The position numbers and the translations under genes were made by a program. 63,719 bases of DNA from a virus. The stretch is taken from the IMG/VR virus record IMGVR_UViG_3300043331_000518, positions 1 to 63,719 of that record. The stretch is one strand, 5' to 3'. Below the pieces are notes generated by a model. It was not told the DNA's origin and made no database searches. It was given only the letters and a program-made list of their open reading frames with translations. Within the stretch, counting starts at the first letter, position 1. Every line of letters begins with the position of its first letter. This document shows, piece after piece, positions 1 through 63,719 of this stretch.

Positions 1-97
1 CACTCACGTACGCCATCATCCTCGTGCAGAGGCTCGACGCCGCGCATGAGGTGGTCTGGCAGATCGGCTACGTGATCGAGGACTACGGAATCTTCGA
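1..97. repeat. 97-bp terminal direct repeat, left copy
   Basis: These 97 bases are identical to 63623-63719. A gene reads through the junction without a frame change, so the contig is best read as a circle of about 63622 bp whose ends overlap. The exact, short overlap looks like an assembly overlap, but a physical terminal repeat cannot be excluded from sequence alone. Confidence 0.95.
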
Positions 98-362
98 CTC
101 GGAGGTCTACAAGGTCCAGGTGGAGGAGGGCGATCACATCCGGATCGTGAATCTCACGGACGTTCTTGGAACGGGCTATCAGGCGAGCATCGTCGGTGAG
201 GATGCACCAACCGAGCTGCTCGGCCTCATGGAAGACCCACTCCACGTGCCTCATCCCGACCGGGTTGCGGTGCCGCGTGCTTGTCGCGGTCGGGTAGTCA
301 GGGCCGACCTTGGCGCGTGCCTTTCGGCGGCGACCAACCGCGGTAAGGCAGTGGAGAGATAG
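1..362 (+). CDS. C-terminal part of a secreted late protein (gene starts at 63436)
   Basis: This is the continuation of the gene that begins at 63436. Joined across the 97-bp overlap it encodes 182 residues with an N-terminal Sec signal peptide. The part here carries a beta-rich, acidic stretch (IVNLTDVLGTGYQASIVGED), then an Arg/Pro-rich tail whose composition changes abruptly near base 240, which may mark a frameshift or a poorly conserved end. It is the last gene of the rightward arm; the leftward arm ends only 60 bases further on, so both transcripts converge here. Function unknown; fibre-associated by position. Confidence 0.6.
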   Translation, partial: LTYAIILVQRLDAAHEVVWQIGYVIEDYGIFDSEVYKVQVEEGDHIRIVNLTDVLGTGYQASIVGEDAPTELLGLMEDPLHVPHPDRVAVPRACRGRVVRADLGACLSAATNRGKAVER

Positions 363-421
363 GGGGCAGGACCCCACGGTCACCACCCCCATTCGGCCCA
401 CCCGACTAGTAGCTCCTCAGC

Positions 422-634
422 CTAACGCGACGCGCTAGCCCGCTCCTCCTTCACTGCACGGTAGGCCACCATCTCGGCACAGGTGCTCAGCAGCACTTGG
501 TACTTGCGACCGTGCAGGGGGCGGAACACGACGTAGCCCACACCGGGTGCTGTCTCCCTGATCTCAAGGAAGCCAGCATTCTTGCCGTCGATGTGGATGC
601 CGGTCACGCGGATCGTCACGTCAACTAATGCCAT
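422..634 (-). CDS. Small hypothetical protein, last gene of leftward arm
   Basis: A 70-residue protein with an ATG start preceded by GGGAGGG. It looks like a small alpha/beta domain: a beta-rich N-terminal half (VTIRVTGIHI, YVVFRPLHGRKYQVLL) and a helical tail. No family recognised. It is separated from the upstream gene by the UUCG hairpin at 653-674 and ends 60 bases from the converging rightward gene. Confidence 0.65.
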   Translation of the reverse strand: MALVDVTIRVTGIHIDGKNAGFLEIRETAPGVGYVVFRPLHGRKYQVLLSTCAEMVAYRAVKEERASASR

Positions 635-652
635 TGGGTGCCCTCCCTGAAT

Positions 653-674
653 GGAGGGGGCCGAAGCCCCCTCC
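653..674 (-). terminator. UUCG-loop hairpin (terminator or processing stem)
   Basis: A perfect 9-bp G/C stem closes a TTCG tetraloop when read on the minus strand (GGAGGGGGC, TTCG, GCCCCCTCC). There is no U-run after it, so it may act as a weak terminator, an RNA 3' end protector, or both. It lies between the C39-like gene and the last gene of the arm. A near twin lies at 40660-40683 on the other arm. Confidence 0.7.
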
Positions 675-687
675 GGTTCACCCTTCG

Positions 688-708
688 CTAGATGTCGGCC
701 TTCTTGAG
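688..708. repeat. 21-bp direct repeat at a gene 3' end, copy 1
   Basis: Identical to 1139-1159. Both copies encode the last residues (LKKADI plus stop) of unrelated neighbouring minus-strand genes, so the repeat marks the gene ends rather than shared domains. Confidence 0.9.
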
Positions 709-1134
709 CCTGCTAACGACCCAAGCGCCCCTGACCCGTACACGTCGGTGACGGTACTGGCGCAGGAATACGCCCGTGGGGTTGTGGTTGTCCGCGAGCT
801 TGCGCCCCTTCAGCACTATGAAGTGGCGGGCGACCACGAGCAGGTAGTACACGTCAGGGCGACGCCTCCAGCGCGAGAGCCGGAGCCAGCGTGCCAAGGT
901 GTGTACCCCCTCCGGCTGAACTCGGTAGCGCAACACGCGGTAGCCCTCCTTATCCAGAGCGGATACCAGCTCGTGCGTGTAGATCCCGCGGATGGCGTGG
1001 CGACCGGTGATCGCACGCAACCTCTCCGCGGCGGACGCGGTGTCCATGCCCGTGATGATGGAGAGGGCGGCGGGGCCGCAGTAGTTGTTGTGTCGGCCTT
1101 TCGCTGCCGGTCGGGTTACTGTTAGACGTGCCAT
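688..1134 (-). CDS. C39-like/papain-fold cysteine peptidase homologue
   Basis: A 148-residue protein. It has the hallmark NNYCGPAALSIITG segment (Cys19 as candidate nucleophile) and a later RHFIVLKGRKLADN segment giving His104 and Asp115/Asn116, the order expected for C39-type and related papain-fold peptidases. The central Arg/Trp-rich part is unusual. It is cytoplasmic (no signal peptide). The ATG at 1134 was chosen because it follows the upstream stop by 4 bases. Its last six residues (LKKADI) are shared, at DNA level too, with the neighbouring gene 1139-1483. It could act on host proteins or be a non-catalytic relative; the motif reading is good, the role unknown. Confidence 0.6.
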   Translation of the reverse strand: MARLTVTRPAAKGRHNNYCGPAALSIITGMDTASAAERLRAITGRHAIRGIYTHELVSALDKEGYRVLRYRVQPEGVHTLARWLRLSRWRRRPDVYYLLVVARHFIVLKGRKLADNHNPTGVFLRQYRHRRVRVRGAWVVSRLKKADI

Positions 1135-1138
1135 CGGC

Positions 1139-1159
1139 CTAGATGTCGGCCTTCTTGAG
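1139..1159. repeat. 21-bp direct repeat at a gene 3' end, copy 2
   Basis: Exact copy of 688-708, covering the last codons and stop of the gene 1139-1483. Confidence 0.9.
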
Positions 1160-1483
1160 ATCGCTGATACAGGCATGAAAGCGCCTCCCGCGCCCAGAGT
1201 AGAGCAGGTGGCTCCTACCGTTGTGGAGCTGCTGCGCGCGATAGTCCTCAGAGATGCGCTCCGCGATCTCGAAGCCGGCGATGAGCAGGTGGCCGTTGTC
1301 CTCAGCAAGGTTCCCACCGAGACCACGGTCGATGATCTGCCTCAGCACCTGCGTGTGGTGCCAACCCGAGCCGCGCCACGGCGCCTGCTTGCCAGTGGCC
1401 TGCTCGAAGTCTGCGGCTGCCCCTTCCGCATCGTAGATGCTGTGCGACTCCAACTCTTCCAACCATTCGTGAACCTTCTTCAT
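1139..1483 (-). CDS. Hypothetical protein, 114 residues
   Basis: Starts with ATG after a strong AGGAGGTGAGCC ribosome site. Mixed alpha/beta composition, no Cys motif, no membrane segment. The N-terminus (KKVHEWLEELESHSIYDAEG) is amphipathic helix; the middle (GSGWHHTQVLRQIIDRGLGG) may be a small helical bundle. No family recognised. About 125 bases of AT-richer DNA lie upstream (1484-1608), including TTGTCA and a T-rich tract on the minus strand. That stretch could contain a promoter, but no convincing -10 box is visible. Confidence 0.7.
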   Translation of the reverse strand: MKKVHEWLEELESHSIYDAEGAAADFEQATGKQAPWRGSGWHHTQVLRQIIDRGLGGNLAEDNGHLLIAGFEIAERISEDYRAQQLHNGRSHLLYSGRGRRFHACISDLKKADI

Positions 1484-1608
1484 GGCTCACCTCCTGACGC
1501 ACATCCTAGCAGACCGCGTTTCAGCGAAGGTGGATTCTGGGCCTCAGCACGGTACCTAACCCTCGTACTGTCAGCGCCGAAAATAAAGTGCTTGACAAAA
1601 TTCGAGTC

Positions 1609-1818
1609 TCAGGTGCGCTTCGCTTCGATTGAACGCAGGAAGCAGTCCCAGCGGCACATTGTACGGCCCATGAGGAAACTACCGTTGTGGGCACGCATTC
1701 GATTCAGCCCACGAGAGCGGTAGTACGGGCGAGCACAGCGACGACACACCTTCTCCAGACAGAAGGAGCAACGGTAGAAGGCTGGAGCGGAGCACCAACG
1801 ACAGGGTCCTTGGGTCAC
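1609..1818 (-). CDS. Small zinc-ribbon protein with three CxxC pairs
   Basis: A 69-residue protein with CRWC, CSFC and CRRC pairs followed by a basic, aromatic tail. Spacing of the pairs suggests one or two zinc knuckles. The GTG start at 1818 overlaps the upstream stop in the GTGA arrangement that is common in this arm. Likely a nucleic-acid or protein-binding zinc module; function unknown. Confidence 0.6.
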   Translation of the reverse strand: MTQGPCRWCSAPAFYRCSFCLEKVCRRCARPYYRSRGLNRMRAHNGSFLMGRTMCRWDCFLRSIEAKRT

Positions 1819-2111
1819 GAGGGACCAACACCGCAACTGCTACACGGATTGGTCTGGTGTGGGTTGTGTTCGTTTCCCGATGGGCGATCAGCGGGGCAAC
1901 CGCAACGCCACCAGACATGCGTTGGCTCTTGGCAGCGCACCATCATGTGTTCATGGCAGGCTGGCCCAAGATCGGCGCACCCACAGAAGTAGGCTCGCGT
2001 CACACCATCTGAGAGGAACGGCGAACCGATCATCCCAACACACTTTTCCCTGCCACAGATACCGCAGGTGAGGTAGAGGCCCATTGAGCCTCTCGTCGGT
2101 CGTTCCTCCAC
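1815..2111 (-). CDS. Cys-rich zinc-ribbon-like protein
   Basis: A 98-residue protein with at least five Cys pairs or clusters (CGIC, CGC, CHEHMMVRC, CGC, CSSC), so probably two zinc sites. The GTG start at 2111 follows TAGGAGGTAGG; an internal ATG at 2084 is a second possibility. It sits directly downstream of the DNA polymerase gene and is translationally coupled to the next zinc protein. No family recognised. Confidence 0.6.
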   Translation of the reverse strand: MEERPTRGSMGLYLTCGICGREKCVGMIGSPFLSDGVTRAYFCGCADLGPACHEHMMVRCQEPTHVWWRCGCPADRPSGNEHNPHQTNPCSSCGVGPS

Positions 2112-2122
2112 AACCCTACCTC

Positions 2123-5100
2123 CTACATCACCGCGATGCGATCAGGCGTCACCTGCTCCTCAAGCTCCTCATCGTAGTCGTCCTGCGGGATCACGATGTC
2201 CGAAGCGAGGTCGCTTGGAAGCATCCCGCCCTCGTACACGCGCATCCCATCCACGTTCCAGCGATGCTTGCAGCCTTCCTTGCACGGTTCCTCCGCGTGG
2301 TACTTGCCCCAGTTGTACCCAATCTTGGCCTCAGTACCGATGGAGAGGTAGTGCTCGCCGTCTGGATCTTCGGGCATCGGCGTACCCACACCCCACTCTT
2401 TCGGGCACCAGAGCTGCTTGATAGGACGCCGCATCTCACGGACCACACGCTCGTACACGTAATCGAACTCGGCTAGTGGAACCTCAAGAAGAAGAGCATC
2501 ATGAATCTGGGCCCGCAGCGGCGTGCGTCCGTAGAAACGGTCCCCGATGTAGCTCTCGTGCTCGGGATCGAAGAGGCGCAGCATCACCTCCGCGATCACT
2601 CCAGCCGCTGTTGACTGTGGGTAGAACGCTACTACACGCTTGGCATCCTCACCGAGCTTCACCTCCCAAACCCTGTTCCCGAAGCTCACGTACTGACGCC
2701 CAGGCTTCGGTTTCCCGTTCAGGGGTCTGTAGTTGAGTACGTTGAAGAACCAATGCATGTACCCGAAGGGGTGCTCCTTGCCCCCGAGGTAGGAGTCCTT
2801 CGCCGCTCGCTCCCGCACTTGGGCCTGCCATGTAGGCAGCTTCGGGGCCACTCGGTACGCGACCTCCTGAACGCGCTCAGCCTCCTTGAGAGTAGGGAAC
2901 TCCTTCGGGAACTGGAGAACCATGCCGCGGATGGTAAGCCCGTAGTTGAACCCATGGTTGAACCGCTTGCATTGGTCGTACTCGTGCGGGAACCGGGCCT
3001 TGATCGCCTTGAGCTGCTTGTAGACGATGTGGTCAGGCTGGTTCAGGTCAACAGACTCACCTACCAGCACCGAAGTGATGTACGCGTGAACCCCGAGCTT
3101 CGCGAGGCGGATGTAGTTAGGGTCTCGGCTGAACCACCCAGTAAGCACCGCCTCGATCCCAGCGAAGTCAACCTCTAGGAGGACGCAATCTTCCTGAGCA
3201 ATGATGCAGGGGCGGAAGAGGCCAGCAGGACCATCGTCGTCATGGACCACGTTCTGGAGGTTGGGGTCCTGGCAGCTCAGGCGTTGGGTCGAGGGCTTGT
3301 GGAGGAACGTAGGATGGAGGCGCCCGTCCAACTTGGAGCGTGGATCGTTGTCAAGACGCTTCAGCGACCCCAGGATGTACGTCGAGTCCACCTTGCTAAC
3401 GCGACGCCTCAGGAGGATCTTCCCGTAGATCGGCTTGTCCCCCTTGCGTGCGAGCCTCTCTAGGGTCTCCTTGTTTACGGTGACGTGCCCGTCCTTCTTG
3501 TCGTGCCCAGGTTGGTCACCCTGTGCATAGATGTAGGTCAGGAGCATGTCGCGCGAGCCGGGGTTGAACGGGCGCCGGCGGAAGAATCGGTGGACGACAC
3601 GCCAGTCCTCAGAGAGGTCGGGAGCTGGAGCCACCTTCACGTGGGACCCCTTGCCCTTGATGCCGCAGTCCTTGCGACCAGAGCATCGCTCACCCTCGAC
3701 GTGGACCCAGTACGACTTGCAACGGTGTTTCTTGTGAACCCCCTCAGCTCCGCAGCCCCGACAGACCGTCACCATCAGCTCGATGTCCTGCTCAACCAGC
3801 TCCTCGCCCTCCTTGAGCTTCTTCGGGGGCTTGGCTGTACCGTTGATGGGGATTAAGGGGCGGAGAGTGTCGGGGACCAAGGCCCTAATCTCTTCGTCGT
3901 ACCCAGCCTGTAGCTTGGCTAGCTCATCGTGGGCATCGAGGAGCCTGTCCTTGTCCGCCAGTAGCCCCACCTCTTCCGCCGGGTGCAGTGCCAAGGTGTC
4001 GAGCTTCCACACGTGACGCTCGAACACGTGCCACATGTTGAGGCGCTGGAGGTGCTCGGTGATGCCGAACGCAACGCGCAGGGTCTGGACCCCATCGATG
4101 GCCGCATACTTCACGGGCTCGGTGTCGGAGAGGTGCTTCCAAGGACCATAGGTGCTGTAGAAGGGGGCCACGAACCCAAGGCCGCGTGGGAGGTCGCTCT
4201 GCAGCACATGCCACGCCCACATAAAGTCCCAGATAGGCTGGGCGACCGCGATGCCCTTCGAGCGCAGCCGAGGCACGTCGTAGTTCGCGTTCCAGAAGCA
4301 CTTCACCCCCAGCGCTTCGAGCAGCCGCTTGATGATCTCGATGTAGGGGCCGTGAAAAGGAACCGTGACGCCCTGGTTCCTGTTGTAGCTGAAGTTGACC
4401 CGCGTGATCTGGTAGTCTCGATCCGCGATCTTCAGCTCGCCCTCGTCCACCTTCTTCGCTTTGTCTGGTGTCTCGATGTCAACAGCAAGCCAGATGCCCC
4501 ATGGGTCCTCGGCTACAGCGGCAAGGTAGACCTCAGCCCACTCGCGGAACCACCAAACATCAGGGTCCTCGACCAGCTCGGTGTCTTCCACCTCCCACCC
4601 GTGCTCAGCCACATGCTTGGCACGCTCGAAGTCGAAGCGCATGACGCCGAAGAGGTTGAAGGCGCCGCGGGCGAGGTGGGATGGGTGGTAACTCGGGACC
4701 ACCCAGAAGCGGTTCGAGGGGTCGCGTTGGATGGTCCCGTGGAAGTCTTGGACCCTGACGCCCCTTTTGGGGAGCCCCAGGATGTTGCGGAGCGGGACTG
4801 CCCCAAGAGTAACCATGACCTTGTTGGTTACTGGACCAAAGGTTGGGTCACGGCCCGGAATCCAGGTGCCATCATCCGCGAGGGACGGGCCGGTGCCAAC
4901 ATCGATGACGCGCCCGCCAGCGGCAACCCACTTGTCGATCTGCCCAGCAAGGTACCGCTCCCTACACGTAGCAGGGGCGGTATACTCCCACGTAGTCTTC
5001 TCGATCTTGTTACCGGGCGGCTGACAGTTGATGATGTTGCCGATCTTGACTGAGGATCGTGGGATCTTCGACTTCTCCAGACCCCGGTTCAACATCCAGC

Positions 5101-5254
5101 CAGCTTGCCCAACGAACGCCTCGCTGCGCGCTGCCTCTTGGGAGCCCAACGATTCCCCAACGAAGAAGAATGGGGAACTGTCGGGGCCAACCGGCCAAGC
5201 GAACCCCTGGCCTATGTGCGCGAGGTCGCAGCCCTCACAGGATGGTAGAGGCAC
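2123..5254 (-). CDS. Family-A DNA polymerase with N-terminal uracil-DNA-glycosylase-like domain
   Basis: A 1043-residue replicative polymerase. Residues 1-215 resemble family-4 uracil-DNA glycosylases: the four iron-sulfur cysteines (C6, C9, C77, C97), a GES-G-QE motif near 33-40 followed by FVGQAG, and a YHPS motif at 189-192. A DnaQ-like 3'-5' exonuclease motif (AVDIETPD) is at 257-264. The polymerase core has motif A at 694-706 (VDFAGIE), motif B with K763 and the NYG at 770-772, and motif C HDA at 918-920. A Cys-rich insertion near 498-530 (CRGC and later Cys) may be a zinc ribbon. Fusion of a UDG domain to PolA is known in some phages (for example SPO1). It is the replication core of the leftward arm. 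GTG start. Confidence 0.9.
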   Translation of the reverse strand: MPLPSCEGCDLAHIGQGFAWPVGPDSSPFFFVGESLGSQEAARSEAFVGQAGWMLNRGLEKSKIPRSSVKIGNIINCQPPGNKIEKTTWEYTAPATCRERYLAGQIDKWVAAGGRVIDVGTGPSLADDGTWIPGRDPTFGPVTNKVMVTLGAVPLRNILGLPKRGVRVQDFHGTIQRDPSNRFWVVPSYHPSHLARGAFNLFGVMRFDFERAKHVAEHGWEVEDTELVEDPDVWWFREWAEVYLAAVAEDPWGIWLAVDIETPDKAKKVDEGELKIADRDYQITRVNFSYNRNQGVTVPFHGPYIEIIKRLLEALGVKCFWNANYDVPRLRSKGIAVAQPIWDFMWAWHVLQSDLPRGLGFVAPFYSTYGPWKHLSDTEPVKYAAIDGVQTLRVAFGITEHLQRLNMWHVFERHVWKLDTLALHPAEEVGLLADKDRLLDAHDELAKLQAGYDEEIRALVPDTLRPLIPINGTAKPPKKLKEGEELVEQDIELMVTVCRGCGAEGVHKKHRCKSYWVHVEGERCSGRKDCGIKGKGSHVKVAPAPDLSEDWRVVHRFFRRRPFNPGSRDMLLTYIYAQGDQPGHDKKDGHVTVNKETLERLARKGDKPIYGKILLRRRVSKVDSTYILGSLKRLDNDPRSKLDGRLHPTFLHKPSTQRLSCQDPNLQNVVHDDDGPAGLFRPCIIAQEDCVLLEVDFAGIEAVLTGWFSRDPNYIRLAKLGVHAYITSVLVGESVDLNQPDHIVYKQLKAIKARFPHEYDQCKRFNHGFNYGLTIRGMVLQFPKEFPTLKEAERVQEVAYRVAPKLPTWQAQVRERAAKDSYLGGKEHPFGYMHWFFNVLNYRPLNGKPKPGRQYVSFGNRVWEVKLGEDAKRVVAFYPQSTAAGVIAEVMLRLFDPEHESYIGDRFYGRTPLRAQIHDALLLEVPLAEFDYVYERVVREMRRPIKQLWCPKEWGVGTPMPEDPDGEHYLSIGTEAKIGYNWGKYHAEEPCKEGCKHRWNVDGMRVYEGGMLPSDLASDIVIPQDDYDEELEEQVTPDRIAVM

Positions 5255-5264
5255 CCCAGAGGGC

Positions 5265-5543
5265 CTAGGTCGTGGTGCCCGCTGCCTTCGTCTTCAGCTC
5301 GTTCTTGTCCAGCCACTCCTCCAGCTTCTTCAGGTTGGACGACAGGAGGGTATGGTGCTTCCCCCTCGCGAACTTCCAGAACGTCTCTCGCTGCAGCCCA
5401 ATCGCATTCGCGATGTCGGCCAGCGTCCTCACGTGACCGCACGATTGGCACGGTGTCTTGGCGACTCGCAGCAGCCGTGCGCGGAGGATCGCTGCGTGCT
5501 TCATCTGCTTCAGCAACGGGTTATCGTCGTCCAGCTCTGCCAT
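5265..5543 (-). CDS. Small helix-turn-helix protein
   Basis: A 92-residue protein with a CQSC pair near residues 33-36 followed by a clear helix-turn-helix (TLADIANAIGLQRETFWKFA) and a Lys-rich C-terminal helix. ATG at 5543 was chosen as the first start giving a compact domain; no strong ribosome site is visible. It lies 10 bases upstream of the polymerase gene and could be a regulator of this arm or a replication accessory. Confidence 0.65.
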   Translation of the reverse strand: MAELDDDNPLLKQMKHAAILRARLLRVAKTPCQSCGHVRTLADIANAIGLQRETFWKFARGKHHTLLSSNLKKLEEWLDKNELKTKAAGTTT

Positions 5544-5633
5544 TCGTTTGTCTCTAGTCCTGGTCTCAAGCCAAGGGTGTAGGGGCCCCATGCGGGCGAC
5601 CCCCACGATGAGTACGCGTCGTCGAGCCCTCTC

Positions 5634-6554
5634 CTAGGCCTTGGCCGGCTTCGGGAGCGGGGCCCTGCTGGGCACCTTGGCGCCCTGCTGGACAGGCACC
5701 TGAGGTGCGGGCTGCGAAGCAGGCACCGGGGCCGTGGGGGTGGGTGCGGTCGCCTGGGCCTGCGTCGTGGCCTGGGCCTCCCCGTTCCCGCCCGCTGGCT
5801 GGGTGTCGAACTCCGCGGGGGCCTTCTGGATGTTCTGGATGCGCGCGCGGCTGAAGATCTCCGCCTCGCACACGCAGAGGAACCGGGTGTAGTACGCCCC
5901 CGTCTCCATGTCACGCGGGATCGCCATGGTGACCTTGCCCGTCTTGCGATCGGGCTTCGTGCCCATCCGCAGCCGGTACCGCTGGCCGCACCCCTGCGTC
6001 CCTTCGACCGGACCGCCTCGCTCCGCGCCCTCCTCGGTCCTCCAGATGGGGCGCGTCGGGTCGCAGAACGCCTCGTAGGTGATGTCGCCCATGAAGGCAC
6101 GACCCCCGGCCTTGATGATCGCCTTGACCCAGGCGTGCTGGTTGCGGCTGTTGGGGATCAGGTTGAGGGCCGCGAGCAGGAACGCCATGTCGCTGCCGGC
6201 GGGCTCGTCGTCACGAACCCGGCGCTCCATGTTGCTCACGAACCAGTCGAAGTTGTCTCCGATGCCGACGCCGTGCGGGCTGTGGAGGATCACGAGGGGG
6301 CGCGAGGTGCCCTCCTTCCCCTGCCGCACGTCCATGAACCGGACTCCGAACCGCTGCTTCTCGCCCTGCTCGCCCGTGGCGAACTCGGTCCAGATCTTGT
6401 CTTCGAGGGCGATCTTGGGGACGCGGAAGATGTACCCCTTGCCCGGCTGGGGCATCTCGGTGAACGCACCGAACTGCTCGGGGAGGTTGTCGAAATCGAC
6501 ATCGACCTCCTCGTTGCGGAGGTTGAGGTCTGCGAACGACTTCGGGTCTGCCAT
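5634..6554 (-). CDS. Replication-cluster protein, possible ssDNA-binding protein
   Basis: A 306-residue protein. The first 215 residues form a compact domain with alternating beta strands (GKGYIFRVPK, RFGVRFMDV, RPLVILH) and two Cys (CVC) near residue 230. The last 75 residues are a Pro/Ala/Gln-rich linker ending in a basic tail. A folded domain plus a long disordered tail, next to polymerase and primase-like genes, fits a single-strand-binding protein, but I see no diagnostic OB-fold motif. It starts with ATG at 6554 after a GGAAGG site and has excellent GC-rich codon usage. Confidence 0.6.
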   Translation of the reverse strand: MADPKSFADLNLRNEEVDVDFDNLPEQFGAFTEMPQPGKGYIFRVPKIALEDKIWTEFATGEQGEKQRFGVRFMDVRQGKEGTSRPLVILHSPHGVGIGDNFDWFVSNMERRVRDDEPAGSDMAFLLAALNLIPNSRNQHAWVKAIIKAGGRAFMGDITYEAFCDPTRPIWRTEEGAERGGPVEGTQGCGQRYRLRMGTKPDRKTGKVTMAIPRDMETGAYYTRFLCVCEAEIFSRARIQNIQKAPAEFDTQPAGGNGEAQATTQAQATAPTPTAPVPASQPAPQVPVQQGAKVPSRAPLPKPAKA

Positions 6555-6599
6555 CGTTACTACCTTCCTTCCATAGCTAGCTAGCGTTGAACGACCTTG

Positions 6600-7121
6600 T
6601 TAGAAGACGGGGGGATCATCGTCGCCTTCGAGTGGTGGAGGGGGGACTGTCGGCTTCGGCAGTGCGCGGATGAGCTTCCTGGTGTCCGTGGTGATGGTCG
6701 AGGTGTTGGGGAGGAACAGGATACGGTTGGGGGTGTAGTCTAGCCCCCCGTGGCAGACTTCCCAGACCGTAAGAATCTCGCGTTGGGGGTCGGAGCCCAA
6801 AAGCGCTTGCAGGCAGCTCGCTGCGTTACGATCGAGGGATGTTCGGATCGCCACGATCACGTGGAGGCCACCTCCCTTCGAGCGCCACCAACGATAGTGG
6901 CGGAACCCGAACTTGCTGAAGATCATGGTGAGTTGGCGAGCATACACCTGCTGCCACGCCTCGAACGGTACTGCCTCGTCGATATCGAGGAGCAGCTCGT
7001 CGCGGTCCCCCACCACCACCTTGCAGTTGAGGTTGGTTGCCTTCGCCCCGATCTCGTCCAGAGTGATTAGGGTGTAACGGCGTGGCTCCTCGTCTCCGAT
7101 GTCCAACACGTCCCCACCCAT
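6600..7121 (-). CDS. Possible primase-polymerase-like (AEP fold) protein
   Basis: A 173-residue protein. It contains LLLDIDE (D46, D48) and, about 40 residues later, SKGGGLHVIV (H87). These resemble motifs I (DhD) and II (sxH) of archaeo-eukaryotic primases. A third acidic motif is not evident and the protein is shorter than typical PrimPols, so it may be a minimal or inactive version. The ATG overlaps the upstream NADAR stop (TGATG). No other primase candidate is visible in the genome, which makes the reading attractive. Confidence 0.45.
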   Translation of the reverse strand: MGGDVLDIGDEEPRRYTLITLDEIGAKATNLNCKVVVGDRDELLLDIDEAVPFEAWQQVYARQLTMIFSKFGFRHYRWWRSKGGGLHVIVAIRTSLDRNAASCLQALLGSDPQREILTVWEVCHGGLDYTPNRILFLPNTSTITTDTRKLIRALPKPTVPPPPLEGDDDPPVF

Positions 7122-7861
7122 CACCGCACCCCCTTCGTCTCTGCCCACAACTCTCGCCGCAGGATCATCAGTAGCTGGCCGAGCCTGTTCTGACCGACAC
7201 CGTCACACACGCCCCAGTAAGTGTCGTTCCAGTAGTTGCCCTCCACCAACTCGCTGGGCTCGGTCTTCAGGAGCTGGTAACGGAGCAGGGGGTCCGCGAA
7301 CTTCTGGCGAAGTAGGAACATCATGGCGTGCTCCTTGATGTGCTCCCAGTCCACCCGAAGGTAGGTTTTGGCGCGCCCCCAGGTCTTGGCGGTCCCCGGA
7401 CTGGGTGCCACCGCGATCCTGGTGAACGCGTTCATGTCCGTCATCTTCATGGCCTGATACCCGTGCTCCACGGTGCGACAGATGGCGACGGTGGGAGGGG
7501 CCCACCCGTAGGGGGCCTTGACCACCCCCTTCACCACCTCCATCCCGACCTCGAAGTTGAACACCGTCAGCACCGGTGACGGGTAGAAGTTGCTCAGGAA
7601 CCTCTCGGTCCCACGGAAGGCCACGATCCGTCGCAGGCTCGGTGCCGCCGCCTGAAGCTCCTCAGTGTAGGGGTCTGCGGGCAGTGCGTTGTTCATGGAG
7701 AGCTGAGGGGGGACCACGACGGAGGGTCGCACCAGAATGCCCCTCGGATCGCCTGACGCCGGATCGCCCGACGCGTTCCAATCTCTCGGCTCGGGCTCTC
7801 GCCCTCGCCTCGGAGAAGTAGTAGCTGTCTCGTTGCGAGTCTCGTCGTGGTCGTCGCTCAC
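7121..7861 (-). CDS. NADAR/YbiA-family protein (putative ADP-ribose glycosidase)
   Basis: A 246-residue protein. After a 75-residue disordered N-terminus it shows the NADAR signatures in order: FLSNFYP (88-94), TVEHGYQAMK (130-139), AKTWGR (158-163), LLRQKF (183-188), LVEGNYWNDTYWG (205-217) and GQNRLGQLLM (223-232). Family members cleave N-glycosidic bonds; NADAR proteins paired with DarT1-type toxins remove ADP-ribose from guanine in DNA. In a phage it could undo ADP-ribosylation by a host DarT-type defence, or act in NAD or riboflavin-linked metabolism. The GTG start at 7861 overlaps the upstream stop (GTGA), tying its expression to the recombination genes. Family assignment strong, role inferred. 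Confidence 0.8.
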   Translation of the reverse strand: MSDDHDETRNETATTSPRRGREPEPRDWNASGDPASGDPRGILVRPSVVVPPQLSMNNALPADPYTEELQAAAPSLRRIVAFRGTERFLSNFYPSPVLTVFNFEVGMEVVKGVVKAPYGWAPPTVAICRTVEHGYQAMKMTDMNAFTRIAVAPSPGTAKTWGRAKTYLRVDWEHIKEHAMMFLLRQKFADPLLRYQLLKTEPSELVEGNYWNDTYWGVCDGVGQNRLGQLLMILRRELWAETKGVR

Positions 7862-8760
7862 TTCTTGACCTTGGGCGGTGTGCTCCCAGGCTTGGGAATC
7901 GGGCGTGGTCCCTTCGGCTGGGTTGGGGCAGTGGCCTGCGGTATCTGGGGCGCGGCCGGGACGAAGTTGGCAGCCACGTCCCCGGTGTCCTGCCCCTGCC
8001 CCTCCGCTTCGGCAGCCTTCTTGAGAGCCTCGGCTGCTGATGGCGGGGTCCCCACCGGTCTCGGCCCTACGGGTCGGGGCCCGACAGCAAGAGCGCCGGC
8101 TCGTGCGGCCTCCGCCGTCCTCGTCGGGGGCGCCCCGAAGCTGATCTTGCCCGTGCTCGGGTCGATGGTCTTGATCCCGTCCTGGCGCCGCTCGCGCACC
8201 TCCTCCATGGCACTTCCGCCGGTCCCGAACATGCCGTCACTCGTGCGGCTGTGGGCCTTCGTAACCGCCTTCATGATGGCGTCTCCGAGATCCTGGGCCC
8301 GGAGGCCGGCGATGCTCTCGACGCCGACATCCTCGTGAACGCGCCCGTCCGGGGCCTCGTGAATGGTCCGCACGAGGATGATGCCCAGCTCCTGGTCCAT
8401 GGACATCTCCGCGATCCGAGCGCTGATGTTCCGGCTGTCGCGCTGGGCTGCGCCGAGGATCTTGGTCCGTAGCAGGGTGGTCTTCCCGTCCATCTTGCCC
8501 CACATGAGGGGGCCCAGCATCGGGTCCACTCCCGCCTGTTCGCACCGCCGCTTGTAGATCTCCCATCGCTGCCTGACATCCAGCCCGCTGTAGTTCTTCT
8601 CGATGATGGCGCGCTCGACGCGCTCCATCTCGGCATCGGTGAGCGGGTCCTTCATGCTCACTGCCTGGACCTGGATCGCCTCGCCGTCGTCTACCGGGGC
8701 GATGGCCTTGTTTCCCTCCAGTAGATCGAACTCGCCGTCGATGAGTTGCTCGTCACTCAC
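7858..8760 (-). CDS. Bet/RecT-like single-strand annealing protein
   Basis: A 300-residue protein. The core (about residues 35-205) has the pattern seen in phage Bet-type annealing proteins: a helical start, RCEQAGVDPMLGPLMWG, a central beta region (ELGIILVRTIHE) and a closing DAIMKAVTKAHSR segment. Residues 206-300 are a disordered Pro/Ala/Lys tail. It lies beside a RecB/Cas4-like nuclease, the usual exonuclease-annealase pairing for phage recombination. It starts at GTG 8760, overlapping the upstream stop. An alternative is another DNA-binding replication factor with the same general shape. Confidence 0.6.
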   Translation of the reverse strand: MSDEQLIDGEFDLLEGNKAIAPVDDGEAIQVQAVSMKDPLTDAEMERVERAIIEKNYSGLDVRQRWEIYKRRCEQAGVDPMLGPLMWGKMDGKTTLLRTKILGAAQRDSRNISARIAEMSMDQELGIILVRTIHEAPDGRVHEDVGVESIAGLRAQDLGDAIMKAVTKAHSRTSDGMFGTGGSAMEEVRERRQDGIKTIDPSTGKISFGAPPTRTAEAARAGALAVGPRPVGPRPVGTPPSAAEALKKAAEAEGQGQDTGDVAANFVPAAPQIPQATAPTQPKGPRPIPKPGSTPPKVKK

Positions 8761-8969
8761 GCGCTCACCCCCACTTCTCGTAGGTTGTCGTTGTTCTCTT
8801 CCGGCCCCTCATGATAGGAGGGTGTGTCGTCGTGGACGGGGCAGGTCAGCCATCCGTCCTTGGCGGCACACGGCGTCGGCATGGTCCCTGGTGCGTGCTT
8901 CCACGCGTGCGTCATGCGTCCTCCAGCCTGCCCTCCCCCGCTGCAGTAGTGCGTATGATCCTTCGGCAT
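8757..8969 (-). CDS. Small Cys/His protein between nuclease and annealase
   Basis: A 70-residue protein with scattered Cys and His (HTHYC, CAAKDGWLTCPVHDD) that could bind one zinc ion. The ATG at 8969 overlaps the nuclease stop (a GTG one codon upstream is also possible) and the stop overlaps the next start, so it is translated as part of the nuclease-annealase unit. No family recognised. Confidence 0.5.
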   Translation of the reverse strand: MPKDHTHYCSGGGQAGGRMTHAWKHAPGTMPTPCAAKDGWLTCPVHDDTPSYHEGPEENNDNLREVGVSA

Positions 8970-10303
8970 CACTCCTCCTGGCCTTGCTTCTGCGCGACCT
9001 CGTCAAAGAGCCGCTCCATCATCAGCCGCTCAGGTTCGTGGTGCGGAATCCGCGGCTCAAAGATGCCGCCCGGTCCATCGACGTTCTCCGCCGTGATCCC
9101 GTCTTCCTGGTGGCAGATCTTGTAGTACGGACACATGTGTTCCTTCCCGAACCGTACGCAGTCCCAGCTCTGTACGATCTCTTCGTCAAGGGCCTGCGTG
9201 AGGGGCATTCCGGCACTCCGCTTCTCGTACACCGCCCAGATGCGCTCGTTCCAACGCCGTTCATCGGGCTCCACCGATGCGAAGTAGCCATTGATGAGGA
9301 AGTTCTGGCGCGGGTAGGGGCCGATCCGAAGCAGAGCGTCCTGACGCACCTGCTTCCCGAGCATCTCGACCACGTACTCCATGCGAGTCCACCCTGGCGG
9401 CTTCTCGCTACCCAACTCCAGCTCCCACACGGGGCTCTTGAGGTACCACCGACCGCCCGACCCAAACGTAGCGAGCGTCAAGGGCGGATTCGCTGGCTCG
9501 TAGTCTACGTAGCAGAAGTGGCTCTGCTGTCGTTTCGGCCCCGAGTAGTCCTTCAGGTCAGCTACGTAGGACGCTCGACGCTCCCCCTTCACGAGGAAAT
9601 GGACGTAGTAGTGGGTCACCGGCTCGCCCAATAGTTCCTCGATCACACGGCTGCCCGACGCCATCTGCACGCTGTCAACGTAGCGGCGCACGGTGTAGTC
9701 GCTCGTCTGCTTCTCGGTCTTGAAGTCGTGGTTCCCAAGTTGCCCATCGCTGCGACGACGGAGAATGATGTCTGGGCGTACCATGTAGAAGACGGCATCG
9801 CAGGTGATGGTGTGGCGCTCCCATCGAGCATCGCCCTCGGCAGGGCAGTCGCATCCCATCGCCTTGGCTGCCTCGTGCTCCACCAGTACGATCTCGAACT
9901 CGGCCAGGAGCGCGGGCAGCCCTTCATGAATCCAGGCCCAAGTGATTCCCTCGATGAGTGATACCTGTTCCTTCACGAGCGTTGCGAACGAGGCCTTGTC
10001 TTCGAGGTAGAACCCACCCTTGCGAGACATCATCTCTGTGTACCGTTTCGAGGTGTTGAAGACGATCTCACGGAGCTGCCGCCGGGTGGTGTCGTCGAGT
10101 GGAAGCGATATCGGTGTCGGGCCGTTGAGTTGGATCACCTTGAGGATGTTGGCAAGGTTCTCGTGTACAGCCACACCAGTCTCCAGCTCCAGGTTCGCGA
10201 ACCGCTGCACGATTCCGTACCCGTTGTGGTGATACTTCCAGTACCGCTTGCGGGGGCAGTGCTGATGATGGTCTTCTCGGACGGAGCGGGAGGTGAAGAT
10301 CAT
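8969..10303 (-). CDS. RecB/Cas4-like PD-(D/E)xK nuclease with iron-sulfur cysteines
   Basis: A 444-residue protein. The nuclease motif is VRPDIIL (D178) followed by NHDFKTE (D193, K195). An N-terminal Cys (C16 in HCPRKRYW) and three C-terminal Cys (C382, C391, C397) match the split four-cysteine iron-sulfur clamp of AddB/Cas4-type nucleases. It is probably a processive DNA exonuclease that makes single-stranded ends for the neighbouring annealing protein. ATG at 10303 overlaps the upstream stop (ATGA). Length is well above the ~200 residues of Cas4, so it has extra N-terminal and linker regions. Confidence 0.8.
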   Translation of the reverse strand: MIFTSRSVREDHHQHCPRKRYWKYHHNGYGIVQRFANLELETGVAVHENLANILKVIQLNGPTPISLPLDDTTRRQLREIVFNTSKRYTEMMSRKGGFYLEDKASFATLVKEQVSLIEGITWAWIHEGLPALLAEFEIVLVEHEAAKAMGCDCPAEGDARWERHTITCDAVFYMVRPDIILRRRSDGQLGNHDFKTEKQTSDYTVRRYVDSVQMASGSRVIEELLGEPVTHYYVHFLVKGERRASYVADLKDYSGPKRQQSHFCYVDYEPANPPLTLATFGSGGRWYLKSPVWELELGSEKPPGWTRMEYVVEMLGKQVRQDALLRIGPYPRQNFLINGYFASVEPDERRWNERIWAVYEKRSAGMPLTQALDEEIVQSWDCVRFGKEHMCPYYKICHQEDGITAENVDGPGGIFEPRIPHHEPERLMMERLFDEVAQKQGQEE

Positions 10304-11640
10304 CGAAGCGCCTCGACCAACAGCCGTACCTCTTCAAGGGTGGCGTTGCCGAACACGGAGCGGACGGCCCTGGCGACGCGCTCTGGGTCATCGAGGTCGC
10401 TCGTTTCCTCGCCCTTCGTCCTTCGCTCCAGACGGATGCTCGATCCGATCTCCTCCGACTTCGCGTCGAACGTCACGCGTACGGCTGCGGCGAGTTCGAT
10501 GCCTTGGCTGGCCGCTGTCAGGTCTGCGTAGATCACAACGTCCGCGAGTTCGCGGCCCAGCTTCTCGCGCAGCGCGGGGAGGTTGCGGTCTTCACCCTTG
10601 TTTCCGGCTACGTTGCCGCGGTGGCGTATCATCTTCTTCGCGATGTTGGCTGCCTCGCCGGCCTCGCCACACATCGCGTTTGTCCATTCGGCGACGGACC
10701 AGCTATCGAGCGTGTGACGGAAGTCGTTCACGCAGCGCGGGACGTTGGCTGCTCGGAGTTCCGCGAATGAGAGGTTGTCGGGTTGGGACGCTGGCTTCGG
10801 CTCCCCTAGCCTCGTCTCTTGATCGGTCCCACCTTGTAGCGGTCGGGCTGGACCAGCAGCCAACGCTCCACCGCTTTCCATGCGTCCCGCGCGTCCTGCT
10901 TCTGTGGGTTCGCCATCTCCACGATGAACTCCACCGTCACCCGATACGCCTCGTAGCGCTTCGGTCTCGCCATCGCTCTCTCCTCGGGCCATGGCATCCA
11001 GCCACGCCACGCCCTCGAAATACACGTCGTCATAGCGTGGAGGAGGACCGCCCACGGGCCCCGGCTCCTCTAGTCCTCCCTTGCTGCACATGCAGCGATG
11101 CTCCCCATGGCTACGCATGTTGTAGTTGCACCGCTTCGGGTGTTCATGTACATGGTGGCACTCCTGACAGCGCTCCTCTATCTTCGGAGCCTCCTCCCGC
11201 TCCCGTAGGGCCACGTAGGGACGACTCGTCAGCGCTTTCCCCACGAAGTAGAACTCCGCCTCGCACGCCAGTCCCTTCTCGACCAAGAGGTCGTCGATGC
11301 AAAGGGTGCAGAGGGCCCCGTACTTGTCCCCACCCGACGAATCCCGCTCTACGATGACGTTCCAGAACTCGCTCGGGATGCTAGTGTCGAGGTTGTGTGG
11401 CGCGCCGCACCGTTGGCACCGGAAGTCGTAGTCGGGGCGCGTACGCAAGGCGAACTTCATTGCAGCCTCTGGGCCCCCCGCCTCGTAGGCGTCCAGGGCG
11501 ACGCGGAACGAGACCAAAACGTCCTGGATTTGCCCGTCAACGATGCAGGAGCATTCCCCGCAGGAGTGGATTAACCCCCGCCTGTCCAGATCCGCCACGA
11601 ATGCCCGCTCCGCGGCCTCTCTCCGCTCCCTAGCAGTCAA
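10300..11640 (-). CDS. Cys-rich domain joined to MazG-like pyrophosphohydrolase
   Basis: One continuous 446-codon frame. Residues 1-200 are Cys-rich (CGEC, CQRCG, CTLC, CQECHH, CMC) and end in a short acidic segment. Residues 285-400 resemble a MazG-like nucleotide pyrophosphohydrolase: SVAEWTNAMCGEAGEAANIAK-type motif followed by LGRELADVVIYADLTA, the EExxE/ExxD metal-site layout. The join (about 10800-10980) is Gly/Glu-rich, has poor codon use in this frame, and contains a better-looking gene in another frame (10806-10973). The MazG part may therefore be a separate protein starting at ATG 10881 (193 residues). MazG-like phage enzymes hydrolyse non-canonical or alarmone-type nucleotides. Confidence 0.6.
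   Translation of the reverse strand: MTARERREAAERAFVADLDRRGLIHSCGECSCIVDGQIQDVLVSFRVALDAYEAGGPEAAMKFALRTRPDYDFRCQRCGAPHNLDTSIPSEFWNVIVERDSSGGDKYGALCTLCIDDLLVEKGLACEAEFYFVGKALTSRPYVALREREEAPKIEERCQECHHVHEHPKRCNYNMRSHGEHRCMCSKGGLEEPGPVGGPPPRYDDVYFEGVAWLDAMARGESDGETEALRGVSGDGGVHRGDGEPTEAGRAGRMESGGALAAGPARPLQGGTDQETRLGEPKPASQPDNLSFAELRAANVPRCVNDFRHTLDSWSVAEWTNAMCGEAGEAANIAKKMIRHRGNVAGNKGEDRNLPALREKLGRELADVVIYADLTAASQGIELAAAVRVTFDAKSEEIGSSIRLERRTKGEETSDLDDPERVARAVRSVFGNATLEEVRLLVEALR
10806..10973 (-). CDS. Small gene nested in the MazG ORF, different frame
   Basis: A 55-residue basic protein that begins MARPKRYEAYRVTVEFIVEM and ends GPIKRRG. Its codons are nearly all G/C-ending, unlike the overlapping frame of the long ORF, so this frame is probably the coding one here. 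A GGAGAG motif lies 5-10 bases before the ATG. Predicted as strand-helix with a basic, possibly nucleic-acid-binding tail. Either a true nested gene, or evidence that the long ORF is really two genes with this one between them. Confidence 0.6.
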   Translation of the reverse strand: MARPKRYEAYRVTVEFIVEMANPQKQDARDAWKAVERWLLVQPDRYKVGPIKRRG

Positions 11641-11836
11641 GGAATGCCCCCACTCCTTGGTAATCGGGACAGATGCAGTTCTTGACGGTGCAGTGGCGGC
11701 GCACCCTACCGCCTATGCGGATGGGTCTTCCCGGCTCACGGGCGGGCTTTCGATGCTCGGACCGCAGGTGGCGGCAGTAGTAGAACGAACACCGTGGATC
11801 GTCGGTGGTGGCCTCTCTCCGCTCCTGGCCGCTCAC
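11630..11836 (-). CDS. Small Cys/His-rich protein
   Basis: A 68-residue basic protein. The sequence YYCRHLRSEH followed by CTVKNCICPDY could form one zinc site (C, H, C, C). The GTG at 11836 overlaps the Csx16-like gene stop; its first residues (SGQERREA) copy the start of other genes in this cluster. Function unknown. Confidence 0.55.
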   Translation of the reverse strand: MSGQERREATTDDPRCSFYYCRHLRSEHRKPAREPGRPIRIGGRVRRHCTVKNCICPDYQGVGAFLDC

Positions 11837-12159
11837 CGCACGCGCTCATCTGCCGTTTGCGGAACACGCACCACGAGGTAATGCGTTAGGGTCGCCCCAA
11901 ATAGGTCCATCTCCTCCGGTGTCAAGTCGCCCCCACGCCGCCCTAGCGGGATCCCTGGTGTATCAATCATCACTAGTTCCTTAGCCAGCGCCGCCAAATG
12001 AAACGGGAGCACTCCGTAAACAACTTTCCCCACAACATCGTTAGGCTCGGCATGTTCGATGACTGGCCCAACGATGCCGCGCCTACGCAGCCATTCAACT
12101 GCGCCACGATGGCGGGACACGATTACGACCCTCCTCCCCATCCGCTCCTGGTCGCTCAC
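11833..12159 (-). CDS. csx16: Csx16-like protein, putative cyclic-oligoadenylate ring nuclease
   Basis: A 108-residue protein that follows the Csx16 (VVA1548 family) pattern through its whole length: VSRHRGAVEWLRR (14-26), a central GVLPFHLAA (49-57), a GRRGGDLTPEEM segment (73-84) and FGATLTHYLVVRV near the C-terminus. Csx16 proteins are associated with type III CRISPR loci and have been reported as ring nucleases that degrade cyclic oligoadenylate signals. In a phage, with no CRISPR genes around, the obvious role is shutting off type III CRISPR (or CBASS-like) signalling. Codons are more A/T-ending than in neighbours (CTA, GTT, TTT, ACA), suggesting later acquisition. GTG at 12159 overlaps the upstream stop; ATG at 12141 after AGGAG is the alternative. 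Family call fairly firm, role inferred. Confidence 0.75.
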   Translation of the reverse strand: MSDQERMGRRVVIVSRHRGAVEWLRRRGIVGPVIEHAEPNDVVGKVVYGVLPFHLAALAKELVMIDTPGIPLGRRGGDLTPEEMDLFGATLTHYLVVRVPQTADERVR

Positions 12160-12341
12160 CGCACGTACCTCCACCATCTCGCATCCGTCTCCTTGGCTCG
12201 CTCGTCGCCGGGGAAACACTTCGGGCACGGTGCTGTCGTGGTTGTATCTACCTCCCAATGGTAGCGAATCATTCCACGTCCATCGCAGACTTTGCAGTCG
12301 GACAGGGCGTGCTCGCGGTAGTACTGCTCGGTTTGGCTCAC
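12156..12341 (-). CDS. DnaJ-type zinc-knuckle small protein
   Basis: A 61-residue protein with CKVCDGRGMI and, 20 residues later, CPKC. The CxxCxGxG element is the DnaJ-like zinc repeat, here in a single copy. The GTG at 12341 overlaps the upstream stop, and its own stop overlaps the Csx16-like start. It could be an RNA- or protein-binding adaptor; no further evidence. Confidence 0.65.
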   Translation of the reverse strand: MSQTEQYYREHALSDCKVCDGRGMIRYHWEVDTTTTAPCPKCFPGDERAKETDARWWRYVR

Positions 12342-12571
12342 CGCTTTCGCCTCGCCCGTGGCTTGGCCGTGTTCCTGTAGATGGCTTGGAGGGTCGTCGG
12401 GATGCCCGTGAAGTTGGGGCAGGAGAGCAATGCGTTCAGACGCTGCAACTCTCGGCGAATGTCCATGAGCACGGCGATCCCGATGCGCTCCCAAGTCGGC
12501 AGGGTGCCATCTTCGTTGGCGACGTACCAGTTGATGTTGGCGGCTGTTCGGTCAACACTCTTGTTCGTCAT
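12338..12571 (-). CDS. Hypothetical protein, 77 residues
   Basis: Helical protein with a basic C-terminal tail (RNTAKPRARRKR). ATG at 12571 follows GGAGAG. The central WERIGIAVLMDIRRELQRLN is an amphipathic helix that could self-associate. No Cys pairs, unlike its neighbours. No family recognised. Confidence 0.6.
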   Translation of the reverse strand: MTNKSVDRTAANINWYVANEDGTLPTWERIGIAVLMDIRRELQRLNALLSCPNFTGIPTTLQAIYRNTAKPRARRKR

Positions 12572-12584
12572 CTCTCCATCTCGA

Positions 12585-12806
12585 TCACGGCGTAGCCTCT
12601 CGGCGCGTCTGGTCGTGAAGGGTCGAGAGCCTATCACCGCCCATGAAGGTGAAACGGACCCGCAAGCCATGCTCCCGCAGATGTAGGGCGAGACCACGAC
12701 GCAGGCCTTTCTGCGTACTGAAGGTCCGATGGAAAGGGCAGTTGTAGATCGGGCATTGGAAGTCGAGCTTCCCGGTCCAGCGTTCCGACAGGTTGATCTC
12801 CTTCAC
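12585..12806 (-). CDS. C2H2-type zinc-finger small protein
   Basis: A 73-residue protein with CPIYNC, a Phe/Leu core and HLREH: a C-x4-C ... H-x3-H arrangement with a longer loop than the classical C2H2 finger. The N-terminus has positive residues and the C-terminus is basic, so DNA binding is plausible. GTG at 12806 overlaps the stop of a tiny upstream reading frame (12803-12847). Confidence 0.6.
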   Translation of the reverse strand: MKEINLSERWTGKLDFQCPIYNCPFHRTFSTQKGLRRGLALHLREHGLRVRFTFMGGDRLSTLHDQTRREATP

Positions 12807-12847
12807 TTCGTGTCCTCGACGGGCTCCGTCCGCTCCTGGTCGCTCAC
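12803..12847 (-). CDS. Possible 14-codon coupling minigene
   Basis: Reads MSDQERTEPVEDTK. It starts with GTG overlapping the upstream stop (GTGA) and its stop overlaps the GTG of the next gene in the same manner. Its first five codons (S-D-Q-E-R) are the same as those of the Csx16-like gene. It may be a truncated duplicate of that gene start that keeps ribosomes moving between flanking genes. Confidence 0.3.
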   Translation of the reverse strand: MSDQERTEPVEDTK

Positions 12848-13131
12848 CGCCCACCACCTATCAGCCTCTCGTCGCACGCCGAGCGGAGGCACGACCTGAG
12901 CCCACAGAAGTTGCATAGCTCCCTTCCCGCGGCATCCAAGAAGCGCTGGCTTGAGTCCTTTCCGCCCACTGAGCAGCTATCGCAGAAGACGTGGCACAGC
13001 ACCGCCTTCGGTGGGTCGTACTTGTCCCTCGGCATGTTCGACATCTTGCGGTGGCACCCTGGGCAGAACAGGTGAATGCGCCCCGGGCGCAACTTGGCGT
13101 AGCCGACGTAGGACAGCGTGATGTCGCTCAT
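12844..13131 (-). CDS. Zinc-ribbon protein with several Cys pairs
   Basis: A 95-residue protein: HLFCPGCHRK, CHVFCDSC, then CNFCGLRSC and a last Cys, enough for two zinc sites. ATG at 13131 overlaps the upstream stop (ATGA). The N-terminal TLSYVGYAKLRPGRIHLFCP looks like a strand followed by a ribbon. Function unknown; probably binds nucleic acid or a host protein. Confidence 0.6.
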   Translation of the reverse strand: MSDITLSYVGYAKLRPGRIHLFCPGCHRKMSNMPRDKYDPPKAVLCHVFCDSCSVGGKDSSQRFLDAAGRELCNFCGLRSCLRSACDERLIGGGR

Positions 13132-13307
13132 CGCTCCTCCAAATGGCAGAAGCAAGCGCACCAGCCGCGACAGCAGGCAGGCTCGTGGTAAGGCCCCTCT
13201 TGGCAATGCGCCGCGCAGTAACAGATACGAGTCGATGGAAGAAGCCGCCACCGCGCCCGCAGGAGGCTCTGCCACTCCTCGCGCGTGGCCGCGTTGATGC
13301 TGCTCAC
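13128..13307 (-). CDS. Small Cys-rich protein
   Basis: A 59-residue protein whose second half carries about eight Cys and several His (ICYCAAHCQEG, CCRGWCACFCH). The GTG at 13307 overlaps the upstream stop; the stop overlaps the next ATG. Probable zinc or metal binding; no family recognised. Confidence 0.55.
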   Translation of the reverse strand: MSSINAATREEWQSLLRARWRLLPSTRICYCAAHCQEGPYHEPACCRGWCACFCHLEER

Positions 13308-13606
13308 CGCTCCTCCAAGAGAGCGAGGGCCTCGCGGACGCTTGACCACGCCGAAGTTAGGTGGTTTGGCGCGCCGTCGTCCTCGGCGCTCTCCGGTGTG
13401 GCTGGTAGTTGCTTGACGCCCGTATCGTCCGTAGTCCACCAGAAGCGTGCTTGGGCAGCGTCTACCGTCCTCAGCGCCTCCCGCACCGGCTCCAAGTGAC
13501 GGTCCACCACGGCGACCGTTTCTGCGTGGACCTCCTCGATCCTTTCGTAGGAAGCGGCGAAGATCGGTCCGACCTCCCCTACGATCTCCTCAGCCAGCTT
13601 GCTCAT
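13304..13606 (-). CDS. Hypothetical protein, 100 residues
   Basis: Largely helical: a long amphipathic N-terminal half (SKLAEEIVGEVGPIFAASYE) and an acidic mid-region. ATG at 13606 overlaps the upstream stop. The lack of Cys and the heptad-like Val/Leu spacing suggest a coiled-coil partner rather than a zinc module. No family recognised. Confidence 0.6.
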   Translation of the reverse strand: MSKLAEEIVGEVGPIFAASYERIEEVHAETVAVVDRHLEPVREALRTVDAAQARFWWTTDDTGVKQLPATPESAEDDGAPNHLTSAWSSVREALALLEER

Positions 13607-13917
13607 GTGCCCAACAGCCCGACCTTGCGCAAGATGCGCAGGCGGATGCGCCGGCGGCGAGGACCACACGCAGACCCATCGCAGTCCGACTCCTCTGCGA
13701 CCAAATTTGCGAAGGAGGGGTCTAGCCTCATGCTGCACGCCACTGATGCGTAACTAGATGGCCGTCGCTTGTGGTACGGATGTAGAGTCCGGTACACTGC
13801 GGTGATTGGGCAGTCGCAGCCTGACGGGCTCTCGCGGCGGATGAATCCACACGGAGCGACGTACCACCCATCCCCCGGCGTCGTCCCCAGGCGCCTCCAG
13901 AACTCTCGCTCCGTCAT
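13603..13917 (-). CDS. Cys-containing hypothetical protein, basic tail
   Basis: A 104-residue protein. N-terminal WYVAPCGFIRRESPSGCDCP may bind metal; the C-terminus is strongly basic (CGPRRRRIRLRILRK). The ATG at 13917 overlaps the stop of the tiny membrane protein upstream. No family recognised. Confidence 0.55.
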   Translation of the reverse strand: MTEREFWRRLGTTPGDGWYVAPCGFIRRESPSGCDCPITAVYRTLHPYHKRRPSSYASVACSMRLDPSFANLVAEESDCDGSACGPRRRRIRLRILRKVGLLGT

Positions 13918-13997
13918 GGTTTCCTCCTGCTAGCCACGAGCCAGTACACGAGCGGGAACATGAGCACGGCCAGCCCCAGCACCTCCAACAGGTTCAT
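13914..13997 (-). CDS. 27-residue single-span membrane peptide
   Basis: A short protein made almost only of one hydrophobic segment (NLLEVLGLAVLMFPLVYWLV) with a basic C-terminal end (ASRRKP), so it should insert with its C-terminus in the cytoplasm. ATG follows GGAGTAGGACGG, and its stop overlaps the next start in an ATGA junction. That coupling argues it is a genuine gene. It may modulate host membrane proteins or replication. Confidence 0.55.
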   Translation of the reverse strand: MNLLEVLGLAVLMFPLVYWLVASRRKP

Positions 13998-14009
13998 CCG
14001 TCCTACTCC

Positions 14010-14081
14010 TCATTCGCCATCTGCGTGAAGGTCCAGAGACCTCCGAAACATGGGCTTGTTCAGCGTCTTGCGCTTCCTCAC
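14010..14081 (-). CDS. 23-residue basic peptide gene
   Basis: Starts at GTG 14081 after AAGGG and reads RKRKTLNKPMFRRSLDLHAD before the stop. Highly basic, with good codon use and correct spacing between the peptidase gene and the membrane peptide. May be a real micro-gene or a leader; moderate to low confidence. Confidence 0.35.
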   Translation of the reverse strand: MRKRKTLNKPMFRRSLDLHADGE

Positions 14082-14095
14082 TTTCCCTTCCGTCC

Positions 14096-14827
14096 TCACC
14101 GAGGAATCTTCGTTGCGACGACGGCCTCGGCCCCAGGTGCGCTGATGAGCATTTGCAGGTCCGGGCCGCTGATCCAACACCGCCCGCCAATGCCCCACCC
14201 CTCTCCCCACGAGTTGTGCAGCAGGAAGAACAGGTCAGTGAGATTCCGGCCCTTCATCCGGTACCCGATCACCACCAAGGCGTGCCCGCCCGTAACGTCG
14301 CCTTGGGGTGTGATGAGCCCCACGTTGCTGGGGAAGTACATCTCCTCGTACCAATCGATCCCGAGCAGCACCGGAGTCGGGACCTCGGTGGTGTTCGCCA
14401 GCCACCGAGGAATCTCGGTCACGTCCCTGATGTACCGATAGCTCTTGATGTCGATGTCGGGATGTGCGGCCATGAACTTCACGAGCCCCGTCACCGAGGT
14501 TCCGTCGTAGCCCTCACCTTCCCACGCATCGTAGAACTGGGCACCCCTGTAGTACCCATGCGCGTCGAGCGTGATCCGCTTCTTGCCCCGGAGGCTCGGA
14601 GTCGCGCGCTGCCAAGCCTCACCGCTGAACCCAACACACTTGGGCTCGCGTCCCTGGTCCCCGTTCCAGGCCAGCCTCAGCGTCTTGCTACTCGGCAGCT
14701 CTGTGGGCGGAGGTGCCGCAACGACCCCCTCCCTGAACAGCGGGGCCAACATCAGGTTCCTCGGGTCAGGCGGCGCCGGCAGTCGTCCATGCCCGAACTC
14801 GCCCACGAACTTCGCATCAACGTACAT
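14096..14827 (-). CDS. Papain-family (C1-like) cysteine peptidase
   Basis: A 243-residue protein with the papain catalytic order: Gln58 and Cys64 (QGREPKCVGFSGEAW), His182 (GGHALVVIGYR) and Asn205 in the HNSWGEGWG motif. Cys is followed by VGF rather than the animal WAF, as in many bacterial C1-like peptidases. There is no signal peptide and only about 55 residues before the catalytic Gln, so it probably acts in the cytoplasm without a long propeptide. Possible roles: cleaving a host factor or processing a phage protein. The motif evidence is strong; substrate unknown. Confidence 0.85.
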   Translation of the reverse strand: MYVDAKFVGEFGHGRLPAPPDPRNLMLAPLFREGVVAAPPPTELPSSKTLRLAWNGDQGREPKCVGFSGEAWQRATPSLRGKKRITLDAHGYYRGAQFYDAWEGEGYDGTSVTGLVKFMAAHPDIDIKSYRYIRDVTEIPRWLANTTEVPTPVLLGIDWYEEMYFPSNVGLITPQGDVTGGHALVVIGYRMKGRNLTDLFFLLHNSWGEGWGIGGRCWISGPDLQMLISAPGAEAVVATKIPR

Positions 14828-14836
14828 GGCTCCTCC

Positions 14837-15067
14837 CTATCCGAGAATCCTGTACTTCTTCGATGCTCCACGCCTGAGGATGTCTACCAGCCTTTGTCCT
14901 ACAAAGCACTGGTAGATCGGCGCCGCCCTCACTACGACCCCTCCCTTGCACACCACCACGGCACACGCCCATCTGGTATCGAGCAGGACCCAGTCACCAT
15001 CCTCGACACCGGGCACCTGTGTTTCCGCGGCGAGGGCTGCAGACCTCGCTGGACCTACAGCCCTCAC
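14837..15067 (-). CDS. Hypothetical protein, 76 residues
   Basis: Beta-rich middle (GDWVLLDTRWACAVVVCKGG) and a C-terminal helix with a basic end. GTG start, 10 bases from the H1-like gene stop and 9 bases before the peptidase start. No family recognised. Confidence 0.5.
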   Translation of the reverse strand: MRAVGPARSAALAAETQVPGVEDGDWVLLDTRWACAVVVCKGGVVVRAAPIYQCFVGQRLVDILRRGASKKYRILG

Positions 15068-15077
15068 TGCCGCCGCC

Positions 15078-15371
15078 CTACTCCTCGCTCATCTCGGTGG
15101 ATGCGGACGGCTCGGGTGCCCGACGCGTCGTCGCCTTCGCCGCCTTCTTCTTCTTGGGGCTCGCCGTCACCTTCCCGTTGCCGGTGGCCTTCGCCCTGCG
15201 CTTGGCCTTCACCTTGCGCTTGGCGCCCGCCCGCTTCCCCCGCTTCCCCAGGCCCAGCTCGCTCTGGATCTGGTCCAGCAGGATCGTCTGGGCGTCGGCG
15301 CTCTTGCGCTCCAGGTACCGCACTGTGCTCCGTACGAACCCTTTGATGTCCACAGCCTTCCCTCTCGGCAT
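15078..15371 (-). CDS. Histone-H1-like basic protein
   Basis: A 97-residue protein. The first 40 residues form a folded helical piece (DIKGFVRSTVRYLERKSADA). Residues 43-85 are a Lys/Ala/Arg-rich tail with KAKRRAKA and SPKKKKAAKA patterns like bacterial H1 homologues, then a short acidic end. Such proteins coat or compact DNA. It could package or protect phage DNA or interfere with host nucleoid proteins. ATG follows GGAACG; the upstream gene stop is 3 bases away. Confidence 0.6.
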   Translation of the reverse strand: MPRGKAVDIKGFVRSTVRYLERKSADAQTILLDQIQSELGLGKRGKRAGAKRKVKAKRRAKATGNGKVTASPKKKKAAKATTRRAPEPSASTEMSEE

Positions 15372-15374
15372 CCG

Positions 15375-15584
15375 TCACGTTCCTTTCTGGCGGAGGGCCG
15401 CTGAGCAGCTCCGACTAACTCGCATGTCGAAGCCCCAGGCCTCCGGGTTGTCTGTCCGTCGATTGCACCGCGTGCAGTACCAGATCCCCGTCACGAGCCG
15501 GGCTGGGTCATGGAGGCAGAACAGGCTCCACACCCACGCCCACCCGGTAGGCGGCGGCGGCGGGTCTTTCCGCGGTGGCGTCAC
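15375..15584 (-). CDS. Small zinc-ribbon-like protein under a divergent promoter
   Basis: A 69-residue protein: a Pro-rich start (TPPRKDPPPPPTGW), then LFCLHDPARL and YCTRCNRR giving a C-x2-H ... C-x2-C zinc site. The start is GTG at 15584 after AAGGAAGG. It is the first gene of a leftward unit that begins at the divergent promoter 15593-15622. Confidence 0.6.
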   Translation of the reverse strand: MTPPRKDPPPPPTGWAWVWSLFCLHDPARLVTGIWYCTRCNRRTDNPEAWGFDMRVSRSCSAALRQKGT

Positions 15585-15592
15585 TGACCTTC

Positions 15593-15622
15593 CTTCTATC
15601 ACGCGCCCTCCAGGCCTGTCAA
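15593..15622 (-). promoter_or_regulatory. Leftward sigma70-like promoter
   Basis: Minus strand: consensus -35 TTGACA (15617-15622), 18-base spacer, -10 TAGAAG (15593-15598). The -35 box overlaps one arm of the inverted repeat at 15620-15662. The start codon lies only 8 bases beyond the -10, so the transcript would have almost no leader. Confidence 0.55.
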
Positions 15623-15662
15623 CACCCAAGTGCGAGGCAAGCCTCAAACCACTTGAGTGTTG
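15620..15662. promoter_or_regulatory. Inverted repeat between divergent promoters (operator candidate)
   Basis: Arms CAACACCCAAGT (15620-15631) and ACTTGAGTGTTG (15651-15662) match at 11 of 12 positions. Each arm touches the -35 box of one of the two divergent promoters, so one bound regulator could control both. The same arm sequence recurs at 17480-17491 and 17621-17632 around the ribbon-helix-helix gene, the likeliest regulator. Confidence 0.6.
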
Positions 15663-15682
15663 CTAGGCAAGTAGCCTATCAT
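15653..15682 (+). promoter_or_regulatory. Rightward sigma70-like promoter, near-leaderless
   Basis: TTGAGT (15653-15658), 18-base spacer, TATCAT (15677-15682), then ATG at 15689, about where transcription should start. It drives the lone plus-strand gene of this arm. Confidence 0.6.
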
Positions 15683-15688
15683 CCTTCT

Positions 15689-15889
15689 ATGGCAGATCAG
15701 GACCGGCCCGGTCTCGACGCGGAAGCCCTGAAGGAGCGGGCTGCCCTTGGGGGCCTGGGCCGCTTCCGCAAGCTCTCCCCTACGAAGCGGACCAGGATCG
15801 CCCGTGCCGGCGGCAAGGCCCACGCCAGGAACCGCGCCGGCCTCCGAAAACAGATCCGGGCCATCCGGGATGCGATGGAGGACGACTAG
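15689..15889 (+). CDS. Lone rightward small basic protein in the early arm
   Basis: A 66-residue protein with a short acidic start, then a strongly basic stretch (KLSPTKRTRIARAGGKAHAR) and a final helix. It is the only convincing plus-strand gene between 0.4 and 25 kb. ATG lies 6 bases past the -10 box, with no ribosome site, so it should be translated leaderless. It sits opposite an early operon and has its own promoter overlapped by an operator-like repeat, a layout typical of small regulators. Its stop shares a CTAG with the stop of the convergent gene 15886-16182. Confidence 0.65.
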   Translation: MADQDRPGLDAEALKERAALGGLGRFRKLSPTKRTRIARAGGKAHARNRAGLRKQIRAIRDAMEDD

Positions 15890-16182
15890 GGCTCAGGGTC
15901 GAGGCCGGCTAGGGCAGCCAGCGCCTCGACGGGCAGCCCTAGCTCGGGCACTGCCAACTCTTGCAGCTCCTCCCGGCTCACCGGCCCCGGGACCGGTGTC
16001 TCCCTCGGGATGATCCTCCCCCCACGCGTCCGGGTCTCCTGCTGCGCCGTCGCCATCGCCAACTCCCAGGCCGTGCGCCGAGCAGCGTAGGTTGGATCAG
16101 GTCCCGTCAGCTCAGTAGGCCTCACCGGCTCCTGCGCTGCCAATCGTGCCAGCTTCACCTCGGGCTCTTCCTGAATGCTCAT
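15886..16182 (-). CDS. Hypothetical protein, 98 residues
   Basis: Acidic at both ends with helical segments (TYAARRTAWELAMATAQQET; SREELQELAVPELGLPVEAL). Starts at ATG 16182 directly after the ATPase stop and is probably translated with it. The two facing genes end on the same CTAG palindrome. No family recognised; perhaps a partner of the ATPase. Confidence 0.6.
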   Translation of the reverse strand: MSIQEEPEVKLARLAAQEPVRPTELTGPDPTYAARRTAWELAMATAQQETRTRGGRIIPRETPVPGPVSREELQELAVPELGLPVEALAALAGLDPEP

Positions 16183-17193
16183 TCAGTCTTTCTTGGCCTT
16201 CGGGTCCGCCTTGCTCCACCACCCGAACCGTCCCTGCTGCACGAGCCCCTGCTCTGCGAGTGCATTCATCCAGTTCTGCAGCGTGGTCCGGTCCCTCATC
16301 TCGCTCGGCTTCGCGTTGTCGTTGTAGGTGGTGTAAATGACCCCCGCCTTCTCCTGCATTGGGCACTGCGGGATGTAGTCGAGCAGCCTGAACTTCAGCT
16401 CGGACGCTCTGAGGCGCTCTCTTGCGTCGTCCTGCTCCGGTGTTTCCTCTATCGCGTGTCTCTGGAACAGCCCATAGGTGTCTCGCTTCAAGTACATGTT
16501 GAGGGGGGCTGAGAACCTGGGCACGATCGTGAACGCCTGGACGCCCTCCCCCTTGTCCGTCTCTTGGTCGTGGGCGAGGTACATGATGGTGCTCGCCATC
16601 CCCCTGATGCTCGGTCCGCCGATAATCCTGTCGATGAGCCGCAGGTACCGATCGCCTGCTGACTGCTTACTCCCGTAGCACGTTCCTATGACCGTAAGCC
16701 CACGCTGCCTGCAGGTGTTGAGCACGTCTGCAAGGTTGGCGTGGACCTCGTTCTGGCTGTGCAGATGTGAACCTGCGAAAACGTTGGTGAAGACATCGAT
16801 AAAAAGGACCTTTACAGTCTCAGGCAACTTTGATAGGCAGTACCGGAACAGTGGCCCTCCCAGGCAGGCTGTGCCCATCGTTTGGCGCAGCTCCCGGTAT
16901 CGCCGCATAAAGTTTGAGTCCTCGACTACCGCGTATTTCGGTAGGCCTCCCATCCCGAGTTTATTAATCCAGAACGTGTTGTCGGTGATGTCCCGGTCGG
17001 TGAAGAGGAAGCCCATTTCGTTGGCATAACCCCGTCCGTCGGGCAGGTCGAGGAACCTTTCGCCTCGATACAGGGCCTGGGCGAGCTGGGCCATGAGGGT
17101 GGACTTGCCCGCGGATGGGGAGCCTCCGAGCAGGTGGAGGGGGGATTGTGGCAGAACGTTGGGGATCAGATCTTCGAGGGTGTCCCGACTCAC
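16183..17193 (-). CDS. RecA-fold ATPase, RepA/DnaB-like helicase or AAA_25 type
   Basis: A 336-residue protein. Walker A is GGSPSAGKST (23-32) and Walker B VLFIDVF (129-135), with a following GTCYGSKQ segment like motif 3 of RepA-type hexameric helicases. The last 60 residues (TTLQNWMNALAEQGLVQQGR) look like a winged helix. Probably the replicative helicase or helicase-loader of this phage. GTG at 17193 overlaps the ribbon-helix-helix gene by 4 bases, so the two are co-translated. AT content of its codons is slightly higher than in neighbours. Confidence 0.75.
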   Translation of the reverse strand: MSRDTLEDLIPNVLPQSPLHLLGGSPSAGKSTLMAQLAQALYRGERFLDLPDGRGYANEMGFLFTDRDITDNTFWINKLGMGGLPKYAVVEDSNFMRRYRELRQTMGTACLGGPLFRYCLSKLPETVKVLFIDVFTNVFAGSHLHSQNEVHANLADVLNTCRQRGLTVIGTCYGSKQSAGDRYLRLIDRIIGGPSIRGMASTIMYLAHDQETDKGEGVQAFTIVPRFSAPLNMYLKRDTYGLFQRHAIEETPEQDDARERLRASELKFRLLDYIPQCPMQEKAGVIYTTYNDNAKPSEMRDRTTLQNWMNALAEQGLVQQGRFGWWSKADPKAKKD

Positions 17194-17369
17194 GCTGCGG
17201 CGCCCGCAGGCTGGCGGCGTTGACGGCGAAGGGTGCGTCGAGCCTCGCGAAGCGTGGCTGACCGGACGAAAGTGGAGAGCCTGAGGCCTGCAATTTCGGC
17301 AGCCGCCTCAACCAGAAGCAGCTCGGCCTCACGCCACCGCACCCCACGAACCTGCCGACGCTTAGTCAT
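17190..17369 (-). CDS. Ribbon-helix-helix DNA-binding protein
   Basis: A 59-residue protein. After a basic N-terminus comes VRGVRWREAELLLVEAAAEI and GLRLSTFVRSATLREARRTL: a strand, helix, turn (GLRLS), helix arrangement typical of small ribbon-helix-helix repressors and DUF1778/MobC-like proteins. ATG at 17369 follows GGAGG. It heads the helicase operon behind its own promoter, with four copies of a 12-bp motif nearby, so it is the best candidate for their binding protein and may autoregulate. Confidence 0.65.
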   Translation of the reverse strand: MTKRRQVRGVRWREAELLLVEAAAEIAGLRLSTFVRSATLREARRTLRRQRRQPAGAAA

Positions 17370-17398
17370 GGGCCTCCGGGCGGGAACGACTTGCGAGG

Positions 17399-17426
17399 AG
17401 CGTAGCACAGGCAGGCAACGTGTCAA
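17399..17426 (-). promoter_or_regulatory. Promoter of the regulator-helicase operon
   Basis: Minus strand TTGACA (17421-17426), 16-base spacer, TACGCT (17399-17404). The start codon at 17369 is about 30 bases on, with a good ribosome site between. Confidence 0.7.
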
Positions 17427-17867
17427 GGGGTATCCGGGACTCTTAAAGAAACGCGCGTGTGATAGGCCTACACTGTCAACAACACCCGAGTCCCCTAGTT
17501 GGCGTGTAAACCCTCATGGTTATTCACTAAGAACCGGCCACGGACCCGCCCGAGCCCTCCCTTGAGGGGCTCCTCAATCCCTCAGTTGTACTCTACGGGT
17601 GACAACTAAGGTACTTGGGTACTCGGGTGTTGCTATGGGCATTGTGCGCGCGCGTTCCTTATTAGTGCGGATGGCACGCTGATGTACGTTATGTTCTTGT
17701 AGGTAGGGATGTTGTGCAGAGGAAGACAAAGGCAAGGCGAAGAAAGGCCGTGTCCCCATGGGCCCCAGGACCCCCGACGCAGCAGGAGGCCGCAGGAGCG
17801 ACGATCTGCCGCCCCCACGACCTCCCACCCCTCCTGGGCCCCCGATCGTCCTGGGGCGTGGCGCCGG
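17427..17867. other. Non-coding region with operator-like motif copies
   Basis: About 440 bases without a convincing gene. It holds two more copies of the 12-bp motif in inverted orientation: CAACACCCGAGT (17480-17491) and ACTCGGGTGTTG (17621-17632), the second preceded by a half-like TACTTGGGT (17612-17620). From about 17717 one plus-strand frame encodes a basic, Pro-rich stretch (starting AEEDKGKAKKGRV) that ends on the same CTAG as the facing gene 17868-18137, but I find no start codon for it. It could be a decayed or alternative-start gene. Confidence 0.5.
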
Positions 17868-18137
17868 CTAGGCCGGCGGCGGCTCCAGTGCGGGGCCACG
17901 CCCCCACATCAGGGCCTCTCGGACCCGCTTGTAGCCCGATGCAAGGAAAACCTCCCGACCCTCAGGTCCCCGGAGCACGTAGCAGGGCGGGTTGCCCGAG
18001 GTCTGGGCCCGCCACACGTCCCACCCAGGCCACCGACGCTGGCTCATCTGGCTGAGCCCGCGGTCGCGCTCCCACCTCAGGGTGGGGTCGAGGGGGGCAT
18101 TGCTGAGGGTTAGTGAGTCACCACCCTTGATCTGCAC
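17868..18137 (-). CDS. Hypothetical protein, 89 residues
   Basis: Starts at GTG 18137 after AGGAG. Contains Trp-rich segments (RRWPGWDVWRAQTSGNPPCY) followed by LRGPEGREVFLASGYKRVRE, which read as a small beta-sheet domain. It has its own upstream region (18138-18213) with TTGTCA and CCTAAT boxes 18 bases apart. No family recognised. Confidence 0.6.
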   Translation of the reverse strand: MQIKGGDSLTLSNAPLDPTLRWERDRGLSQMSQRRWPGWDVWRAQTSGNPPCYVLRGPEGREVFLASGYKRVREALMWGRGPALEPPPA

Positions 18138-18154
18138 TGAGTTACTCCTACCTA

Positions 18155-18184
18155 ATTAGGCGAGTGTACCCGCCGAGTTGACAA
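18155..18184 (-). promoter_or_regulatory. Weak leftward promoter candidate
   Basis: Minus strand TTGTCA (18179-18184), 18-base spacer, CCTAAT (18155-18160). A consensus TTGACA lies a little further upstream (18193-18198), and together the two boxes form an inverted repeat TTGACA...TGTCAA that might bind a regulator. Confidence 0.35.
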
Positions 18185-18213
18185 CTTGGGCCTGTCAAAT
18201 GGAGGCCGTTGGC

Positions 18214-18900
18214 TTAGGCCCCTAACCAGCAGGTGATCCGAAGTACGGCAGGACGCTCCGACGCACTCCGGGCCTGTGGATAAAGGGCCTCGCCGGCCCG
18301 GTGCTCACGGTACTGCTCACGCGCCGCCCTCACTTCCCAATCGCTGAAGATCGCGGAATCTCCCGCCATTACATCGACTCCGCGGCGGCTCTGTGGGGCG
18401 TGTCCCCACCCCCATACGTGCCCGAACTCGTGGACGATGTACTTGGGGCGGGCCACGTAGTCAGGCAGGACGTGGATCTCCGCGCGCTCGATCACCCATC
18501 CGGGACTGGTGAACGTGAGCGCGTACCCGGCCGGCTTGCGATCGCCGTACTCGGGCATCTCGTCCACGATGATGCGGACGTTGGCCTGCTCCTCGGGCAC
18601 CCCGAACACCACACCGATTCCGGTGGCTTGAACAAGCCGTGCCGCCTGCTCACCCAGCTCCCCGATGGCGGGCCCGCTCACCCGAAGCACCGCCCCATCA
18701 GGCCACCGCATCATGGGGCGCCCGTCGTCCAGGTCGGGCTCGTCGCTGAACATGAACGGAAGCAGCCAGTCGTCAGGCAGAGTCCAGGCCGTGGGTGCCG
18801 GCAGGGTTGTACTCGGTGGCCCCAGCGGGCGTGGGGGGCGTCCCCCACACCCCGCCAGCACCGAGGCCCCGGCAAGGAGGACCGCGCTCCAAGCCTTCAC
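18214..18900 (-). CDS. Lipoprotein zinc metallopeptidase (metzincin type)
   Basis: A 228-residue protein. The first 18 residues are a lipoprotein signal with lipobox LAGC (C18), so the mature protein should be membrane-anchored and periplasmic. It carries HEFGHVWGWGH (157-167), the full HExxHxxGxxH metzincin site, and a Met-turn candidate VDVMAG (M178). It begins at GTG 18900, overlapping the stop of the gene before. A phage-encoded, exported metallopeptidase is unusual; it might trim envelope or surface proteins during infection or in a lysogen-like state. Motif evidence strong, role unknown. Confidence 0.8.
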   Translation of the reverse strand: MKAWSAVLLAGASVLAGCGGRPPRPLGPPSTTLPAPTAWTLPDDWLLPFMFSDEPDLDDGRPMMRWPDGAVLRVSGPAIGELGEQAARLVQATGIGVVFGVPEEQANVRIIVDEMPEYGDRKPAGYALTFTSPGWVIERAEIHVLPDYVARPKYIVHEFGHVWGWGHAPQSRRGVDVMAGDSAIFSDWEVRAAREQYREHRAGEALYPQARSASERPAVLRITCWLGA

Positions 18901-19202
18901 TGCCAATCCAGCTCGTGCTTCAGCGCTTCCATCGCCCTGACGAGGTCGCGCACGACGACGTTGATGTCCATGGTGTCTCGCAAGAGCGGGACCAGCTCGA
19001 TGATGAAGTGTGCGGCCCACTCTTGAATCAAGGCCGGTGCCTGCCCAGCGTGCAGTGCCTTGACCGCGCTTGCCATGCTGCCGATCGTGATGTAGCTCCC
19101 GTCCTCCCTCTGGAGCCCCACGTTGGTGCTCAGCATGAAGTCCGCGAGACTCTCCAAGACCTGCTGAGAGACCTGCGGAGGGTTGGCGTCGTCCTTGCCC
19201 AT
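18897..19202 (-). CDS. Hypothetical helical protein, 101 residues
   Basis: Mostly helical (QVLESLADFMLS, AVKALHAGQAPALIQEWAAH, DLVRAMEALKHEL) with a glycine turn in the middle. ATG at 19202, one codon after a GTG that touches the upstream stop. It is coupled to the metallopeptidase gene by a GTGA overlap. No family recognised. Confidence 0.6.
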   Translation of the reverse strand: MGKDDANPPQVSQQVLESLADFMLSTNVGLQREDGSYITIGSMASAVKALHAGQAPALIQEWAAHFIIELVPLLRDTMDINVVVRDLVRAMEALKHELDWQ

Positions 19203-19204
19203 CA

Positions 19205-19459
19205 CTACCCCCTCCCCTCGACGAAGTTGAAGTAGAAACGCGGGTGATGCTGGAACGTGAGGACTCCACGCTTGCCGTCGTCCTTGCGGGTGACGCTGAC
19301 GAACGGCGCCGCGAACCCATGGACCGTGAACGCCGCCGTCAGCTCCTGGGTGTCCCAGACGTTGCCCTTCCCGTGAGCAGCCTCCAGCGCCTCTCGCTCC
19401 TGCGGTGCTGAGTTGATGACCTTAGCGACGAACATCCTTGCGATCTCCTCCGAGTTCAC
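19205..19459 (-). CDS. Hypothetical protein, 84 residues
   Basis: Begins NSEEIARMFVAKVINSAPQE; the second half is beta-rich (GVLTFQHHPRFYFNF). GTG at 19459 overlaps the stop of 19456-20001. No family recognised. Codon use matches the cluster. Confidence 0.6.
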   Translation of the reverse strand: MNSEEIARMFVAKVINSAPQEREALEAAHGKGNVWDTQELTAAFTVHGFAAPFVSVTRKDDGKRGVLTFQHHPRFYFNFVEGRG

Positions 19460-20001
19460 TGTCTCACCCCCCTCTCCGTCGCCGCCCCCGCCCTCCCGTA
19501 CTTGTTCAGGAACTCCGCCGGGGTGCCCTTGAAGAGCGTGTGGTCGTTGTCCTTCACCTCGATCGTGATGTACGAGCCCGGCCTCCCGCCGGTCACGGTG
19601 TAGACGTACTCCTCGCCACAGTCACGAGTACCGGCCTTGTGGAGGTAGATGCCCCCGACTGACGGCCTGCCGAAGTTGGGGTTGGGCGCCCTCACGAACG
19701 CGGTGCCATTGAACTCGATGGTTTCCAGAGGCTCCATCTTGAAGTGCCCTACCACCTGCGCCGCGAGACACCCCATGCCGTTGGCGTAGCGGGGCTGGGG
19801 CCCGACCGTACGCCCGCACGGGATCCCGTTGACCATCTCGATCCCTTCGAGGAACCCAGCCAGCTCCAGTCCATGCCCCTCCGGGTACCCATCGAACTGC
19901 CGGTACATCACCAGCAGCTCTACCTCCTTGCCCCACTGGTCGTCCATGAACACCGTCAGCGATCTCGTGCCCACCACCGTCAGCGATCTCGTGCCCACCA
20001 T
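19456..20001 (-). CDS. Conserved-looking phage protein with a duplicated N-terminus
   Basis: A 181-residue protein. Core features: MYRQFDGYPEGHGLELAGFL, CLAAQVVGHFK, a GGIYLHKAGTRDCGEEYVYT segment and a C-terminal LFKGTPAEFLNKYG. I recall this set from hypothetical proteins of phages and plasmids, but no function comes with it. The first 16 residues are two copies of VGTRSLTV from a 24-bp tandem duplication; the original start may be the downstream ATG before DDQWGKEV. Strong AGGAGGTGA ribosome site. Confidence 0.65.
   Translation of the reverse strand: MVGTRSLTVVGTRSLTVFMDDQWGKEVELLVMYRQFDGYPEGHGLELAGFLEGIEMVNGIPCGRTVGPQPRYANGMGCLAAQVVGHFKMEPLETIEFNGTAFVRAPNPNFGRPSVGGIYLHKAGTRDCGEEYVYTVTGGRPGSYITIEVKDNDHTLFKGTPAEFLNKYGRAGAATERGVRQ
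19952..19999. repeat. Tandem 24-bp duplication in a gene start
   Basis: Two identical 24-bp units (19952-19975 and 19976-19999) add eight in-frame codons to the N-terminus of the gene 19456-20001. Exact identity implies a recent event. Confidence 0.9.
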
Positions 20002-20010
20002 TCACCTCCT

Positions 20011-20045
20011 AACCCGGCCCCGGCTTTGGACGGGGCCCGCGGGTT
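20011..20045 (-). terminator. Intercistronic hairpin next to ribosome site
   Basis: AACCCG (20011-20016) and GCCCCG (20017-20022) pair with CGGGGC (20031-20036) and CGGGTT (20040-20045) with a 3-base bulge. It ends directly at the AGGAGG site of the gene 19456-20001. It could end the upstream transcript or protect a processed 5' end. Confidence 0.55.
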
Positions 20046-20104
20046 AACAGCATGGAGCCCCGCTAAGGGTTCAGCTCCACGCTGCCCATCCCCTAGGGGA
20101 CCGA

Positions 20105-20614
20105 CTAGTAGTCCTCGTCGTCCTCGTCCACCACCGCCACCGACCCCGACGCCTTCTCGATCGCCTGCTTCACGACGTGGTCCAGGTTGATATCCTTGTT
20201 CTTGACGAAGGCGTTGTAGGCAAGAATGGCCTTCGTCTGCTCCGCATCGAGCCTCTTGAACTCCGCGACCTCCTCCTCCGTGAGGGCACGCAGAGTGGTG
20301 CGATACCCGTACCGGGAGAACTGCTCGCTGCCCTTGCCATGCATCTTCTGCACGAGCGGGTGTCCCGTCCCCTGGTGGACGCCTGTGGCGACGCGATGCT
20401 CCTTCGTGTTCACGTCGAAGAACAGCACCTCGATCTTGGCCCTCGACTGGCGCAGCTTGGCGACCACCTTCGCTCGCACGGCCTGCAGGGTCTCCCCCCA
20501 TGCCAAGTCGGGCCCCCCGTCCACCCTCGCGGTGAACCTGCCGTCACCATCCACCTCGAAGGTGACTACGGTCCCCGCGATCGTTTCCGTCTTGAGCTTC
20601 ACCTCGACACTCAC
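20105..20614 (-). CDS. Hypothetical protein, 169 residues
   Basis: Beta-rich N-terminal half (EVKLKTETIAGTVVTFEVDG, KIEVLFFDVNTKEH) and a helical C-terminal half ending in an acidic tail (VAVVDEDDEDY), a tail type seen in single-strand-binding proteins, though nothing else supports that. GTG start. It follows the DUF932-like gene across a long hairpin. No family recognised. Confidence 0.55.
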   Translation of the reverse strand: MSVEVKLKTETIAGTVVTFEVDGDGRFTARVDGGPDLAWGETLQAVRAKVVAKLRQSRAKIEVLFFDVNTKEHRVATGVHQGTGHPLVQKMHGKGSEQFSRYGYRTTLRALTEEEVAEFKRLDAEQTKAILAYNAFVKNKDINLDHVVKQAIEKASGSVAVVDEDDEDY

Positions 20615-20637
20615 CCCTCACCCCCATTCGTGAAGAA

Positions 20638-20674
20638 CCGGCGCCCCCCTGCGTCTCGTTGGAGGGGGCGCCGG
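20638..20674 (-). terminator. Strong 11-bp GC hairpin after the DUF932-like gene
   Basis: CCGGCGCCCCC (20638-20648) and GGGGGCGCCGG (20664-20674) form a perfect 11-bp stem with a 15-base loop, just downstream of the gene ending at 20694. No T-run, so it is a stable stop or 3'-end stem rather than a textbook intrinsic terminator. Confidence 0.6.
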
Positions 20675-20693
20675 CTCCCTGGCCCGTTCCGGG

Positions 20694-21428
20694 CTAGACC
20701 CCGAAGAACTTCCCCAGCCGCTGCGTGGTCTGGTAGAAGGAGGCCGGCGTCTTGTCCTCCAGCACCTTGACCGCCCGGGTGAACGCGTTGTGCAGGCCCC
20801 ACCGGTTGCCGTAGTTCTCGGCCACCTCGGGGAACTCGCCCTTCCGGCCCTTGTCGAAGTAGGCTTCGTTGACGACCGGCAGCAGCCGCAGGGGGGCGAT
20901 GCGGCCGTCCACGACCGAGTCGTAGATGACCGCCTTGGCCTCGATGTCCGTGATGGGCGCCGCCTGGAGCTGTGCGACCCGCCCCTCGAAGGCTGCGGCG
21001 TGCGCGAGGAACTTGTCCATGCCGCCCTGCACCAGCGTCTTCAGGTTGAGGTTGCTCGTGCTCTTCCGGTTGAACACGAACTCGTCGCCCGAGAAGGCGA
21101 GGTTGTCGCAGACGAACACGGTGGCGCCGGCCACGCCCTTGGTCGCGAAGGTCTGGTCGGTGCTCGACCGCAGCCCGAGCGTGCGCCCGTACTGCCCCTC
21201 GCCCTCGAACTTGATGACCGCGAAGAGGCGCTCACCCCCCGGCGTGATGGCGTACCCCGCGTTCTTCACCGCGAGCCCCGCGTGCTCGGCACGATCCAGC
21301 ACCCGCTCGATCAGCTCATCGTAGCGGATGGGCCGGTGAAACCGCCCGTGGCTCACCGGATCGGGCAGCGCCCTCAGCGTCTCCCACGACACCGGCCGCG
21401 CTCCCTTGTGGACCACCAACCCTTCCAT
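20694..21428 (-). CDS. DUF932-like phage/plasmid protein
   Basis: A 244-residue protein. It resembles the DUF932 family: an N-terminal RPVSWETLRALPDP region, VKNAGYAITPGGERLFAVI, GLRSSTDQTFATKGVAGATV and VFVCDNLAFSGDEF, then a helical C-terminus with NRWGLHNAFTRAVKVLED. Members are common on plasmids and phages and lack a firm biochemical role. It has the best leftward promoter in the arm (21476-21504), an operator-like palindrome at its start point, an AGGAGGTGAGGC ribosome site and a hairpin behind it, so it is a stand-alone, regulated gene. Confidence 0.8.
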   Translation of the reverse strand: MEGLVVHKGARPVSWETLRALPDPVSHGRFHRPIRYDELIERVLDRAEHAGLAVKNAGYAITPGGERLFAVIKFEGEGQYGRTLGLRSSTDQTFATKGVAGATVFVCDNLAFSGDEFVFNRKSTSNLNLKTLVQGGMDKFLAHAAAFEGRVAQLQAAPITDIEAKAVIYDSVVDGRIAPLRLLPVVNEAYFDKGRKGEFPEVAENYGNRWGLHNAFTRAVKVLEDKTPASFYQTTQRLGKFFGV

Positions 21429-21447
21429 GCCTCACCTCCTAGTGTTT

Positions 21448-21471
21448 GTTGCGAGCAACTTGCTTCGCAAC
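21448..21471. promoter_or_regulatory. 24-bp imperfect palindrome at a transcription start (operator candidate)
   Basis: Outer arms GTTGCG and CGCAAC and inner AGCAA/TTGCT halves make a near-perfect palindrome with a single extra base. It begins four bases past the -10 box of the DUF932-like promoter, the classic place for a repressor operator. As RNA it would also fold into a 5' hairpin. Confidence 0.55.
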
Positions 21472-21475
21472 ACGT

Positions 21476-21504
21476 AAGCTATGCCTGGGGCCCCCGCTTG
21501 TCAA
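21476..21504 (-). promoter_or_regulatory. Leftward promoter of the DUF932-like gene
   Basis: Minus strand TTGACA (21499-21504), 17-base spacer, TAGCTT (21476-21481). The same -10 sequence is used by the rightward promoter at 26335-26364. The -35 box overlaps the last codons of the upstream gene. Confidence 0.75.
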
Positions 21505-21830
21505 GGGTTTTCTTTCGAGGGGCAAGCTCGGACCCACCGGCCTCCCCTCTGCACCCATCCTTCTCTATGTGCCTGGGCCTCCTGGCGGCGCCGCTCCCGA
21601 GCCTCTGCCTCCCACAACCGCTCACGGCCCCAGGTCTGGTGGAGCCTGTCAGCCCATACGGTTCGGCACTCCTCGCTGCACAGGCGCTTCGCGGGCTTGC
21701 CAGACTTGCTGTAAGAGGTGAGGACAAGCTCCCCCTTCCGCACCGCACATCTGCATTCGCCACAGACGAACCACCGTGGCGAGGGCCCCTCGATGAAGGA
21801 CTCTCGGGAGCCGACGAGTCTGGTAGTCAT
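21501..21830 (-). CDS. Zinc-finger protein with basic helical tail
   Basis: A 109-residue protein. CGECRCAVRKGELVL and, 25 residues on, RLCSEECRTVWADRL form a treble-clef/MYM-like zinc site (CxxC ... CxxxC). The C-terminal half is a long Glu/Arg-rich helix (ERLWEAEARERRRQEAQAHR). The ATG at 21830 overlaps the upstream stop. Could bind nucleic acid or a host protein. Confidence 0.65.
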   Translation of the reverse strand: MTTRLVGSRESFIEGPSPRWFVCGECRCAVRKGELVLTSYSKSGKPAKRLCSEECRTVWADRLHQTWGRERLWEAEARERRRQEAQAHREGWVQRGGRWVRACPSKENP

Positions 21831-22042
21831 GGCGCCTCTTCCCTCCCCTCCATCGCGCACTGCTCTGCCCACTGTTGGCACGCTTCCAGCGGCGTGCGCC
21901 GGCTCCCCAACAAGCACACGGGGATGCAATGAACCGTGGTGTCATTGGGAAGCTGGAACGCGCGCACCCTTACGCGCGCGCCCTTTACTTGACTCAGGAG
22001 GAACCTGCGGAGGAACTTGCAGCTCGGGCAGTTCACCACCAT
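21827..22042 (-). CDS. Small Cys-containing protein
   Basis: A 71-residue protein starting MVVNCPSCKFLRRFLLSQVK, with further Cys later (HCIPVC, C). One zinc ribbon is likely. ATG at 22042 lies after GAGGG; the GTG two codons on is an alternative with better spacing. Confidence 0.55.
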   Translation of the reverse strand: MVVNCPSCKFLRRFLLSQVKGARVRVRAFQLPNDTTVHCIPVCLLGSRRTPLEACQQWAEQCAMEGREEAP

Positions 22043-22053
22043 CCCTCGCCCGA

Positions 22054-22359
22054 TCACTCGACCGGCCCCATGTAGCGGGCGTACACGCGGTGCTCGCCAT
22101 CCACCGTGCGTGCGGCGAATTCCCACTTGCCAGGGGGCGCCTCCAGGCGCCCGTGCTTAAGGGCGTTGACCGCGCCCGCTGCGCCCATCCGGGTCGGGCG
22201 TGTCGCAACACGCGCCCACTCCATCGGGCGGTCCATCAGGGGTTCGAGGCGCGCCACCCAAACGGCGCGGCGCGCCGCACGAACGCCGTAGGCCCGGTGC
22301 GGCAGGGGCTCGAAAATGACCGTGCCCCCGTCCGTGCCCTTCGACGGTCGGCGGCTCAC
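22054..22359 (-). CDS. Hypothetical protein, 101 residues
   Basis: Basic, Arg/Ala-rich, with a RARRAVWVARLEPL-like helix and a C-terminal beta segment ending YMGPVE. The GTG at 22359 overlaps the upstream stop, and its first bases belong to a 26-bp repeat shared with the next upstream gene start. No family recognised. Confidence 0.5.
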   Translation of the reverse strand: MSRRPSKGTDGGTVIFEPLPHRAYGVRAARRAVWVARLEPLMDRPMEWARVATRPTRMGAAGAVNALKHGRLEAPPGKWEFAARTVDGEHRVYARYMGPVE

Positions 22360-22372
22360 CGGGACTCTCCAC
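22347..22372. repeat. 26-bp direct repeat at a gene junction, copy 1
   Basis: Identical to 22616-22641. Each copy covers the last codons (GESR-type end) of one minus-strand gene plus the overlapping GTG start (SRR) of the next, so the whole stop-start junction is duplicated. Confidence 0.9.
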
Positions 22373-22628
22373 GCTGCGTCTTGTGGTAGTGCTCCCACGC
22401 GTCCCCGCTCGAATTGAAGCTCAGTACTTCTTGCACGCCGAAGCTGCGCCACCGTTCCACGCACGGCGCCAGTGGTGCTTCGGAGCGAAAAAGGTAGTAG
22501 CCCGGAGGCGCATTGGACTCCACCGTTGCCGCGTCGTAACGGAGCATGTCCAACACGGCGTCTACGGGCATTTCCTCGATCACCGCGCGCGAGACGATGT
22601 AGAAGGCTTCGTGGCGTCGGCGGCTCAC
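22356..22628 (-). CDS. Hypothetical protein, 90 residues
   Basis: Alpha/beta protein: HEAFYIVSRAVIEEMPVDAV, LDMLRYDAATVESN, then GYYLFRSEAPLAPCVERWRS. GTG at 22628 overlaps the preceding stop; both its start and its end lie in the duplicated junction sequence. No family recognised. Confidence 0.6.
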   Translation of the reverse strand: MSRRRHEAFYIVSRAVIEEMPVDAVLDMLRYDAATVESNAPPGYYLFRSEAPLAPCVERWRSFGVQEVLSFNSSGDAWEHYHKTQRGESR

Positions 22629-22641
22629 CGGGACTCTCCAC
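22616..22641. repeat. 26-bp direct repeat at a gene junction, copy 2
   Basis: Exact copy of 22347-22372, spanning the end of the gene 22625-22834 and the start of 22356-22628. Confidence 0.9.
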
Positions 22642-22834
22642 TGAGAGCAGGTCGCACGTGGCGCTGCGGGATCCAGTAGGCGACCGGCTTGCCGTCCCGG
22701 TCGTCGTCCACGAACAGCACGCGGCAGCTACCGAAGAGCACCTCACCCTCGCGCGGCCATGCGTTCGGCAGGCCCCACCGGCGGACCAGGGCGCGGCGGG
22801 CGTCGTCTCCACTGAACGTCGGAAGGCACGTCAT
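22625..22834 (-). CDS. Hypothetical protein, 69 residues
   Basis: Short alpha/beta protein: helix (DDARRALVRRWGLPNAW), then GSCRVLFVDDDRDGKPVAYW and a final basic region. The VDDDRDG turn looks like a calcium-loop or tight turn. ATG overlaps the upstream stop (TGATG). No family recognised. Confidence 0.55.
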   Translation of the reverse strand: MTCLPTFSGDDARRALVRRWGLPNAWPREGEVLFGSCRVLFVDDDRDGKPVAYWIPQRHVRPALSGESR

Positions 22835-23193
22835 CAGGACACCTCCTTGCAGGCGTGCTTCTGCGGATAGCAGTCATTGCACACCGGTCGCAAGCAGAAC
22901 GAGCAGGCGCGACGGAGCCGGCCCTTCCGCGTCTTGCAGTCCACGCACGGCTTGCGCGTTGGGCGAGTGAATCCGAACACCTCCTCCCGCAGGTCGTAGG
23001 ACGAAGGCCCGTCCTCGTGCCACAGCCTCTCGCCGAAGCACTTCCTCCCGCTCTCCGTGTACCAGTCCCCCTGCAAGGTCCAGTACACCGTTTCGCCGCC
23101 GACGGGGCCGCACTTGGCAAGCCCCATGACCTCCCGCACGCTGCCCCAGCCGTCGCGGTACGTGCCGCCGATCTTCAGGCGCATCGTCCTCAC
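22834..23193 (-). CDS. Protein with C-terminal zinc ribbon
   Basis: A 119-residue protein. N-terminal beta-rich domain (GGTYRDGWGSVREVMGL, TVYWTLQGDWYTESG) and a C-terminal zinc region CVDCKTRKGRLRRACSFC then CNDC and a last His/Cys, so two zinc ions are possible. GTG at 23193 overlaps the upstream stop; ATG at 23184 is the alternative. Confidence 0.6.
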   Translation of the reverse strand: MRTMRLKIGGTYRDGWGSVREVMGLAKCGPVGGETVYWTLQGDWYTESGRKCFGERLWHEDGPSSYDLREEVFGFTRPTRKPCVDCKTRKGRLRRACSFCLRPVCNDCYPQKHACKEVS

Positions 23194-23441
23194 TCCCTCC
23201 CGTAGACCATCAGCGAGTCCACGTAGCTCCTCAGGTTCCGCAGTCCCCCGATCCTCCGCACCAGGACCCGCTCCGCATCGTCGCGGTCCAGGGGGAGCTT
23301 CACTCCCTCCAGCTTCTCGGGCTCATGGTCCATCCACCCGGGGTCCGCGGCCAGCTCCTCGATGTCCCGATTCAGCCTTGCCACCTCCGCGTCGCTCATC
23401 CTCGCGACATCAAAGGTCACGAACAGGTCTCGCGTCCGCAT
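23190..23441 (-). CDS. Hypothetical protein, 83 residues
   Basis: Helical and charged (SDAEVARLNRDIEELAADPG; DRDDAERVLVRRIGGLRNLR). ATG at 23441 follows a very strong purine-rich ribosome site. A hairpin (23492-23511) precedes it. No family recognised. Confidence 0.6.
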   Translation of the reverse strand: MRTRDLFVTFDVARMSDAEVARLNRDIEELAADPGWMDHEPEKLEGVKLPLDRDDAERVLVRRIGGLRNLRSYVDSLMVYGRE

Positions 23442-23491
23442 CCTCCACCTCCTCATGTCGGCCACCCCAGCACCCGCGCCCTCTAGACGCC

Positions 23492-23511
23492 TTGGGCCCC
23501 TCAGGACCCAA
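23492..23511 (-). terminator. Intercistronic hairpin
   Basis: TTGGGCCC (23492-23499) and GGACCCAA (23504-23511) form an 8-bp stem (one G-T type mismatch) with a 4-base loop. A second, weaker stem (GCACCG/CGGTGC) lies just upstream. Between genes 23600-23800 and 23190-23441; no other content seen in this 160-base gap. Confidence 0.5.
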
Positions 23512-23599
23512 TGCACCGTGGTTTCCCCGCGGTGCTGTGCTCAGGTGGCCGGCATCAGGAGGCGGGGGAAGGTTGCGCCCTCCCCCGCACCCCGACAAC

Positions 23600-23800
23600 C
23601 TACGCGCTCGCGTCCCCCTGGCCCAGGTCCACGAACACGCCCTCCCCCTTCGGTACGCCATGCGCCGGCCCCTTCCGTACGAAAAACATCGTCGCCGTGG
23701 ACTCCTGGTCCTTCTGGATCTTCAGGGCCTCCCGAGCCGCCTCCTCGGCCGTCTCAGCCCAGATGTCGATGCTCCAGACCACCACGTAGTGGTTCTCCAT
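23600..23800 (-). CDS. Hypothetical protein, 66 residues
   Basis: Begins MENHYVVVWSIDIWAETAEE and continues with AAREALKIQKDQ, a strand-helix layout; the C-terminus is Gly-rich (GEGVFVDLGQ). This beta-alpha opening (VVVWSIDIWAETAEEAAREA) resembles small ferredoxin-like domains of unknown function. ATG at 23800 after GGGGAG. Confidence 0.6.
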   Translation of the reverse strand: MENHYVVVWSIDIWAETAEEAAREALKIQKDQESTATMFFVRKGPAHGVPKGEGVFVDLGQGDASA

Positions 23801-23813
23801 CACTCCCCTCCCC

Positions 23814-24347
23814 TCAGACCTCGCCGCCGACCGTGAAGAGCCCCTTCGGTCCCGCACCGATCGCTCCCTGGTAGAAGCGGACCATCACGGCGTACACGGC
23901 CTGGGCGCTCTCCCGCGGGAACGTGTTGAGCTTCTTGGCCGCGTCCCAGCGACGGCCGTTGACGCGCCGGAAGGCTTCCACGGCGCCGGCATCGTACGGC
24001 GTCACCACCGTCAGCCGCCCGCCGTCCTCTCCGACCTTGACCGCGGTCAGGCGGTCCACCAGCACCGCGGCGAGCTTGTGCAGCCCCGCGCTCTTGATCC
24101 TGCCCACAGCACTCGCCAGGACCGTCCCCGTGAGTGCTCCCTGCGACCGCAGCAGGGCAATCTGGTAGACCGCCGCGTTAGCAGCCTTCCGCCCATCCTC
24201 GCTCACGGCTTCGTCGTTGAACCCGTGCTTGTCACGGCAGTCCGGGCCCATGCCCGCGTCCACGCTCACGGCGTCCACCAGCGGGCGCCCGCACACGGCG
24301 CACTGGGACGCCAGCATCCGCGTGGCCGGTGCCTCCTCGTATCCCAT
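23814..24347 (-). CDS. Zinc-motif protein with HARP-like C-terminal segment
   Basis: A 177-residue protein. Residues 16-42 carry CAVCGRPL and GPDCRDKHG, a DUF6011-like zinc motif. After a helical middle, residues 118-160 read LTVVTPYDAGAVEAFRRVNG then RRWDAAKKLNTFP, which resembles the HARP/annealing-helicase accessory motif (a Tyr/Pro, then G-RWD-x-KK-x-FP). That combination suggests a DNA- or RNA-binding role. ATG at 24347 follows GGAGGTGGAGG. Confidence 0.6.
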   Translation of the reverse strand: MGYEEAPATRMLASQCAVCGRPLVDAVSVDAGMGPDCRDKHGFNDEAVSEDGRKAANAAVYQIALLRSQGALTGTVLASAVGRIKSAGLHKLAAVLVDRLTAVKVGEDGGRLTVVTPYDAGAVEAFRRVNGRRWDAAKKLNTFPRESAQAVYAVMVRFYQGAIGAGPKGLFTVGGEV

Positions 24348-24390
24348 CCTCCACCTCCTCCCGGCCGACCCTCGGGCAGGCCTGAAGGAA

Positions 24391-24413
24391 GCGGCCCCCT
24401 TGCGGGGGACCGC
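24391..24413 (-). terminator. Intercistronic hairpin
   Basis: GCGG-CCCCC and GGGGG-A-CCGC arms around a TTGC loop give a very stable stem with one bulged A, between genes 24425-24637 and 23814-24347. No U-run. Confidence 0.5.
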
Positions 24414-24424
24414 CCCTTGCGTCG

Positions 24425-24637
24425 CTACTCGCCCCGCAGGACCCGCTGGGCCTCCTCCCGAGGCCGAGCCCACCGCGCCTCCTGGTCCACGAAGATGTCC
24501 CGCCGCAGCACCGCGCGGTCCCAGCGGTCCCACCAGCCCACGCAGCCGCCCTTGCCCCAGAACGCCACCTCCTCCTGGCCCCGCTGCAACGACTCGCGCA
24601 GGCTCACTCCCTGGCTCTTCGCCCCACCGTTCACCAT
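24425..24637 (-). CDS. Hypothetical protein, 70 residues
   Basis: Trp- and Arg-rich (GKGGCVGWWDRWDRAVLRRD), helical at both ends. ATG at 24637 overlaps the stop of the 26-codon gene upstream (TGATG). No family recognised. Confidence 0.5.
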   Translation of the reverse strand: MVNGGAKSQGVSLRESLQRGQEEVAFWGKGGCVGWWDRWDRAVLRRDIFVDQEARWARPREEAQRVLRGE

Positions 24638-24717
24638 CACTTGCTCCTCCGCGCCTCAAGCGCGTCGGCGGGGACTTCCTTCCCCAGCCGCCGGCTGATG
24701 CGCTCCACCACTTTCAC
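24637..24717 (-). CDS. 26-residue small protein gene
   Basis: Starts at GTG 24717 five bases after AGGAGG and reads KVVERISRRLGKEVPADALE then ARRSK. An amphipathic helix with basic ends. Its stop overlaps the next gene start, which supports translation. Confidence 0.5.
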   Translation of the reverse strand: MKVVERISRRLGKEVPADALEARRSK

Positions 24718-24733
24718 AAGGCACCTCCTGCCT

Positions 24734-24982
24734 TCAGTGCGCCGTCACGTTCCAGCGCAGCCCGTCGCTCGTGATGCCCTGGAGGATCGCGGCCACGTAG
24801 CGGGGTTCCACCACCACCGTCGGCCACTGCGGCTGGTAACCGTTGTGCTCCCCAATGTGCTCCTCCACCCACGCCACCGCGGCGTCGCTCACGGGCACCA
24901 GCAGCACGATGCTGAGCGCGTCCACCACCCGGAAGTCGGCCTGCTGCGCCGCCTTCACCTCCCGCCCCTGCGTCCTCGCCAT
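24734..24982 (-). CDS. First gene of the leftward arm, 82 residues
   Basis: Contains ALSIVLLVPVSDAAVAWVEE and WPTVVVEPRYVAAILQGITS, an alpha/beta layout; basic N-terminus. ATG at 24982 follows AGGAGGTGGCGA, with a hairpin (24995-25012) touching the ribosome site. It is the promoter-proximal gene, so it is probably expressed early. No family recognised. Confidence 0.6.
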   Translation of the reverse strand: MARTQGREVKAAQQADFRVVDALSIVLLVPVSDAAVAWVEEHIGEHNGYQPQWPTVVVEPRYVAAILQGITSDGLRWNVTAH

Positions 24983-24994
24983 TCGCCACCTCCT

Positions 24995-25012
24995 GGCTGC
25001 TCATCAGCAGCC
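24995..25012 (-). promoter_or_regulatory. Hairpin abutting the ribosome site of the first early gene
   Basis: GGCTGCT and AGCAGCC form a perfect 7-bp stem with a 4-base loop; the AGGAGG follows at once. Could regulate translation or protect the 5' end. Confidence 0.5.
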
Positions 25013-25021
25013 TCGGGCAAC

Positions 25022-25050
25022 AAGGTGTGTCCAAGCAAGCTTCCTGTCAA
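25022..25050 (-). promoter_or_regulatory. Leftward promoter candidate of the early arm
   Basis: Minus strand TTGACA (25045-25050), 17-base spacer, CACCTT (25022-25027). The -35 is perfect, the -10 poor, so it may need an activator. It diverges from the rightward promoter at 25118-25147. Confidence 0.5.
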
Positions 25051-25117
25051 GCCCCAATCGGGGACTCAAGATGAACGGCCTGCGTCATGCCACCCACCAC
25101 GTCCTGAGTCTCCCCCC

Positions 25118-25147
25118 TTGACTCGCCGCCCCAGGTCCCCGTACCCT
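25118..25147 (+). promoter_or_regulatory. Rightward promoter of the small terminase gene
   Basis: TTGACT (25118-25123), 18-base spacer, TACCCT (25142-25147). ATG follows 8 bases after the -10, leaving no room for a ribosome site, so the message should be leaderless or nearly so. Confidence 0.65.
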
Positions 25148-25155
25148 GTTCACCA

Positions 25156-25785
25156 ATGAGCACTTCGCCGGCTCCACCACGCCGTCGTCCGAAGCTCACG
25201 GGGTTCGAGCACCGATTCGTCAAGGCCTTCCCCGAGTTGCTCGCTGCTGATCCCGCCTCCGCCATCCGCGAATCCGCCAAGGTTGCCGGCTACCAGGGCG
25301 ACGACACCACGTTGCAGCGCACAGGGTTGCGCATCCTTCGGCGCCCCCGCGTCCTCCGTGCCCTCGATCGCAGGATGGGCACCCGCGTGATGGGCCAGCG
25401 CGAGGTGTTGGCGGAGCTAACTGTATTGGGCTCAACACCTTGGGACAACTTGGATCCGGTCTCCAAGGGCGTGAAGTTCAAGTGCCTCGACGCCTTGATG
25501 CGGCACTACGGTGGGTACCGCGATCCGATGACCGTCCTGCTGGAGCGCGCTCTCAGAGCCATCTTGCAGCAGCAGGCGCAGGTGGCGCAGCGCGCGATCG
25601 CGGCGCAGTCTGGTGTACAAGGAACCATACAAGCCGAGGCCCAGGTGATCGAGGACGCGCCGGCCCGAGCACGCGAGTTGCTGGGCCCGCGGATGGGGCG
25701 CCCGCGGAAGGCGCTACCGGCAGCCGATGCTACAGACGTAGCACCTGTGGGGAGCCCACAGGTCGAGCCCCTCGACCGCGCCTAG
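25156..25785 (+). CDS. terS: Small terminase subunit
   Basis: A 209-residue protein. Residues 15-95 fit the small-terminase helix-turn-helix pattern: FEHRFVKAFPELLAADPASA, KVAGYQGDDTTLQRTGLRIL, RRPRVLRALDRRMG. The centre is a helical oligomerisation region (ERALRAILQQQAQVAQRAI) and the C-terminus is disordered. It recognises the packaging site and feeds DNA to the large subunit, which is unusually far away (32116). The repeat-rich DNA just downstream is a natural candidate for the site it binds. Expressed from a leaderless-type promoter. Confidence 0.8.
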   Translation: MSTSPAPPRRRPKLTGFEHRFVKAFPELLAADPASAIRESAKVAGYQGDDTTLQRTGLRILRRPRVLRALDRRMGTRVMGQREVLAELTVLGSTPWDNLDPVSKGVKFKCLDALMRHYGGYRDPMTVLLERALRAILQQQAQVAQRAIAAQSGVQGTIQAEAQVIEDAPARARELLGPRMGRPRKALPAADATDVAPVGSPQVEPLDRA

Positions 25786-25972
25786 CGCGGCCCTGGTCGC
25801 GCCTCACTCACACCTCACCACCGCAACATCTTGTGGCTGGGGGCTTGCCTCGCAACCCACCGTTGCGGGACCGTTTACACTTCAACGACTTGCGAGCGAG
25901 GGCCGATAATAGGGTGATTATGTACGGTCGCGCCCTGGTGAGCAGGAAGGGCACTCCCACCTCTTGTCCGTT

Positions 25973-26021
25973 GCGCCCTGGTCGCGCCCTGGTCGCGCCC
26001 TCCCTGGTCGGCGCCCTGGTC
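25973..26021. repeat. Tandem 11-bp repeats next to the small terminase gene
   Basis: Four near-contiguous copies of GCGCCCTGGTC start at 25973, 25984, 25995 (with a 4-base insertion) and 26011. Further copies occur at 25930 and, as a variant, at 25787. Iterated sites of this size beside terS are typical of terminase-binding (pac) sites; iterons of an origin look similar. Confidence 0.8.
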
Positions 26022-26139
26022 GGCAAAGGCGAGGTGCGCGGCGAGGTGACGGCGGCGCCCGCGCGGCACACGCATGAAGGACCGCGCGCCCTCCCCCTCC
26101 TCCGCCTCGGCCTCGACCTCCTCGACCTCGGCCCGCCAC

Positions 26140-26156
26140 GGTCCTCAATGAGGACC
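26140..26156. repeat. 17-bp palindrome
   Basis: GGTCCTC-AAT-GAGGACC, perfect 7-bp arms, within the non-coding region. Confidence 0.7.
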
Positions 26157-26334
26157 CCGCGCGCCACCCCACCCCACCCCCGGTACCCCCTGCACCCGAC
26201 TGGCGGGGGATCGGGGGTCGCTGAAAGGGGGCCCCTTCTTCCCCTGACTCCAGATTCCCCTCCATTGCCTCGCTATGGACAAGCAAGCCTCTAGCAACGA
26301 TGAATGACATAATGGCGTGCCAGGAACTTTTGTC

Positions 26335-26364
26335 TTGACACGAAGAGGGCAGGTGGCCTAGCTT
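26335..26364 (+). promoter_or_regulatory. Strong rightward promoter
   Basis: TTGACA (26335-26340), 18-base spacer, TAGCTT (26359-26364). It would transcribe through a 300-base leader to the acidic protein at 26667 and the small-gene operon beyond. Confidence 0.75.
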
Positions 26365-26666
26365 ACCCGGCGTGATGCTCGCGGCGCTTCGGCACGTTGG
26401 TTCCTCCCTGGGCCCCCTCGGGTCGGGTGTCGGGAGCATCACGGAAGCTGGCCTCGGCACCAATGAGGTGGGGAAACACAGTACCCACCGCGCGTGGGGC
26501 CTCCATGCTGGTCCTGGGTCGTTCACGCGCCATGAGGACCACGCCCCGGTACGAGGCTTCGATGGTCACGGCTCGGTGCGTGGGGCCTCTGCCTCACCAT
26601 TCCCGCGCGTCGTCGGGGTCAGCTTCCCTTCATAATCCAAGCTCACCCTAAACAAGGAGGACGTAC

Positions 26667-26774
26667 ATGGCCGACGAGAAGGAGCCCGGAGAGCCCGAGG
26701 GCGAGGACAGCAAGGAGAACCAGAACGCGGGCGAGGACGCGACCCAGCCCGCGAAGCAGGAAGACAAGGAGTAG
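26667..26774 (+). CDS. 35-residue very acidic protein
   Basis: Reads MADEKEPGEPEGEDSKENQN and continues in the same style; 13 acidic against 4 basic residues, no hydrophobic core. ATG follows AACAAGGAGG, one of the best ribosome sites in the genome, so it should be made in quantity. Short acidic phage proteins can mimic DNA or bind basic host proteins, but this one is very short. First gene behind the strong promoter. Confidence 0.7.
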   Translation: MADEKEPGEPEGEDSKENQNAGEDATQPAKQEDKE

Positions 26775-26846
26775 CGCCAAGACGGCGACGGGGCTGGCGG
26801 CTCGCGTGGGGGGTTGCCAGCCCTATTTCAGGAACAGGAGGAGACG

Positions 26847-27464
26847 GTGGCTTTCGAGGAGTTCGCCAAGGTCGCGCGATTCAGCCGGGGCTGCGTCATC
26901 ACCGAGAAGATCGATGGCACCAACGCGCAGGTGCAGATCGTGCCGAAGGTGGACTTCGTGGACTCGGACGAGTGCTACGTGCTGGCGCGCAACGAAGCAG
27001 GCGACGCGATGCTGGCCGGCTCACGCACGCGGTACATCGTGCCGGAGGCCGATAACTTCGGCTTCGCGGGCTGGGTCGAGACGCACGCAAAGGAGCTGTG
27101 GACCCTGGGTCCTGGGCGTCATTACGGCGAGTGGTGGGGTTCGGGCATCCAGCGCGGCTACGGTCTCTCGAAGGGCGAGAAGCGGTTCAGCCTCATCAAC
27201 ACGCGACGGTGGGGCCCGGCGCGCGACCGCGACAAGTTCCCTGAGGGCGAGCCCTCTTGCTGCCATGTGGTGCCGGTGCTCTACAAGGGGCTGTTCAGCT
27301 CAGCGGGGATTGACGATGCCATCGCGGAGCTGCGCAGTACGGGCTCCCAAGCCGCTCCTGGCTTCATGAACCCCGAGGGCGTCATCATCTACCACGAAGC
27401 CGCTGGAGTCTTCTTCAAGAAGACGCTGGATCGGGATGAAGAGCCGAAGGGGGCACGGCGGTGA
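26847..27464 (+). CDS. RNA-ligase-family protein
   Basis: A 205-residue nucleotidyltransferase. Motif I is TEKIDGTN with K21 as the adenylated lysine; motif III-like GEWWGSGIQRGYG follows, motif IV is PEGVIIY, and motif V FFKKTL is near the C-terminus. This is the compact core of RNA ligases (Rnl2/PF09414-like), lacking a large C-terminal domain. Probably seals RNA nicks, for example in tRNAs cut by host defence nucleases; no polynucleotide kinase partner is visible. GTG at 26847 was chosen because AGGAGGAG precedes it. Confidence 0.8.
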   Translation: MAFEEFAKVARFSRGCVITEKIDGTNAQVQIVPKVDFVDSDECYVLARNEAGDAMLAGSRTRYIVPEADNFGFAGWVETHAKELWTLGPGRHYGEWWGSGIQRGYGLSKGEKRFSLINTRRWGPARDRDKFPEGEPSCCHVVPVLYKGLFSSAGIDDAIAELRSTGSQAAPGFMNPEGVIIYHEAAGVFFKKTLDRDEEPKGARR

Positions 27465-27664
27465 AGCGTCGTTGCGCCACTACGAGCTGCCCCGACCCCG
27501 CCACCCTCCGCTCCTACTGGTGCATCAACTGCAGGGCCAGTCTCTACCGTTGGCTCCGCATGACACCTACCAACCGTGCTGCCTCCCGCGATCGTGCCCA
27601 TCGGCGTCTCGCCCGCATCGAGATCTTCTCCAGCAGCTCGAAGGCGAAGAGGAAGGTTGCGTGA
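27461..27664 (+). CDS. Small zinc-ribbon protein, basic
   Basis: A 67-residue protein: CATTSCPDPATLRSYWCINC forms a four-Cys ribbon, followed by an Arg/Lys-rich tail. GTG overlaps the ligase stop (GTGA), so it is co-translated and may help bind RNA. Confidence 0.6.
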   Translation: MKRRCATTSCPDPATLRSYWCINCRASLYRWLRMTPTNRAASRDRAHRRLARIEIFSSSSKAKRKVA

Positions 27665-27689
27665 TCCTGTATCCTCGCGTGGTGCGGCG

Positions 27690-27923
27690 ATGACCTCCCC
27701 TCTCACCTCTTGCGATGCTGGGCTCCACTGCTCACACCTTCAGGAGATCCACACCTTCATATCCGGCGATGCCAGCCGCAAGTACGAGCGCTACATCTGC
27801 TGCCACTGCGCCTGCGAGACCACCAAGGTCTACGTGAAGCTCCCCCCTATCGGACACGGTCCGTGGGCGCCGCAAGTGTGGACCGACTCTCCGCCCGTCG
27901 AGAAGCCGAAGGAGGACGCATGA
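27690..27923 (+). CDS. Small Cys/His protein
   Basis: A 77-residue protein with TSCDAGLHCSHLQEIH and YICCHCACETTKVYV, enough ligands for a zinc ribbon. ATG at 27690 chosen because it gives a compact protein; stop overlaps the next ATG. No family recognised. Confidence 0.6.
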   Translation: MTSPLTSCDAGLHCSHLQEIHTFISGDASRKYERYICCHCACETTKVYVKLPPIGHGPWAPQVWTDSPPVEKPKEDA

Positions 27924-28219
27924 CGCCGAAGCCGGAGTCTACTGTTGGGCCCGCCGCTCTGGCCCCCAAGCACAAGCGCGAGGTCGTTCGGGTCCAGTAC
28001 GACACCGAAGCACGCTGCTGGCGCATCACCACCCGCCCCAACGCCCGCTTCACTACCAAGGCTGATGCGATCAAGGACGCCAAGGGGTACATCAAGACTT
28101 GGTCCCACCTGCTCGGTATCGGGAGAACCTTCCAGCTCGTGGTCCACAAGAAGAATGGCCAGTTCGATTACGAGCACACCTACCCGCGGTCGAGCGACCC
28201 GAAGGAACATCGTGGCTGA
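27920..28219 (+). CDS. DUF2188-like protein
   Basis: A 99-residue protein. The core reads VVRVQYDTEARCWRITTRPN, FTTKADAIKDAKGYIK and LVVHKKNGQFDYEHTYPRSS, close to the DUF2188 pattern (strand, wrapped turn, helix, VVH-x-x-G-x-x). Such proteins are small alpha/beta modules without a known activity. ATG overlaps the upstream stop (ATGA). Confidence 0.6.
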   Translation: MTPKPESTVGPAALAPKHKREVVRVQYDTEARCWRITTRPNARFTTKADAIKDAKGYIKTWSHLLGIGRTFQLVVHKKNGQFDYEHTYPRSSDPKEHRG

Positions 28220-28496
28220 GCGAGACTACGAGCCCGAGCCCGACGACGAGCGGCGGCGCCGTCGTTTCGTGGACCTCCTCATGGTCGAGGTAGAGACCAT
28301 CCTCGCAGGGAAGGGTGACGAGGCTCTCCGGTCCAAGATCCGCAAGACGATCGAGTCCCACTACCCCTCGGAGACAGTCCAGGCCCTACTCCAGGGCCTC
28401 CTTCCCACCCTGGCCCGCTCGGAGTTCGATCGCTGGGTCTCCGAGTACGTCCTGCGGATGGAGGCCGTCCAGAAGTACCTGAGGCTCGAAGCATGA
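28212..28496 (+). CDS. Hypothetical helical protein, 94 residues
   Basis: Acidic-basic start (ERDYEPEPDDERRRRRFVDL) then a bundle of helices (EVETILAGKGDEALRSKIRK, SETVQALLQGLLPTLARSEF). GTG at 28212 after AAGGA, overlapping the previous gene by 8 bases. No family recognised. Confidence 0.6.
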   Translation: MAERDYEPEPDDERRRRRFVDLLMVEVETILAGKGDEALRSKIRKTIESHYPSETVQALLQGLLPTLARSEFDRWVSEYVLRMEAVQKYLRLEA

Positions 28497-28720
28497 GCCC
28501 GGTGGAGCCCGCTACGAAGGATTCCCAGACACTCACCTACGGGCGCCCGAGCCCAACGCTTCCGGGTCGCATCCGCACCATGACCTTCACCCTTCACAAC
28601 GAGGCGCCCAACCGCCCCATGCTCGCGCTTTCCTTCAACGAGCCCATCGAGCCCAACCGCGTAGCCTTCTACCTCGATGAGGACCAGTTGCTGACGGCTC
28701 TCACCTTCCTGCGTCTCTGA
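28493..28720 (+). CDS. Hypothetical protein, 75 residues
   Basis: Beta-rich: TMTFTLHNEAPNRPMLALSF, PNRVAFYLDEDQLLTAL. ATG overlaps the previous stop (ATGA). No family recognised. Confidence 0.6.
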   Translation: MSPVEPATKDSQTLTYGRPSPTLPGRIRTMTFTLHNEAPNRPMLALSFNEPIEPNRVAFYLDEDQLLTALTFLRL

Positions 28721-28733
28721 AGGAGGGGTACAA

Positions 28734-28871
28734 ATGCCGCGTCACCGATTCTGGCTTCGTCATGACGATTCGCGCCTCCCACCGCTGGGCGCCGCGGGCC
28801 TCCGCAACTTCGTCCTCCTCCTCCTGGCCTGCTACCTCATCCTGATCGGCACCGCGTGGTGGCTTCGGTGA
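28734..28871 (+). CDS. 45-residue membrane protein
   Basis: A basic N-terminus (PRHRFWLRHDDSRL) and one strong hydrophobic segment (LRNFVLLLLACYLILIGTAW). Preceded by GGAGGGG. With the next gene it forms a pair of overlapping mini membrane proteins. Confidence 0.6.
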   Translation: MPRHRFWLRHDDSRLPPLGAAGLRNFVLLLLACYLILIGTAWWLR

Positions 28872-28966
28872 ACAACCGCCAGTCAGCCAAGGACTGGTTC
28901 TTTTGGTGGCTCTGCGCCGTGCTCGTGTGGCTCGCGATGACCTACCTCATCTGGCCAGGGCGATGA
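28868..28966 (+). CDS. 32-residue membrane protein
   Basis: Reads NNRQSAKDWFFWWLCAVLVW and continues as a single span. GTG overlaps the previous stop (GTGA). Probably inner-membrane; function unknown. Confidence 0.5.
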   Translation: MNNRQSAKDWFFWWLCAVLVWLAMTYLIWPGR

Positions 28967-28982
28967 CCAGGGTGGAGGGTCG

Positions 28983-29234
28983 ATGAAGCTCCCCCCTCCT
29001 CCCCGCACCCTCACCCTCAAGAGCGGCTGGGTCACCACGGTGAAGCCTCTTGCCCAGAACGAGGAACTCGTAGTCCAGGCTCCCTGGCCCGCTGTGGCGG
29101 TCATCAACATCAACCTCCACCACCCTACCGTGATCGTCACCATCGAAAAGTCGAGTACAATCCGCACGCCAGAATCGGCCCGTGGTTCACCCAAAGGCAC
29201 CACGAAGATCGCCCGACGCCGAGGGCGTCCCTGA
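28983..29234 (+). CDS. Hypothetical protein, 83 residues
   Basis: Beta-rich (TLTLKSGWVTTVKPLAQNEE, VAVININLHHPTVIVTIEKS) with a basic C-terminal tail (TTKIARRRGRP). ATG follows GGTGGAGGG. No family recognised. Confidence 0.55.
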   Translation: MKLPPPPRTLTLKSGWVTTVKPLAQNEELVVQAPWPAVAVININLHHPTVIVTIEKSSTIRTPESARGSPKGTTKIARRRGRP

Positions 29235-29235
29235 G

Positions 29236-29460
29236 GTGCTAACTACGGTCCAGCTCGACGGTGTCAGGGTGCCCATCTTCACGACACTTGATGCGCCTCC
29301 AGGTGTCTACTTCCTCGTTTCCACCATCTCGGGCATGTGTTCTGGGTGCCAAACGACCGGAGCCCTCCGCGACGTTCTTCGGGTTGACACCTCTCTTCCC
29401 AAGAAAGCCTGGAAGCGGTATCGTTGCTGCGTGATCTGCCGCCGTTGTGTGGATGGATAG
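29236..29460 (+). CDS. Small two-CxxC zinc protein
   Basis: A 74-residue protein: beta-rich start (TTVQLDGVRVPIFTTL), then MCSGCQTTG and CCVICRRC as the two halves of a zinc site. The GTG at 29236 follows the previous stop by one base; a GTG at 29182 would add 18 residues overlapping the previous gene. Confidence 0.5.
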   Translation: MLTTVQLDGVRVPIFTTLDAPPGVYFLVSTISGMCSGCQTTGALRDVLRVDTSLPKKAWKRYRCCVICRRCVDG

Positions 29461-29469
29461 GAGGTTTCG

Positions 29470-29631
29470 ATGCCTTCCAAGACCGAGAAGCAGCGTCGTT
29501 TCATGGGTGCCGAGCTGGCCCGCAAGCGTCGGGGCATGGCGACCAAGACCAGCCTCTCCATGTCTGACCTGGAAGACTTCGCTCGGAAGTCCAGCTCCAA
29601 GAAGCGCAAGAGCCGCGCTCCGAAGTACTGA
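29470..29631 (+). CDS. DUF3008-like small basic protein
   Basis: A 53-residue protein beginning PSKTEKQRRFMGAELARKRR, with SMSDLEDFARKSSSKKRK at the end. The KxQRRFMG start and the Lys-rich end resemble DUF3008-type phage/bacterial proteins. Strong AGGAGGTTTCG site before ATG. Confidence 0.6.
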   Translation: MPSKTEKQRRFMGAELARKRRGMATKTSLSMSDLEDFARKSSSKKRKSRAPKY

Positions 29632-29658
29632 CCGCCTCGCCCCTGAAGGAGTAGAGCC

Positions 29659-30150
29659 ATGAAGCTGAAGCTTCGCCACCTGCCGTTGCTGTTCCCGGCT
29701 GTCCTCGCCCTGCTGTTCTTTTCGTGCTCGGAGAACAACATCTTCTTTTCGGACGGGAGCGTCACGGTGTCCGGGCCGAGTGGGAGCACTCCGTCGCCGT
29801 CTCCTTCGCCCGACGCTCTGATCGCTGCCGTGTTCGTGGCCGAGATCAACGAGGCCTGCCCTCCCGGCAACACACCCGCGCCCGCACAGGGCCAGCTCCG
29901 TGACGAATGCACGGCCACCTATACCTGCACTCCCAAGCTCCCCGACGGTACCGACGCACCACCCCAGGTCCACGGTCCCGCGCCAGACTCCTTCGGCGTG
30001 GTCGTCGGTCAGGGCAACGTGATCGTTACCTCGACAGCCAACCCCTTCAACATCGACGTGACGGGGGAAGTAGCCAGCACCCAAGCCGGCCTTCAGTGCT
30101 GCGTCAAGGGCAGGTGCTCTCCCGTCTACACCATCAGCATTCTGCCCTAG
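29659..30150 (+). CDS. Putative lipoprotein
   Basis: A 163-residue protein. MKLKLRHLPLLFPAVLALLF is a signal sequence followed by FSC, a loose lipobox (C23). The mature part starts with a Ser/Pro/Gly-rich linker and contains eight Cys, likely disulfides. No family recognised. Exported proteins with disulfides may protect the host surface from superinfection or be part of the virion. Confidence 0.65.
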   Translation: MKLKLRHLPLLFPAVLALLFFSCSENNIFFSDGSVTVSGPSGSTPSPSPSPDALIAAVFVAEINEACPPGNTPAPAQGQLRDECTATYTCTPKLPDGTDAPPQVHGPAPDSFGVVVGQGNVIVTSTANPFNIDVTGEVASTQAGLQCCVKGRCSPVYTISILP

Positions 30151-30162
30151 GAGGTCTCACTC

Positions 30163-30504
30163 ATGACCAGAAGAAGCAACGTTGTGGAGATGCCGCCCCC
30201 TTCCCAGGCCGAAGTCATTCCCCTTCGAGACCGGATCATCGTCAAGCGTCGGGCCGAAGTGAAGGACCCGACCAAGCTCATCGAGATCCCCGACGCCGCG
30301 AAGGAGAAGCCTCAGGAGGGCGACGTGGTCGCGGTCGGTGACGGACGCCTCCTGCAGACCGGCGAGGTGGCTCCCCTCGTCGTTGAGCCTGGGGATCGCA
30401 TCCTCTTCGGCAAGTTCTCGGGTGTGGACGTGGTGGTGGACGGCCAGGAGTACCTCATCCTCCGCGAAGACGAGGTGCTCGCCATCATTCGTTCCACAAG
30501 CTGA
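30163..30504 (+). CDS. groES: GroES-like co-chaperonin (Cpn10)
   Basis: A 113-residue protein. IPLRDRIIVKRRAEVKDPTK, EGDVVAVGDG, VVEPGDRILFGKFSGVDVVV and YLILREDEVLAII follow the Cpn10 beta-barrel pattern through the whole chain. The mobile loop that docks to GroEL lacks the usual GGIVLP; it reads TKLIEIPDAAKEKP, so docking may differ. Phage co-chaperonins such as T4 gp31 adapt host GroEL for the capsid protein, and this gene precedes the capsid operon. Confidence 0.85.
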   Translation: MTRRSNVVEMPPPSQAEVIPLRDRIIVKRRAEVKDPTKLIEIPDAAKEKPQEGDVVAVGDGRLLQTGEVAPLVVEPGDRILFGKFSGVDVVVDGQEYLILREDEVLAIIRSTS

Positions 30505-31268
30505 TGCTCTCGACGCTCCTGCTCGTCCTGCTCTTGCAGGCTCCGATCGAGGTAGTCGATCCTCAGCCGCTCGTCATCGACGACGACCCGGTCCCCACCG
30601 TTGTCTACGAAGAGCCCCCACTGGTCCGAGTCCGGGCCATGACCTGGGCCCAAACCGTGATCGCCGCCGACCACGACACGGACGTGATGTGGGGTGGTCG
30701 TCTGTCGGTAACGGGCCCTATCGCCTTCGGCCACGCCAATGGGCACCCGCCCCCCGTGAACCTCTCCGTGCGCCTCGACATCTCGGCGCTCCCAGGCGAG
30801 GAGTTCTCGTTTACCGCTCCCGAGTCGTGGTCCCGCTCCATCGAGGTGGACCTCGGTGCTGGTTACCGCGTGGGGGAGATCAAGTTCGGCTCCGAGCATC
30901 TACGGACCTCGCTCTGGGCATCCGCCCGCATCGCCACTGCAGTAGGTGGTGAGGTCCAGACATCCTTCGTGCGCGGCTTCGGTGGTGGCATCCGCATCGA
31001 GGAGATCTGGAGCGGCTCCTTCTTGGAAGTCACAGGGGGTGTCCAGCGTGGCGGTCTCGACACCTCGCTCATCCCGCGGGTGGTCATCGTTGGAGAGGCC
31101 TCCCTTACCAAGGCCCGCGCCATCGTGCTCGGCGGTGACATCAGCGTGTTCCTCACGAAGGAATCCAAGTTCGGCCAGTTCGTAGGGCTCCAAGGCAACC
31201 ACGTCGATGTCTTCAGGCTCTTCCTCGGCGTGGACATCCCGCAGATCATCAAGGACGTGATTCGGTGA
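30504..31268 (+). CDS. Putative exported outer-membrane-barrel-like protein
   Basis: A 254-residue protein. A hydrophobic start (MLSTLLLVLLLQAP) without a positive charge could be a weak signal peptide. The body is rich in alternating strands ending in Gly/aromatic turns (RLSVTGPIAFGHANG, SIEVDLGAGYRVGEIKFGSE, SFLEVTGGVQRGGLD), as in small beta-barrels. ATG overlaps the GroES-like stop. Might alter the host outer membrane or be a virion-associated protein. Confidence 0.5.
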   Translation: MLSTLLLVLLLQAPIEVVDPQPLVIDDDPVPTVVYEEPPLVRVRAMTWAQTVIAADHDTDVMWGGRLSVTGPIAFGHANGHPPPVNLSVRLDISALPGEEFSFTAPESWSRSIEVDLGAGYRVGEIKFGSEHLRTSLWASARIATAVGGEVQTSFVRGFGGGIRIEEIWSGSFLEVTGGVQRGGLDTSLIPRVVIVGEASLTKARAIVLGGDISVFLTKESKFGQFVGLQGNHVDVFRLFLGVDIPQIIKDVIR

Positions 31269-31522
31269 GCGCGCGGCTGCGGGCGACTCCGTGGTGGAGC
31301 ACGCTCTGCCCTATACTTGGGCACTCAAGAGCACAAGTGGGGTGGGTGGAACCGTGGACGTGCGGCCTTTGCTGGGCCGCAAGCTTCCTCGATGGACGGA
31401 TGATCATGCTGCCGACCGGTCCAGTCTCCATCGCCTTTCTGGTGCGCACCATCGCCCTTCGGACACGCCGCCTGCCGATGGCACAAGCAAGACCCGCCAG
31501 CGCACACTGGTGGCCTTCATGA
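31265..31522 (+). CDS. Possible membrane-associated small protein (uncertain frame)
   Basis: An 85-residue frame whose GTG overlaps the previous stop and whose stop overlaps the next ATG, both in the coupled style of this genome. It has a possible membrane span near residues 47-65. A competing frame (31291 on) is open through the same region and joins 31519-31860. I cannot decide between them by eye. Confidence 0.35.
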   Translation: MSARLRATPWWSTLCPILGHSRAQVGWVEPWTCGLCWAASFLDGRMIMLPTGPVSIAFLVRTIALRTRRLPMAQARPASAHWWPS

Positions 31523-31860
31523 GCCGCGCCATCATCATCTTCATGGCCCTCTTCGTCACTGCCGCACCTCCCGTCTACCGCGAGATGGTGGCGCTTCCAG
31601 CACCATCGCTCCCACCAATCGACTGGGCTCACGGTCGCATCCAAGGCCTCAGCGGGCCCCTCGTCGCGGTCTTCTGCGAAGGTCCCGGCGAGTCCCCCAA
31701 CGAGGACTACCGCTACGTGATCGTCTTCAACCGCGACGGGCGCACTGCAGTCCTCATCGACCGCGAAGGCACGACCAACTTCTTCGAGTTGGGGACCCGC
31801 GGCCCCGAGCACGACTGGTGTTGGGACATCAGAGAGGCCTATCATGGACTCGCGCGGTAA
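31519..31860 (+). CDS. Small protein with N-terminal hydrophobic segment
   Basis: A 113-residue protein: MSRAIIIFMALFVTAAPPVY could be a signal peptide or anchor, followed by VAVFCEGPGESPNEDYRYVI and TAVLIDREGTTNFFEL. ATG at 31519 was chosen for its overlap with the upstream stop. An upstream in-frame GTG at 31291 would add 76 residues of poor-looking sequence. Confidence 0.5.
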   Translation: MSRAIIIFMALFVTAAPPVYREMVALPAPSLPPIDWAHGRIQGLSGPLVAVFCEGPGESPNEDYRYVIVFNRDGRTAVLIDREGTTNFFELGTRGPEHDWCWDIREAYHGLAR

Positions 31861-32086
31861 GTACACCTACGTGTTGCTGCCCGGTGAGAGCCCTGAAACC
31901 GTCAAGGTCCGCGAGGCCCTCGCTGCCGGTAAGGTCCCTTGCGACAACCGTCACCTGATCGCCATGCTCCACCTCACGATCTTCTGCCTGCTGCACACCG
32001 GAGGCGACCCCAATGAGATCATGGCTGTGGTGAGCGATCTCATCAGCGACGAGCTGAAGAGGGCGCCGGTGGCAGGGAGCGCTTGA
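31844..32086 (+). CDS. Hypothetical protein, 80 residues
   Basis: Helical (SPETVKVREALAAGKVPCDN, LIAMLHLTIFCLLHTGGDPN). Overlaps the previous gene by 17 bases. No family recognised. Located directly before the large terminase. Confidence 0.55.
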   Translation: MDSRGKYTYVLLPGESPETVKVREALAAGKVPCDNRHLIAMLHLTIFCLLHTGGDPNEIMAVVSDLISDELKRAPVAGSA

Positions 32087-32101
32087 AGCTGGCACGACTG
32101 C

Positions 32102-32107
32102 TATAGT
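32102..32107 (+). promoter_or_regulatory. Extended -10 element before the large terminase
   Basis: TGC TATAGT: an extended -10 without a good -35. Start codon at 32116 would be 8 bases on, so the transcript would again have little or no leader. Tentative. Confidence 0.35.
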
Positions 32108-32115
32108 GAGGGCCG

Positions 32116-33927
32116 ATGGCCCGCCCCAATACCGTCCGTGACCTCCCCATCGATCAGCTCCTCGCGCTCGCGGGCAACCCTGCCGACATCGATCTCAACA
32201 CCTTTGAAGAGCTGATTAAGTTCCGCCCCGACCTCCGCAAGCTCTTCGACTCCGTCAAGGCCGCGAAGACCCAGCTTCTCAACATCCAGGCCCGTGCAGG
32301 GGGCGGGTTCAAGGAAGGTGCTGCCCGCTTCTTCCAGAAGGTGCTCGGTGTCCAGCCCACTGAGGCTGCCAAGGTCGCAGGCTACGAAGACGGCCTCTCA
32401 CCCGACCAGCTCACAGTCATCCGCTCGGTCGAGGAGCACCAGTTCACTGCTGTCACCTCGGGCCACACCGTAGGCAAGACATTCGTCGCTGCCGGCCTCG
32501 TCCTGTACTTCCTCAACACGATGGAAGACACCATCGTGGTCACCACGGCGCCCACCTGGACCCTCGTTGAAAAGGCCCTCTGGGGTGAGATCGCGTCCCT
32601 CATGTCGAGAGCCAAGGTCCCCCTCATGGGGCGCCGCACCCTCACCCAGATCCAGATTGGTCCGAAGTGGTATGCCCTCGGGCTCTCCACCGACGACCCC
32701 TCGAAGTTTCAGGGCTTTCACAGCCGCCGTGTGCTGGTTGTCTTCGATGAAGCGACAGGCGTGCGCGACGATCTTTGGGACGCTGCCTCCTCCTTCGTCA
32801 ACCGTCCAGGTGATCGCTTCCTCGCCATCGGTAACCCTACCGACCCTTCCTCCCGTTTCAAGCGGGAGTGTGACTCCGGTCGTTGGAACGTCGTAGTCCT
32901 CTCGTGCCTCAACCACCCCAACGTCGTTCACGGTGATTCTGAGATCATCCCGGGCGCCGTTACCAAGGACTGGTGCGAGCGGAAGCTCGAAGAGTACGGG
33001 GCCGACGACGCACCGCTCTACATGGCCCGCGTCCTTGGCCTCTGGCCCAGGCAGGGTGTCAACAGCCTGATCTCGGTGGCCGACGTGACTTGGGCTCAGG
33101 AGTGGGACGAGAACAAGAAGAAGACACCAGCCGCCCAGGGCGTCCAGGTCATCACCCGTTCCGGTGTCGCGCTTGGGCTCGACGTTGCCGGTTATGGCTC
33201 CGATCTTTGCGTCTGTTGGAAGATCGAAGATAACCGCGCCTCCATCCTCTGGCACTCCGTCCACACCGACATCATGGAAACCTGCGGGCGTGTCGCCCGC
33301 ACCATCGACGACCTGGAGGGGCGTGCGAAGATCCTCTGCATCGACGACACGGGCATCGGGCATGGTGTCTCGATGCGTCTGTTGGAGGTCCAGCGTCTGG
33401 CCCGTGACGATCTTCGCAAGGCGATGAACCAGCACCTCCCTCAGTGTGGTATTCGGCAGGTCAACTTCGCCCAGTCAGCCGATATGGAGGACGAGTTCCA
33501 CGGCATCAAGAGCCAGATGTGGTGGTGGTTCCGCACCTCCCTCGAAAAGAGGCTGCTCGGGCTCCCTTCAGTAAAGGAACTCGAAGCCCACCGCTTCCCC
33601 CGTGGCAATTCCATGGAGGCTCAGCTCACCACGCCCATCTACCGTCTCGACTCCAAGGGCCGCATCGAGGTGTTCGACAAGCACGACGGGCGTCGTGAGG
33701 AGACCAAGGCCCTCCCGATGAAGTCGCCTGACATCGCACATGGTCTCATCCTCGCGAACTACGGGTGGCGCTCGCTACGCCCGGAACAGTTCAAGCCCAT
33801 CGCCAAGACGTGGCACGAGCGCAGGCAGATGGCCCACGCGGACGAGATCGCGAAGATACGACGGGAGGCCTTCAAGCCCAAGGCCGAAGAGCCTGACTGG
33901 TACGTTGACCTGAATGGGGTGTGGTGA
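32116..33927 (+). CDS. terL: Large terminase subunit
   Basis: A 603-residue motor. Walker A SGHTVGKT (115-122), Walker B VLVVFDEATG near 205-214, then a nuclease domain with LGLDVAGYGSDLCV near 353 and CIDDTGIGHGVSM near 407 carrying the acidic metal ligands. Packages DNA into the prohead using ATP and cuts at the ends. The ATPase-nuclease layout and length fit P22-like podoviral enzymes. Confidence 0.9.
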   Translation: MARPNTVRDLPIDQLLALAGNPADIDLNTFEELIKFRPDLRKLFDSVKAAKTQLLNIQARAGGGFKEGAARFFQKVLGVQPTEAAKVAGYEDGLSPDQLTVIRSVEEHQFTAVTSGHTVGKTFVAAGLVLYFLNTMEDTIVVTTAPTWTLVEKALWGEIASLMSRAKVPLMGRRTLTQIQIGPKWYALGLSTDDPSKFQGFHSRRVLVVFDEATGVRDDLWDAASSFVNRPGDRFLAIGNPTDPSSRFKRECDSGRWNVVVLSCLNHPNVVHGDSEIIPGAVTKDWCERKLEEYGADDAPLYMARVLGLWPRQGVNSLISVADVTWAQEWDENKKKTPAAQGVQVITRSGVALGLDVAGYGSDLCVCWKIEDNRASILWHSVHTDIMETCGRVARTIDDLEGRAKILCIDDTGIGHGVSMRLLEVQRLARDDLRKAMNQHLPQCGIRQVNFAQSADMEDEFHGIKSQMWWWFRTSLEKRLLGLPSVKELEAHRFPRGNSMEAQLTTPIYRLDSKGRIEVFDKHDGRREETKALPMKSPDIAHGLILANYGWRSLRPEQFKPIAKTWHERRQMAHADEIAKIRREAFKPKAEEPDWYVDLNGVW

Positions 33928-34208
33928 TGACCGAGGAGCAATTCATCAGCCTTCTCAACCTTGCAGACTGGCCTGATCTGGTCTTCCTCAACGACCTGGA
34001 CTTCGTGGACATCATTCGAGCCTTGGGCAGCGAGCGCGAGCACCGGGCGGTAGAAGGGCCCGTGGGTCGGGGTCCTGAAGGCCCCTTCTTCACCATAACC
34101 GCCGTCGGTCGCACCGTCGAGCTAGGTACCGACCCGAACCTCCGCCGTGGCAACGTGCTCATCCGCGGCACCGTCGTCTCGATTCTCGACCCCGGGAGAG
34201 ACCCCTGA
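33927..34208 (+). CDS. Hypothetical protein, 93 residues
   Basis: Acidic helical N-terminus (LADWPDLVFLNDLDFVDIIR) and a beta-rich C-terminus (FFTITAVGRTVELGTDPNL). ATG overlaps the terminase stop (TGATG). No family recognised. Confidence 0.6.
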   Translation: MTEEQFISLLNLADWPDLVFLNDLDFVDIIRALGSEREHRAVEGPVGRGPEGPFFTITAVGRTVELGTDPNLRRGNVLIRGTVVSILDPGRDP

Positions 34209-34681
34209 TGGAAAACCTCGTCCGCCCTACCCACAACGCCGGCATCCTCGACATCGACCACTGGCAGCTTCTGAACATGGTGCGTCACTGGTTCTCTACT
34301 TCGAGCCTGCGTCATACGTTCTACCGCCTCGGGCTGATGCCACGCTCCGATGCTGTCCTCGCCAAGGTAGCCTCGGGCAAGATCAGCAAGTCCGAGCTGG
34401 CCTCGATCGTCCGCCCCATCCTCCTTAGTAAGGAGTGCCGCACCAAGATCGCCCAGCTACTCCACGCCAACTTCCTTCTCGAAGGACGGGCCGTTCCATT
34501 CAACAGCCTCAAGCACGAGTTGAAGGTCTTCGCAGCCTCCCTCAAGGAGCGCGCCGACGCCTTCAAGGCCGGCATCTTCCTTCCCGATGATCGCGAGGAG
34601 CCGCCTACCAAGCCCGAGCCCCTGATCGTGGCCCCCTACCAGGGCGTCAAAGAAGAGCCCTTGATTGTCCGGCCGAAGTAG
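34208..34681 (+). CDS. Hypothetical protein, 157 residues
   Basis: Helical throughout (IDHWQLLNMVRHWF, SKSELASIVRPILLSKECRT, SLKHELKVFAASLKERADAF) with a Pro/Glu C-terminal tail containing a repeated EPLIV. Last gene of the terminase unit: a terminator follows at 34744. No family recognised. Confidence 0.6.
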   Translation: MENLVRPTHNAGILDIDHWQLLNMVRHWFSTSSLRHTFYRLGLMPRSDAVLAKVASGKISKSELASIVRPILLSKECRTKIAQLLHANFLLEGRAVPFNSLKHELKVFAASLKERADAFKAGIFLPDDREEPPTKPEPLIVAPYQGVKEEPLIVRPK

Positions 34682-34743
34682 TGGTAGGCTCCTCCTCAAT
34701 CCCCGATCCTCTGCACGCGAGGGTCGGCACCTCCTGTCGTTCC

Positions 34744-34767
34744 GATGGGGGCCTGAGGGCCCCCATC
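34744..34767 (+). terminator. Intrinsic terminator after the terminase unit
   Basis: GATGGGGGC and GCCCCCATC form a 9-bp stem with a 6-base loop, then ACC and TTTT. It is the clearest rho-independent-type terminator in the window and is followed at once by the promoter 34788-34817. Confidence 0.75.
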
Positions 34768-34787
34768 ACCTTTTGGGGGATTGCCCC

Positions 34788-34817
34788 TTGACACGCGTGC
34801 TATTCCCCACCCACAAT
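34788..34817 (+). promoter_or_regulatory. Promoter of the portal unit
   Basis: TTGACA (34788-34793), 18-base spacer, CACAAT (34812-34817). Drives 34838 and the portal gene. Confidence 0.65.
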
Positions 34818-34837
34818 CCCCCTGAGAGGTCCCCTGG

Positions 34838-35446
34838 ATGCTGCTGGACCTGATGCCGTTTGTCCTCTGGCTTGTTTCCATCGTCGTCTTCGTCGCCCTA
34901 TTCGGCGCCGCTCGCAGGCCCACCATCCCCGCACCCCCTCCCCCCACAGACCCCGCTCTCCTGGCCCTCCCTGCCCAACTCCGCTCGATCCTCGAAGAGG
35001 GCCGCAAGACGTACCTCGACAGCCTCGCGGTCCTGACTCAGCGTGTGGCGGTCGCCGAAGCCCACGCCACCGAGGCACAGCAGATTGCCTCCACCTTGGC
35101 CGACGCCGTGAAGAACTGGAAGGGTCGCGAGAACGAAATCATCTACCTCCGTGACCGGCTCGCTGCCGCGGACGAGATGTTCACGCGGACCTACGCTGCC
35201 ATTCAGGCCCAGCTCATGGCCCTCACTCGACCTGCCGTAAGCCCTGGGATCGGTGTGGTGCCCGACTACCCTGACATGGTCGGGCGCCGCTACAACGGGG
35301 GCACCTTCTCCCCAGGTCGCCCCTTGGTTTCCGACGAGCCTGTCTCGGAGGCATCTCCCGGCGAGCCCCGCCCAGGCGAAGCCCGCATCGGCCGCGCCCC
35401 GATCCCCTACGAACCCACCGACCTTCCTGACCTGGACCGCATCTAG
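34838..35446 (+). CDS. Membrane-anchored coiled-coil protein
   Basis: A 202-residue protein. One membrane span (PFVLWLVSIVVFVALFG, residues 7-23), a Pro-rich linker, a coiled coil (about 45-125: LEEGRKTYLDSLAVLTQRVA, DAVKNWKGRENEIIYLRDRL) and a Gly/Pro-rich tail. Its position just before the portal is unusual for a membrane protein. Stop overlaps the portal GTG. Confidence 0.6.
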   Translation: MLLDLMPFVLWLVSIVVFVALFGAARRPTIPAPPPPTDPALLALPAQLRSILEEGRKTYLDSLAVLTQRVAVAEAHATEAQQIASTLADAVKNWKGRENEIIYLRDRLAAADEMFTRTYAAIQAQLMALTRPAVSPGIGVVPDYPDMVGRRYNGGTFSPGRPLVSDEPVSEASPGEPRPGEARIGRAPIPYEPTDLPDLDRI

Positions 35447-38028
35447 TGCCACGTTCCCTTCGCTTCTCGCACCGTACAGGGGGCACCACCTACCGTATCC
35501 CCGAACGTGGAGCCCCAGGAGCGAAGTTCCGCCAGTGGTTCGATTCGGTCGCCAACCCTGAGTCCTCCATGCGGCGTGAGCGCCTGCGCGAGTACAGCGT
35601 GGCCCGCGCGATGTACCTCTCGTACCAGTGGCTGCAGCTCAACGGCGCCGCTCGTGGCGACGAACGCGCCCTCCGCTTCAAGGGCTACAACCCTACCGAC
35701 AGGGTCCCACGCCCGGTCAACAACGAGATCTACCCGCTCATCGAGAACGAGACCGCGAAGTCAACGCGGCGCAAGTCCACCGCCTACGCGCGCCCGATTG
35801 CCGTGGCGGAGGGCTCCGTTGGGGGGCAGGGCGCCAAGGTCGCCACCGACGTTCTCGATTGGTCCCTCGAATCCCAACGTTGGCCCCGCAAGCGTCGCGC
35901 CCTCATCTTCAAGTCCATCCTTTACGGCACCGGCAACATCCATTCCTACCTGGACCAGTCCTACCGCAAGACCATCCGCATGGGCATCACCGATGCCATG
36001 CGCTGTCTTGGTGGTTGCGACTTCATGCTCTCCGACCTCTCGATGCCGGGCTGGTTCCCCGAGAGCAAGTTCGCGGGCGCCCTCAACGATCGTTACCAGG
36101 AAGAGACCTCCCTCAACCCCAGCGATGGCACTATCACCCACGAGTACACCGCCAACATGTGTCTCTCGTGCGGTGCCCCCCTCTCACGTTTCACCCCCAC
36201 CGACGAGGCCACTACCCCCACCGACGCCTTCGGCCGCTCTCTCTTCCAAGACGCCCCCCTCAACGAGCCCAACATCGATGTCCTGAACCCTTGGGAGATC
36301 TACTACGAGAACGAAGGCATCGGGTACGACCTCCCCCAGGACGTTACCGAGTTCTACATCCGCCGCCCGCGCTCGATCCCTCACTGGGTCAAGGCCCACT
36401 ATCAGGGCCTCGAAGTGAAGCCTGACGACCCCGAAGAGCTGTTCGAGTACCACCCGGTGAGCGGCGAGTACAGCTTCACCGCTTCCGACGCCATCTCTTC
36501 GGACAGGCCGGTCTGGCGCAACCACAAGGAGGTCTGCACGGCCATCATCAAGCCGTGTATGGACTACCCCATGGGGCGCTTCGTCGAGGTGATCGGGGAC
36601 GAGATCGTGCGTGATGACGACCTCGCACGTCCAGCCCGCTTCCAGAAGGATGTGGTGGTCCCCCGCCACATGGTCACCTGCCTCCGCTTCATCGTCCGCG
36701 ACAACGAGATTGAGGGGCAGGGTGCCATTGCGTTCCTGCGCTCCCCTCAGAACCGCATCAACATGACTAACGGGCAGGCGGTGGACATCCGTCAGCGCAA
36801 CTTCGTCTCGGGTGTGATGGTCCCCGACGACATGGCCCTCACCTCAGGCTGGATCCAGGGCTACTCGGGACACATCGTCCGGTTCGGCCCCTCGTCGAGG
36901 AACCCCCAGGCTGTCCCCCAGATCCTCCAGGGGCACGTTGCGGACCAGAGCTACCTCAACGAGCTGACCTACAATCGCGAGTACATGCAGAACGCGATGG
37001 GGGCTCAGGACGTGGACATCGGCAAGGCGCCCCGTAACATCTCCGCCGGCTCTGCCATCCAGATGCTGTTGGAAAGCGCAATGGGCCGTCGTGATGGGCG
37101 CATCGAAGAGCAGACTGACGCCTTCAAGGAGACCTACAGCCACCACTTGCTGCTGCATTGTGAGTACGCCATCGAGCCCCGCAAGTACCGGGGCAAGGCC
37201 ATCAACGACCGGTGGGAGATCCGACAGTACAAGGGCCTCGATCTCGCTGGGCACACCGACGTGATGATCGAGGAGCAGGCGAGCTACGACGCGCGCGCCT
37301 TCGAGCGCGAGGTCTTGCTCAAGGGTGTGGAGATCGGCGCCGTCGTGGTGGGCTCCCCGACTGCACGTCGTGAGGTCGCCAAGACCCTCGGCATTCCCAC
37401 TCGCATCACCGACGAAGAGAACGCCCAGATCTCCGACGCCGAGTCCAAGTACTACGCCTTCCGTGACCGCAGCATCGTTCCCACCCTCGATGTGACGCTC
37501 GACGATCACTACATCATGTACTCGGTCTACGGGAAGTTCCTCAAGAGCAACGAGGGCCTCGACATGGCGATGGCGGCTGGGTGGCCCCAGACCCTCGTCG
37601 CCATCGATGGTTGGCAGAACAAGCTGCGTATGGCTGAGCAGCAGGACGCGCAGCTCCGGGCCCTCGAAGCACAGGCCCGCTCTGGTATCTCTCAAGCCCA
37701 ACAGCAACTCATTGCCTTTGAGGCCAACACGGGCGAGCCGTACCAGAACTCGCTTCTGCCGTCCTCCCTCACCCGGCGCATCCTCTACGTCTGGGCCAAG
37801 ATGGGGGCCCAGGTCCAGCACCCCTTCACCCAGTTCCGCGCTGTTGTGGACGCTCACCGGATGCTGGCTGAGCAGAAGAAGCAGGCGGCTCAGGTCACCC
37901 CGGTCATGGGCGCCCCTGGCGGCATGGCGACCACGGCTGGAACCGAGCCTGTACTGGGCTCGATGCCTGCCCCCGGAGCCGGCGAGGAAGCCGCCGGTAT
38001 CTCCCCCGGTGTGTCCCCCCAGGCATGA
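35446..38028 (+). CDS. Portal protein
   Basis: An 860-residue protein. VPRPVNNEIYPLIENETAKS, followed by an SYLDQSY-containing helical region and a FVSGVMVPDDMAL segment with RNFVSG, is the podoviral portal arrangement. The C-terminal 150 residues are Gln/Ala-rich helices (crown/barrel-like) and a disordered tail. It forms the dodecameric DNA entry ring. GTG start shared with the previous stop. Confidence 0.8.
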   Translation: MPRSLRFSHRTGGTTYRIPERGAPGAKFRQWFDSVANPESSMRRERLREYSVARAMYLSYQWLQLNGAARGDERALRFKGYNPTDRVPRPVNNEIYPLIENETAKSTRRKSTAYARPIAVAEGSVGGQGAKVATDVLDWSLESQRWPRKRRALIFKSILYGTGNIHSYLDQSYRKTIRMGITDAMRCLGGCDFMLSDLSMPGWFPESKFAGALNDRYQEETSLNPSDGTITHEYTANMCLSCGAPLSRFTPTDEATTPTDAFGRSLFQDAPLNEPNIDVLNPWEIYYENEGIGYDLPQDVTEFYIRRPRSIPHWVKAHYQGLEVKPDDPEELFEYHPVSGEYSFTASDAISSDRPVWRNHKEVCTAIIKPCMDYPMGRFVEVIGDEIVRDDDLARPARFQKDVVVPRHMVTCLRFIVRDNEIEGQGAIAFLRSPQNRINMTNGQAVDIRQRNFVSGVMVPDDMALTSGWIQGYSGHIVRFGPSSRNPQAVPQILQGHVADQSYLNELTYNREYMQNAMGAQDVDIGKAPRNISAGSAIQMLLESAMGRRDGRIEEQTDAFKETYSHHLLLHCEYAIEPRKYRGKAINDRWEIRQYKGLDLAGHTDVMIEEQASYDARAFEREVLLKGVEIGAVVVGSPTARREVAKTLGIPTRITDEENAQISDAESKYYAFRDRSIVPTLDVTLDDHYIMYSVYGKFLKSNEGLDMAMAAGWPQTLVAIDGWQNKLRMAEQQDAQLRALEAQARSGISQAQQQLIAFEANTGEPYQNSLLPSSLTRRILYVWAKMGAQVQHPFTQFRAVVDAHRMLAEQKKQAAQVTPVMGAPGGMATTAGTEPVLGSMPAPGAGEEAAGISPGVSPQA

Positions 38029-38033
38029 AACGC

Positions 38034-38063
38034 TTGACATACCGCCGTTTTCCCCCCTACTAT
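38034..38063 (+). promoter_or_regulatory. Strong promoter of the scaffold-capsid unit
   Basis: TTGACA (38034-38039), 18-base spacer, TACTAT (38058-38063), then AGGAG and ATG at 38082. The best promoter of the late arm, consistent with high capsid demand. Confidence 0.8.
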
Positions 38064-38081
38064 CCCCGATAGGAGCCTCAG

Positions 38082-39293
38082 ATGAGCAAGCTCGACGACC
38101 TCGGTGCAGCCATCAAGGACCAGATCGACGCGGTACCTGATGGTGCTGAGGGCGGCGAGTCCGCTCATCTCACGCTCGAACGTTCGCAATCGCAGCAGGC
38201 CGCACCCGCCGCACCACCTCCGCAGGAAACGCCGCCTGAGAAGCCCGAGACCCCCTCGGCGCCTCCCGCGGCGAAGGAGCAGCCGGTCGAAGCGGCACCG
38301 GTAGCCCCGGAGTCCCCCTCCGTTCCTTCATCGCCCGCACCTGCAACCCCCGCTCTCGATCTCTCCGGGTACTCCGAAGCGCAGCTCAACGCTCTTCGGA
38401 AGTTCGCACCCGGGGGCAAGATCGAGACCGAGGAGCAGTTGAAGCAGGCTACGGATCGTGCCTGGGACGACTACTGGCGTATCCAGGGCCGTCTCGCGGA
38501 CCTCGCCAAGGCCCCTGAGACCAAGCCTGAGGAGAAGCCTGCACCCGCGCCCCCGCCACCTCCCGAGCTGCAACGCCTCGACAACCAACTGCAGACGGTC
38601 GAAAGCGCCACCACGAACGCGCAGACCCAGCGTGACGGCTGGAATCTGGCGAAGCAGAACGCGTATGCGAAGGTCCAAGAGCTGCGGGATCGCCGGGCTC
38701 AGGGAACCCTCGCGGACGACAACGAGCTTCTCCAGGCCCAGGAGGTATTCGCGAAGGCAGACGATCAGATCTCTCGGTGGGACCGAGAGCTGTACCGGCT
38801 GGCCGGCGTGAAAGACGACCTCGACGCCCGTCGCTCCGAGGTGGACCGCATCATCAAGGTCCAAGAGCGCCTCGATCGTCAAGAGCGAGAAGGTCAGGAG
38901 AAGGAAACCAACGAGCAGACGGAGGCCTTCAAGAAGCTTTGGAACGACACGCTCATCGCGGTCATGACGGAGAGGGCCGTGGACGAAGAGCACAAGGCTG
39001 CGCTCACCGAGGTCGCAGCCGTTCGGACCAACTTCGCCGTCCAAGCTCAGGCGATCAAGGACGCTTCGGCGCTCCGTGACCTCCTGGTCAACGTGGTGGA
39101 CGGTTACATGAAGCCCATCAAGGACGCTGCCGCCAAGGCGGTCCAGAACTACATCACCGAGAAGGCCCGCGACAACCCGCCGCCCGTACAGGCTGCCAAG
39201 CCCAACGGGTCCGCACCTGCATCGTCGAAGCCCGGCTCCCTGACCTCGATGAAGGATCTGCAGAGGGTCGTGGACACCGCCGACTGGGGCTAG
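38082..39293 (+). CDS. Scaffolding protein
   Basis: A 403-residue protein. Disordered Pro/Ala/Glu-rich N-terminus (to about residue 85), a LDLSGYSEAQLNALRKF segment, long coiled coils (150-300), and a basic C-terminal tail with TEKARDNPPPVQAAKPNG. Its place before the major capsid gene, low complexity and coiled coils are typical of head scaffolds. Confidence 0.75.
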   Translation: MSKLDDLGAAIKDQIDAVPDGAEGGESAHLTLERSQSQQAAPAAPPPQETPPEKPETPSAPPAAKEQPVEAAPVAPESPSVPSSPAPATPALDLSGYSEAQLNALRKFAPGGKIETEEQLKQATDRAWDDYWRIQGRLADLAKAPETKPEEKPAPAPPPPPELQRLDNQLQTVESATTNAQTQRDGWNLAKQNAYAKVQELRDRRAQGTLADDNELLQAQEVFAKADDQISRWDRELYRLAGVKDDLDARRSEVDRIIKVQERLDRQEREGQEKETNEQTEAFKKLWNDTLIAVMTERAVDEEHKAALTEVAAVRTNFAVQAQAIKDASALRDLLVNVVDGYMKPIKDAAAKAVQNYITEKARDNPPPVQAAKPNGSAPASSKPGSLTSMKDLQRVVDTADWG

Positions 39294-39337
39294 AAAGCCG
39301 CCCCTAAGCCGTCCGCGTACCCCGAGGAGTCAGGTCG

Positions 39338-40636
39338 ATGGCCGCATCGACGATGACGAACCTCGCCAACAGCCTCAAGCGGATCTACAGCGAAGAGACG
39401 TTCGAGTACGCACAGAACTTCGCTGCCCCGCTGGTCGCGCTGTTCGAGGAGGCCAAGGAGCTGATGCCCGAGGGCTCAGGCTTCTACTGGCCGTTCATGC
39501 TCGCTTCGCCGCAGAACATCGGCACCCCCGCGGAAGACGGCAACATCCCGCCGACGAAGCAGCGCACCGAGATCCAGGGCAACGTCAACGCCGGGCAGTT
39601 CGTTGGCGACTTCGAGATCAGCTTCATGCTCGAAGCCGCCGGTACGCTGCGTGGCACCTGGAACAAGTCCGAGGTCAAGAAGCACTCCTGGGAGACCCTC
39701 ACCGATCTCGTCAAGCACCGCAACCGTATCTACTCCAGCTCGCACGGGACCAAGCGACTGGCGCAGATCGAGGCGTCCACCGTCACCACCAACGACTTCG
39801 TCGGCAAGCTGCCTTACGGGGTTCTGCTGCTCCGCAAGAACATGCTGATCGAGGTCCGAGACGCCGACTCCGCAGGCGCCGCCACCCTGCTCGCCCGGAA
39901 GATCACCGCGATCGACCAGACGACCAGGACCGTCACGTACGACGGCGCGGCGGCGTCGCTCACCATCAACCACCACGTCTACATCTCCAATTCCTACGGG
40001 GTGAACCCCCTGAACGGGATCGCGGGGCTGGTGGACGACGGTGGCAACACGGACACCATCCATGGGCAGTCGCGCGCAGCCAACCCCGAGCTGAAGGCGC
40101 GGGTCTACCGCAACGGTGGGACCCCCCGCGCACTCTCCGAGGATCTCATCATCCTGGGCCTGCTCGACCAACGCCAGCGCAACGGTGAGGGCATCGACTG
40201 CCTCGTGATGAACACCGGCATCTTCGCGAAGTTCCTCATCCTCGTCCGCCCCGAGCGACAGGTCGTGATCGGGAAGGGCGCGGGGCCGGTGGGGTTCAAG
40301 ACGCTCGGCTGGAACGAGGAGGACGAGTACGTCTTCATGGGCGATGGTCGGCGCATCCGCATCATCGTCTCCGAGGACGTGGCGCCCCGCACCATCTACG
40401 GGATCAACCTCTCGCAGATGCGCCGGGTGCTGCTGAAGAAGCTCGGGTGGAAGGACCACGGTGGTGGCTCCATCTTCATCCAGGGCTCCGACAGCGGTGG
40501 CCTCAAGACCACCAACGTGGCGACGATGTACTCCCTGGAGAACATCGCCACGTTCCGCCCGGACTCGCACTTCCGCATCGACGACCTCCTCGACGCCCAG
40601 CTCGCGGGCGCGGGCGTGGGGGGCCCCGACACCTAG
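39338..40636 (+). CDS. Major capsid protein
   Basis: A 432-residue protein. NLANSLKRIYSEETFEYAQN at the N-terminus, an inserted beta domain near residue 190-220, and a C-terminal half with GEGIDCLVMNTGIFAKFLIL and LSQMRRVLLKKLGWKDH fit an HK97-fold podoviral coat protein. G/C-ending codons throughout (highly expressed). Directly follows the scaffold and is closed by a long UUCG hairpin. Confidence 0.8.
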   Translation: MAASTMTNLANSLKRIYSEETFEYAQNFAAPLVALFEEAKELMPEGSGFYWPFMLASPQNIGTPAEDGNIPPTKQRTEIQGNVNAGQFVGDFEISFMLEAAGTLRGTWNKSEVKKHSWETLTDLVKHRNRIYSSSHGTKRLAQIEASTVTTNDFVGKLPYGVLLLRKNMLIEVRDADSAGAATLLARKITAIDQTTRTVTYDGAAASLTINHHVYISNSYGVNPLNGIAGLVDDGGNTDTIHGQSRAANPELKARVYRNGGTPRALSEDLIILGLLDQRQRNGEGIDCLVMNTGIFAKFLILVRPERQVVIGKGAGPVGFKTLGWNEEDEYVFMGDGRRIRIIVSEDVAPRTIYGINLSQMRRVLLKKLGWKDHGGGSIFIQGSDSGGLKTTNVATMYSLENIATFRPDSHFRIDDLLDAQLAGAGVGGPDT

Positions 40637-40659
40637 GAGTCGATCCGCACCTTCACCTT

Positions 40660-40683
40660 CGGGGGGAGGCTTCGGCCTCCCCC
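40660..40683 (+). terminator. UUCG-loop hairpin after the capsid gene
   Basis: GGGGGGAGGC, TTCG, GCCTCCCCCC: a perfect 10-bp stem with the extra-stable UUCG loop, no U-run. It may partly terminate transcription or shield the capsid mRNA 3' end. Confidence 0.7.
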
Positions 40684-40696
40684 CATACGAGGCTCA

Positions 40697-41449
40697 ATGG
40701 CACTGCGTGTCCGCAAGCCGATGGAGCTGCCGCTGGAGGTCAAGCGGTTGCACACCAGCTACAACTTCTTCCCGTCGCTTTCGTTGCCGCACCCTACGCA
40801 CTACATCTCCGAACTGCGGGCCGTGGACGAGCTGTTCATGCTCGGGTGGGTCCGCAACGTGTACAAGGTGGATGGTCGCGTGATGTACTTCGACCGCTAT
40901 GTGACCGCGGTTGGGGACCATGTCACACGTCACGGCGGTGTCCACCCGGACTTCCAGCGACACCCCGTGAACGTTTCTACCCTGGAGTACGGGGACCTCC
41001 GCCCCTTCGAGATCCTCGACATCATGGAAGGGCCCGAGCTGGTCAAGGGGCTCCCGGGCAAGCTCGACTACTTCGACAACCTCTACGTGCAGTCCTTGCT
41101 AGAGGCCTGCTACGACCAGCGCCGACGTGACCTCTGGGGATGGACCAAGACCGAGGAGCAGATCAAGCTCGAAGAGGACAATCGTAGGGCCGCTCGTGAG
41201 GAGAAGCGATGGAGTTGGCTCTACAAGCAGGTGGACGCTGCGTGGGAGGATGAGTTCCGTACCTTCGGGACCCCCATGTCCACCGACACCTATGAACCCA
41301 AAGCCAAGGGTGAGATGCACCCGGCTGGCTTCCGGGTTATCGATCGTCGGCGCAAGCACGCAACGCGGCGCTACACCACGATCGAAAGCGGGCGTACCAA
41401 GCGTACCAGGAAGACGGAAATGACCGGTCCTAGCGGGCAACCCGACTAG
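40697..41449 (+). CDS. Head-proximal structural protein
   Basis: A 250-residue protein with RLHTSYNFFPSLSLPHPTHY, a GYVRNVYKVDGR-like strand region (MLGWVRNVYKVDGRVMYFDR) and a basic tail. No family recognised; by position it may be a head decoration or connector component. Confidence 0.6.
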   Translation: MALRVRKPMELPLEVKRLHTSYNFFPSLSLPHPTHYISELRAVDELFMLGWVRNVYKVDGRVMYFDRYVTAVGDHVTRHGGVHPDFQRHPVNVSTLEYGDLRPFEILDIMEGPELVKGLPGKLDYFDNLYVQSLLEACYDQRRRDLWGWTKTEEQIKLEEDNRRAAREEKRWSWLYKQVDAAWEDEFRTFGTPMSTDTYEPKAKGEMHPAGFRVIDRRRKHATRRYTTIESGRTKRTRKTEMTGPSGQPD

Positions 41450-41464
41450 GTGAAAGGAAATGAA

Positions 41465-42364
41465 ATGAGCACTCAGGCACTCGACTACCGTGAGATCATC
41501 AACCCCACCGTCCAGTTCGAGCTGTACAACCCGAGCGACGACGACGTGGAGTTCCAGTACGACGGCAACCCCTACGTGATTCCGGCTAACCATCGCAAGG
41601 CCGAGATCATCGACCCGCGTACCGGGCGTGTCGCGCTGTACCCGAAGCCGGGGGTCCTTCCCATCATCGGCATCCCGCCCCGTCCTGGGCGCTGGCCGGT
41701 GGAGGCACGCAAGATCGTGGAGTTCGTCTGCGGGCACAATGGGAGGGGCGGGGTCCTGGGCAAGGCTGGGGTTCGCCCGCTCTTCCAAGACGGTCGCGAC
41801 GCCCTGGTCAAGGAGGAGGCCCGCCGGGGCTGGGCCGAGAACGCGCTCTACAACTATCAGGAGCGCACCCGTGCCTGGGAGACCGAGGTGGAACAGCGCA
41901 AGGCGCAGGGGCTGCCGGTGCCTCGCCCCGGGCACGACGTGATGAAGGCCTACCGCAAGCTGGGCGAGATGCAGGCGATCACCTTCGAGAAGTTCTCCTG
42001 CCCGGTCTGCAACTGGGGCTTCCTCGAAGAGATCGACGTGAACGTTCACGTGGTCACCCACCATCCGACCCACGCCTACGCGGAGACCGCCCGGCTCATG
42101 TTGGACCCTCAGAACCCTGGCCGTGTGGGCCTCGGCTCTGTGGAGGTGACCAGGGCTCCCGAGAAGCCAATCCCGGCGGGCATCACCAGCGCGGGCGCAA
42201 CCATCGCAGCAGCTGGCGATGGAGTCGAGATCCCTGACCCTGGGCTGCCTACGGGCACGCCGCAGAGCCTGGAGGAGATCGCCCGTCGCGCCTCCGAGAA
42301 CCTGGGCGGAGAGCGTGCCAACCTCCGCCAGACCAAGAGCAAGCTGCCGAAGGCAGGCCAGTAG
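41465..42364 (+). CDS. Structural-region protein with C2H2-like finger
   Basis: A 299-residue protein. NPTVQFELYNPSDDDVEFQY and GNPYVIPANHRKAEIIDPRT form a beta module that reappears, diverged, in the next gene. Residues around 180-200 hold CPVCNWGFLEEIDVNVHVVT ending in HH: C-x2-C ... H-x3-H. The C-terminus is a disordered tail. ATG at 41465 follows AAGGAAATGAA. Function unknown. Confidence 0.6.
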   Translation: MSTQALDYREIINPTVQFELYNPSDDDVEFQYDGNPYVIPANHRKAEIIDPRTGRVALYPKPGVLPIIGIPPRPGRWPVEARKIVEFVCGHNGRGGVLGKAGVRPLFQDGRDALVKEEARRGWAENALYNYQERTRAWETEVEQRKAQGLPVPRPGHDVMKAYRKLGEMQAITFEKFSCPVCNWGFLEEIDVNVHVVTHHPTHAYAETARLMLDPQNPGRVGLGSVEVTRAPEKPIPAGITSAGATIAAAGDGVEIPDPGLPTGTPQSLEEIARRASENLGGERANLRQTKSKLPKAGQ

Positions 42365-42427
42365 AAGCGTCGGCTGGTCGCGCTCCCCAGCTCATTGGAG
42401 CGCCTTGATAGAGAGGATGGTGCAGCG

Positions 42428-43099
42428 ATGCCCACCGGAACGAAGCGAGTGAAGGCACAGCAGGGGTACGCGAAGGCCAAGACCGAGACCGAAGAGCAGG
42501 ACCAGAAGAAGGCCCAGGCTGCCGCGGTCGCGGACAGCAAGGAGCGGGTGAAGGCCTCGCAGGACCGCCGCAAGGCCTTCGAGGACCGGCAGGCCAAGAT
42601 CGCGGCGGAGAAGGAGCGCGTCCGCACCGAAGTCGTGGTCATCCACAACCCGACCAAGGAGACCCTGGAGTACACCTACTCCGGGGAGACCTACTACCTG
42701 GAGCCCGGCGACAACGAGATCGTGAGCCTCAACCCGAACGTCTCGAACGAGCTGATGGCCCGCTCGATCGTCGGCAACCTGGGCGTCAGCGGCCTCCGGG
42801 GAATCACCTTCAAGAAGAAGGTGAGCGGCGGCAAGCGTTCCGCCGCCGACGACCAGCTCGTCACCAACGACAACACGGCGGTGGTCCCCATGCCGGCGAA
42901 GTTCTACAACGAGATCTCGAAGGTCTCCAGCCCCGGCGCCGACGAGCGCGCCCAGCCGTTCCACTACGATGTGGGCGGCAACGAGATGGACCCCATCGGC
43001 GAAGCCAACAGGCAGGCGCGTGACCTGATGGCGGCGCAGATCGACGAGGACGAGCCTCGCCCTGGGCGCCGCGGGAAGGTCAGCTCTCGCGGCGTCTAG
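42428..43099 (+). CDS. Structural-region protein related to the previous gene
   Basis: A 223-residue protein. A charged coiled-coil start (KAKTETEEQDQKKAQAAAVA), then VVVIHNPTKETLEYTYSGET and YYLEPGDNEIVSLNPN, matching the beta module of the gene before (NPT, Y-x-G, Y-x-x-P). Possibly a paired decoration or connector protein that arose by duplication. Confidence 0.6.
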   Translation: MPTGTKRVKAQQGYAKAKTETEEQDQKKAQAAAVADSKERVKASQDRRKAFEDRQAKIAAEKERVRTEVVVIHNPTKETLEYTYSGETYYLEPGDNEIVSLNPNVSNELMARSIVGNLGVSGLRGITFKKKVSGGKRSAADDQLVTNDNTAVVPMPAKFYNEISKVSSPGADERAQPFHYDVGGNEMDPIGEANRQARDLMAAQIDEDEPRPGRRGKVSSRGV

Positions 43100-43127
43100 C
43101 ACCAGCGCCACCCCCTAGGTCGAGGTC

Positions 43128-43796
43128 ATGACCACTCGGGAACTCATCGACGCTGTCGAGAGCGACGTGCTTGATCTCGACCTAGGGGACACCTACGCTG
43201 AGACGGACTGGCGCCCCATCATCCTCCGTGCGCTGAAGCTCATCAGCTCGGAGGTTGTGGCGTACTCGAACAACTACCTCCGACAGGCCAGTGGTACGGT
43301 CACGGTCACGGCGGGGGTGGGAGCCGTACCTGCCGATTGGGGAGGGCAGCTCGGCCCCGATGGCGGTGTCTGGGCCCCAGAGGGAAAGAAGCTGAAGTAC
43401 AGGCCCCCTGCCTGGGTCTTTGACGCCGTCGAAGGAAGCCCAGATCTGGCCGACATCCCGGAGTACTACACCACCTACGGAGGCCAGTTCCACACGTACC
43501 CAAAATTTACCGGGACCTTGGTCGTCAAGTACCACAAGAAGAACCCGGTCTTGATCGACAAGAACACCGCTGGTCATGGCCTCGACTACTTTCATGAGGA
43601 CTACCACGAGTCGGTCCTGCTCTTGGGGACCGGAGCGCGGGTGCTCGCTGGGATCGAAGGCGCCCGTCAACGCGCAAAGGATGACGAAGCGAGGTACCAC
43701 CAGAACCGCGAGCTGATGCGGGTCGCGCTGATGCAGGGTAAGGAAGACGAGCCCGGCATGGGCGACGAGGGCTACTCCGACCTTTTGATGTGGTGA
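43128..43796 (+). CDS. Head-completion/connector-type protein
   Basis: A 222-residue protein with TTRELIDAVESDVLDLDLGD at the N-terminus and LLGTGARVLAGIEGARQRAK and RELMRVALMQG in the C-terminal helices, resembling podoviral head-completion (P22 gp4-type) or adaptor proteins in layout. Position after capsid supports this. Confidence 0.55.
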   Translation: MTTRELIDAVESDVLDLDLGDTYAETDWRPIILRALKLISSEVVAYSNNYLRQASGTVTVTAGVGAVPADWGGQLGPDGGVWAPEGKKLKYRPPAWVFDAVEGSPDLADIPEYYTTYGGQFHTYPKFTGTLVVKYHKKNPVLIDKNTAGHGLDYFHEDYHESVLLLGTGARVLAGIEGARQRAKDDEARYHQNRELMRVALMQGKEDEPGMGDEGYSDLLMW

Positions 43797-43803
43797 GGGA
43801 GAA

Positions 43804-44472
43804 ATGAAGAAGACACTGCTCTTGCTGTTGGCACTGCTGGCGCCCGCACTCGTGCAGGCCCAGGAGGCCACCGCCCTCGTCACTGCGTACCAGATCGACG
43901 GGACGACCTTCACCTGTTGCAGGACCAATCCGCAGGACATCTCTGGGGTGGGGAACATCAAGACCACCGGCTCTTCGACTACCGTGAACGCGGTGAGCGG
44001 GACGCCATTCGCTCCAGTGAGCACCGGAGATGTCATCACAGTCATGCCAGGGGCAGGGGCCTCGCCGGAGATACGGTACGTCGTCAACAAGGTGAGCAAC
44101 ATCCAGGTAACGGTGGACACCGCGGTCAACTGGGAGAACGGTGGGGCGGGGTTCAGTTTCGTGTGGCGGGACGTGAGGTGCGGGACGGGAGCCGAGGACG
44201 GTTGGGTGTCGGTTCCGCCGAACTCGACCCCGCAAGTGCAGATGTCCGTGAACGCCATCACCGGTACCTCGGTGGACTTCAAGATCGAGGGCCGGATCAG
44301 AGGTACGGCGGTTCAACCCGCGAACTTGGGGAACTTCAGCTACACCGCGGTGGGCGGCGACACCGTGAAGGTGCTCGACTTCGTGGATCAGCTACGGGTG
44401 TGCATGAAGATGACGGGTGACGCGGGTGGCAACGAGTCCATCTCGATCCATCTCTCGGGGAGGGTCTTCTGA
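43804..44472 (+). CDS. Late protein with Sec signal peptide (1)
   Basis: A 222-residue protein. MKKTLLLLLALLAPALVQAQ is a textbook Sec signal with cleavage after VQA. The mature part is all-beta, Thr/Gly/Val-rich, with several Cys. Stop overlaps the next signal-peptide gene (TGATG). Its place in the tail region suggests a fibre-associated or surface protein, yet export would take it out of the cytoplasm where virions assemble. Confidence 0.65.
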   Translation: MKKTLLLLLALLAPALVQAQEATALVTAYQIDGTTFTCCRTNPQDISGVGNIKTTGSSTTVNAVSGTPFAPVSTGDVITVMPGAGASPEIRYVVNKVSNIQVTVDTAVNWENGGAGFSFVWRDVRCGTGAEDGWVSVPPNSTPQVQMSVNAITGTSVDFKIEGRIRGTAVQPANLGNFSYTAVGGDTVKVLDFVDQLRVCMKMTGDAGGNESISIHLSGRVF

Positions 44473-45941
44473 TGAAGCGTTTGCTGCTCGGGCTCGCGCT
44501 TCTCCTCCTTCCTGCGGGGGTTGAAGCGCAGAACCCCTACGGGACGAAGGCGAACGAGACGCTCAAGCAGATGTTCACGCAGAGCGGGTACTTCGGTCCT
44601 CCGGGATCGGCTGCAGACCCGTTCGCCTGCACAGCCCAGACCAAGAGAAGTACCTACTACAACACCACCAGCGACACGATTCTGTACTGCAACGGGACCG
44701 CGTGGGGGGCATTGGGAGGTGGCGGTAGTCTTCCTGTCTCCGACTCCACTACCATCGTCTGCGACAACGCCGACCCCACGAAGTGCGTCCGCTTCGAGCT
44801 GAGCGGTATCGACACGGCTACGACTCGTGTGGTCACGCTCCCGAACGCCAACACCGTGATGGGGGTGCAGGAATCCGACTCCGGTGGCGCCGGCCACAAT
44901 ACGTGGTTTGGCAACCAGCTTTTTGCTTTCAACAACATCTTCTTGGGCACCTATCTCGCTGCCAACGGTGCCCAGACCCCGGACGTGTTCGCAATCCAGG
45001 CCGGGCTCAATGGGTTCAGCACCGGTGTCCTCATAATCGATCACGCGAACAGCACGTTCGACTTCGCTCATGCCGCTCCGGCGCACCCTACCCTCTGGAT
45101 TCACTCCGCAAACCAGAACACGACTCAGTGGATCGGCTTCAACCACGACGGCACGAACGGGCAGATCGCTACGGGAACTGGGGGCGTCAACTTCATCGCT
45201 GCAGGGACCAACGTCCGTATGTTCTGGGAGGGGGCCAACGTTGGGCTGTTGAATCTGAGTGCGGCACATGGGTACTGCATCTCCAGTGCTACCGCCCCGA
45301 CCAGCGCCGACGGTGACACTTGCTGGTACCGACAAGCGGCTGACCAGTTTCAGTTCGGAGAGGACAAGGCCACCCCAGACAACACCTGGATCAAGGCGGG
45401 GGATGGAAGCGGCACCAACGTTGTAGGCGCGGAGTTGGCACTGAGTGGTGGCGCCTCCACAGGTAACGCCCGTGGTGGCGCGCTGAGGCTACTCACCGCT
45501 CCATCTGGAGCCTCCAGCGGGACCCTCAACACTTCGCGCACCCGTGCGTGGTACGAGGCGCAGTGCGAGACGCTCACCGACAACACCGCGACCACGCTCT
45601 TTACCTATGCGCTCGGGAACGACACGGGGGGCGGGGGTACCGGCAACTACTGCGTACGCGCTCGCGATGCCACGAACGAGCAGGCGGAGTGTGGGGAGTT
45701 CCACTTCGCTGGGGTGGACATCACGGCGGGGGCCGGAGGCGAGACCTGCGTTACCCCCGCCAACAAGGACGGCTCTCTCCAGTCCCTATCAGCCGGCACC
45801 CTTGCCATCAGCTTTCAACAGTCTACGGGTACCGACCTCTGCAACGTTCGCGTCACCTCCGACACCTCGCTCACCACTACGCTCCACGAGATCTGCTGGG
45901 CCATCATCCACAACTACGGAACCACGATCACGCCTCAGTAA
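44472..45941 (+). CDS. Fibre-like protein with Sec signal peptide (2)
   Basis: A 489-residue protein. Signal MKRLLLGLALLLLPAGVEAQ, then DPFACTAQTKRSTYYNTTSD and YCNGTAWGAL, a short module also found in the gene at 61221. The remainder is a Gly/Thr/Asn-rich beta-fibre with a C-terminal head. Looks like a tail fibre or spike but with a leader for export. Confidence 0.6.
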   Translation: MKRLLLGLALLLLPAGVEAQNPYGTKANETLKQMFTQSGYFGPPGSAADPFACTAQTKRSTYYNTTSDTILYCNGTAWGALGGGGSLPVSDSTTIVCDNADPTKCVRFELSGIDTATTRVVTLPNANTVMGVQESDSGGAGHNTWFGNQLFAFNNIFLGTYLAANGAQTPDVFAIQAGLNGFSTGVLIIDHANSTFDFAHAAPAHPTLWIHSANQNTTQWIGFNHDGTNGQIATGTGGVNFIAAGTNVRMFWEGANVGLLNLSAAHGYCISSATAPTSADGDTCWYRQAADQFQFGEDKATPDNTWIKAGDGSGTNVVGAELALSGGASTGNARGGALRLLTAPSGASSGTLNTSRTRAWYEAQCETLTDNTATTLFTYALGNDTGGGGTGNYCVRARDATNEQAECGEFHFAGVDITAGAGGETCVTPANKDGSLQSLSAGTLAISFQQSTGTDLCNVRVTSDTSLTTTLHEICWAIIHNYGTTITPQ

Positions 45942-45951
45942 GGAGGTTTCG

Positions 45952-46425
45952 ATGTACAGGCTGCTTCTCTTCCTCGGGTTCCTTGGGCTGTTGGTGGGCC
46001 TCAGCCCTACCTCAGCACAGGCACAGGAGACGTACAACCTCAGCGCGAATGCGACGCAGGCGGCGGATCTGCGACAGCACGTGCTCGCGATGAATCGTGC
46101 CCTGTGCCGCGCAGCCCAGCTCCCGATCTCCTGTACGCAGGGCGATGTCTGCCTTGCCAGAAGTGTGGTGGGAGGAGCGAGTTGCACCGCCGCCAACGCT
46201 CGCGATGCCAACTCTCGCATCTGGCCCGACACCCAGGCTGGCCGCGAAGAGTTCGTCACCTTTCAGTGGGTGCTGCCGCGGTTCCTTGCGGCTCGTGGGA
46301 GCCTGCCCCAACTCCACATCGCGGATTACTGTGACTGGTTCAACAATGTGGCAAACCAGACCCAGCGCAACGCGGATTGCACCAAGATCGGTGCGCCCTC
46401 CCCCTGCACGATCTGCCCCCAGTAG
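45952..46425 (+). CDS. Late protein with Sec signal peptide (3)
   Basis: A 157-residue protein. Signal MYRLLLFLGFLGLLVGLSPT followed by SAQAQ; mature part is helical with eight Cys in pairs, so probably disulfide-bonded. AGGAGG before ATG. No family recognised. Confidence 0.6.
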   Translation: MYRLLLFLGFLGLLVGLSPTSAQAQETYNLSANATQAADLRQHVLAMNRALCRAAQLPISCTQGDVCLARSVVGGASCTAANARDANSRIWPDTQAGREEFVTFQWVLPRFLAARGSLPQLHIADYCDWFNNVANQTQRNADCTKIGAPSPCTICPQ

Positions 46426-46431
46426 GGCCTG

Positions 46432-46797
46432 ATGGACAGCGCCTGGAACTTCAAGGAGAGGGTCACGGATCGGGTGACCTTTGTTGTACGGGATTCGTCG
46501 GGCGCTGCCATTCCACAGGCCTCCTTGACCACCATCACGCTGACCCTCTACGACAAGCTTACCGACGGGATCATCAACTCGCGCAACGACCAGAACGTGA
46601 ACAACGCGAATCAGGTCACTATCGGCGCCGATGGCACCCTCGTGTGGGACACCGTCGCTGCGGACAACGCCATCATCAACCCGAACCTTGCCGTCGAAGA
46701 GCACGTGGCGCTCTTCGAGTGGACGTATAGCGCGGGCGCGAAGGCGGGCAAGCATGAGGCCATCATTCGCGTCGTGAACCTGGGGCAGGTGTCATGA
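46432..46797 (+). CDS. Small structural beta protein
   Basis: A 121-residue protein of Ig-like character: RVTDRVTFVVRDSSGAAIPQ, TTITLTLYDKLTDGIINSRN, VALFEWTYSAGAKAGKHEAI. ATG follows the previous stop closely. No family recognised; perhaps a tail accessory domain. Confidence 0.55.
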   Translation: MDSAWNFKERVTDRVTFVVRDSSGAAIPQASLTTITLTLYDKLTDGIINSRNDQNVNNANQVTIGADGTLVWDTVAADNAIINPNLAVEEHVALFEWTYSAGAKAGKHEAIIRVVNLGQVS

Positions 46798-47222
46798 GTA
46801 GCGCCGTTGTCGAGGAGCCGGAAGCGTCATTGGCGTCGAAGCAGCAGGAGCAGCAGCAGCTCGACTACCCACAGCGTCGCCACCCGGGACGACGCCGTGG
46901 CGACCCCCAGGGGATTCTCCGAAACGAGTGGGTGCGCAAGGCGCTATTGGGCCTCGCTGGTCTAGCAACCACTGCTGCCGGGTACTACTACGACCAGTAC
47001 CAGAAGGTGAAGCAGGACATCATCTCCCACTCCAGCGCGATCTACGAGGTTCGCAAGAACATCGAATTGCTGGAGGGCCGACTCAACCGTGTAGACGCGA
47101 ACAGTTCCGAGCAGCGTCGGGAGCTGAAGGAGGACATCAAGGAGGTGAAGGAGCAGCTCAACGACCTGAACACAAGCCTACGGCGTTGGTTCGAGCGTGC
47201 TGCCAACGAGAACCGCCGGTGA
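46794..47222 (+). CDS. Candidate inner-membrane spanin
   Basis: A 142-residue protein: 48 charged N-terminal residues, one membrane span (KALLGLAGLATTAAGYYYDQ, about 49-66) and a long coiled coil (80-135, HSSAIYEVRKNIELLEGRLN, LKEDIKEVKEQLNDLNTSLR). This topology fits an Rz-type spanin, although the N-terminal cytoplasmic part is long. It is coupled to the lysozyme gene (TGATG). No lipobox-bearing o-spanin is obvious nearby. Confidence 0.5.
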   Translation: MSSAVVEEPEASLASKQQEQQQLDYPQRRHPGRRRGDPQGILRNEWVRKALLGLAGLATTAAGYYYDQYQKVKQDIISHSSAIYEVRKNIELLEGRLNRVDANSSEQRRELKEDIKEVKEQLNDLNTSLRRWFERAANENRR

Positions 47223-47680
47223 TGGACGAGGCACGGCTTCGAGGCCAGCTTGCTGAGCATGAGGGGGTGCGGCGGTTTCCCTACAAGGACACTCTGGGGA
47301 AACTCACTATCGGTGTCGGTCGCAACCTTACCGATCGTGGCATCACCCCCGAGGAGGTCCACTTCCTATTGGCCCACGACGTGGCTATCGTGATCGAGGA
47401 TCTGGACCATCACCTGCCTTGGTGGCGGGCCCTGAGCGAAGTCCGACAGATGGTCTTGGCCGACATGTGCTTCAACCTTGGGGTCTCACGGCTACTTGGG
47501 TTCAGGAACACCTTGCAGATGCTCGCCTCAGGCAACTATGGAGGCACAGCCAAAGGTATGCTCCACTCGAAGTGGGCAAAGCAGGTGGGGCGCCGTGCTC
47601 GTCGATTGGCCCTCATGATGAAGCTCGATACCGAGGTGGCTCTCACCGAGGTAGATGAACTGTTCAAGCAACACTTCTAG
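47222..47680 (+). CDS. T4-type lysozyme (GH24 endolysin)
   Basis: A 152-residue protein. HEGVRRFPYKDTLGKLTIGVG contains the E14-x8-D23-x5-T29 catalytic triad of T4 lysozyme; the C-terminal half is helical with a Lys/Arg-rich region. It cuts peptidoglycan glycan strands at lysis. No signal peptide, so it depends on the holin at 47690. Confidence 0.85.
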   Translation: MDEARLRGQLAEHEGVRRFPYKDTLGKLTIGVGRNLTDRGITPEEVHFLLAHDVAIVIEDLDHHLPWWRALSEVRQMVLADMCFNLGVSRLLGFRNTLQMLASGNYGGTAKGMLHSKWAKQVGRRARRLALMMKLDTEVALTEVDELFKQHF

Positions 47681-47689
47681 GGAGATGAT

Positions 47690-48001
47690 ATGGACGCACA
47701 GGCAATCGCTGTCGTGTCCGGGTCGGTCGTCGCGCTGACGCAGCTCGTGAAGTGGATGGGGCTGGATGATCGCAGAGGGCCGTTTGCGGTGCTCGCCCTG
47801 TCCGGTCTCGGGACCATCATCTGGGCCATCTCGCGTGAGGTGCCCTTTGTGAGGACCGAGCTGTTCACCTTCTTCACCGGCTGGATCATGGTGTCCCTGG
47901 CCGCAGCGGGGGTCTTCGGCTTCACTCGTGCAATGCCCGAGGCCGTGACCAGAACCAAGACGCCGCCGCTTGGAGGCGCGGGCAGCTCCCCCACCATCTA
48001 G
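47690..48001 (+). CDS. Holin
   Basis: A 103-residue protein with three hydrophobic spans (about 5-20, 33-48 and 62-86) and a basic C-terminal end, 9 bases after the lysozyme. This fits a holin that releases the lysozyme. Confidence 0.65.
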   Translation: MDAQAIAVVSGSVVALTQLVKWMGLDDRRGPFAVLALSGLGTIIWAISREVPFVRTELFTFFTGWIMVSLAAAGVFGFTRAMPEAVTRTKTPPLGGAGSSPTI

Positions 48002-48003
48002 AC

Positions 48004-48261
48004 ATGGCGGAAGAGGAAGGACAGGACAGGGTCGATGCGCGGGCTGGCTTGGGGGCCATGCCGCGTCAACTTCGTGGTGTGAACCGCGAGGACGACCCAG
48101 GGTCCATCCCTCCTGACCAGCACTACGACCTCGTGAACGTGCGCAGCATCAATGGGCATTGGCATGTGAGGGGCGGTCAGAGCAAGGCACACGTAGCCGC
48201 CCTCTCTGGTGAGATCTTCGGCATCTTCGACGAAGAATCTAGCCTCGTGGACCTTGCCTGA
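48004..48261 (+). CDS. Truncated paralogue of the next tail protein
   Basis: An 85-residue protein. Residues 25-85 match residues 18-80 of the following gene (shared DPGSIP, VRGGQSKA, LSGEIFGIFDEE-type blocks). It has an intact frame and GTG-free ATG start, and its stop overlaps the next start. A stand-alone duplicate of an N-terminal domain, perhaps a regulator or chaperone of its parent. Confidence 0.6.
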   Translation: MAEEEGQDRVDARAGLGAMPRQLRGVNREDDPGSIPPDQHYDLVNVRSINGHWHVRGGQSKAHVAALSGEIFGIFDEESSLVDLA

Positions 48262-49514
48262 TGGCACGAATCGACCACCGTGTTGGGTTCAACCAGCGGG
48301 GCCCGATCCGTGGGGTGAGCCGCACGGGGGACCCTGGTTCCATCCCCGACAGCCAACTCTGGGACGCTGTCAACGTGAGGATAAACTCGCGAGGTCGGGT
48401 GTTCGTGAGGGGCGGTCAGAGCAAGGCGAACGTTGGGGCACTCACCGGGGAGGTCTTTGGCATCTTCGATGAAGAGGCAGCCTACTACGACTTGGAGGAG
48501 ACGGTCACGCCGCCTCCTGACATCGAGGTGGGTGTGTACCTGCTCCCACTAGCCGATGGCGACCCCCTGGGCCCCTGTCTCTTCATCGACGACGCCGACG
48601 TGCAAACGCAGCTCGACCCGGTTGGTGATGTGCCCGAGGGCGAGTGTCGCGGGTTCACCCAGACAACCCTCGGGATGTTCATGACCTCCGGCCTTAGCGA
48701 CTCCGCAGACGAAAGCCAGCTCAGCTTCATCAATGCGGTGGATCTCCTGGTCAACGAAGAGATCGAGTTCGTGAGGGCAGGAGCGATCGGGCCGCTCACA
48801 GGGCATCCTGGGCTAGGGGCCATCGTAGAGAAGAGCGGGGTTCTCTGGATACCCACCTCGGCTGAGGATGACGAGCTACAGATCTACAAGTACGAGAGCG
48901 GGGTCCTGAGCTTCGTGGACAGCGAAGTCTTGGCAGGTGACGATGGGAACCCAACCGACAGTCCCATGTGGGGGGCTCTCTTGGGCGACCATATCGTGAT
49001 GCGTGGGAAGCTGAACGACGATGGGGTGACGCTCACCTACTACGTGGCTACCTACCATACGGGGACCGGAGTGTGGACCCACTACGCGCTCCCTGCTGGG
49101 GAGATCATCCTCGGGTCACCATTCGTTGCCATCACCTTTGGTGCCAACGTCTATTTCTGGATCTCGGGTGGAAAGGTCTGCAAGTTCGACGGTTCTGCAG
49201 TGACAGTGGAGTACACAGCACCTGGAGGCACCACACCACCCACCGCCAACGCCTGGGTCCTGTACGGCGGCAACCTCTACACCGTCGCCAACCAGGGAGG
49301 CCAAGCCTTCCTTACTCGCTTCAACGGTTCAAGCTGGACTGAGGTGTTCACCTTCGATGTTGGACTCGGTGCGTGTGTCGGCCTCGCCACCGATGGCACC
49401 ACCATGTACGCCCTCTTCGGTGTGGATTACGCGAAGTCGGTTGATCCCGAGGTTGACTGGGACGACTTCGGTGTGGCTACCCAGTTCGCGTTCTTGGGGT
49501 TCAACGCAGCATGA
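48261..49514 (+). CDS. Tail structural protein
   Basis: A 417-residue protein. After the shared N-terminal block it is all-beta, with repeated Trp/Gly-containing blades (GVLWIPTSAEDDELQIYKYE, WTHYALPAGEIILGSPFVAI, AWVLYGGNLYTVANQGGQAF), suggesting a propeller. Stop overlaps the next gene. Probably a tail hub or stabilisation protein. Confidence 0.6.
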   Translation: MARIDHRVGFNQRGPIRGVSRTGDPGSIPDSQLWDAVNVRINSRGRVFVRGGQSKANVGALTGEVFGIFDEEAAYYDLEETVTPPPDIEVGVYLLPLADGDPLGPCLFIDDADVQTQLDPVGDVPEGECRGFTQTTLGMFMTSGLSDSADESQLSFINAVDLLVNEEIEFVRAGAIGPLTGHPGLGAIVEKSGVLWIPTSAEDDELQIYKYESGVLSFVDSEVLAGDDGNPTDSPMWGALLGDHIVMRGKLNDDGVTLTYYVATYHTGTGVWTHYALPAGEIILGSPFVAITFGANVYFWISGGKVCKFDGSAVTVEYTAPGGTTPPTANAWVLYGGNLYTVANQGGQAFLTRFNGSSWTEVFTFDVGLGACVGLATDGTTMYALFGVDYAKSVDPEVDWDDFGVATQFAFLGFNAA

Positions 49515-51172
49515 GCAACCTCATCACCACGAGGACTGCGGGCACCAACGTGGCTCGCCTCTACGCGAACCCGCCCGGAACCTCGACATTTACCGAGATC
49601 ACGGTTCCTGTGGGAACCACCGGCCTCTACCGCAGGCCCTCCGTGGTCCAGATGAAGCGGCGCTACGGGATCGTAGGGCAGGTGACCCCGAGCGTGATGG
49701 TGGCCGAGGATGACACTGCCCACAAGATGCACCTCAATGCCCCGAGCGCGGCGCCTGGGCTCGCGGCGGCAGGGGGCGGCACCATCCCCGCAGCCAACTT
49801 CATCGGGTACCAGAACTTCAGGCACAAGATCGGCGGCATCCTGATCCACCAAGGGAACCTTTCACCGGGGTCCTCGATCGTGGCCCTCAGCGGTACTCAG
49901 CAGCGATCGTGGTCGAGCATCGCGAACGCAGGGGCTGATGCCCGCACCACCCACGTAGGCCTGTGGGTCTCCGAGAACGGGGGCATCCCGAAGTTCGTCA
50001 CCGAAGTCACCTACGGGACCACCACACTCACCGAGGACATCCAGGCCTACGGTGACTTCTGGCTCGTCACCAGCGCGGGTCTCGTGTCGAGTGGCCGTGG
50101 AACCCTCGGCTACATGCGCTTCCTGGCGAAGTACCACAACCGTGCATGGTTCGGGGGTGGCGATCCGGCCTATCGTATCTGGTTCTCTGAGCTGAACGAG
50201 TTCGAGAGTGTAGGCCCCAACAACTTCAGGGACACCTTGGGCCTCGAAACGGTCACCGGATTGGCTGAGCGTGAGGACCAGCTCCTCATCTTCACCCAAG
50301 GCAACACCCAGCAGATCCAGGGCTACGTCAACCAGGACTTCGTCATGTCGTACTCGAATAGGGACGTAGGGTGCATCTCCCACTTCGGTGTCAAAAAGAT
50401 CAACGGGAAGCTCTGGATTCCCGCGCTCGATGGCATATGGGTGATGGACGGCGGGTGGCGCTATGCGATGGACGACCTGCGTACCTACTGGGCTGCGGCC
50501 TTCAAGGCGGACTCGCGCAACTACCAGAACTGCGTAGGAGAGGTGGACCGCGAGACGCACACCTACAAGCTCCTGATCCCGGGTGCCAACTCCTTCTACT
50601 ACGTCGGCCACTACCTCGCCATGGAAGCGGCGATGGGAGGTGCTGACGTGCAGCCCTGGTGGTCCTTCGACTACCGAACCCGCAAGGACACCACGGTGGG
50701 CCTGTTGCGGGATGGGGACGGGCGCGCCCACATCCACACAGGCAGCTCGGATGGCTTCGTCAGGCGCGAGAACGTGCCTACCGATGGCACCGATGACAGC
50801 GACTCCTTCGAGAAGGAGTACAAGGTCCAGACCAAGATCTACTTCATGGGGGATCAGGCGGGTGGTCGGGCTCGGGGCAAGAGTGGGCGCGAGATCACCC
50901 TCTACGTGCGGAGCGAATCGGCACCCTTGGTGACCCGGGCCTACTCGGGGGACGACACCGCCTACGACGGCAAGCCTACCTGGGGGCCACACACCCTGAA
51001 CATGCGGAAGGTGGCGGGGGCAGTGCCCAAGACCAGCAAGATGATCCGGCCTAGGGGTCTGAGCGGTAAGGGGATTGGGCTTGAGATTCGAGGCCGGCGC
51101 AGTGTAGACTTCGAGTATCGAGGCCAGTCCCTAGCGACGAGCGCAGGCCCCGCTCGTCATGGGAGGAGCTGA
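49511..51172 (+). CDS. Tail tube/stabilisation-type protein
   Basis: A 553-residue protein. Propeller-like repeats and an RAWFGGGDPAYRIWFSELNE segment followed by QLLIFTQGNTQQIQGYVNQD resemble podoviral stabilisation/tubular proteins such as P22 gp10-type. Gene order (capsid, then this, then ejection-type proteins) fits. Confidence 0.6.
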   Translation: MSNLITTRTAGTNVARLYANPPGTSTFTEITVPVGTTGLYRRPSVVQMKRRYGIVGQVTPSVMVAEDDTAHKMHLNAPSAAPGLAAAGGGTIPAANFIGYQNFRHKIGGILIHQGNLSPGSSIVALSGTQQRSWSSIANAGADARTTHVGLWVSENGGIPKFVTEVTYGTTTLTEDIQAYGDFWLVTSAGLVSSGRGTLGYMRFLAKYHNRAWFGGGDPAYRIWFSELNEFESVGPNNFRDTLGLETVTGLAEREDQLLIFTQGNTQQIQGYVNQDFVMSYSNRDVGCISHFGVKKINGKLWIPALDGIWVMDGGWRYAMDDLRTYWAAAFKADSRNYQNCVGEVDRETHTYKLLIPGANSFYYVGHYLAMEAAMGGADVQPWWSFDYRTRKDTTVGLLRDGDGRAHIHTGSSDGFVRRENVPTDGTDDSDSFEKEYKVQTKIYFMGDQAGGRARGKSGREITLYVRSESAPLVTRAYSGDDTAYDGKPTWGPHTLNMRKVAGAVPKTSKMIRPRGLSGKGIGLEIRGRRSVDFEYRGQSLATSAGPARHGRS

Positions 51173-51954
51173 TGGCGTTTCGCGGTGTCGGCACTACCCA
51201 ACGCGCCCCTTCGGCTGGGGTTGGACAGGGGGTCCGAGGCCAAACCCCCGGACTCCTGCCGGCCCCGATCCTTTTTGGGGCTGGAACCACTCAGCCCCAG
51301 ACTCAAACCCTCACCTTCAGGCAGCCTGCAGCCGCAGCCCCTGCGGCTGCACCAGCCCCAGGTGCTGCCGGGTCCGCTGCGGTATCCTCGGCACCCAACC
51401 CGTACCTCCAGAACGTCTACCACGCCAACGTGCAGGACGCGAACACCACGCTCGGGGCCGACCCCCTGCTCACGGAGCAGGTACAGAACCTGCGTTCACG
51501 TATCAGCAACGACCCCACTCAGGCGGCAATCCGAGCGGCCACTGTGGGCATCGAGGACAACCTCGCGACCATGCTCCAGCGGAACAGGGAGCGTGCGGCA
51601 GCGATGGGCGGCTCAGGTGGTGGTGGCGAGATCGAAGGCGCCCAGAACCTCGAAGACGCGGCCAAGCGCGACATCGCGAGGGCCTCTACCGACATCGCGC
51701 TCAACCGCCAAGACGCCATCGATCGCCTGATCCTGGGGGGCAGCACCATCATGGCGGCTCCCGGGCAGCGTGAGATCCTTGGACGGCAGCTTCGGCAGGG
51801 CTCTCTCGCGCAGGCCGGCGCCGCCGCCTCCAACATCGCGGGAAACCAGCAGGCAGCACAGCAGTTCGGCGCCAACCTCGCCCAGGTTGAGGCAGAGATG
51901 GCGATGCAGCAGCAGCAAGCAATGCTGCAGCTCTACAACTCCCTCTGGAGGTAG
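51172..51954 (+). CDS. Ejection-type or tail accessory protein
   Basis: A 260-residue protein, Ala/Gln-rich helical, with low-complexity Pro/Ala stretch near 50-75 and a Gln-rich C-terminus (AEMAMQQQQAMLQLYNSLWR). Such helical, disordered proteins precede the big internal protein in podoviruses and may be ejected with DNA. Confidence 0.5.
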   Translation: MAFRGVGTTQRAPSAGVGQGVRGQTPGLLPAPILFGAGTTQPQTQTLTFRQPAAAAPAAAPAPGAAGSAAVSSAPNPYLQNVYHANVQDANTTLGADPLLTEQVQNLRSRISNDPTQAAIRAATVGIEDNLATMLQRNRERAAAMGGSGGGGEIEGAQNLEDAAKRDIARASTDIALNRQDAIDRLILGGSTIMAAPGQREILGRQLRQGSLAQAGAAASNIAGNQQAAQQFGANLAQVEAEMAMQQQQAMLQLYNSLWR

Positions 51955-51956
51955 CC

Positions 51957-52604
51957 ATGGGAGGCTTCTTCGCACATACGGGGTACGGCGGCGACGGGAC
52001 GGTCCGTACCGTTGCTGGTGGCCCCAAGGTCCCTCAGCTCAACCTCGCGGCCCTCATCGCGGCTCGGGAAGCGGAGCGGCGTGAGGATCGTGCCAGCGCG
52101 AAGAAGCTGCAGGCAGCGCAGCTCAAGGCGATGAGGGAGATCCAGAACCCGAAGGCAGCCAAGGCCACGCCCAACCCACTGGAGCACCTTCAGGCGCAGG
52201 TGGCACAACAGGCACTCCGCGGTCGGCCGGTGTTCACCAAGACGGTGGGTGGCCCCGGCATGACCGGAGGCACCATCCGACTCAACCAGTGGGAGCCCGG
52301 AGCCTCATTCGCCGGCTACGAAGCAGACTTGGGCTCAGGCCCTGCATCAGCGGCAGTAGCCGCTCCTGGGATGAGCAGGGCTGCCCTCGACGCCAGCCCA
52401 CCCATCGCGCAGGCGGGGCGGATCGGCGCGCCCGCCATGGACGAGAACGGCGTCTTCATCGCAGAGACGCCACTCGGAGCTGGGGGTATGGTCCCCACTT
52501 TCGATAACCGGAGGCTCGCCCTCGCGCTCCAGCAGAGCGACGCCGACTACTACGGGCGGCGTACCGCGCAGCCCTGGTGGCTCACCGCGGCGGTGGGGAG
52601 GTAG
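51957..52604 (+). CDS. Ejection-type accessory protein
   Basis: A 215-residue protein: an N-terminal helix (LNLAALIAAREAERREDRAS), a Gly/Pro middle and an C-terminal NRRLALALQQSDADYYGRRT. ATG follows GGTAGCC. No family recognised; grouped by position and composition. Confidence 0.5.
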   Translation: MGGFFAHTGYGGDGTVRTVAGGPKVPQLNLAALIAAREAERREDRASAKKLQAAQLKAMREIQNPKAAKATPNPLEHLQAQVAQQALRGRPVFTKTVGGPGMTGGTIRLNQWEPGASFAGYEADLGSGPASAAVAAPGMSRAALDASPPIAQAGRIGAPAMDENGVFIAETPLGAGGMVPTFDNRRLALALQQSDADYYGRRTAQPWWLTAAVGR

Positions 52605-52607
52605 GCC

Positions 52608-53513
52608 ATGCCGATCATCGTTGGCCCAGGGAACAGAATCATCCGGCTCCCCTACGGCAATGAAGACGAAGGGCTGCTGCCGGCGCCAACGCTGCCCACT
52701 CCCAGGCGCGCTGGGCACGCGGTAGGTGCCGCCGTGCGTGGCACTGGAGTCGAGATGGGGCGAGCGCTCGGCCGCACCGCGGGCGACATCGGAACCGGCA
52801 TCCGCCGCCTTGTGTCGCCATTCGCGGCGGCAGGTGCAGGGCTGCTCGGGGGCCTCCTGGGCGAAGACCTCATGGCTGCTCCTCCCGAGACCACCAAGCC
52901 CAACGCCACACCGAGCCCGGCTGCGACCACACAGCCGGCCCAGCCCGTTGAGCTTCGAGGCCCGGATGCGGGTGCAGGCCCACCGAGCGGTCGTCCCAAG
53001 GATCGCCAGCCCTTCTCTACCACGAGCCGAACGGAGGGTGGTCTGCAGGAGCCAGGGCCAGCGACGGCCAGCTCGGCCGGCGGTGGGCGCACGCCTCGTG
53101 TCTATACCAACGCGGATCTGGACCGGGTACGAGCGGAGGGGCCCTCTCGGGGCGGCTTCGTCCAGGCTACCGCAGGGCCCGCAGTCGATGAGGCGAACCT
53201 GGAAGAGGCAGCCAGGGGGCTCGCAGCGACGCAGCTCAAGGCGCGCACCGCAGACCCGCTCGGGATGGGCATGTACCGCGAGAGGCTGCAGATCGAATCG
53301 GACGCCCGCAACGCACCGCTCATCAAGCAGCGGCAGGCAGCCGAGAAGCTGCGTGCGGAGTTCCGTGCGGACGTGGCGGCAGCCAGGGCAAGCGGGCGCC
53401 CCGATGTGGACGCGCTTATCGAGAGCATGACCCAGCAGCACCTGCTCGACCTCGCAGCGCTTGGGCTCCGCGACATCTACGATCCTCGCGTTGCAGCCAT
53501 GGGCGGTCTCTAG
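52608..53513 (+). CDS. Ejection-type accessory protein with membrane-active segment
   Basis: A 301-residue protein. Residues 65-88 are hydrophobic and Gly/Ala-rich (SPFAAAGAGLLGGLLGED) and could insert in a membrane. The middle is disordered and the C-terminal 100 residues are charged helices (EANLEEAARGLAATQLKART). Fits a pore-forming or ejected internal protein. Confidence 0.5.
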   Translation: MPIIVGPGNRIIRLPYGNEDEGLLPAPTLPTPRRAGHAVGAAVRGTGVEMGRALGRTAGDIGTGIRRLVSPFAAAGAGLLGGLLGEDLMAAPPETTKPNATPSPAATTQPAQPVELRGPDAGAGPPSGRPKDRQPFSTTSRTEGGLQEPGPATASSAGGGRTPRVYTNADLDRVRAEGPSRGGFVQATAGPAVDEANLEEAARGLAATQLKARTADPLGMGMYRERLQIESDARNAPLIKQRQAAEKLRAEFRADVAAARASGRPDVDALIESMTQQHLLDLAALGLRDIYDPRVAAMGGL

Positions 53514-53527
53514 GAGGAGGTCTACTT

Positions 53528-56500
53528 TTGGGTCGGTACTTCGATCCTTCCGCGCCGACGTTCAAGCCTAGCGCGACGCCGAAGGAAGAGGACGAACCGG
53601 GCCTCATCGACCGTTACATCGCTCCCGCGTGGCGGTGGTTCACCTCTCCTATCCCTGCGATCCAGCGCAGTGCTGAACGCGACGCGACTGCCATCGAGGA
53701 GGCAGGGCTCCGGGCGATCGCACGAGGGGAAGAGGTGTTGCCGCCCACGGTCGGTGGGGCACTAAGAGGAGCAGCCGCGGGGGCCATTCGTGCGCTCCCT
53801 GACCTCTTCACACCGCTCGACATCGCAACACTTCCTCTTGCAGCAGCAGGACGTGGTCTTGGTCTGGGTACCAGAGCCGTCAAAGGACTTCGGGGGGCCG
53901 AGCGAGCAGCAGAGGTGGTTGGCGGTGGTGGGCTCGCCATCGAGGGTGCAGGGGATGTGGTTGAGGGTGTCAGGGAGGGGAACCTCGGCCAGATTGGACA
54001 GGGACTGTTTCGAGGGGGGATGGGAGCACTCCTCCTTCACAGCCCAGGACTGGAGCCGGCTCCTAGGGCAGCAGTGCCCGAAGTGTCTCAGTATCCGGCC
54101 CCCGTAGGCCCCCTGGCCCAAGCCCCCGACGTGTGGGGCGGGCCGAGCCCCGACTTCGCGCTGGAGCCTGCACCGCCCATCGACCTTGAGCCGGCGCTGG
54201 GGTCGATCTATGAAGGACCGCCCCCCGTAATCGATTTTGGGGTGGGTGCTCAGGCACCACCACCGCCCGCGGTTCCCACACTCCCCAACATTTACCGTGC
54301 CCCAGACGAGCCCCCGGTGATTCCTGAGAACTGGATGGTGGATCAGCCACTCGATGTGGGCCCCACCCTCCAGCTCGAACCCGTGCCTGACTTGGAGCTG
54401 CCGCCACCACTTCCTGACGTGTGGACTGGGGCAGTGCCGGAGGGGGCCGAGATCCCAACGCCTCTCGACATCCCGGTGGGGACCATCCCTGGGCCGCGAC
54501 TCGTTGGGCAGCCTGCGGAGATGGTCCGCATGTCACCGGCTGCCAGGGCCGCTGAGTTCCTTGAGCCGTTCGCCCCAGAAGCGGAGGTCGCCCAAGCGAT
54601 CGGTACGGTAAGGCCCCCTGGTAGGCGTGGTGGGGGTGATGAGGGTGGGGCACCGCCTGCGCCACCGGAAGCACCTCCTGCAGCACCTGCTCCTGCAGCA
54701 CCTGCTGCTGCCGCTGCTGCTCCCGGTGAGCTGACCGACGAGGATATGGGGCGCTTGCTGGAGACGATCGCGACACAAGGGCGAGAGCCGGCGCCCGCTC
54801 TGACGCCCGGTGACTCCCCATTCGCCACCCGCGTGCGCGAGATCGAGGAAACGATCCCGGCACCGTTTGTGGACAACCGTGGCAGTTTCCAAGAGGGGGC
54901 CCTCACCGCGGGCGACGCAATCAGCAAGCTCACACCAGCGGAAGATGTAGCCGACCTGGGAGGTGGCGTCTTCAGCTACAAGACCGCGGGCGGTGGCCCA
55001 ACCACCTACACTTACCGCGGTGCTGACGGCAAGACACGGTCCATGGCGATCTTGGGCGAGGACGGCTCCATTCAAGAGATCGCAGCCGATCAGATCGGGT
55101 CGCCATCGATGGGGCGCCTGCTTCACACGCTGCTCCGCGAGGCGCCCAACCTCCGCGTTCCACAGCTCATCTCCCCAGACACTCGCAAGCTGATCGCACG
55201 CACGCTAGCGAAGGCTGAGGTTCCTATCGAGGCAGTCCGTGGGTGGGTCGCTGCCGGGATCGACCAAGTCCCGCTCCGTGATATACTCGCTACCGGCAGG
55301 AGGGGTGGCGATGTCATTGCTGGAAGAGCTGGACGCCGAGCTGCAACCGAGGCAGGGGGAGTCTCCGGAGCAGCACCAGAAGCGGGCGGACGAGGTGCTC
55401 TCGAACCCAGCCCTGCAGTTGGTGCTCTTGCTGACGAAGGCATCACCGCAGGAGCGCGAGGAGTTCCTGAAAGACCTGGAGTCGGAGGGGTCGCAACCGC
55501 CCCCGCCCCCGAACCAAGCCCCCTAGGAGCCCCACCCGCCGCCGCTACCGCGGCTCCTACCCAGGCCACCCTCTTCGAGGGGGTGGAGCCCACCCGCATC
55601 CCAGGTCCCGTTCCCCCTCGTGTCCGCGAGAGGCTCGTGCAGCGGGGTGATGCAGCTCTCGCCCGCCTTCGGGCCCGTGGTACTCAGGCTCAAGCCTTCG
55701 ATATCACCAAGGCCTTCAGTGAAGGTGGAGCTGCCCTCGCAGACTTGATCGATTACGGTGCCTCTCGCGCCGCGCTCCACGGCTACGATTTCGCGAAGTG
55801 GGCCGCGGACATGATTCAACAGTTCGGAGAGAAGATCAGGCCACGACTCCGTGCGTTGTGGGACGAGTCAAGCAGCCGTGCTGGCCTGACCCGTCGTGAG
55901 GACTTCGACTTCCTACGGAAGGATGCGACGGGGCGTGCTATCGGTGCTCCCCCAACTATCACCGACAAACGATCGTTGAACCAGCTCATCACCAACCTCG
56001 CGAAGATGGCCCGTGAAGGGGCGGTTGGCAAGGACTGGTACGAGAACAGCTCGAAGCGCATCCTCGACCTCGCACAGGGCAACAAGGAGGACGCCGAGAA
56101 GATCGCACAGCTCATCGCGATCTACTCACCCAACACTCCAGTGCCGGCCAACTGGAACGACGCCATGCAGGCATGGCACCAATTCAAGGCCGGTCAGCCG
56201 ATCAAGGCCGGGAAGTTTGGTGCCATGGATGAACGGGCTCGCAAGCTTCTGTACGAAGGTCAGGACTGGCGTGGCGCCAAGACCAACAACTTCTACCGCA
56301 ACCTAATGACGGTGATCGACCCTGAGGGCAAGGGGCATCCCTCGAACCTCGGTACCACGGTCGATGTCCACATCATGCGATCGCTCGGGTACGACGTGGA
56401 TGCACCGAGCACTCAGCAGTACATTTGGGCTGACAACCTGTTCGGTCGTATTGGCGAGAAGCTCGGGTTGGCTCCACATCAGGTACAAGCTGCTGTGTGG

Positions 56501-59500
56501 ACCGCCCAGAAGGGCATCCGCGACGAGAGCGGAAAGCTCCAGTCGTTCGACTTCAGCAACGCGGCAGCCCAGTCCACCGCACAGATCTCGTGGGAAGCAA
56601 CGCCACACCCGACCACAGGAATCCTCCCAGGGATTCACTCGGCCCCCTATGAGCTTCGTCAGCAGTATGCGAACGCGATCCACGACGCGCTCTTTGACGA
56701 GAACGGTGTGGACGAGCTGGCGACGGCGCTTGGGTTGCTACGCCAAGGTGACTTCAGCGGCCCTGGGTTCTACAAGGGTGAGACCAACCCCGGGTTCCAG
56801 CTCGAAGTCCAGGCACCCCCAAAGCAGTACGCGCGCCCCAAGACGCCTGCGATCGACCCCAGTGCTGAGGGGCTAATCCGCAAGTACGCTGCCGCGCTCG
56901 GTCACCTGCTTCACCAGGAAGCCGTCGCCTACCATCGTCCCTTCTTCAAGGCAGGCACCAAGGCATCGAACGGTGTTGAGTTCGACATGGGCCGTACCAT
57001 CACCAACGATGAGCTGCTCGGTGTGTACCAAGCACTCGACCAGACCGGCATCAAGCCTGAGCTGAAGGACTCCCTAGCTCTAGTCCCTTCAGCCAAGGGC
57101 CTCCGTGTGCTAAACTTCGGGATTGAGGACAACGCGGTCTTCCACCGTGTCATACAGGAGGCGTTCGAGGCTGGCACTCCTCAGGACGTACAGGCCAGCG
57201 CGAAGCTCTTCGCGTCGGTGGGAGACCTCGTAGGGAACGATTGGAAGGCGGCACCGAATGGGCAAGGTTACATCGATCTCTACAGCGGAGCAGGGGGACC
57301 CGATCTACGAGGAGTCGTGGACCGTATTTCCGGGCGCGTCTCCGAAGTCAACTCCCGCTTCGCCCGTGAGCATGGGTGGGACCGTGCCCCCACAGCCCCC
57401 GAACCCACAGCCGCCCCAGCCGCCCCCACCCCTACTGGAGCCGGCGCCAGTGCCGACATCGAGTCCCTCTTCGCCCGCCTCGACCGAGAACCTCCTGCCG
57501 AAGGGTTCCTAGCCACAGTCGATCGGATGGCGGGTGAGGCCCAGGCCCGCCTGCAATCCCGTGCGCGCGCCCAGATGTCGATGGGTGCCGACCCCACCAT
57601 CATCTCGGACCTCGGGCTGGTAGGCGCCTCTTGGCTTGCCCGTGGCGTCCGGTCACTGGGTGAGTTCACCTCCAAGCTGGTCTCCAGCTTCGGAGAGTGG
57701 GCAGGTAGGCTGGCCCAACAGGCGTGGGACGCAGCCAGCGGCTTGCTTCGTGGGCTCGTTGGAGGTGAACGTGCTACCACAGTACAGCCGACTCCTGGGG
57801 CTGGTGGCGCTGCTGCCCCCGCTGCTCCTGCTCCTCTTGCTCCCAGCCCAGGTGGCGGAGCGCCTGTTGCACCGGGCCCGGGTGCAGGCCCGTCCACTCC
57901 CACCCCCCGCCGTGGTGTGCCCCCCGAGCCTGCCGCCTTCAACCCCCGAGGTTCCGATGCTGGTACTCCCCGAGTCACTCCTACCGAGGCAGGACGGATC
58001 GGGGCAGCAGCAGTGGCTCCCGGCCCTACCCCCGAGGGGAAGCCCAGTGGAACCCCCGAGTTCGATATCAACACGGAGAGGATCAGCCGAGATGGTAGGC
58101 TAGCCGACTTCGTTGCGAAGAGTGTGGGGGCGGCGCCCGAGAAGTTCGGACCCGTGGCCGGTGGTGCTCGTGGACGCAAGCGGTCGTGGGATGAAGTGCG
58201 CGCCCGTGCTATCGAGCTGAACCTGAACGTCGATGACGTGCTGAAGGCGTTCAGACGGAAGGGCGGGTTCCTCTCCGATGTTGAGATGGAGGGTGCCTCG
58301 ATCCTGCAGAAGGAGTACGCGGACTCGGCCCTCGATCGGTTGAGGAAGGCCGATGAGGCTGCAGCCGGCGGGCGCCAGGATGAGGCCTCGATCCTTCGGG
58401 ACCTCTACACTGCTGACGTGGCCTCAATGGCAGCGACCAACTATGCCTTGATCGGAGCCCGCAGTGAGGCTGCACGTGCGCTTGCCATCTCGCGGAAGCT
58501 GAGTGAGGGGCTGAGCCCGGAAGAGCGCGCCTACGCCACCATCCTGCGCTCCCTGGGGCCCGACAAGGGGCGCCTCGACGACGCGTTCCGTCGAGAGTTC
58601 TTCGACGCGATGATGCGGAAGGACTATCACAAGGCACAGCAGCTCTCACGTGACGTATTCAAGCCGACACTGATGCAGAAGATCGTGGAGGTCTGGAAGG
58701 CAGGGCTGCTCTCAGGACCACCGACCCAGATCGTCAACTTTGGCTCAACTGGGGTGAAGACCTCGGCCATCGACCCACTCGAAGCCACCATCGCTGGGTT
58801 GCTCGACTCGATGAAGGTGAAGGACCCTGCTCTCAGGACCCGGTTCGCAGGCGAGGGGAAGGCCATGCTGCGGGGAGCATGGGCTGCTCGGGACGCAGCA
58901 CTCAAGGGTCCCGATGGGCTGCTCCAAGCCCTAAAGGACGTGTTCAGCTTGCAGTTCGAGGGCAAGGAGTTCGCGCGAGATATCGCGAGTGGTGTGTCGG
59001 GGGGCAAGTTCGAGCACACTGGGAAGATTGGTGGCAGGTTCGGAGAGGCCGTCAGGATTCCATTCAACCTCCTCACTGCAGCCGACAACTTCTGGAAGAC
59101 CATCGCCAGGAATCAAGAGCTGTGGCGACAGGCCTACGTAGACGCGAGCAAGAAGGGGCTCACAGGAGACGCCCTCGAAGCTGCCATGAAGGAATCGGTT
59201 GAGAGCTTCGTGAGCGGGAGCCATCCCAACCAGGAGGCCCTCCGTATTGCAATGGAGAACGCCGCCCTCAACGGGACCTTCCAGAAGAAGATGGGGTCCC
59301 TCGGGACCGCCGCCTCCAACCTCACCAACGCACATCCGTTCCTCAGCTTCTTCGCCCCATTCATCAAGACCCCGGTGAACATCGCCAAGGAGACCGCGAT
59401 CAGGACTCCCGCGGGGCTCGCCTACACACTGCTCCAGAAGAACCGGGGCAAGATCACTGACGAGAAGTTCATCAAGGATCTGGCATCAGGTGTGTTCGGG

Positions 59501-60439
59501 ACCACGCTCGGAGCCCTCCTTTACTTCATGAACAAGGAAGGGGATCTCATCACTGGTGGTGGACCCACCGATCCTGAAGAGAACCAAAACCTGCAGGACA
59601 CCGGATGGCGCCCGTACTCGGTGAAGATCGGCGACCGCTACGTCAGCTACCAGCGCTTGGAGCCGCTCAGCTCGCTGATGGGCTTCATCGCGGACAGCAA
59701 GGAGCTGGAGGACACGGGCACCATCACGGAGGCGGTCGAGAAGATCGGCGGCTCCGTAATGGAGAACATGCTCAACAAGACATTCTTGGCTGGGCTCACT
59801 GGGCTCACCACGTTCCTCCACGACCCGAAGCGATACGGGAAGCAGTTCGCCCGTCAGCTTGAAGGGAGCATGGTGCCGGCTCTCGTCGGGAAGGGTACGC
59901 AGGCTCTCGATCCAGTAGTCAGGGTGACCGACCCGTTCGAGCTAATCCACGGCATCCCAGAGCCCATCGCGGCACGGCTGCCTGGGCTCAGTGAAGAGTT
60001 GCCGGCACGGCGTACACCGATCGGTGAGGATCGCGAGCGGGTAGGGTCAGCCTTGGAGCGGTTCGCCAACCCGTTCACAGTGAGTCAGGAGAAGCAGGGC
60101 CCCCTGGCCGATGTCCAGCGCGAGTTCGCGCGGCTTGGGAGGTCACCCGATCAGCCCAAACGAGAGCATCGAGTAGGGGGTGGCAAGAAGCTTACCCTGG
60201 ACGACCGCGAGTACAAGATCCTGCAGGACACCTACCAAGGCGCGGCCGATCGGGTGTCCAAGCTCATCAGGACCAGCTACTACAAGAATTTGCCCGACGA
60301 TGAAGACGAGGCACGACCTGGGCAAGAGACCAAGTGGGACGCCATCCTGAAGATCTATCGCGCAGCCCGTGACCGTGGGAGGATGAGGCTCTACCAGGAC
60401 CCGAAGTTCCGGGTTCGGGCACGCAAGGAGGCACGATGA
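53528..60439 (+). CDS. Giant internal virion / large polyvalent-type protein
   Basis: A 2303-residue protein, more than a tenth of the genome. TTG start after AGGAGGTCTACT. The N-terminal 600 residues alternate Pro/Ala-rich linkers and short helical blocks. A globular region near 780-1100 has FYRNLMTVIDPEGKGHPSNL and LGTTVDVHIMRSLGYDVDAP, then LGLAPHQVQAAVWTAQK, a layout I associate with large polyvalent proteins. From about 1500 on comes the helical module with the LLSGPPTQIVNFGST motif common in internal virion proteins of podoviruses and crAss-like phages. Probably ejected with DNA and active early. Three A/P-rich linkers are also open in other frames. Confidence 0.75.
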   Translation: MGRYFDPSAPTFKPSATPKEEDEPGLIDRYIAPAWRWFTSPIPAIQRSAERDATAIEEAGLRAIARGEEVLPPTVGGALRGAAAGAIRALPDLFTPLDIATLPLAAAGRGLGLGTRAVKGLRGAERAAEVVGGGGLAIEGAGDVVEGVREGNLGQIGQGLFRGGMGALLLHSPGLEPAPRAAVPEVSQYPAPVGPLAQAPDVWGGPSPDFALEPAPPIDLEPALGSIYEGPPPVIDFGVGAQAPPPPAVPTLPNIYRAPDEPPVIPENWMVDQPLDVGPTLQLEPVPDLELPPPLPDVWTGAVPEGAEIPTPLDIPVGTIPGPRLVGQPAEMVRMSPAARAAEFLEPFAPEAEVAQAIGTVRPPGRRGGGDEGGAPPAPPEAPPAAPAPAAPAAAAAAPGELTDEDMGRLLETIATQGREPAPALTPGDSPFATRVREIEETIPAPFVDNRGSFQEGALTAGDAISKLTPAEDVADLGGGVFSYKTAGGGPTTYTYRGADGKTRSMAILGEDGSIQEIAADQIGSPSMGRLLHTLLREAPNLRVPQLISPDTRKLIARTLAKAEVPIEAVRGWVAAGIDQVPLRDILATGRRGGDVIAGRAGRRAATEAGGVSGAAPEAGGRGALEPSPAVGALADEGITAGARGVPERPGVGGVATAPAPEPSPLGAPPAAATAAPTQATLFEGVEPTRIPGPVPPRVRERLVQRGDAALARLRARGTQAQAFDITKAFSEGGAALADLIDYGASRAALHGYDFAKWAADMIQQFGEKIRPRLRALWDESSSRAGLTRREDFDFLRKDATGRAIGAPPTITDKRSLNQLITNLAKMAREGAVGKDWYENSSKRILDLAQGNKEDAEKIAQLIAIYSPNTPVPANWNDAMQAWHQFKAGQPIKAGKFGAMDERARKLLYEGQDWRGAKTNNFYRNLMTVIDPEGKGHPSNLGTTVDVHIMRSLGYDVDAPSTQQYIWADNLFGRIGEKLGLAPHQVQAAVWTAQKGIRDESGKLQSFDFSNAAAQSTAQISWEATPHPTTGILPGIHSAPYELRQQYANAIHDALFDENGVDELATALGLLRQGDFSGPGFYKGETNPGFQLEVQAPPKQYARPKTPAIDPSAEGLIRKYAAALGHLLHQEAVAYHRPFFKAGTKASNGVEFDMGRTITNDELLGVYQALDQTGIKPELKDSLALVPSAKGLRVLNFGIEDNAVFHRVIQEAFEAGTPQDVQASAKLFASVGDLVGNDWKAAPNGQGYIDLYSGAGGPDLRGVVDRISGRVSEVNSRFAREHGWDRAPTAPEPTAAPAAPTPTGAGASADIESLFARLDREPPAEGFLATVDRMAGEAQARLQSRARAQMSMGADPTIISDLGLVGASWLARGVRSLGEFTSKLVSSFGEWAGRLAQQAWDAASGLLRGLVGGERATTVQPTPGAGGAAAPAAPAPLAPSPGGGAPVAPGPGAGPSTPTPRRGVPPEPAAFNPRGSDAGTPRVTPTEAGRIGAAAVAPGPTPEGKPSGTPEFDINTERISRDGRLADFVAKSVGAAPEKFGPVAGGARGRKRSWDEVRARAIELNLNVDDVLKAFRRKGGFLSDVEMEGASILQKEYADSALDRLRKADEAAAGGRQDEASILRDLYTADVASMAATNYALIGARSEAARALAISRKLSEGLSPEERAYATILRSLGPDKGRLDDAFRREFFDAMMRKDYHKAQQLSRDVFKPTLMQKIVEVWKAGLLSGPPTQIVNFGSTGVKTSAIDPLEATIAGLLDSMKVKDPALRTRFAGEGKAMLRGAWAARDAALKGPDGLLQALKDVFSLQFEGKEFARDIASGVSGGKFEHTGKIGGRFGEAVRIPFNLLTAADNFWKTIARNQELWRQAYVDASKKGLTGDALEAAMKESVESFVSGSHPNQEALRIAMENAALNGTFQKKMGSLGTAASNLTNAHPFLSFFAPFIKTPVNIAKETAIRTPAGLAYTLLQKNRGKITDEKFIKDLASGVFGTTLGALLYFMNKEGDLITGGGPTDPEENQNLQDTGWRPYSVKIGDRYVSYQRLEPLSSLMGFIADSKELEDTGTITEAVEKIGGSVMENMLNKTFLAGLTGLTTFLHDPKRYGKQFARQLEGSMVPALVGKGTQALDPVVRVTDPFELIHGIPEPIAARLPGLSEELPARRTPIGEDRERVGSALERFANPFTVSQEKQGPLADVQREFARLGRSPDQPKREHRVGGGKKLTLDDREYKILQDTYQGAADRVSKLIRTSYYKNLPDDEDEARPGQETKWDAILKIYRAARDRGRMRLYQDPKFRVRARKEAR
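55260..55287 (+). promoter_or_regulatory. Promoter-like element inside the giant gene
   Basis: TCGACC (55260-55265), 16-base spacer, TATACT (55282-55287), immediately before the ribosome site and ATG of the nested gene 55311-55526. The -35 is weak; the combination is notable. Confidence 0.35.
55311..55526 (+). CDS. Nested gene inside the giant ORF, other frame
   Basis: A 71-residue acidic helical protein (SLLEELDAELQPRQGESPEQ, EFLKDLESEGSQ, Pro-rich end). ATG is preceded by AGGAGGGG at proper spacing, and by a promoter-like pair of boxes. Codons are strongly G/C-ending, whereas the overlapping giant frame here reads a low-complexity Gly/Ala/Arg linker with A/T-ending codons. Composition is that of an ordinary small protein, not of a frame-shifted linker. 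Overprinting is the simplest reading. Confidence 0.5.
   Translation: MSLLEELDAELQPRQGESPEQHQKRADEVLSNPALQLVLLLTKASPQEREEFLKDLESEGSQPPPPPNQAP
57771..58103 (+). CDS. Possible second nested gene (membrane/Pro-rich)
   Basis: A 110-codon frame with GTG five bases after GGAGG. It encodes a hydrophobic segment (LLGLVALLPPLLLLLLLPA) followed by a Pro-rich basic region, the general look of an Rz1-like o-spanin but without a lipobox. The parent frame is an Ala/Pro repeat here, and CTG/CTC runs in an alternate frame of such repeats give Leu runs for free, so this may be an artefact. Confidence 0.25.
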   Translation: MLPQYSRLLGLVALLPPLLLLLLLPAQVAERLLHRARVQARPLPPPAVVCPPSLPPSTPEVPMLVLPESLLPRQDGSGQQQWLPALPPRGSPVEPPSSISTRRGSAEMVG

Positions 60440-60873
60440 GCACAGTACCCACGAGCCTCCAAAGGTTGGTTCCGCCGCCTCCAGACGTGCGCCTCATGGA
60501 CCAACGCACCGCCTTGGCCGAGATATACCGATGGCTGAAGCGGGTGCAGGATTCCATCGCAGGACCCCCGCCTCGGCATGGGATCTCCCACGACGTGGAC
60601 CTCACTACAGGCGGTACCGATCCCCTGAGCTACGGGATGCCTGGAGAGTTGGCCGACGAGACCGAGATGGGGGATGGGCCTGGGCCGACCCTTGCAGGTC
60701 ATACCCACAAGCGGCAGATCGAGGTGGAGGAGAACGGGACGCCCGTGGGTATTCGGCGCAAGCTCAACTTCATCGGAGCAGTCGTGACCGACGACCCAGG
60801 TGGCGATGAAGTCGATGTCACCATCGACGACAGCGAGGCAGCAGCGGCGCGCTATCTTGCGTGGGTGCTGTAG
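60436..60873 (+). CDS. Fibre-module protein, 145 residues
   Basis: N-terminal helix (RTALAEIYRWLKRVQDSI) likely trimerises. The C-terminal part reads EENGTPVGIRRKLNFIGAVV, a module also present at the end of the gene 61221-62168 (EEEGTPLTQRSTLNFVGGSI). Typical of phage receptor-binding or fibre-attachment proteins. Confidence 0.6.
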   Translation: MSTVPTSLQRLVPPPPDVRLMDQRTALAEIYRWLKRVQDSIAGPPPRHGISHDVDLTTGGTDPLSYGMPGELADETEMGDGPGPTLAGHTHKRQIEVEENGTPVGIRRKLNFIGAVVTDDPGGDEVDVTIDDSEAAAARYLAWVL

Positions 60874-61224
60874 GTGGCTGGGCTCCTTCCAGGCAGGACC
60901 AAGGCCACCCTCACCGGGACGACCCCAGTGACGTTGGTGGCTTCGCCCGCGTCCGGGTGGACACGCACGGTGCTGTCCTGTCGATGGAACAACCCCGACA
61001 CTGTAGGCCACGACTTCATCCTTCAGCACAACGATGGAGGTGGGGCCACCGAGGTGGATCGGCAGGACGGTACGGTACCGGAGGGGACGTGGATACCGAT
61101 CTCGCGGGACAACCCAATCATCCTCAAGCCTACAGACACACTGCTCGGAGTGATCGACGCAACCCACACGACCACCGCTCCGGTGGTCATCACCTCGTGG
61201 ATCGATCAGGAGGACATTCCGTGA
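60874..61224 (+). CDS. Small beta protein, 116 residues
   Basis: GTG start just after the previous stop. Beta-rich (ATLTGTTPVTLVASPASGWT, WIPISRDNPIILKPTDTLLG), perhaps a fibre accessory or jelly-roll domain. Stop overlaps the next gene. Confidence 0.55.
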   Translation: MAGLLPGRTKATLTGTTPVTLVASPASGWTRTVLSCRWNNPDTVGHDFILQHNDGGGATEVDRQDGTVPEGTWIPISRDNPIILKPTDTLLGVIDATHTTTAPVVITSWIDQEDIP

Positions 61225-62168
61225 GGAAACTGCTCGTGGTGATCCTGGTGGTGGCTGGGCTGGCGGTTGGGCAGGTGGAGGCGCAGACTACCATCCTTGT
61301 ACCCTCGCGCGCGTCCGACCCGTTCACCTGCACAGCATCGAAGCGAGGAAACGTCTACTTCAACACCACCGATGGGAAGCTCAGGCAGTGTGACGGTACG
61401 GCGTGGGTCAACCTAGAGTTGGAGGGTGGTGGGGGTGGTGGGGCACCTACCGATGCCACCTACTTGACTCAGACTACGCACGCTGGGCTGAGTGCCGAGC
61501 AAGCGATGGGGCTGCTCGGGACGGGGCTGGTTCGCAACACCACCACCACAGGGGTCCAGACCATCTACACAGGAACCTCCTGCACCAACCAATTCCCGAG
61601 GAGCTTGGATGCCTCTGGGGTGGCAACGTGCGCATCGGTAGCCGATGCTGACCTCGCATCGAACTACAGCGGGGTGGGTACCTGTACCAACCAGTTCGCC
61701 CGCGTCCTGAACGACAACGCGGCACCGACGTGCTCCAGCGTGCTCACGGCCGACATCAACGACGATCAGGTGGTCTATGCGAAAATCCAGAACGTGGCTG
61801 CAGATGACCGGTTCCTGGGCAGGATCTCTGGGGCGGGAGGGGACATCGAAGAGCTGACTGGAACGCAGGCAACCACCCTACTCGATGTCTTCACCTCAGG
61901 GCTGAAGGGGCTAGCCCCAGCATCGGGAGGGGGGACCACGAACTTCCTGCGTGCAGACGGGACATGGACGGCGCCGCCTGGGGACGGGGTAGGCTACGCC
62001 ACCATTGAAGAGGAAGGGACACCACTCACCCAACGAAGCACCCTAAACTTCGTGGGGGGCTCCATCACCTGTGCTGACTCTGGGGGGAAGACGGTATGCA
62101 CCCTGAGCGGCGGTGGCGGCGGGCTCGACCATGCAGCGGTGATGAGCCGCTCTAGCTTGAGGTTCTGA
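61221..62168 (+). CDS. Fibre-like protein with Sec signal peptide (4)
   Basis: A 315-residue protein. Signal MRKLLVVILVVAGLAVGQVE then AQ; next DPFTCTASKRGNVYFNTTDG, CDGTAW (shared with 44472). In the middle two tandem repeats start CTNQFPRSLDASGVATCASV and CTNQFARVLNDNAAPTCSSV, then the fibre motif GGGTTNFLRADGTWTAPPG. These are common phage fibre elements, here on a protein with an export signal. Confidence 0.7.
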   Translation: MRKLLVVILVVAGLAVGQVEAQTTILVPSRASDPFTCTASKRGNVYFNTTDGKLRQCDGTAWVNLELEGGGGGGAPTDATYLTQTTHAGLSAEQAMGLLGTGLVRNTTTTGVQTIYTGTSCTNQFPRSLDASGVATCASVADADLASNYSGVGTCTNQFARVLNDNAAPTCSSVLTADINDDQVVYAKIQNVAADDRFLGRISGAGGDIEELTGTQATTLLDVFTSGLKGLAPASGGGTTNFLRADGTWTAPPGDGVGYATIEEEGTPLTQRSTLNFVGGSITCADSGGKTVCTLSGGGGGLDHAAVMSRSSLRF

Positions 62169-63433
62169 TGAGGAAGCTGACCGCGGTTGTCGTGCTCTTG
62201 GCCTTGCTACTGAGTGGGGCGCCCCGCCCCGCCCAAGCCAACTCGCTTCTCCTCGACGCCACCACCAAGAGCCTGGAGATGGAGACGGGAACGGCCTCCT
62301 CGACCGATTACGTGGTTGCGTATGCGGACCACACCAGCTCGGCGTTCACCCCTGGTATGAACCAAGGCAACGTCGCCTCGGCCACCACTACCACGATCCT
62401 GGCCGCACCGGCTGCCAGCACCCAGCGTCAGGTAAAGTGGGTCTCCGTCCGCAACCGCTCGACCACGGCCCCACAGACCGTGACCCTTAAGCTCGACGTG
62501 AGTGCGACGGAGTACCACATCGGACCGGCTGTCACCTTGGGAGCGGGCGAGGCCCTGCGCATGGACGCGGATGGGGCACTGACCATCTTCACCGCGGCGG
62601 GAATACAAAAGACCCAGGCCACCGACATCAACGGGTACAACGGGGAAGCCTACAGCTACTTCAAGGTGGGGACGGCGGCGGAGGCTGCCGGCCAGTTCTA
62701 CAGCTTCGCCAAGGACGCAGGCACTCCCGGGGCGTGGGTTCCGGGGACGCCCGGAATCAACGGTGATGCGTTGTCCTGCGACACCGCCGCCGACGCGACG
62801 ATCGCGGGCGCGCACGTCATTCCCGATCCGGCGTCGGGCTCGTTCTACCTCACCGACATCGGGTGGGGCAGCACGGTGGCGCACCTGTACCAGTTCACTG
62901 ACCTCGTCTGGTACAACACCGGCATCGCCGTCACCACCACCACGGGGCAGAACATCACACAGCCGACGCTCCCGGCCCGCGACCTGAATGGCACCAACAA
63001 CGGGGACGGTTGGGTGGCTGCCATCTATGTCACCACGGCCACCACCAACGCCGGGGCGGTCACCAACACCACGCTGACCTACACGGACAGTGACGGGAAC
63101 GCCGGCAACACCGGCACCATCGCCTCCTTCCCGGCGACTGCCGTAGCTGGGACGCTGGCGCCGTTCCGCCTCGCAGCCGGTGATCGCGGCATCCGCTCGA
63201 TCCAGACCATCACGCTCGGCACCAGCTACGGGGGAGGTGCAATCTCGCTGATTCACTACCGCAAGCTGGCGTCCATCCCTCACCCGCTGGCCCTCGTTGG
63301 GGCAGTATCGCCCTCGTTCGGGCCACCGGGCATTCGGCTCTACAACGACACCTGCCTGTGGGGACCCATCTACCTCGCTTCTGCAACGACAGTCACCGCG
63401 GTGGCGGGGACCGTTTCAATCATGGAGAGATAA
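62168..63433 (+). CDS. Late protein with Sec signal peptide (5)
   Basis: A 421-residue protein. Signal MRKLTAVVVLLALLLSGAPR ending PAQA; mature part is Thr/Ala/Gly-rich beta sheet with a C-terminal region (GGGAISLIHYRKLASIPHPL) that reads like a receptor-binding head. ATG overlaps the previous stop. Confidence 0.65.
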   Translation: MRKLTAVVVLLALLLSGAPRPAQANSLLLDATTKSLEMETGTASSTDYVVAYADHTSSAFTPGMNQGNVASATTTTILAAPAASTQRQVKWVSVRNRSTTAPQTVTLKLDVSATEYHIGPAVTLGAGEALRMDADGALTIFTAAGIQKTQATDINGYNGEAYSYFKVGTAAEAAGQFYSFAKDAGTPGAWVPGTPGINGDALSCDTAADATIAGAHVIPDPASGSFYLTDIGWGSTVAHLYQFTDLVWYNTGIAVTTTTGQNITQPTLPARDLNGTNNGDGWVAAIYVTTATTNAGAVTNTTLTYTDSDGNAGNTGTIASFPATAVAGTLAPFRLAAGDRGIRSIQTITLGTSYGGGAISLIHYRKLASIPHPLALVGAVSPSFGPPGIRLYNDTCLWGPIYLASATTVTAVAGTVSIMER

Positions 63434-63435
63434 CG

Positions 63436-63719
63436 ATGAAGACCAGGATGATCCCCCTCGCTGCTCTCGCGCTCGTGCTGTTCGTGCTCCCCACCGCTGC
63501 CTTCGCCGGCCAAGTCTACACGGAGGGCGCGCAGACCTTCCCCGCTGCCGGGACGGTCATGGCCGAGACGCCGCACCTGGGAGCGGACTCCGACTACGAG
63601 TTCCGCGTCACCACGGGGGCGCCACTCACGTACGCCATCATCCTCGTGCAGAGGCTCGACGCCGCGCATGAGGTGGTCTGGCAGATCGGCTACGTGATCG
63701 AGGACTACGGAATCTTCGA
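63436..63719 (+). CDS. Late protein with Sec signal peptide (6), N-terminal part
   Basis: MKTRMIPLAALALVLFVLPT then AAFA is a clear Sec signal; the mature protein begins GQVYTEGAQTFPAAG. The gene leaves the window at 63719 and continues at position 1 (see 1-362) to give 182 residues. Function unknown. Confidence 0.65.
   Translation, partial: MKTRMIPLAALALVLFVLPTAAFAGQVYTEGAQTFPAAGTVMAETPHLGADSDYEFRVTTGAPLTYAIILVQRLDAAHEVVWQIGYVIEDYGIF
63623..63719. repeat. 97-bp terminal direct repeat, right copy
   Basis: Identical to 1-97; supports a circular or terminally redundant genome of about 63622 bp. Confidence 0.95.

Follow-up and report, generated by a model that had tools for sequence, protein, structure and literature searches.

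Csx16 is present in 68 type III CRISPR loci, and the one family member that has been tested is a ring nuclease, which degrades cyclic tetra-adenylate (cA4) to linear products but does not degrade cA6. The tested protein was found to be specific for cA4 even at higher protein, and a 100-fold excess of cA4 was fully degraded by it (Hoikkala et al. 2025, PMC12409355). Among the 28,114 phage genomes of the same study, Csx16 was found in two, AcrIII-1 in 36 and Csx20 in four, and AFV3-109 is named there as a viral homologue of Crn2. Viral ring nucleases acting as anti-CRISPRs have published precedent (PMC12409355, and passages of PMC13148439). Given that phage-borne Csx16 is already known from two phage genomes in PMC12409355, the gene described here is not a first.

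The window, which is the whole stretch of DNA analysed (63,719 bases), makes up the whole of one virus record, whose first 97 bases are identical to its last 97. DNA polymerase A (Pfam), a terminase and a major head protein (PHROGs) were found in it, which bears out the phage origin given in the preliminary description; the portal match was weak and fell below the cut-off. Read from its DNA sequence alone, the record is a phage. Its terminase and polymerase match only remote phages with mixed hosts, and a comparison of its capsid protein with IMG/VR returned only L018, a piece of this very phage whose 2,896 aligned bases are identical. The claim that the genome lacks CRISPR genes and arrays was confirmed as far as it was followed: profile searches, which covered the Cas10 palm domain and RAMP proteins rather than each other cas family, found neither in the window, and a simple exact 20-mer scan found no CRISPR arrays. 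The csx16 gene lies on the minus strand in the same block as the polymerase, and the packaging and head genes lie on the plus strand; this layout suggests early or middle expression of csx16. No integrase was found among the window proteins scanned, the scan not being exhaustive.

The motifs that had been quoted as the Csx16 pattern (SRHRGAVEW, VLPFHLAA, LTPEEM and FGATL) all occur in an open reading frame on the minus strand. This gene and the features around it are as follows:

11833 to 12141, minus strand: csx16-family gene, 102 aa from ATG 12141, PF09652 at 58.2 bits
11630 to 11836, minus strand: Cys-rich ORF of 68 aa directly after csx16, no Pfam match
12156 to 12341, minus strand: ORF immediately preceding csx16, zinc-ribbon-like by eye, two CxxC pairs
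12141 to 12160, minus strand: repeat copy at the csx16 start, with AGGAG and a GTG overlapping the upstream stop
11818 to 11837, minus strand: repeat copy (1 mismatch) where the following ORF begins, with a GTG that overlaps the csx16 stop
12829 to 12848, minus strand: third repeat copy, starting a 14-codon frame that overlaps the GTG start of ORF 12585-12806

The Pfam match, to PF09652 (Cas_VVA1548; E 9.7e-16, cut-off 25), spans residues 7-89 of 102 and profile positions 2-89 of 91; the score was 57.7 bits in the whole-record search. The PADLOC Csx16 models agreed (up to 52 bits), and hhalign of a profile against five CRISPR-linked or chromosomal Csx16 gave a probability of 99.1 (E 1.5e-18, 92 columns). 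However, NCBIfam TIGR02620, which is NCBI's Csx16 model and a hypothetical equivalog, gave 28.6 bits over residues 7-51 only, below its cut-off of 46.35; the profile check proposed in the preliminary description was thus positive with Pfam and PADLOC but not with NCBI's model. PHROGs returned no match. Since the TIGR02620 score is below the cut-off, the protein was filed under the Pfam family and not under NCBI's model; judged by these profiles, the ORF at 11833-12141 is a genuine Csx16-family gene in the Pfam sense. An AGGAG lies three bases upstream of ATG 12141. Perhaps the gene starts instead at the in-frame GTG 12159, which would lengthen the product to 108 aa and forms a GTGA overlap with the upstream stop; the whole Csx16 domain is retained with either start.

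The repeat at these junctions is 20 bases long and occurs in three copies in the window, compared with 0.01 expected by shuffling. Each copy has a GTG that overlaps the stop of the preceding frame and an internal AGGAG; ORF 12585-12806 (minus strand), next to the third copy, is Cys/His-rich. The repeat is similar in type to the Start Associated Sequences that parts of PMC3203893 describe for cluster K mycobacteriophages, and it might mark a cassette of accessory genes. In archaeal viruses, common upstream elements that are promoters mark anti-defence genes, and acrIII-1 of SIRV1 and SIRV2 is without those elements (both from passages of PMC11065993). Near csx16, promoter- and terminator-like sites showed no excess over shuffles.

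Two further features had been claimed for the surroundings of csx16, and each held in part. The codons of csx16 had been described as richer in A/T than those of its neighbours, hinting at acquisition. The third-position GC of csx16 (0.61) is the second lowest of the 32 ORFs examined, the lowest being that of 19980-20501, which is possibly not a gene. However, the adjoining ORF 12156-12494 has a value of 0.62, so codon usage is only a weak hint of acquisition. For the packed cluster of zinc-ribbon genes, put forward as a possible source of further counter-defence factors, the neighbours are Cys/His-rich by eye, but no scanned neighbour rose above any Pfam cut-off. The ORF directly before csx16 encodes about 61 aa from GTG 12341, a start picked by eye, and the longer ORF 12156-12494 gave sub-threshold Pfam matches only. 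A MazG-like part suspected by eye in 10300-11640 was without Pfam support and was rejected, and no relatives of the 444-aa ORF 8969-10303 were found by search.

Several other genes in the window were annotated. NADAR proteins are linked to ADP-ribose chemistry, and a NADAR-domain protein at 7121-7861 (minus strand; Pfam 66.7 bits; PHROG 1017, annotated as of unknown function) may be a further counter-defence gene. In the single 1043-aa ORF 2123-5254 (minus strand), residues 22-111 form a uracil-DNA-glycosylase-superfamily domain and residues 561-944 a family A DNA polymerase. An RNA ligase family protein at 26814-27464 (plus strand; Pfam 45.7 bits) is possibly an RNA repair enzyme, and a papain-family cysteine protease domain was found at 14096-14827 (minus strand; Pfam 25.3 bits, cut-off 20.7).

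Residues H11, G43, L45, P46 and G70 are invariant in all 28 aligned rows (three of them CRISPR-linked), and R10, H30, V41, L49, R69 and L73 are near-invariant. By this conservation, H11 appears to be the residue most likely to act in catalysis or to touch the ring. It may coincide with the mutated histidine of 8y7g (H495A), a correspondence only suggested by the aligned ranges 1..92 / 485..563. The AlphaFold model, computed from nine rows (the window, seven IMG/VR relatives and one MAG relative), reached a pLDDT of 91.2 and a pTM of 0.80. Foldseek gave no significant match against the PDB, where Cad1 with cyclic oligoadenylates supplied the first row (E 0.16) and several of the other high-ranking ones, and none against viral models. 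When Foldseek's top 1000 chains were re-aligned, the best was 2j6b (AFV3-109, a crenarchaeal virus protein; Z 5.3, 74 residues, 2.7 A), followed by a Csx1-Crn2 mutant with cA4 (Z 4.6), Cam1 (4.2), Cad1-CARF (4.1) and Cam1 (4.0). All these top five chains are ring binders or ring-nuclease homologues; the sixth is an unrelated methyltransferase (Z 3.8). The likeness to CARF-like Rossmann folds is middling by the tool's note even at Z 5.3 (AFV3-109), Foldseek being non-significant. These middling values carry weight because the top five are ring-related and because 2J6B, at DALI Z 4.8, is also the match printed for the Csx16 model of Hoikkala et al. (PMC12409355).

Five scans of IMG/VR, run with the window protein and four alignments, returned 17 further records with a Csx16 domain, including a partial gene (L049) and a 4.2-kb near copy (L047) of another record (L046); since the scans rest on short peptide patterns, the true number is at least 17. 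Scanning with the CRISPR-linked and chromosomal form gave one record only, which another scan also found. Among 50,697 named phage records, three matches were obtained, namely Methanobacterium virus Drs3 (two records) and PhiF3, which are probably the two Csx16 phage genomes of Hoikkala et al. (PMC12409355). No Cas10 was found in any of 19 tested Csx16 virus records (the 17 from IMG/VR, the window and Drs3), nor RAMP proteins in any of nine (the window, 7 of the 17 and Drs3). A terminase was seen in five of the nine records searched (the window, L003, L015, L016 and Drs3), as well as in L002, and none (PHROG 2) in L012 to L014; independent evidence of phage status thus covers some of the records. 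In L003 a RecT-like gene directly follows csx16, and in Drs3 an ERF gene lies about 3 kb from it. The related phages L012 and L014 share a common gene order in which csx16 (64% identical) is kept. The sole match in the genome-contig scan, L017, looks like a prophage because a serine integrase and a helix-turn-helix gene adjoin its csx16; a different contig of the same MAG carries Cas10 and RAMP genes. Beside csx16, L017 also encodes a 329-aa protein (8988-9977) that has a Csx16 domain and a second weak match.

Csx16 was found on nine plasmid records, eight of which were opened. It lies within 7 kb of CRISPR genes in four of these (Allochromatium vinosum, A. tepidum, Aeromonas media and Photobacterium toruni) and is an orphan in four (Allomeiothermus silvanus, with two loci, Deinococcus proteolyticus, Paenibacillus polymyxa SC2 and an uncultured archaeon), an orphan call meaning that no CRISPR genes lie within the 5-7 kb shown, not within the whole plasmid. 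On the A. silvanus plasmid, the Csx16 domain is part of a 671-aa protein (L005, 6001-8016), and a second longer protein (L033, 7007-7792) has two Csx16 domains by eye. A chromosomal orphan csx16 was observed in two related genomes, G053 and G105 (L034 9594-9890; L037 9667-9963); the genes around it are housekeeping-like, and the only Cas10-like match elsewhere in each genome is sub-threshold. Because of the orphan copies on plasmids and chromosomes, location in a CRISPR locus is not essential for Csx16. Cellular Csx16 was hard to sample, with one genome-contig locus and genome searches giving 1/10, 2/97, 2/2 and 0/95, the first two counts both including G003, the source of that locus; the 14 control genomes are no positive control for PF09652, since none of them has Csx16.

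Measured between GxLPxxL and the following RG, the loop near the conserved motif is 17-19 residues long in all 21 IMG/VR, prophage-like and orphan-plasmid rows (19 in the window). It is 22 in six CRISPR-linked or chromosomal rows, five of them measured by script and L054, which escaped the script's pattern, by eye. Both methanogen viruses (Drs3 and PhiF3) have 23. The six cellular rows have 3-4 residues more in this loop than the short form, a difference that could alter the site. In an unrooted tree of 29 rows, the 23 mobile rows were separated from the six CRISPR-linked or chromosomal rows with support 99/99; the split was the same with 28 rows and had support 100/98 with 25. A less well supported branch (80/96 and 82/92) places two mobile rows, L006 and L052, on the same side as the cellular rows, and the window itself belongs to no strongly supported set. 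Tree rows were trimmed to 100 or 102 residues, L054 being only in the last tree. Our alignment (A9) omits L047, L049, L008 (182 aa, partial domain) and the extra Csx16-like domains of L005, L033 and L017; its rows L005, L033 and L048 are domains cut out of longer proteins, and the L042 row begins at a GTG located two residues ahead of its RH. On TIGR02620, 14 of the 16 virus proteins tested, the window's included, scored below the cut-off, the two that passed being L042 (48.8) and L052 (57.9). Both CRISPR-linked proteins, the one chromosomal protein and the archaeal plasmid protein passed, and L017 failed.

Collectively, these comparisons raise the tentative idea, to which we give somewhat less than even odds, that phages, prophages and plasmids carry their own short-loop Csx16 lineage, which parted long ago from the CRISPR-linked form, is maintained for its anti-CRISPR effect, may prefer a different ring and largely escapes NCBI's model. 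The position of AcrIII-1 beside Crn2 offers a parallel. The cellular side of this comparison is thin, at six rows versus 68 published loci, and sampling started from a short-loop query. In the passages of the literature examined, with few subscription journals among them, no description of a short-loop mobile Csx16 was found. This form is the new part of the present analysis and rests on the limited cellular sampling; its kind is already known.

Since Csx16 is a proven cA4-specific ring nuclease, action against type III CRISPR is the best reading of the window gene. With a probability of about 0.7, we propose that it encodes a Csx16-family ring nuclease, made by the phage in infection to destroy cA4 and thereby keep type III effectors off. 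In such a scheme, the type III Cas10 of the host would make the alarm molecule cA4; Csx16, produced early or midway through infection, would cut it, presumably as a dimer, and the cA4-activated effectors would stay off. The phage would have to meet hosts with cA4 signalling. The same role had been put forward in the preliminary description, and it is made likely by profiles, the predicted structure, relatives and what has been published on the biochemistry of Csx16. A phage form that binds and hides cA4 without cutting it would have a similar effect. Csx15, a relative by name, shows good binding of cA4 with very slow cleavage, and phage sponges against other cyclic nucleotides have been published (passages of PMC13148439). 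We nevertheless consider a sponge unlikely: the tested Csx16 degraded cA4 in 100-fold excess (PMC12409355), none of the 28 aligned rows departs from H11, the residue likeliest to be catalytic, and sponging suits type III, where much signal is made, poorly, as the authors argue in part of PMC13148439.

It is slightly less probable again that the short loop has changed the ring preference (to cA3, cA5, cA6 or CBASS rings), in which case the protein may counter CBASS or another signalling defence. The loop of 17-19 residues compared with 22 in cellular rows and the separation in the tree would fit this, and a phage Crn4b is said, in a portion of PMC12830947, to act on cA3 and cA4; against it, the tested Csx16 kept to cA4 even at higher protein (PMC12409355), and nothing in the present analysis pointed to a different ring. 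The gene might also be no weapon but a passenger that damps down the type III system of its host, with less self-damage or coexistence of a carried phage as the result. Orphan copies occur on plasmids, and the L017 copies have an integrase and a repressor-like gene as neighbours; Cas10 and RAMP genes are found on another contig of that MAG. In the window, by contrast, csx16 sits in the DNA polymerase block and no integrase was seen among the scanned proteins, and we regard a passenger role as improbable. Finally, designed ankyrin proteins are among the PDB matches of the nine-row profile (E values as low as 5.8e-10), as would be expected of a short ankyrin-like stretch without a Csx16 fold. 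The best stretches cover mainly profile positions 27-60, a YGVLPLHLAA-like piece, whereas Pfam, PADLOC and hhalign give Csx16 across nearly the whole length and the confident model shows four strands that are at least three residues long. An ankyrin identity, resting on one short motif and clashing with the model, was therefore rejected as barely conceivable. The reading as a cA4-degrading Csx16 remains the preferred one.

If this reading is true, one more viral ring nuclease family counters type III signalling. The carriers of the short-loop form are metagenomic phages, and the form was not found in the 50,697 named phage records. Being small, the protein lends itself to direct testing, and it opens the question of whether loop length separates host-run from invader-run off-switches.

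Compared with the known systems, the window protein is closest in kind to the Csx16 of type III CRISPR loci, with which it shares a single small domain, common motifs and the invariant residues (32% identity with that of A. vinosum). It differs from them in being phage-borne, outside a type III CRISPR locus as judged by the lack of Cas10, RAMP proteins and, by simple scan, an array, and in having a loop 3 residues shorter (19 versus 22). The Csx16-like proteins of Drs3 and PhiF3 (38% and 29% identical to it in A9) are also virus-borne and without cas context; unlike the window, these are archaeal viruses with a loop of 23 on a separate branch (91/89). Crn4b and AcrIII-2 are phage-encoded proteins that act, or are candidates to act, on cyclic oligoadenylates (portions of PMC12830947, PMC13148439 and PMC12751052); the fold of Crn4 is unrelated and its range of rings broader, according to part of PMC12830947, and AcrIII-2 is a SAVED protein, according to passages of PMC13148439 and PMC12751052. 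AcrIII-1 / Crn2 (DUF1874) has the same presumed job, and its homologue AFV3-109 is the structure best re-aligned to the window model, but it is another sequence family: a Pfam scan of the window protein to E 0.1 returned only Cas_VVA1548 and not DUF1874. The window Csx16 most likely works like AcrIII-1 while standing outside the AcrIII-1 sequence family.

Follow-up and report, generated by a model that had tools for sequence, protein, structure and literature searches.

Predicted Sec export of fibre-like late proteins in a tailed phage, and a possible route of fibre assembly outside the cytoplasm

Introduction

Tailed-phage virions are taught to assemble wholly in the cytoplasm. The phage genome analysed here raises the question of what Sec signal peptides would be doing on fibre-like proteins encoded among its late genes. 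The original prediction was that at least six late, fibre-like proteins carry such leaders, and that these proteins might form a surface or periplasmic layer, be attached to the virion after lysis, or block superinfection.

The genome and its late genes

The window, by which is meant the whole stretch of DNA that was analysed, is a complete IMG/VR record, 63,719 bases long. Its two ends (1-97 and 63623-63719) are exact direct repeats of 97 bp, which indicates that the record is a closed, complete circle, though it is listed as linear. A simple gene caller finds about 80 genes in the window, including 30 late genes, and no tRNA genes were found there. A DNA-level search for the nearest phages gave no near relative of the window; a near-identical fragment of it, L061 (the prefix L denotes loci from other sources throughout), occurs in another record. 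Cellular contamination was ruled out by the closed circles and by the hallmark phage genes that the window and many of the relatives described below contain. The following landmarks lie on the late strand.

32116, late strand, terminase
35446, late strand, portal-like protein
39338, late strand, major head protein (phrog_14242)
43128, late strand, connector-like gene
47222, late strand, lysozyme (PF00959)
49511, late strand, virion protein, phrog_511-like
53528-60439, late strand, 2303-aa protein with a TTG start and zero cysteines, probably an internal virion or polyvalent protein

Leaders on six late proteins

A rule-based test finds strong Sec leaders in exactly six of the roughly 80 genes. 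Their starts, as originally predicted, are correct, and every one is followed by a charged, hydrophobic leader. The six genes and two neighbours that bear on the argument are listed below; proteins with such leaders are called exported on the strength of this prediction.

43804..44472, + strand, predicted exported protein 1, 222 aa; leader MKKTLLLLLALLAPALVQA followed by Q; 4 mature Cys
44472..45941, + strand, predicted exported fibre-like protein 2, 489 aa; leader MKRLLLGLALLLLPAGVEA followed by Q; 12 mature Cys
45952..46425, + strand, predicted exported Cys-rich protein 3, 157 aa; leader MYRLLLFLGFLGLLVGLSPTSAQA followed by Q; 8 mature Cys (6%)
60436..60873, + strand, leaderless Cys-free 145-aa protein, candidate virion-side adaptor
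60874..61224, + strand, leaderless 116-aa protein, candidate adaptor; 4-bp overlap with 61221 (start placed at 60970 by the in-house caller)
61221..62168, + strand, predicted exported fibre protein 4, 315 aa, GTG start; leader MRKLLVVILVVAGLAVGQVEA followed by Q; 8 mature Cys
62168..63433, + strand, predicted exported fibre-like protein 5, 421 aa; leader MRKLTAVVVLLALLLSGAPRPAQA followed by N; one Cys pair (C204, C396)
63436..63719, + strand, predicted exported protein 6, first part; leader MKTRMIPLAALALVLFVLPTAAFA followed by G; 2 mature Cys
1..362, + strand, remainder of protein 6, past the point where the circle closes; bases 1-97 are the same as the last 97 bases of the window

The last gene resumes past the 97-bp terminal repeat, at window bases 98 to 362, and the joined protein has 182 aa. 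Each of the six proteins has the charged n-region, hydrophobic core and V/A-x-A site of a substrate of Sec and signal peptidase I. The cleavage sites, which were assigned by rule and not by SignalP, are in gene order VQA/Q, VEA/Q, AQA/Q, VEA/Q, AQA/N and AFA/G, so that the ending Ala-x-Ala that had been ascribed to all of the leaders holds for three, the other three being V-x-A. Signal peptide prediction on each protein, the check that had been proposed, gave rule-based scores of 14.4 to 16.7; the only other genes to score are 20105 (7.7) and 29659 (12.0, lipoprotein-like leader). No shadow ORF among 323 and no shuffled N-terminus among 4000 scored 14 or more, and on this background an origin of the leaders by chance was rejected. 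Wrong start codons were likewise rejected, as each of the six genes has ATG or GTG and either carries a sequence resembling a ribosome-binding site or slightly overlaps the upstream gene. All six fall within the 30 late genes (hypergeometric p = 0.002), where they form two contiguous runs of three (43804/44472/45952 and 61221/62168/63436). From their sequences, the six genes very probably encode genuine Sec (signal peptidase I) substrates that are exported. Outside the late cluster, the gene at 29659-30150 has a lipoprotein-like leader ending in FFSCS, and its product is a possible outer-membrane spanin.

Cysteines of the exported proteins

Since leaders alone are predictions, independent marks of extracytoplasmic life were sought in the content and parity of cysteine. 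In Gram-negative bacteria, the cysteines of exported proteins tend to be even in number, which is thought to limit wrong disulfides (PMC7678975). Cysteine makes up 2.18% of the six mature exported proteins versus 0.35% of the products of the other late genes (p = 2e-12), and the mature counts, in gene order 4, 12, 8, 8, 2 and 2, are even in six of six cases. The six proteins thus show both features of periplasmic disulfide proteins, an even number of cysteines and enrichment over cytoplasmic proteins.

Two comparisons of exported with leaderless proteins follow the same pattern. A GTPxxxRxxLNFxG motif is common to the C-terminal part of leaderless 60436 and to exported 61221 (48% over 31 aa, E 0.008), and the Cys pair that follows it in 61221 is absent from 60436. 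A homologue of 62168 in L009, which is exported and about 45-50% identical, keeps both cysteines, whereas in a homologue that has no leader (L063, MW202795.1) they are replaced by N and A. A third comparison, a swap of C for W at TNFLRADGTW between exported and leaderless proteins, was set aside as too few sequences bear on it (three have C, all with a leader, and three with W are also exported).

Relationship to tail fibres

The protein encoded at 61221 contains, as had been claimed, the CTNQF cysteine-pair repeat twice and the TNFLRADGTW domain once. Over residues 139-224 it aligns with the fibre of cyanophage P-SCSP1u (gp28, PDB 8i4m, 86 residues, E 2.3e-4). It is thus a homologue of a fibre observed on a virion, and very likely a fibre itself. 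It has a post-leader module, DPFxCTA..YxNTT..xxCxGTAW, in common with 44472 (45% over 53 aa), and 44472 has weak PHROG matches to virion proteins. A PDB sequence search gave no match for 44472 or 62168. Two AlphaFold models, one of 62168 and one of 45952, are of low confidence, with mean pLDDT values of 46 and 53 between them, too low to infer a function, and the single-sequence model of 45952 is poor; in the low-confidence model of 62168 an N-terminal beta-sandwich matches viral collagen-repeat proteins, and the model has no structural match in the PDB. No relationship to fibres was found for 43804, 45952 or 63436, and 43804, with no PHROG or Pfam match, has an identical copy in L061 only. 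Among viral contigs, no relatives of 62168, 44472, 43804, 60436 or the capsid protein were found except in L061 and, for 62168, in L009.

Fibre identity thus has good support for 61221 and moderate support for 44472 and 62168; 61221 at least, and probably 44472 and 62168, are tail-fibre pieces moved to an export route. The prediction of fibre-like late proteins with Sec leaders is supported, and strengthened by cysteine content and parity, by the leaders of the relatives with the cysteine repeat described below (31 of 31) and by the matches to solved virion fibres.

Relatives of 61221 in other phages

Viral contigs were searched for relatives of 61221 with peptide patterns that lie outside the leader, which gave 59 loci. 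The Cys-pair repeat CTNQF...ATC (residues 106-152 of 61221) occurs in 31 distinct proteins, that of the window included, from diverse tailed phages; 25 of them have strict leaders, six have N-termini that are hydrophobic but off the strict rule, and none is leaderless. The TNFLRADGTW domain (residues 175-256) occurs in 21 proteins, of which 19 are leaderless and two have a leader. This difference in leader association gives a Fisher p of 3e-12, or 4e-7 counting strict leaders alone, values that are only indicative because related sequences are not independent. The cysteine count is even in 23 of 25 leader-bearing relatives versus 103 of 263 Cys-containing leaderless genes of the same loci. It is very probable that fibre-like proteins leave the cytoplasm and become disulfide-bonded in this phage and in many unrelated ones.

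Several of the relatives have features of their own. Short charge-free leaders of the form MxxxLLLxLxQ, which may be the signal peptide of an unusual host, stand on Cys-rich fibre proteins at L005:210, L009:7602, L017:5714 and L021:3583, and gene 30504 of the window also bears a leader of this type. Very long exported fibres occur in L039, L043, L048, L050, L052-L054, L056 and L058, several being rich in ATSTF-like repeats that resemble those of surface proteins of Patescibacteria. L039, L048 and L052 have in common a leaderless Cys-free protein just upstream of the exported fibre, which is collagen-like in L048. At L045:7238-13510, five consecutive genes, at least four with leaders and one with a PKD domain, directly precede a portal gene. 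L062:5104-10918 is the tail end of a prophage in an Acidobacteriota MAG, where two leader-bearing genes (939 and 708 aa) adjoin host genes; this related prophage does not fix the host of the window.

Gene order and candidate adaptors

Leader-bearing relatives occupy tail-fibre positions in gene clusters of podo-, sipho- and myovirus type. In L028 and L040 the exported gene follows baseplate wedge genes, and in L025 and L047 it stands between genes of connector/nozzle type and genes of internal-virion type; in L065 it is preceded by a central-fibre-J-like gene, and in L062 by a tail-tip-like one. The contigs of L018, L025, L036, L043, L045 and L056 also carry major head, portal, tape-measure or internal-virion genes.

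The exported proteins lack a virion-attachment domain at the N-terminus of the same chain, where the leader lies, and no docking interface was identified. The gene directly upstream of the exported one is often leaderless, encodes few cysteines or none, and overlaps it or ends within a few bases of it. In L047, the gene for the exported fibre is overlapped by a leaderless 115-aa gene whose product aligns with residues 1-114 of the one-chain leaderless fibre of L027 (E 1.6e-11) and, at a weak level, with the N-terminus of T4 gp10 (E 0.04); the attachment-type domain of L047 thus sits in a separate leaderless gene. Together, the leaderless upstream genes and the L047 match suggest a fibre in two pieces, an adaptor that stays in the cytoplasm and a distal part that is exported. 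In the window, 60436 and 60874 are candidates for such adaptors, and 60874 has no family match in PHROG or Pfam. Inspection of two complete genomes, G004 (L040) and G007 (L043), revealed no other long fibre.

Comparison with known phages

Relatives are found in two cultured phages, namely gp19 of Burkholderia phage BcepC6B, annotated as a tail fiber, and gp35 of Xanthomonas phage PBR31, a putative structural protein. Like the window proteins, both have leaders (MKKLIAILLAVPALALG and MKKLIALFSLFCTSAFG, respectively, each followed by A) and an even number of mature cysteines; the leaders go unremarked in the literature found on these proteins. In its tip domain, BcepC6B gp19 is homologous to the virion tail fibre of Pectobacterium phage PhiM1 (PDB 8vbx, E 9e-16), which is gp47 (PMC11440229). 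The gene neighbourhoods of the podovirus fibres P-SCSP1u gp28 and PhiM1 gp47 are similar to those of the exported fibres. The leaderless fibres of CB5 and KpV74 have the same tip as BcepC6B gp19 but are single chains with an N-terminal domain of their own, whereas the exported proteins have a Sec leader at the N-terminus, added Cys pairs and possibly separate adaptors. In BcepC6B, PBR31 and L009, a leaderless tail spike or fibre is encoded alongside the exported protein, which therefore cannot be the sole receptor-binding protein in these phages.

Sec-exported tail fibres were not found described in the open-access literature, most subscription journals lying outside the scope of the search. 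The exported phage proteins met there were Spackle, Lom and signal-peptide endolysins. T4 Spackle (gp61.3) is a periplasmic protein with a cleaved leader and a disulfide (PMC7650644). Unlike the window proteins, it is a lysozyme inhibitor of 97 aa that is not fibre-like and is encoded outside fibre gene clusters, and PHROG and Pfam searches of the window gave no match to it or to a lysozyme-inhibitor fold. Lambda Lom, too, is exported, and its gene lies in the tail region (PMC12309495). It differs from the window proteins in being an outer-membrane beta-barrel that is not related to fibres; no Pfam match to a Lom/Ail beta-barrel domain was found in the window proteins, the models of 62168 and 45952 being of low confidence.

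A possible route of fibre assembly

The sequence evidence covers predicted leaders, a signature of paired cysteines, fibre homology and gene order. A scheme that would account for it is as follows. The six proteins would be synthesised late in infection, and the distal fibre would be secreted by Sec through the inner membrane with removal of the leader, after which the paired cysteines would be oxidised in the periplasm. Heads and tails would be assembled in the cytoplasm as usual, and the virion would already bear the short adaptors without leaders, for which 60436 and 60874 are candidates. Once the holin opened the inner membrane, virions would meet the oxidised fibre parts and docking could occur, so that the fibre would be assembled last and outside the cytoplasm. 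Late docking is feasible in that P22 tailspikes and T4 tail fibres can join otherwise complete particles in vitro.

We put the probability of this explanation as a whole, comprising export, oxidation and docking of fibres after membrane opening, at about 0.5. Leader cleavage and cysteine oxidation in the six proteins are presumed from the features described above, and docking on the virion after the inner membrane opens has a little under an even chance. Among the fates that had been proposed, the leaderless adaptor-like genes upstream and the lack of another long fibre in some complete genomes favour attachment after lysis. Tentatively, a widespread set of tailed phages may split the fibre into a tail-assembled leaderless adaptor and a Sec-exported, disulfide-locked distal fibre that are joined after membrane opening.

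The main rival to docking is that the exported proteins block superinfection. They would coat the cell or be shed as decoys that mask the receptor, never joining the virion, and as a result further phages could not adsorb and progeny would not stick to debris. Fibre tips would make good receptor blockers, Spackle provides a related case of an exported phage protein, and the coexistence of exported fibres with leaderless spikes in BcepC6B, PBR31 and L009 also speaks for this explanation. It is nevertheless unlikely, if still to be taken seriously, given that the six genes are interleaved with structural genes, that leaderless fibre-type adaptors lie directly upstream in relatives, and that there are complete genomes with no other evident fibre. 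Alternatively, the proteins could be adhesins or conversion factors that modify or decorate the host surface in lysogeny or when an infection is long. Lom, likewise encoded between tail genes, would be a comparable case, and the L062 prophage, with two such genes beside host genes at its end, would fit. This is improbable, as the Pfam search gave no sign of a beta-barrel in the window proteins and their relatives are virion fibres. That the leader is instead a retained hydrophobic N-terminus, serving as a tail anchor or a cytoplasmic trimerisation plug, might be read from the short charge-free leaders of four relatives (L005, L009, L017 and L021; for example MTLALLLVLGQ), but is very improbable in view of the charged n-regions, the V/A-x-A sites with Q, N or G as the next residue, the enrichment and even parity of cysteine that mark oxidised exported proteins (method in PMC7678975), and the loss of the Cys pair in the leaderless homologue of 62168.

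Implications

If fibres are routinely exported and oxidised, as the docking scheme supposes, their folding would depend on the Sec and Dsb systems of the host, the fibres would gain disulfide stability, and the last step of assembly would shift to lysis. The CTNQF...ATC repeat offers a simple sequence marker for exported fibres in metagenomes, and a signal peptide alone is insufficient reason to discard a gene as encoding a non-virion protein. As a similar arrangement exists in BcepC6B and PBR31, both of them cultured phages, the question is testable now.
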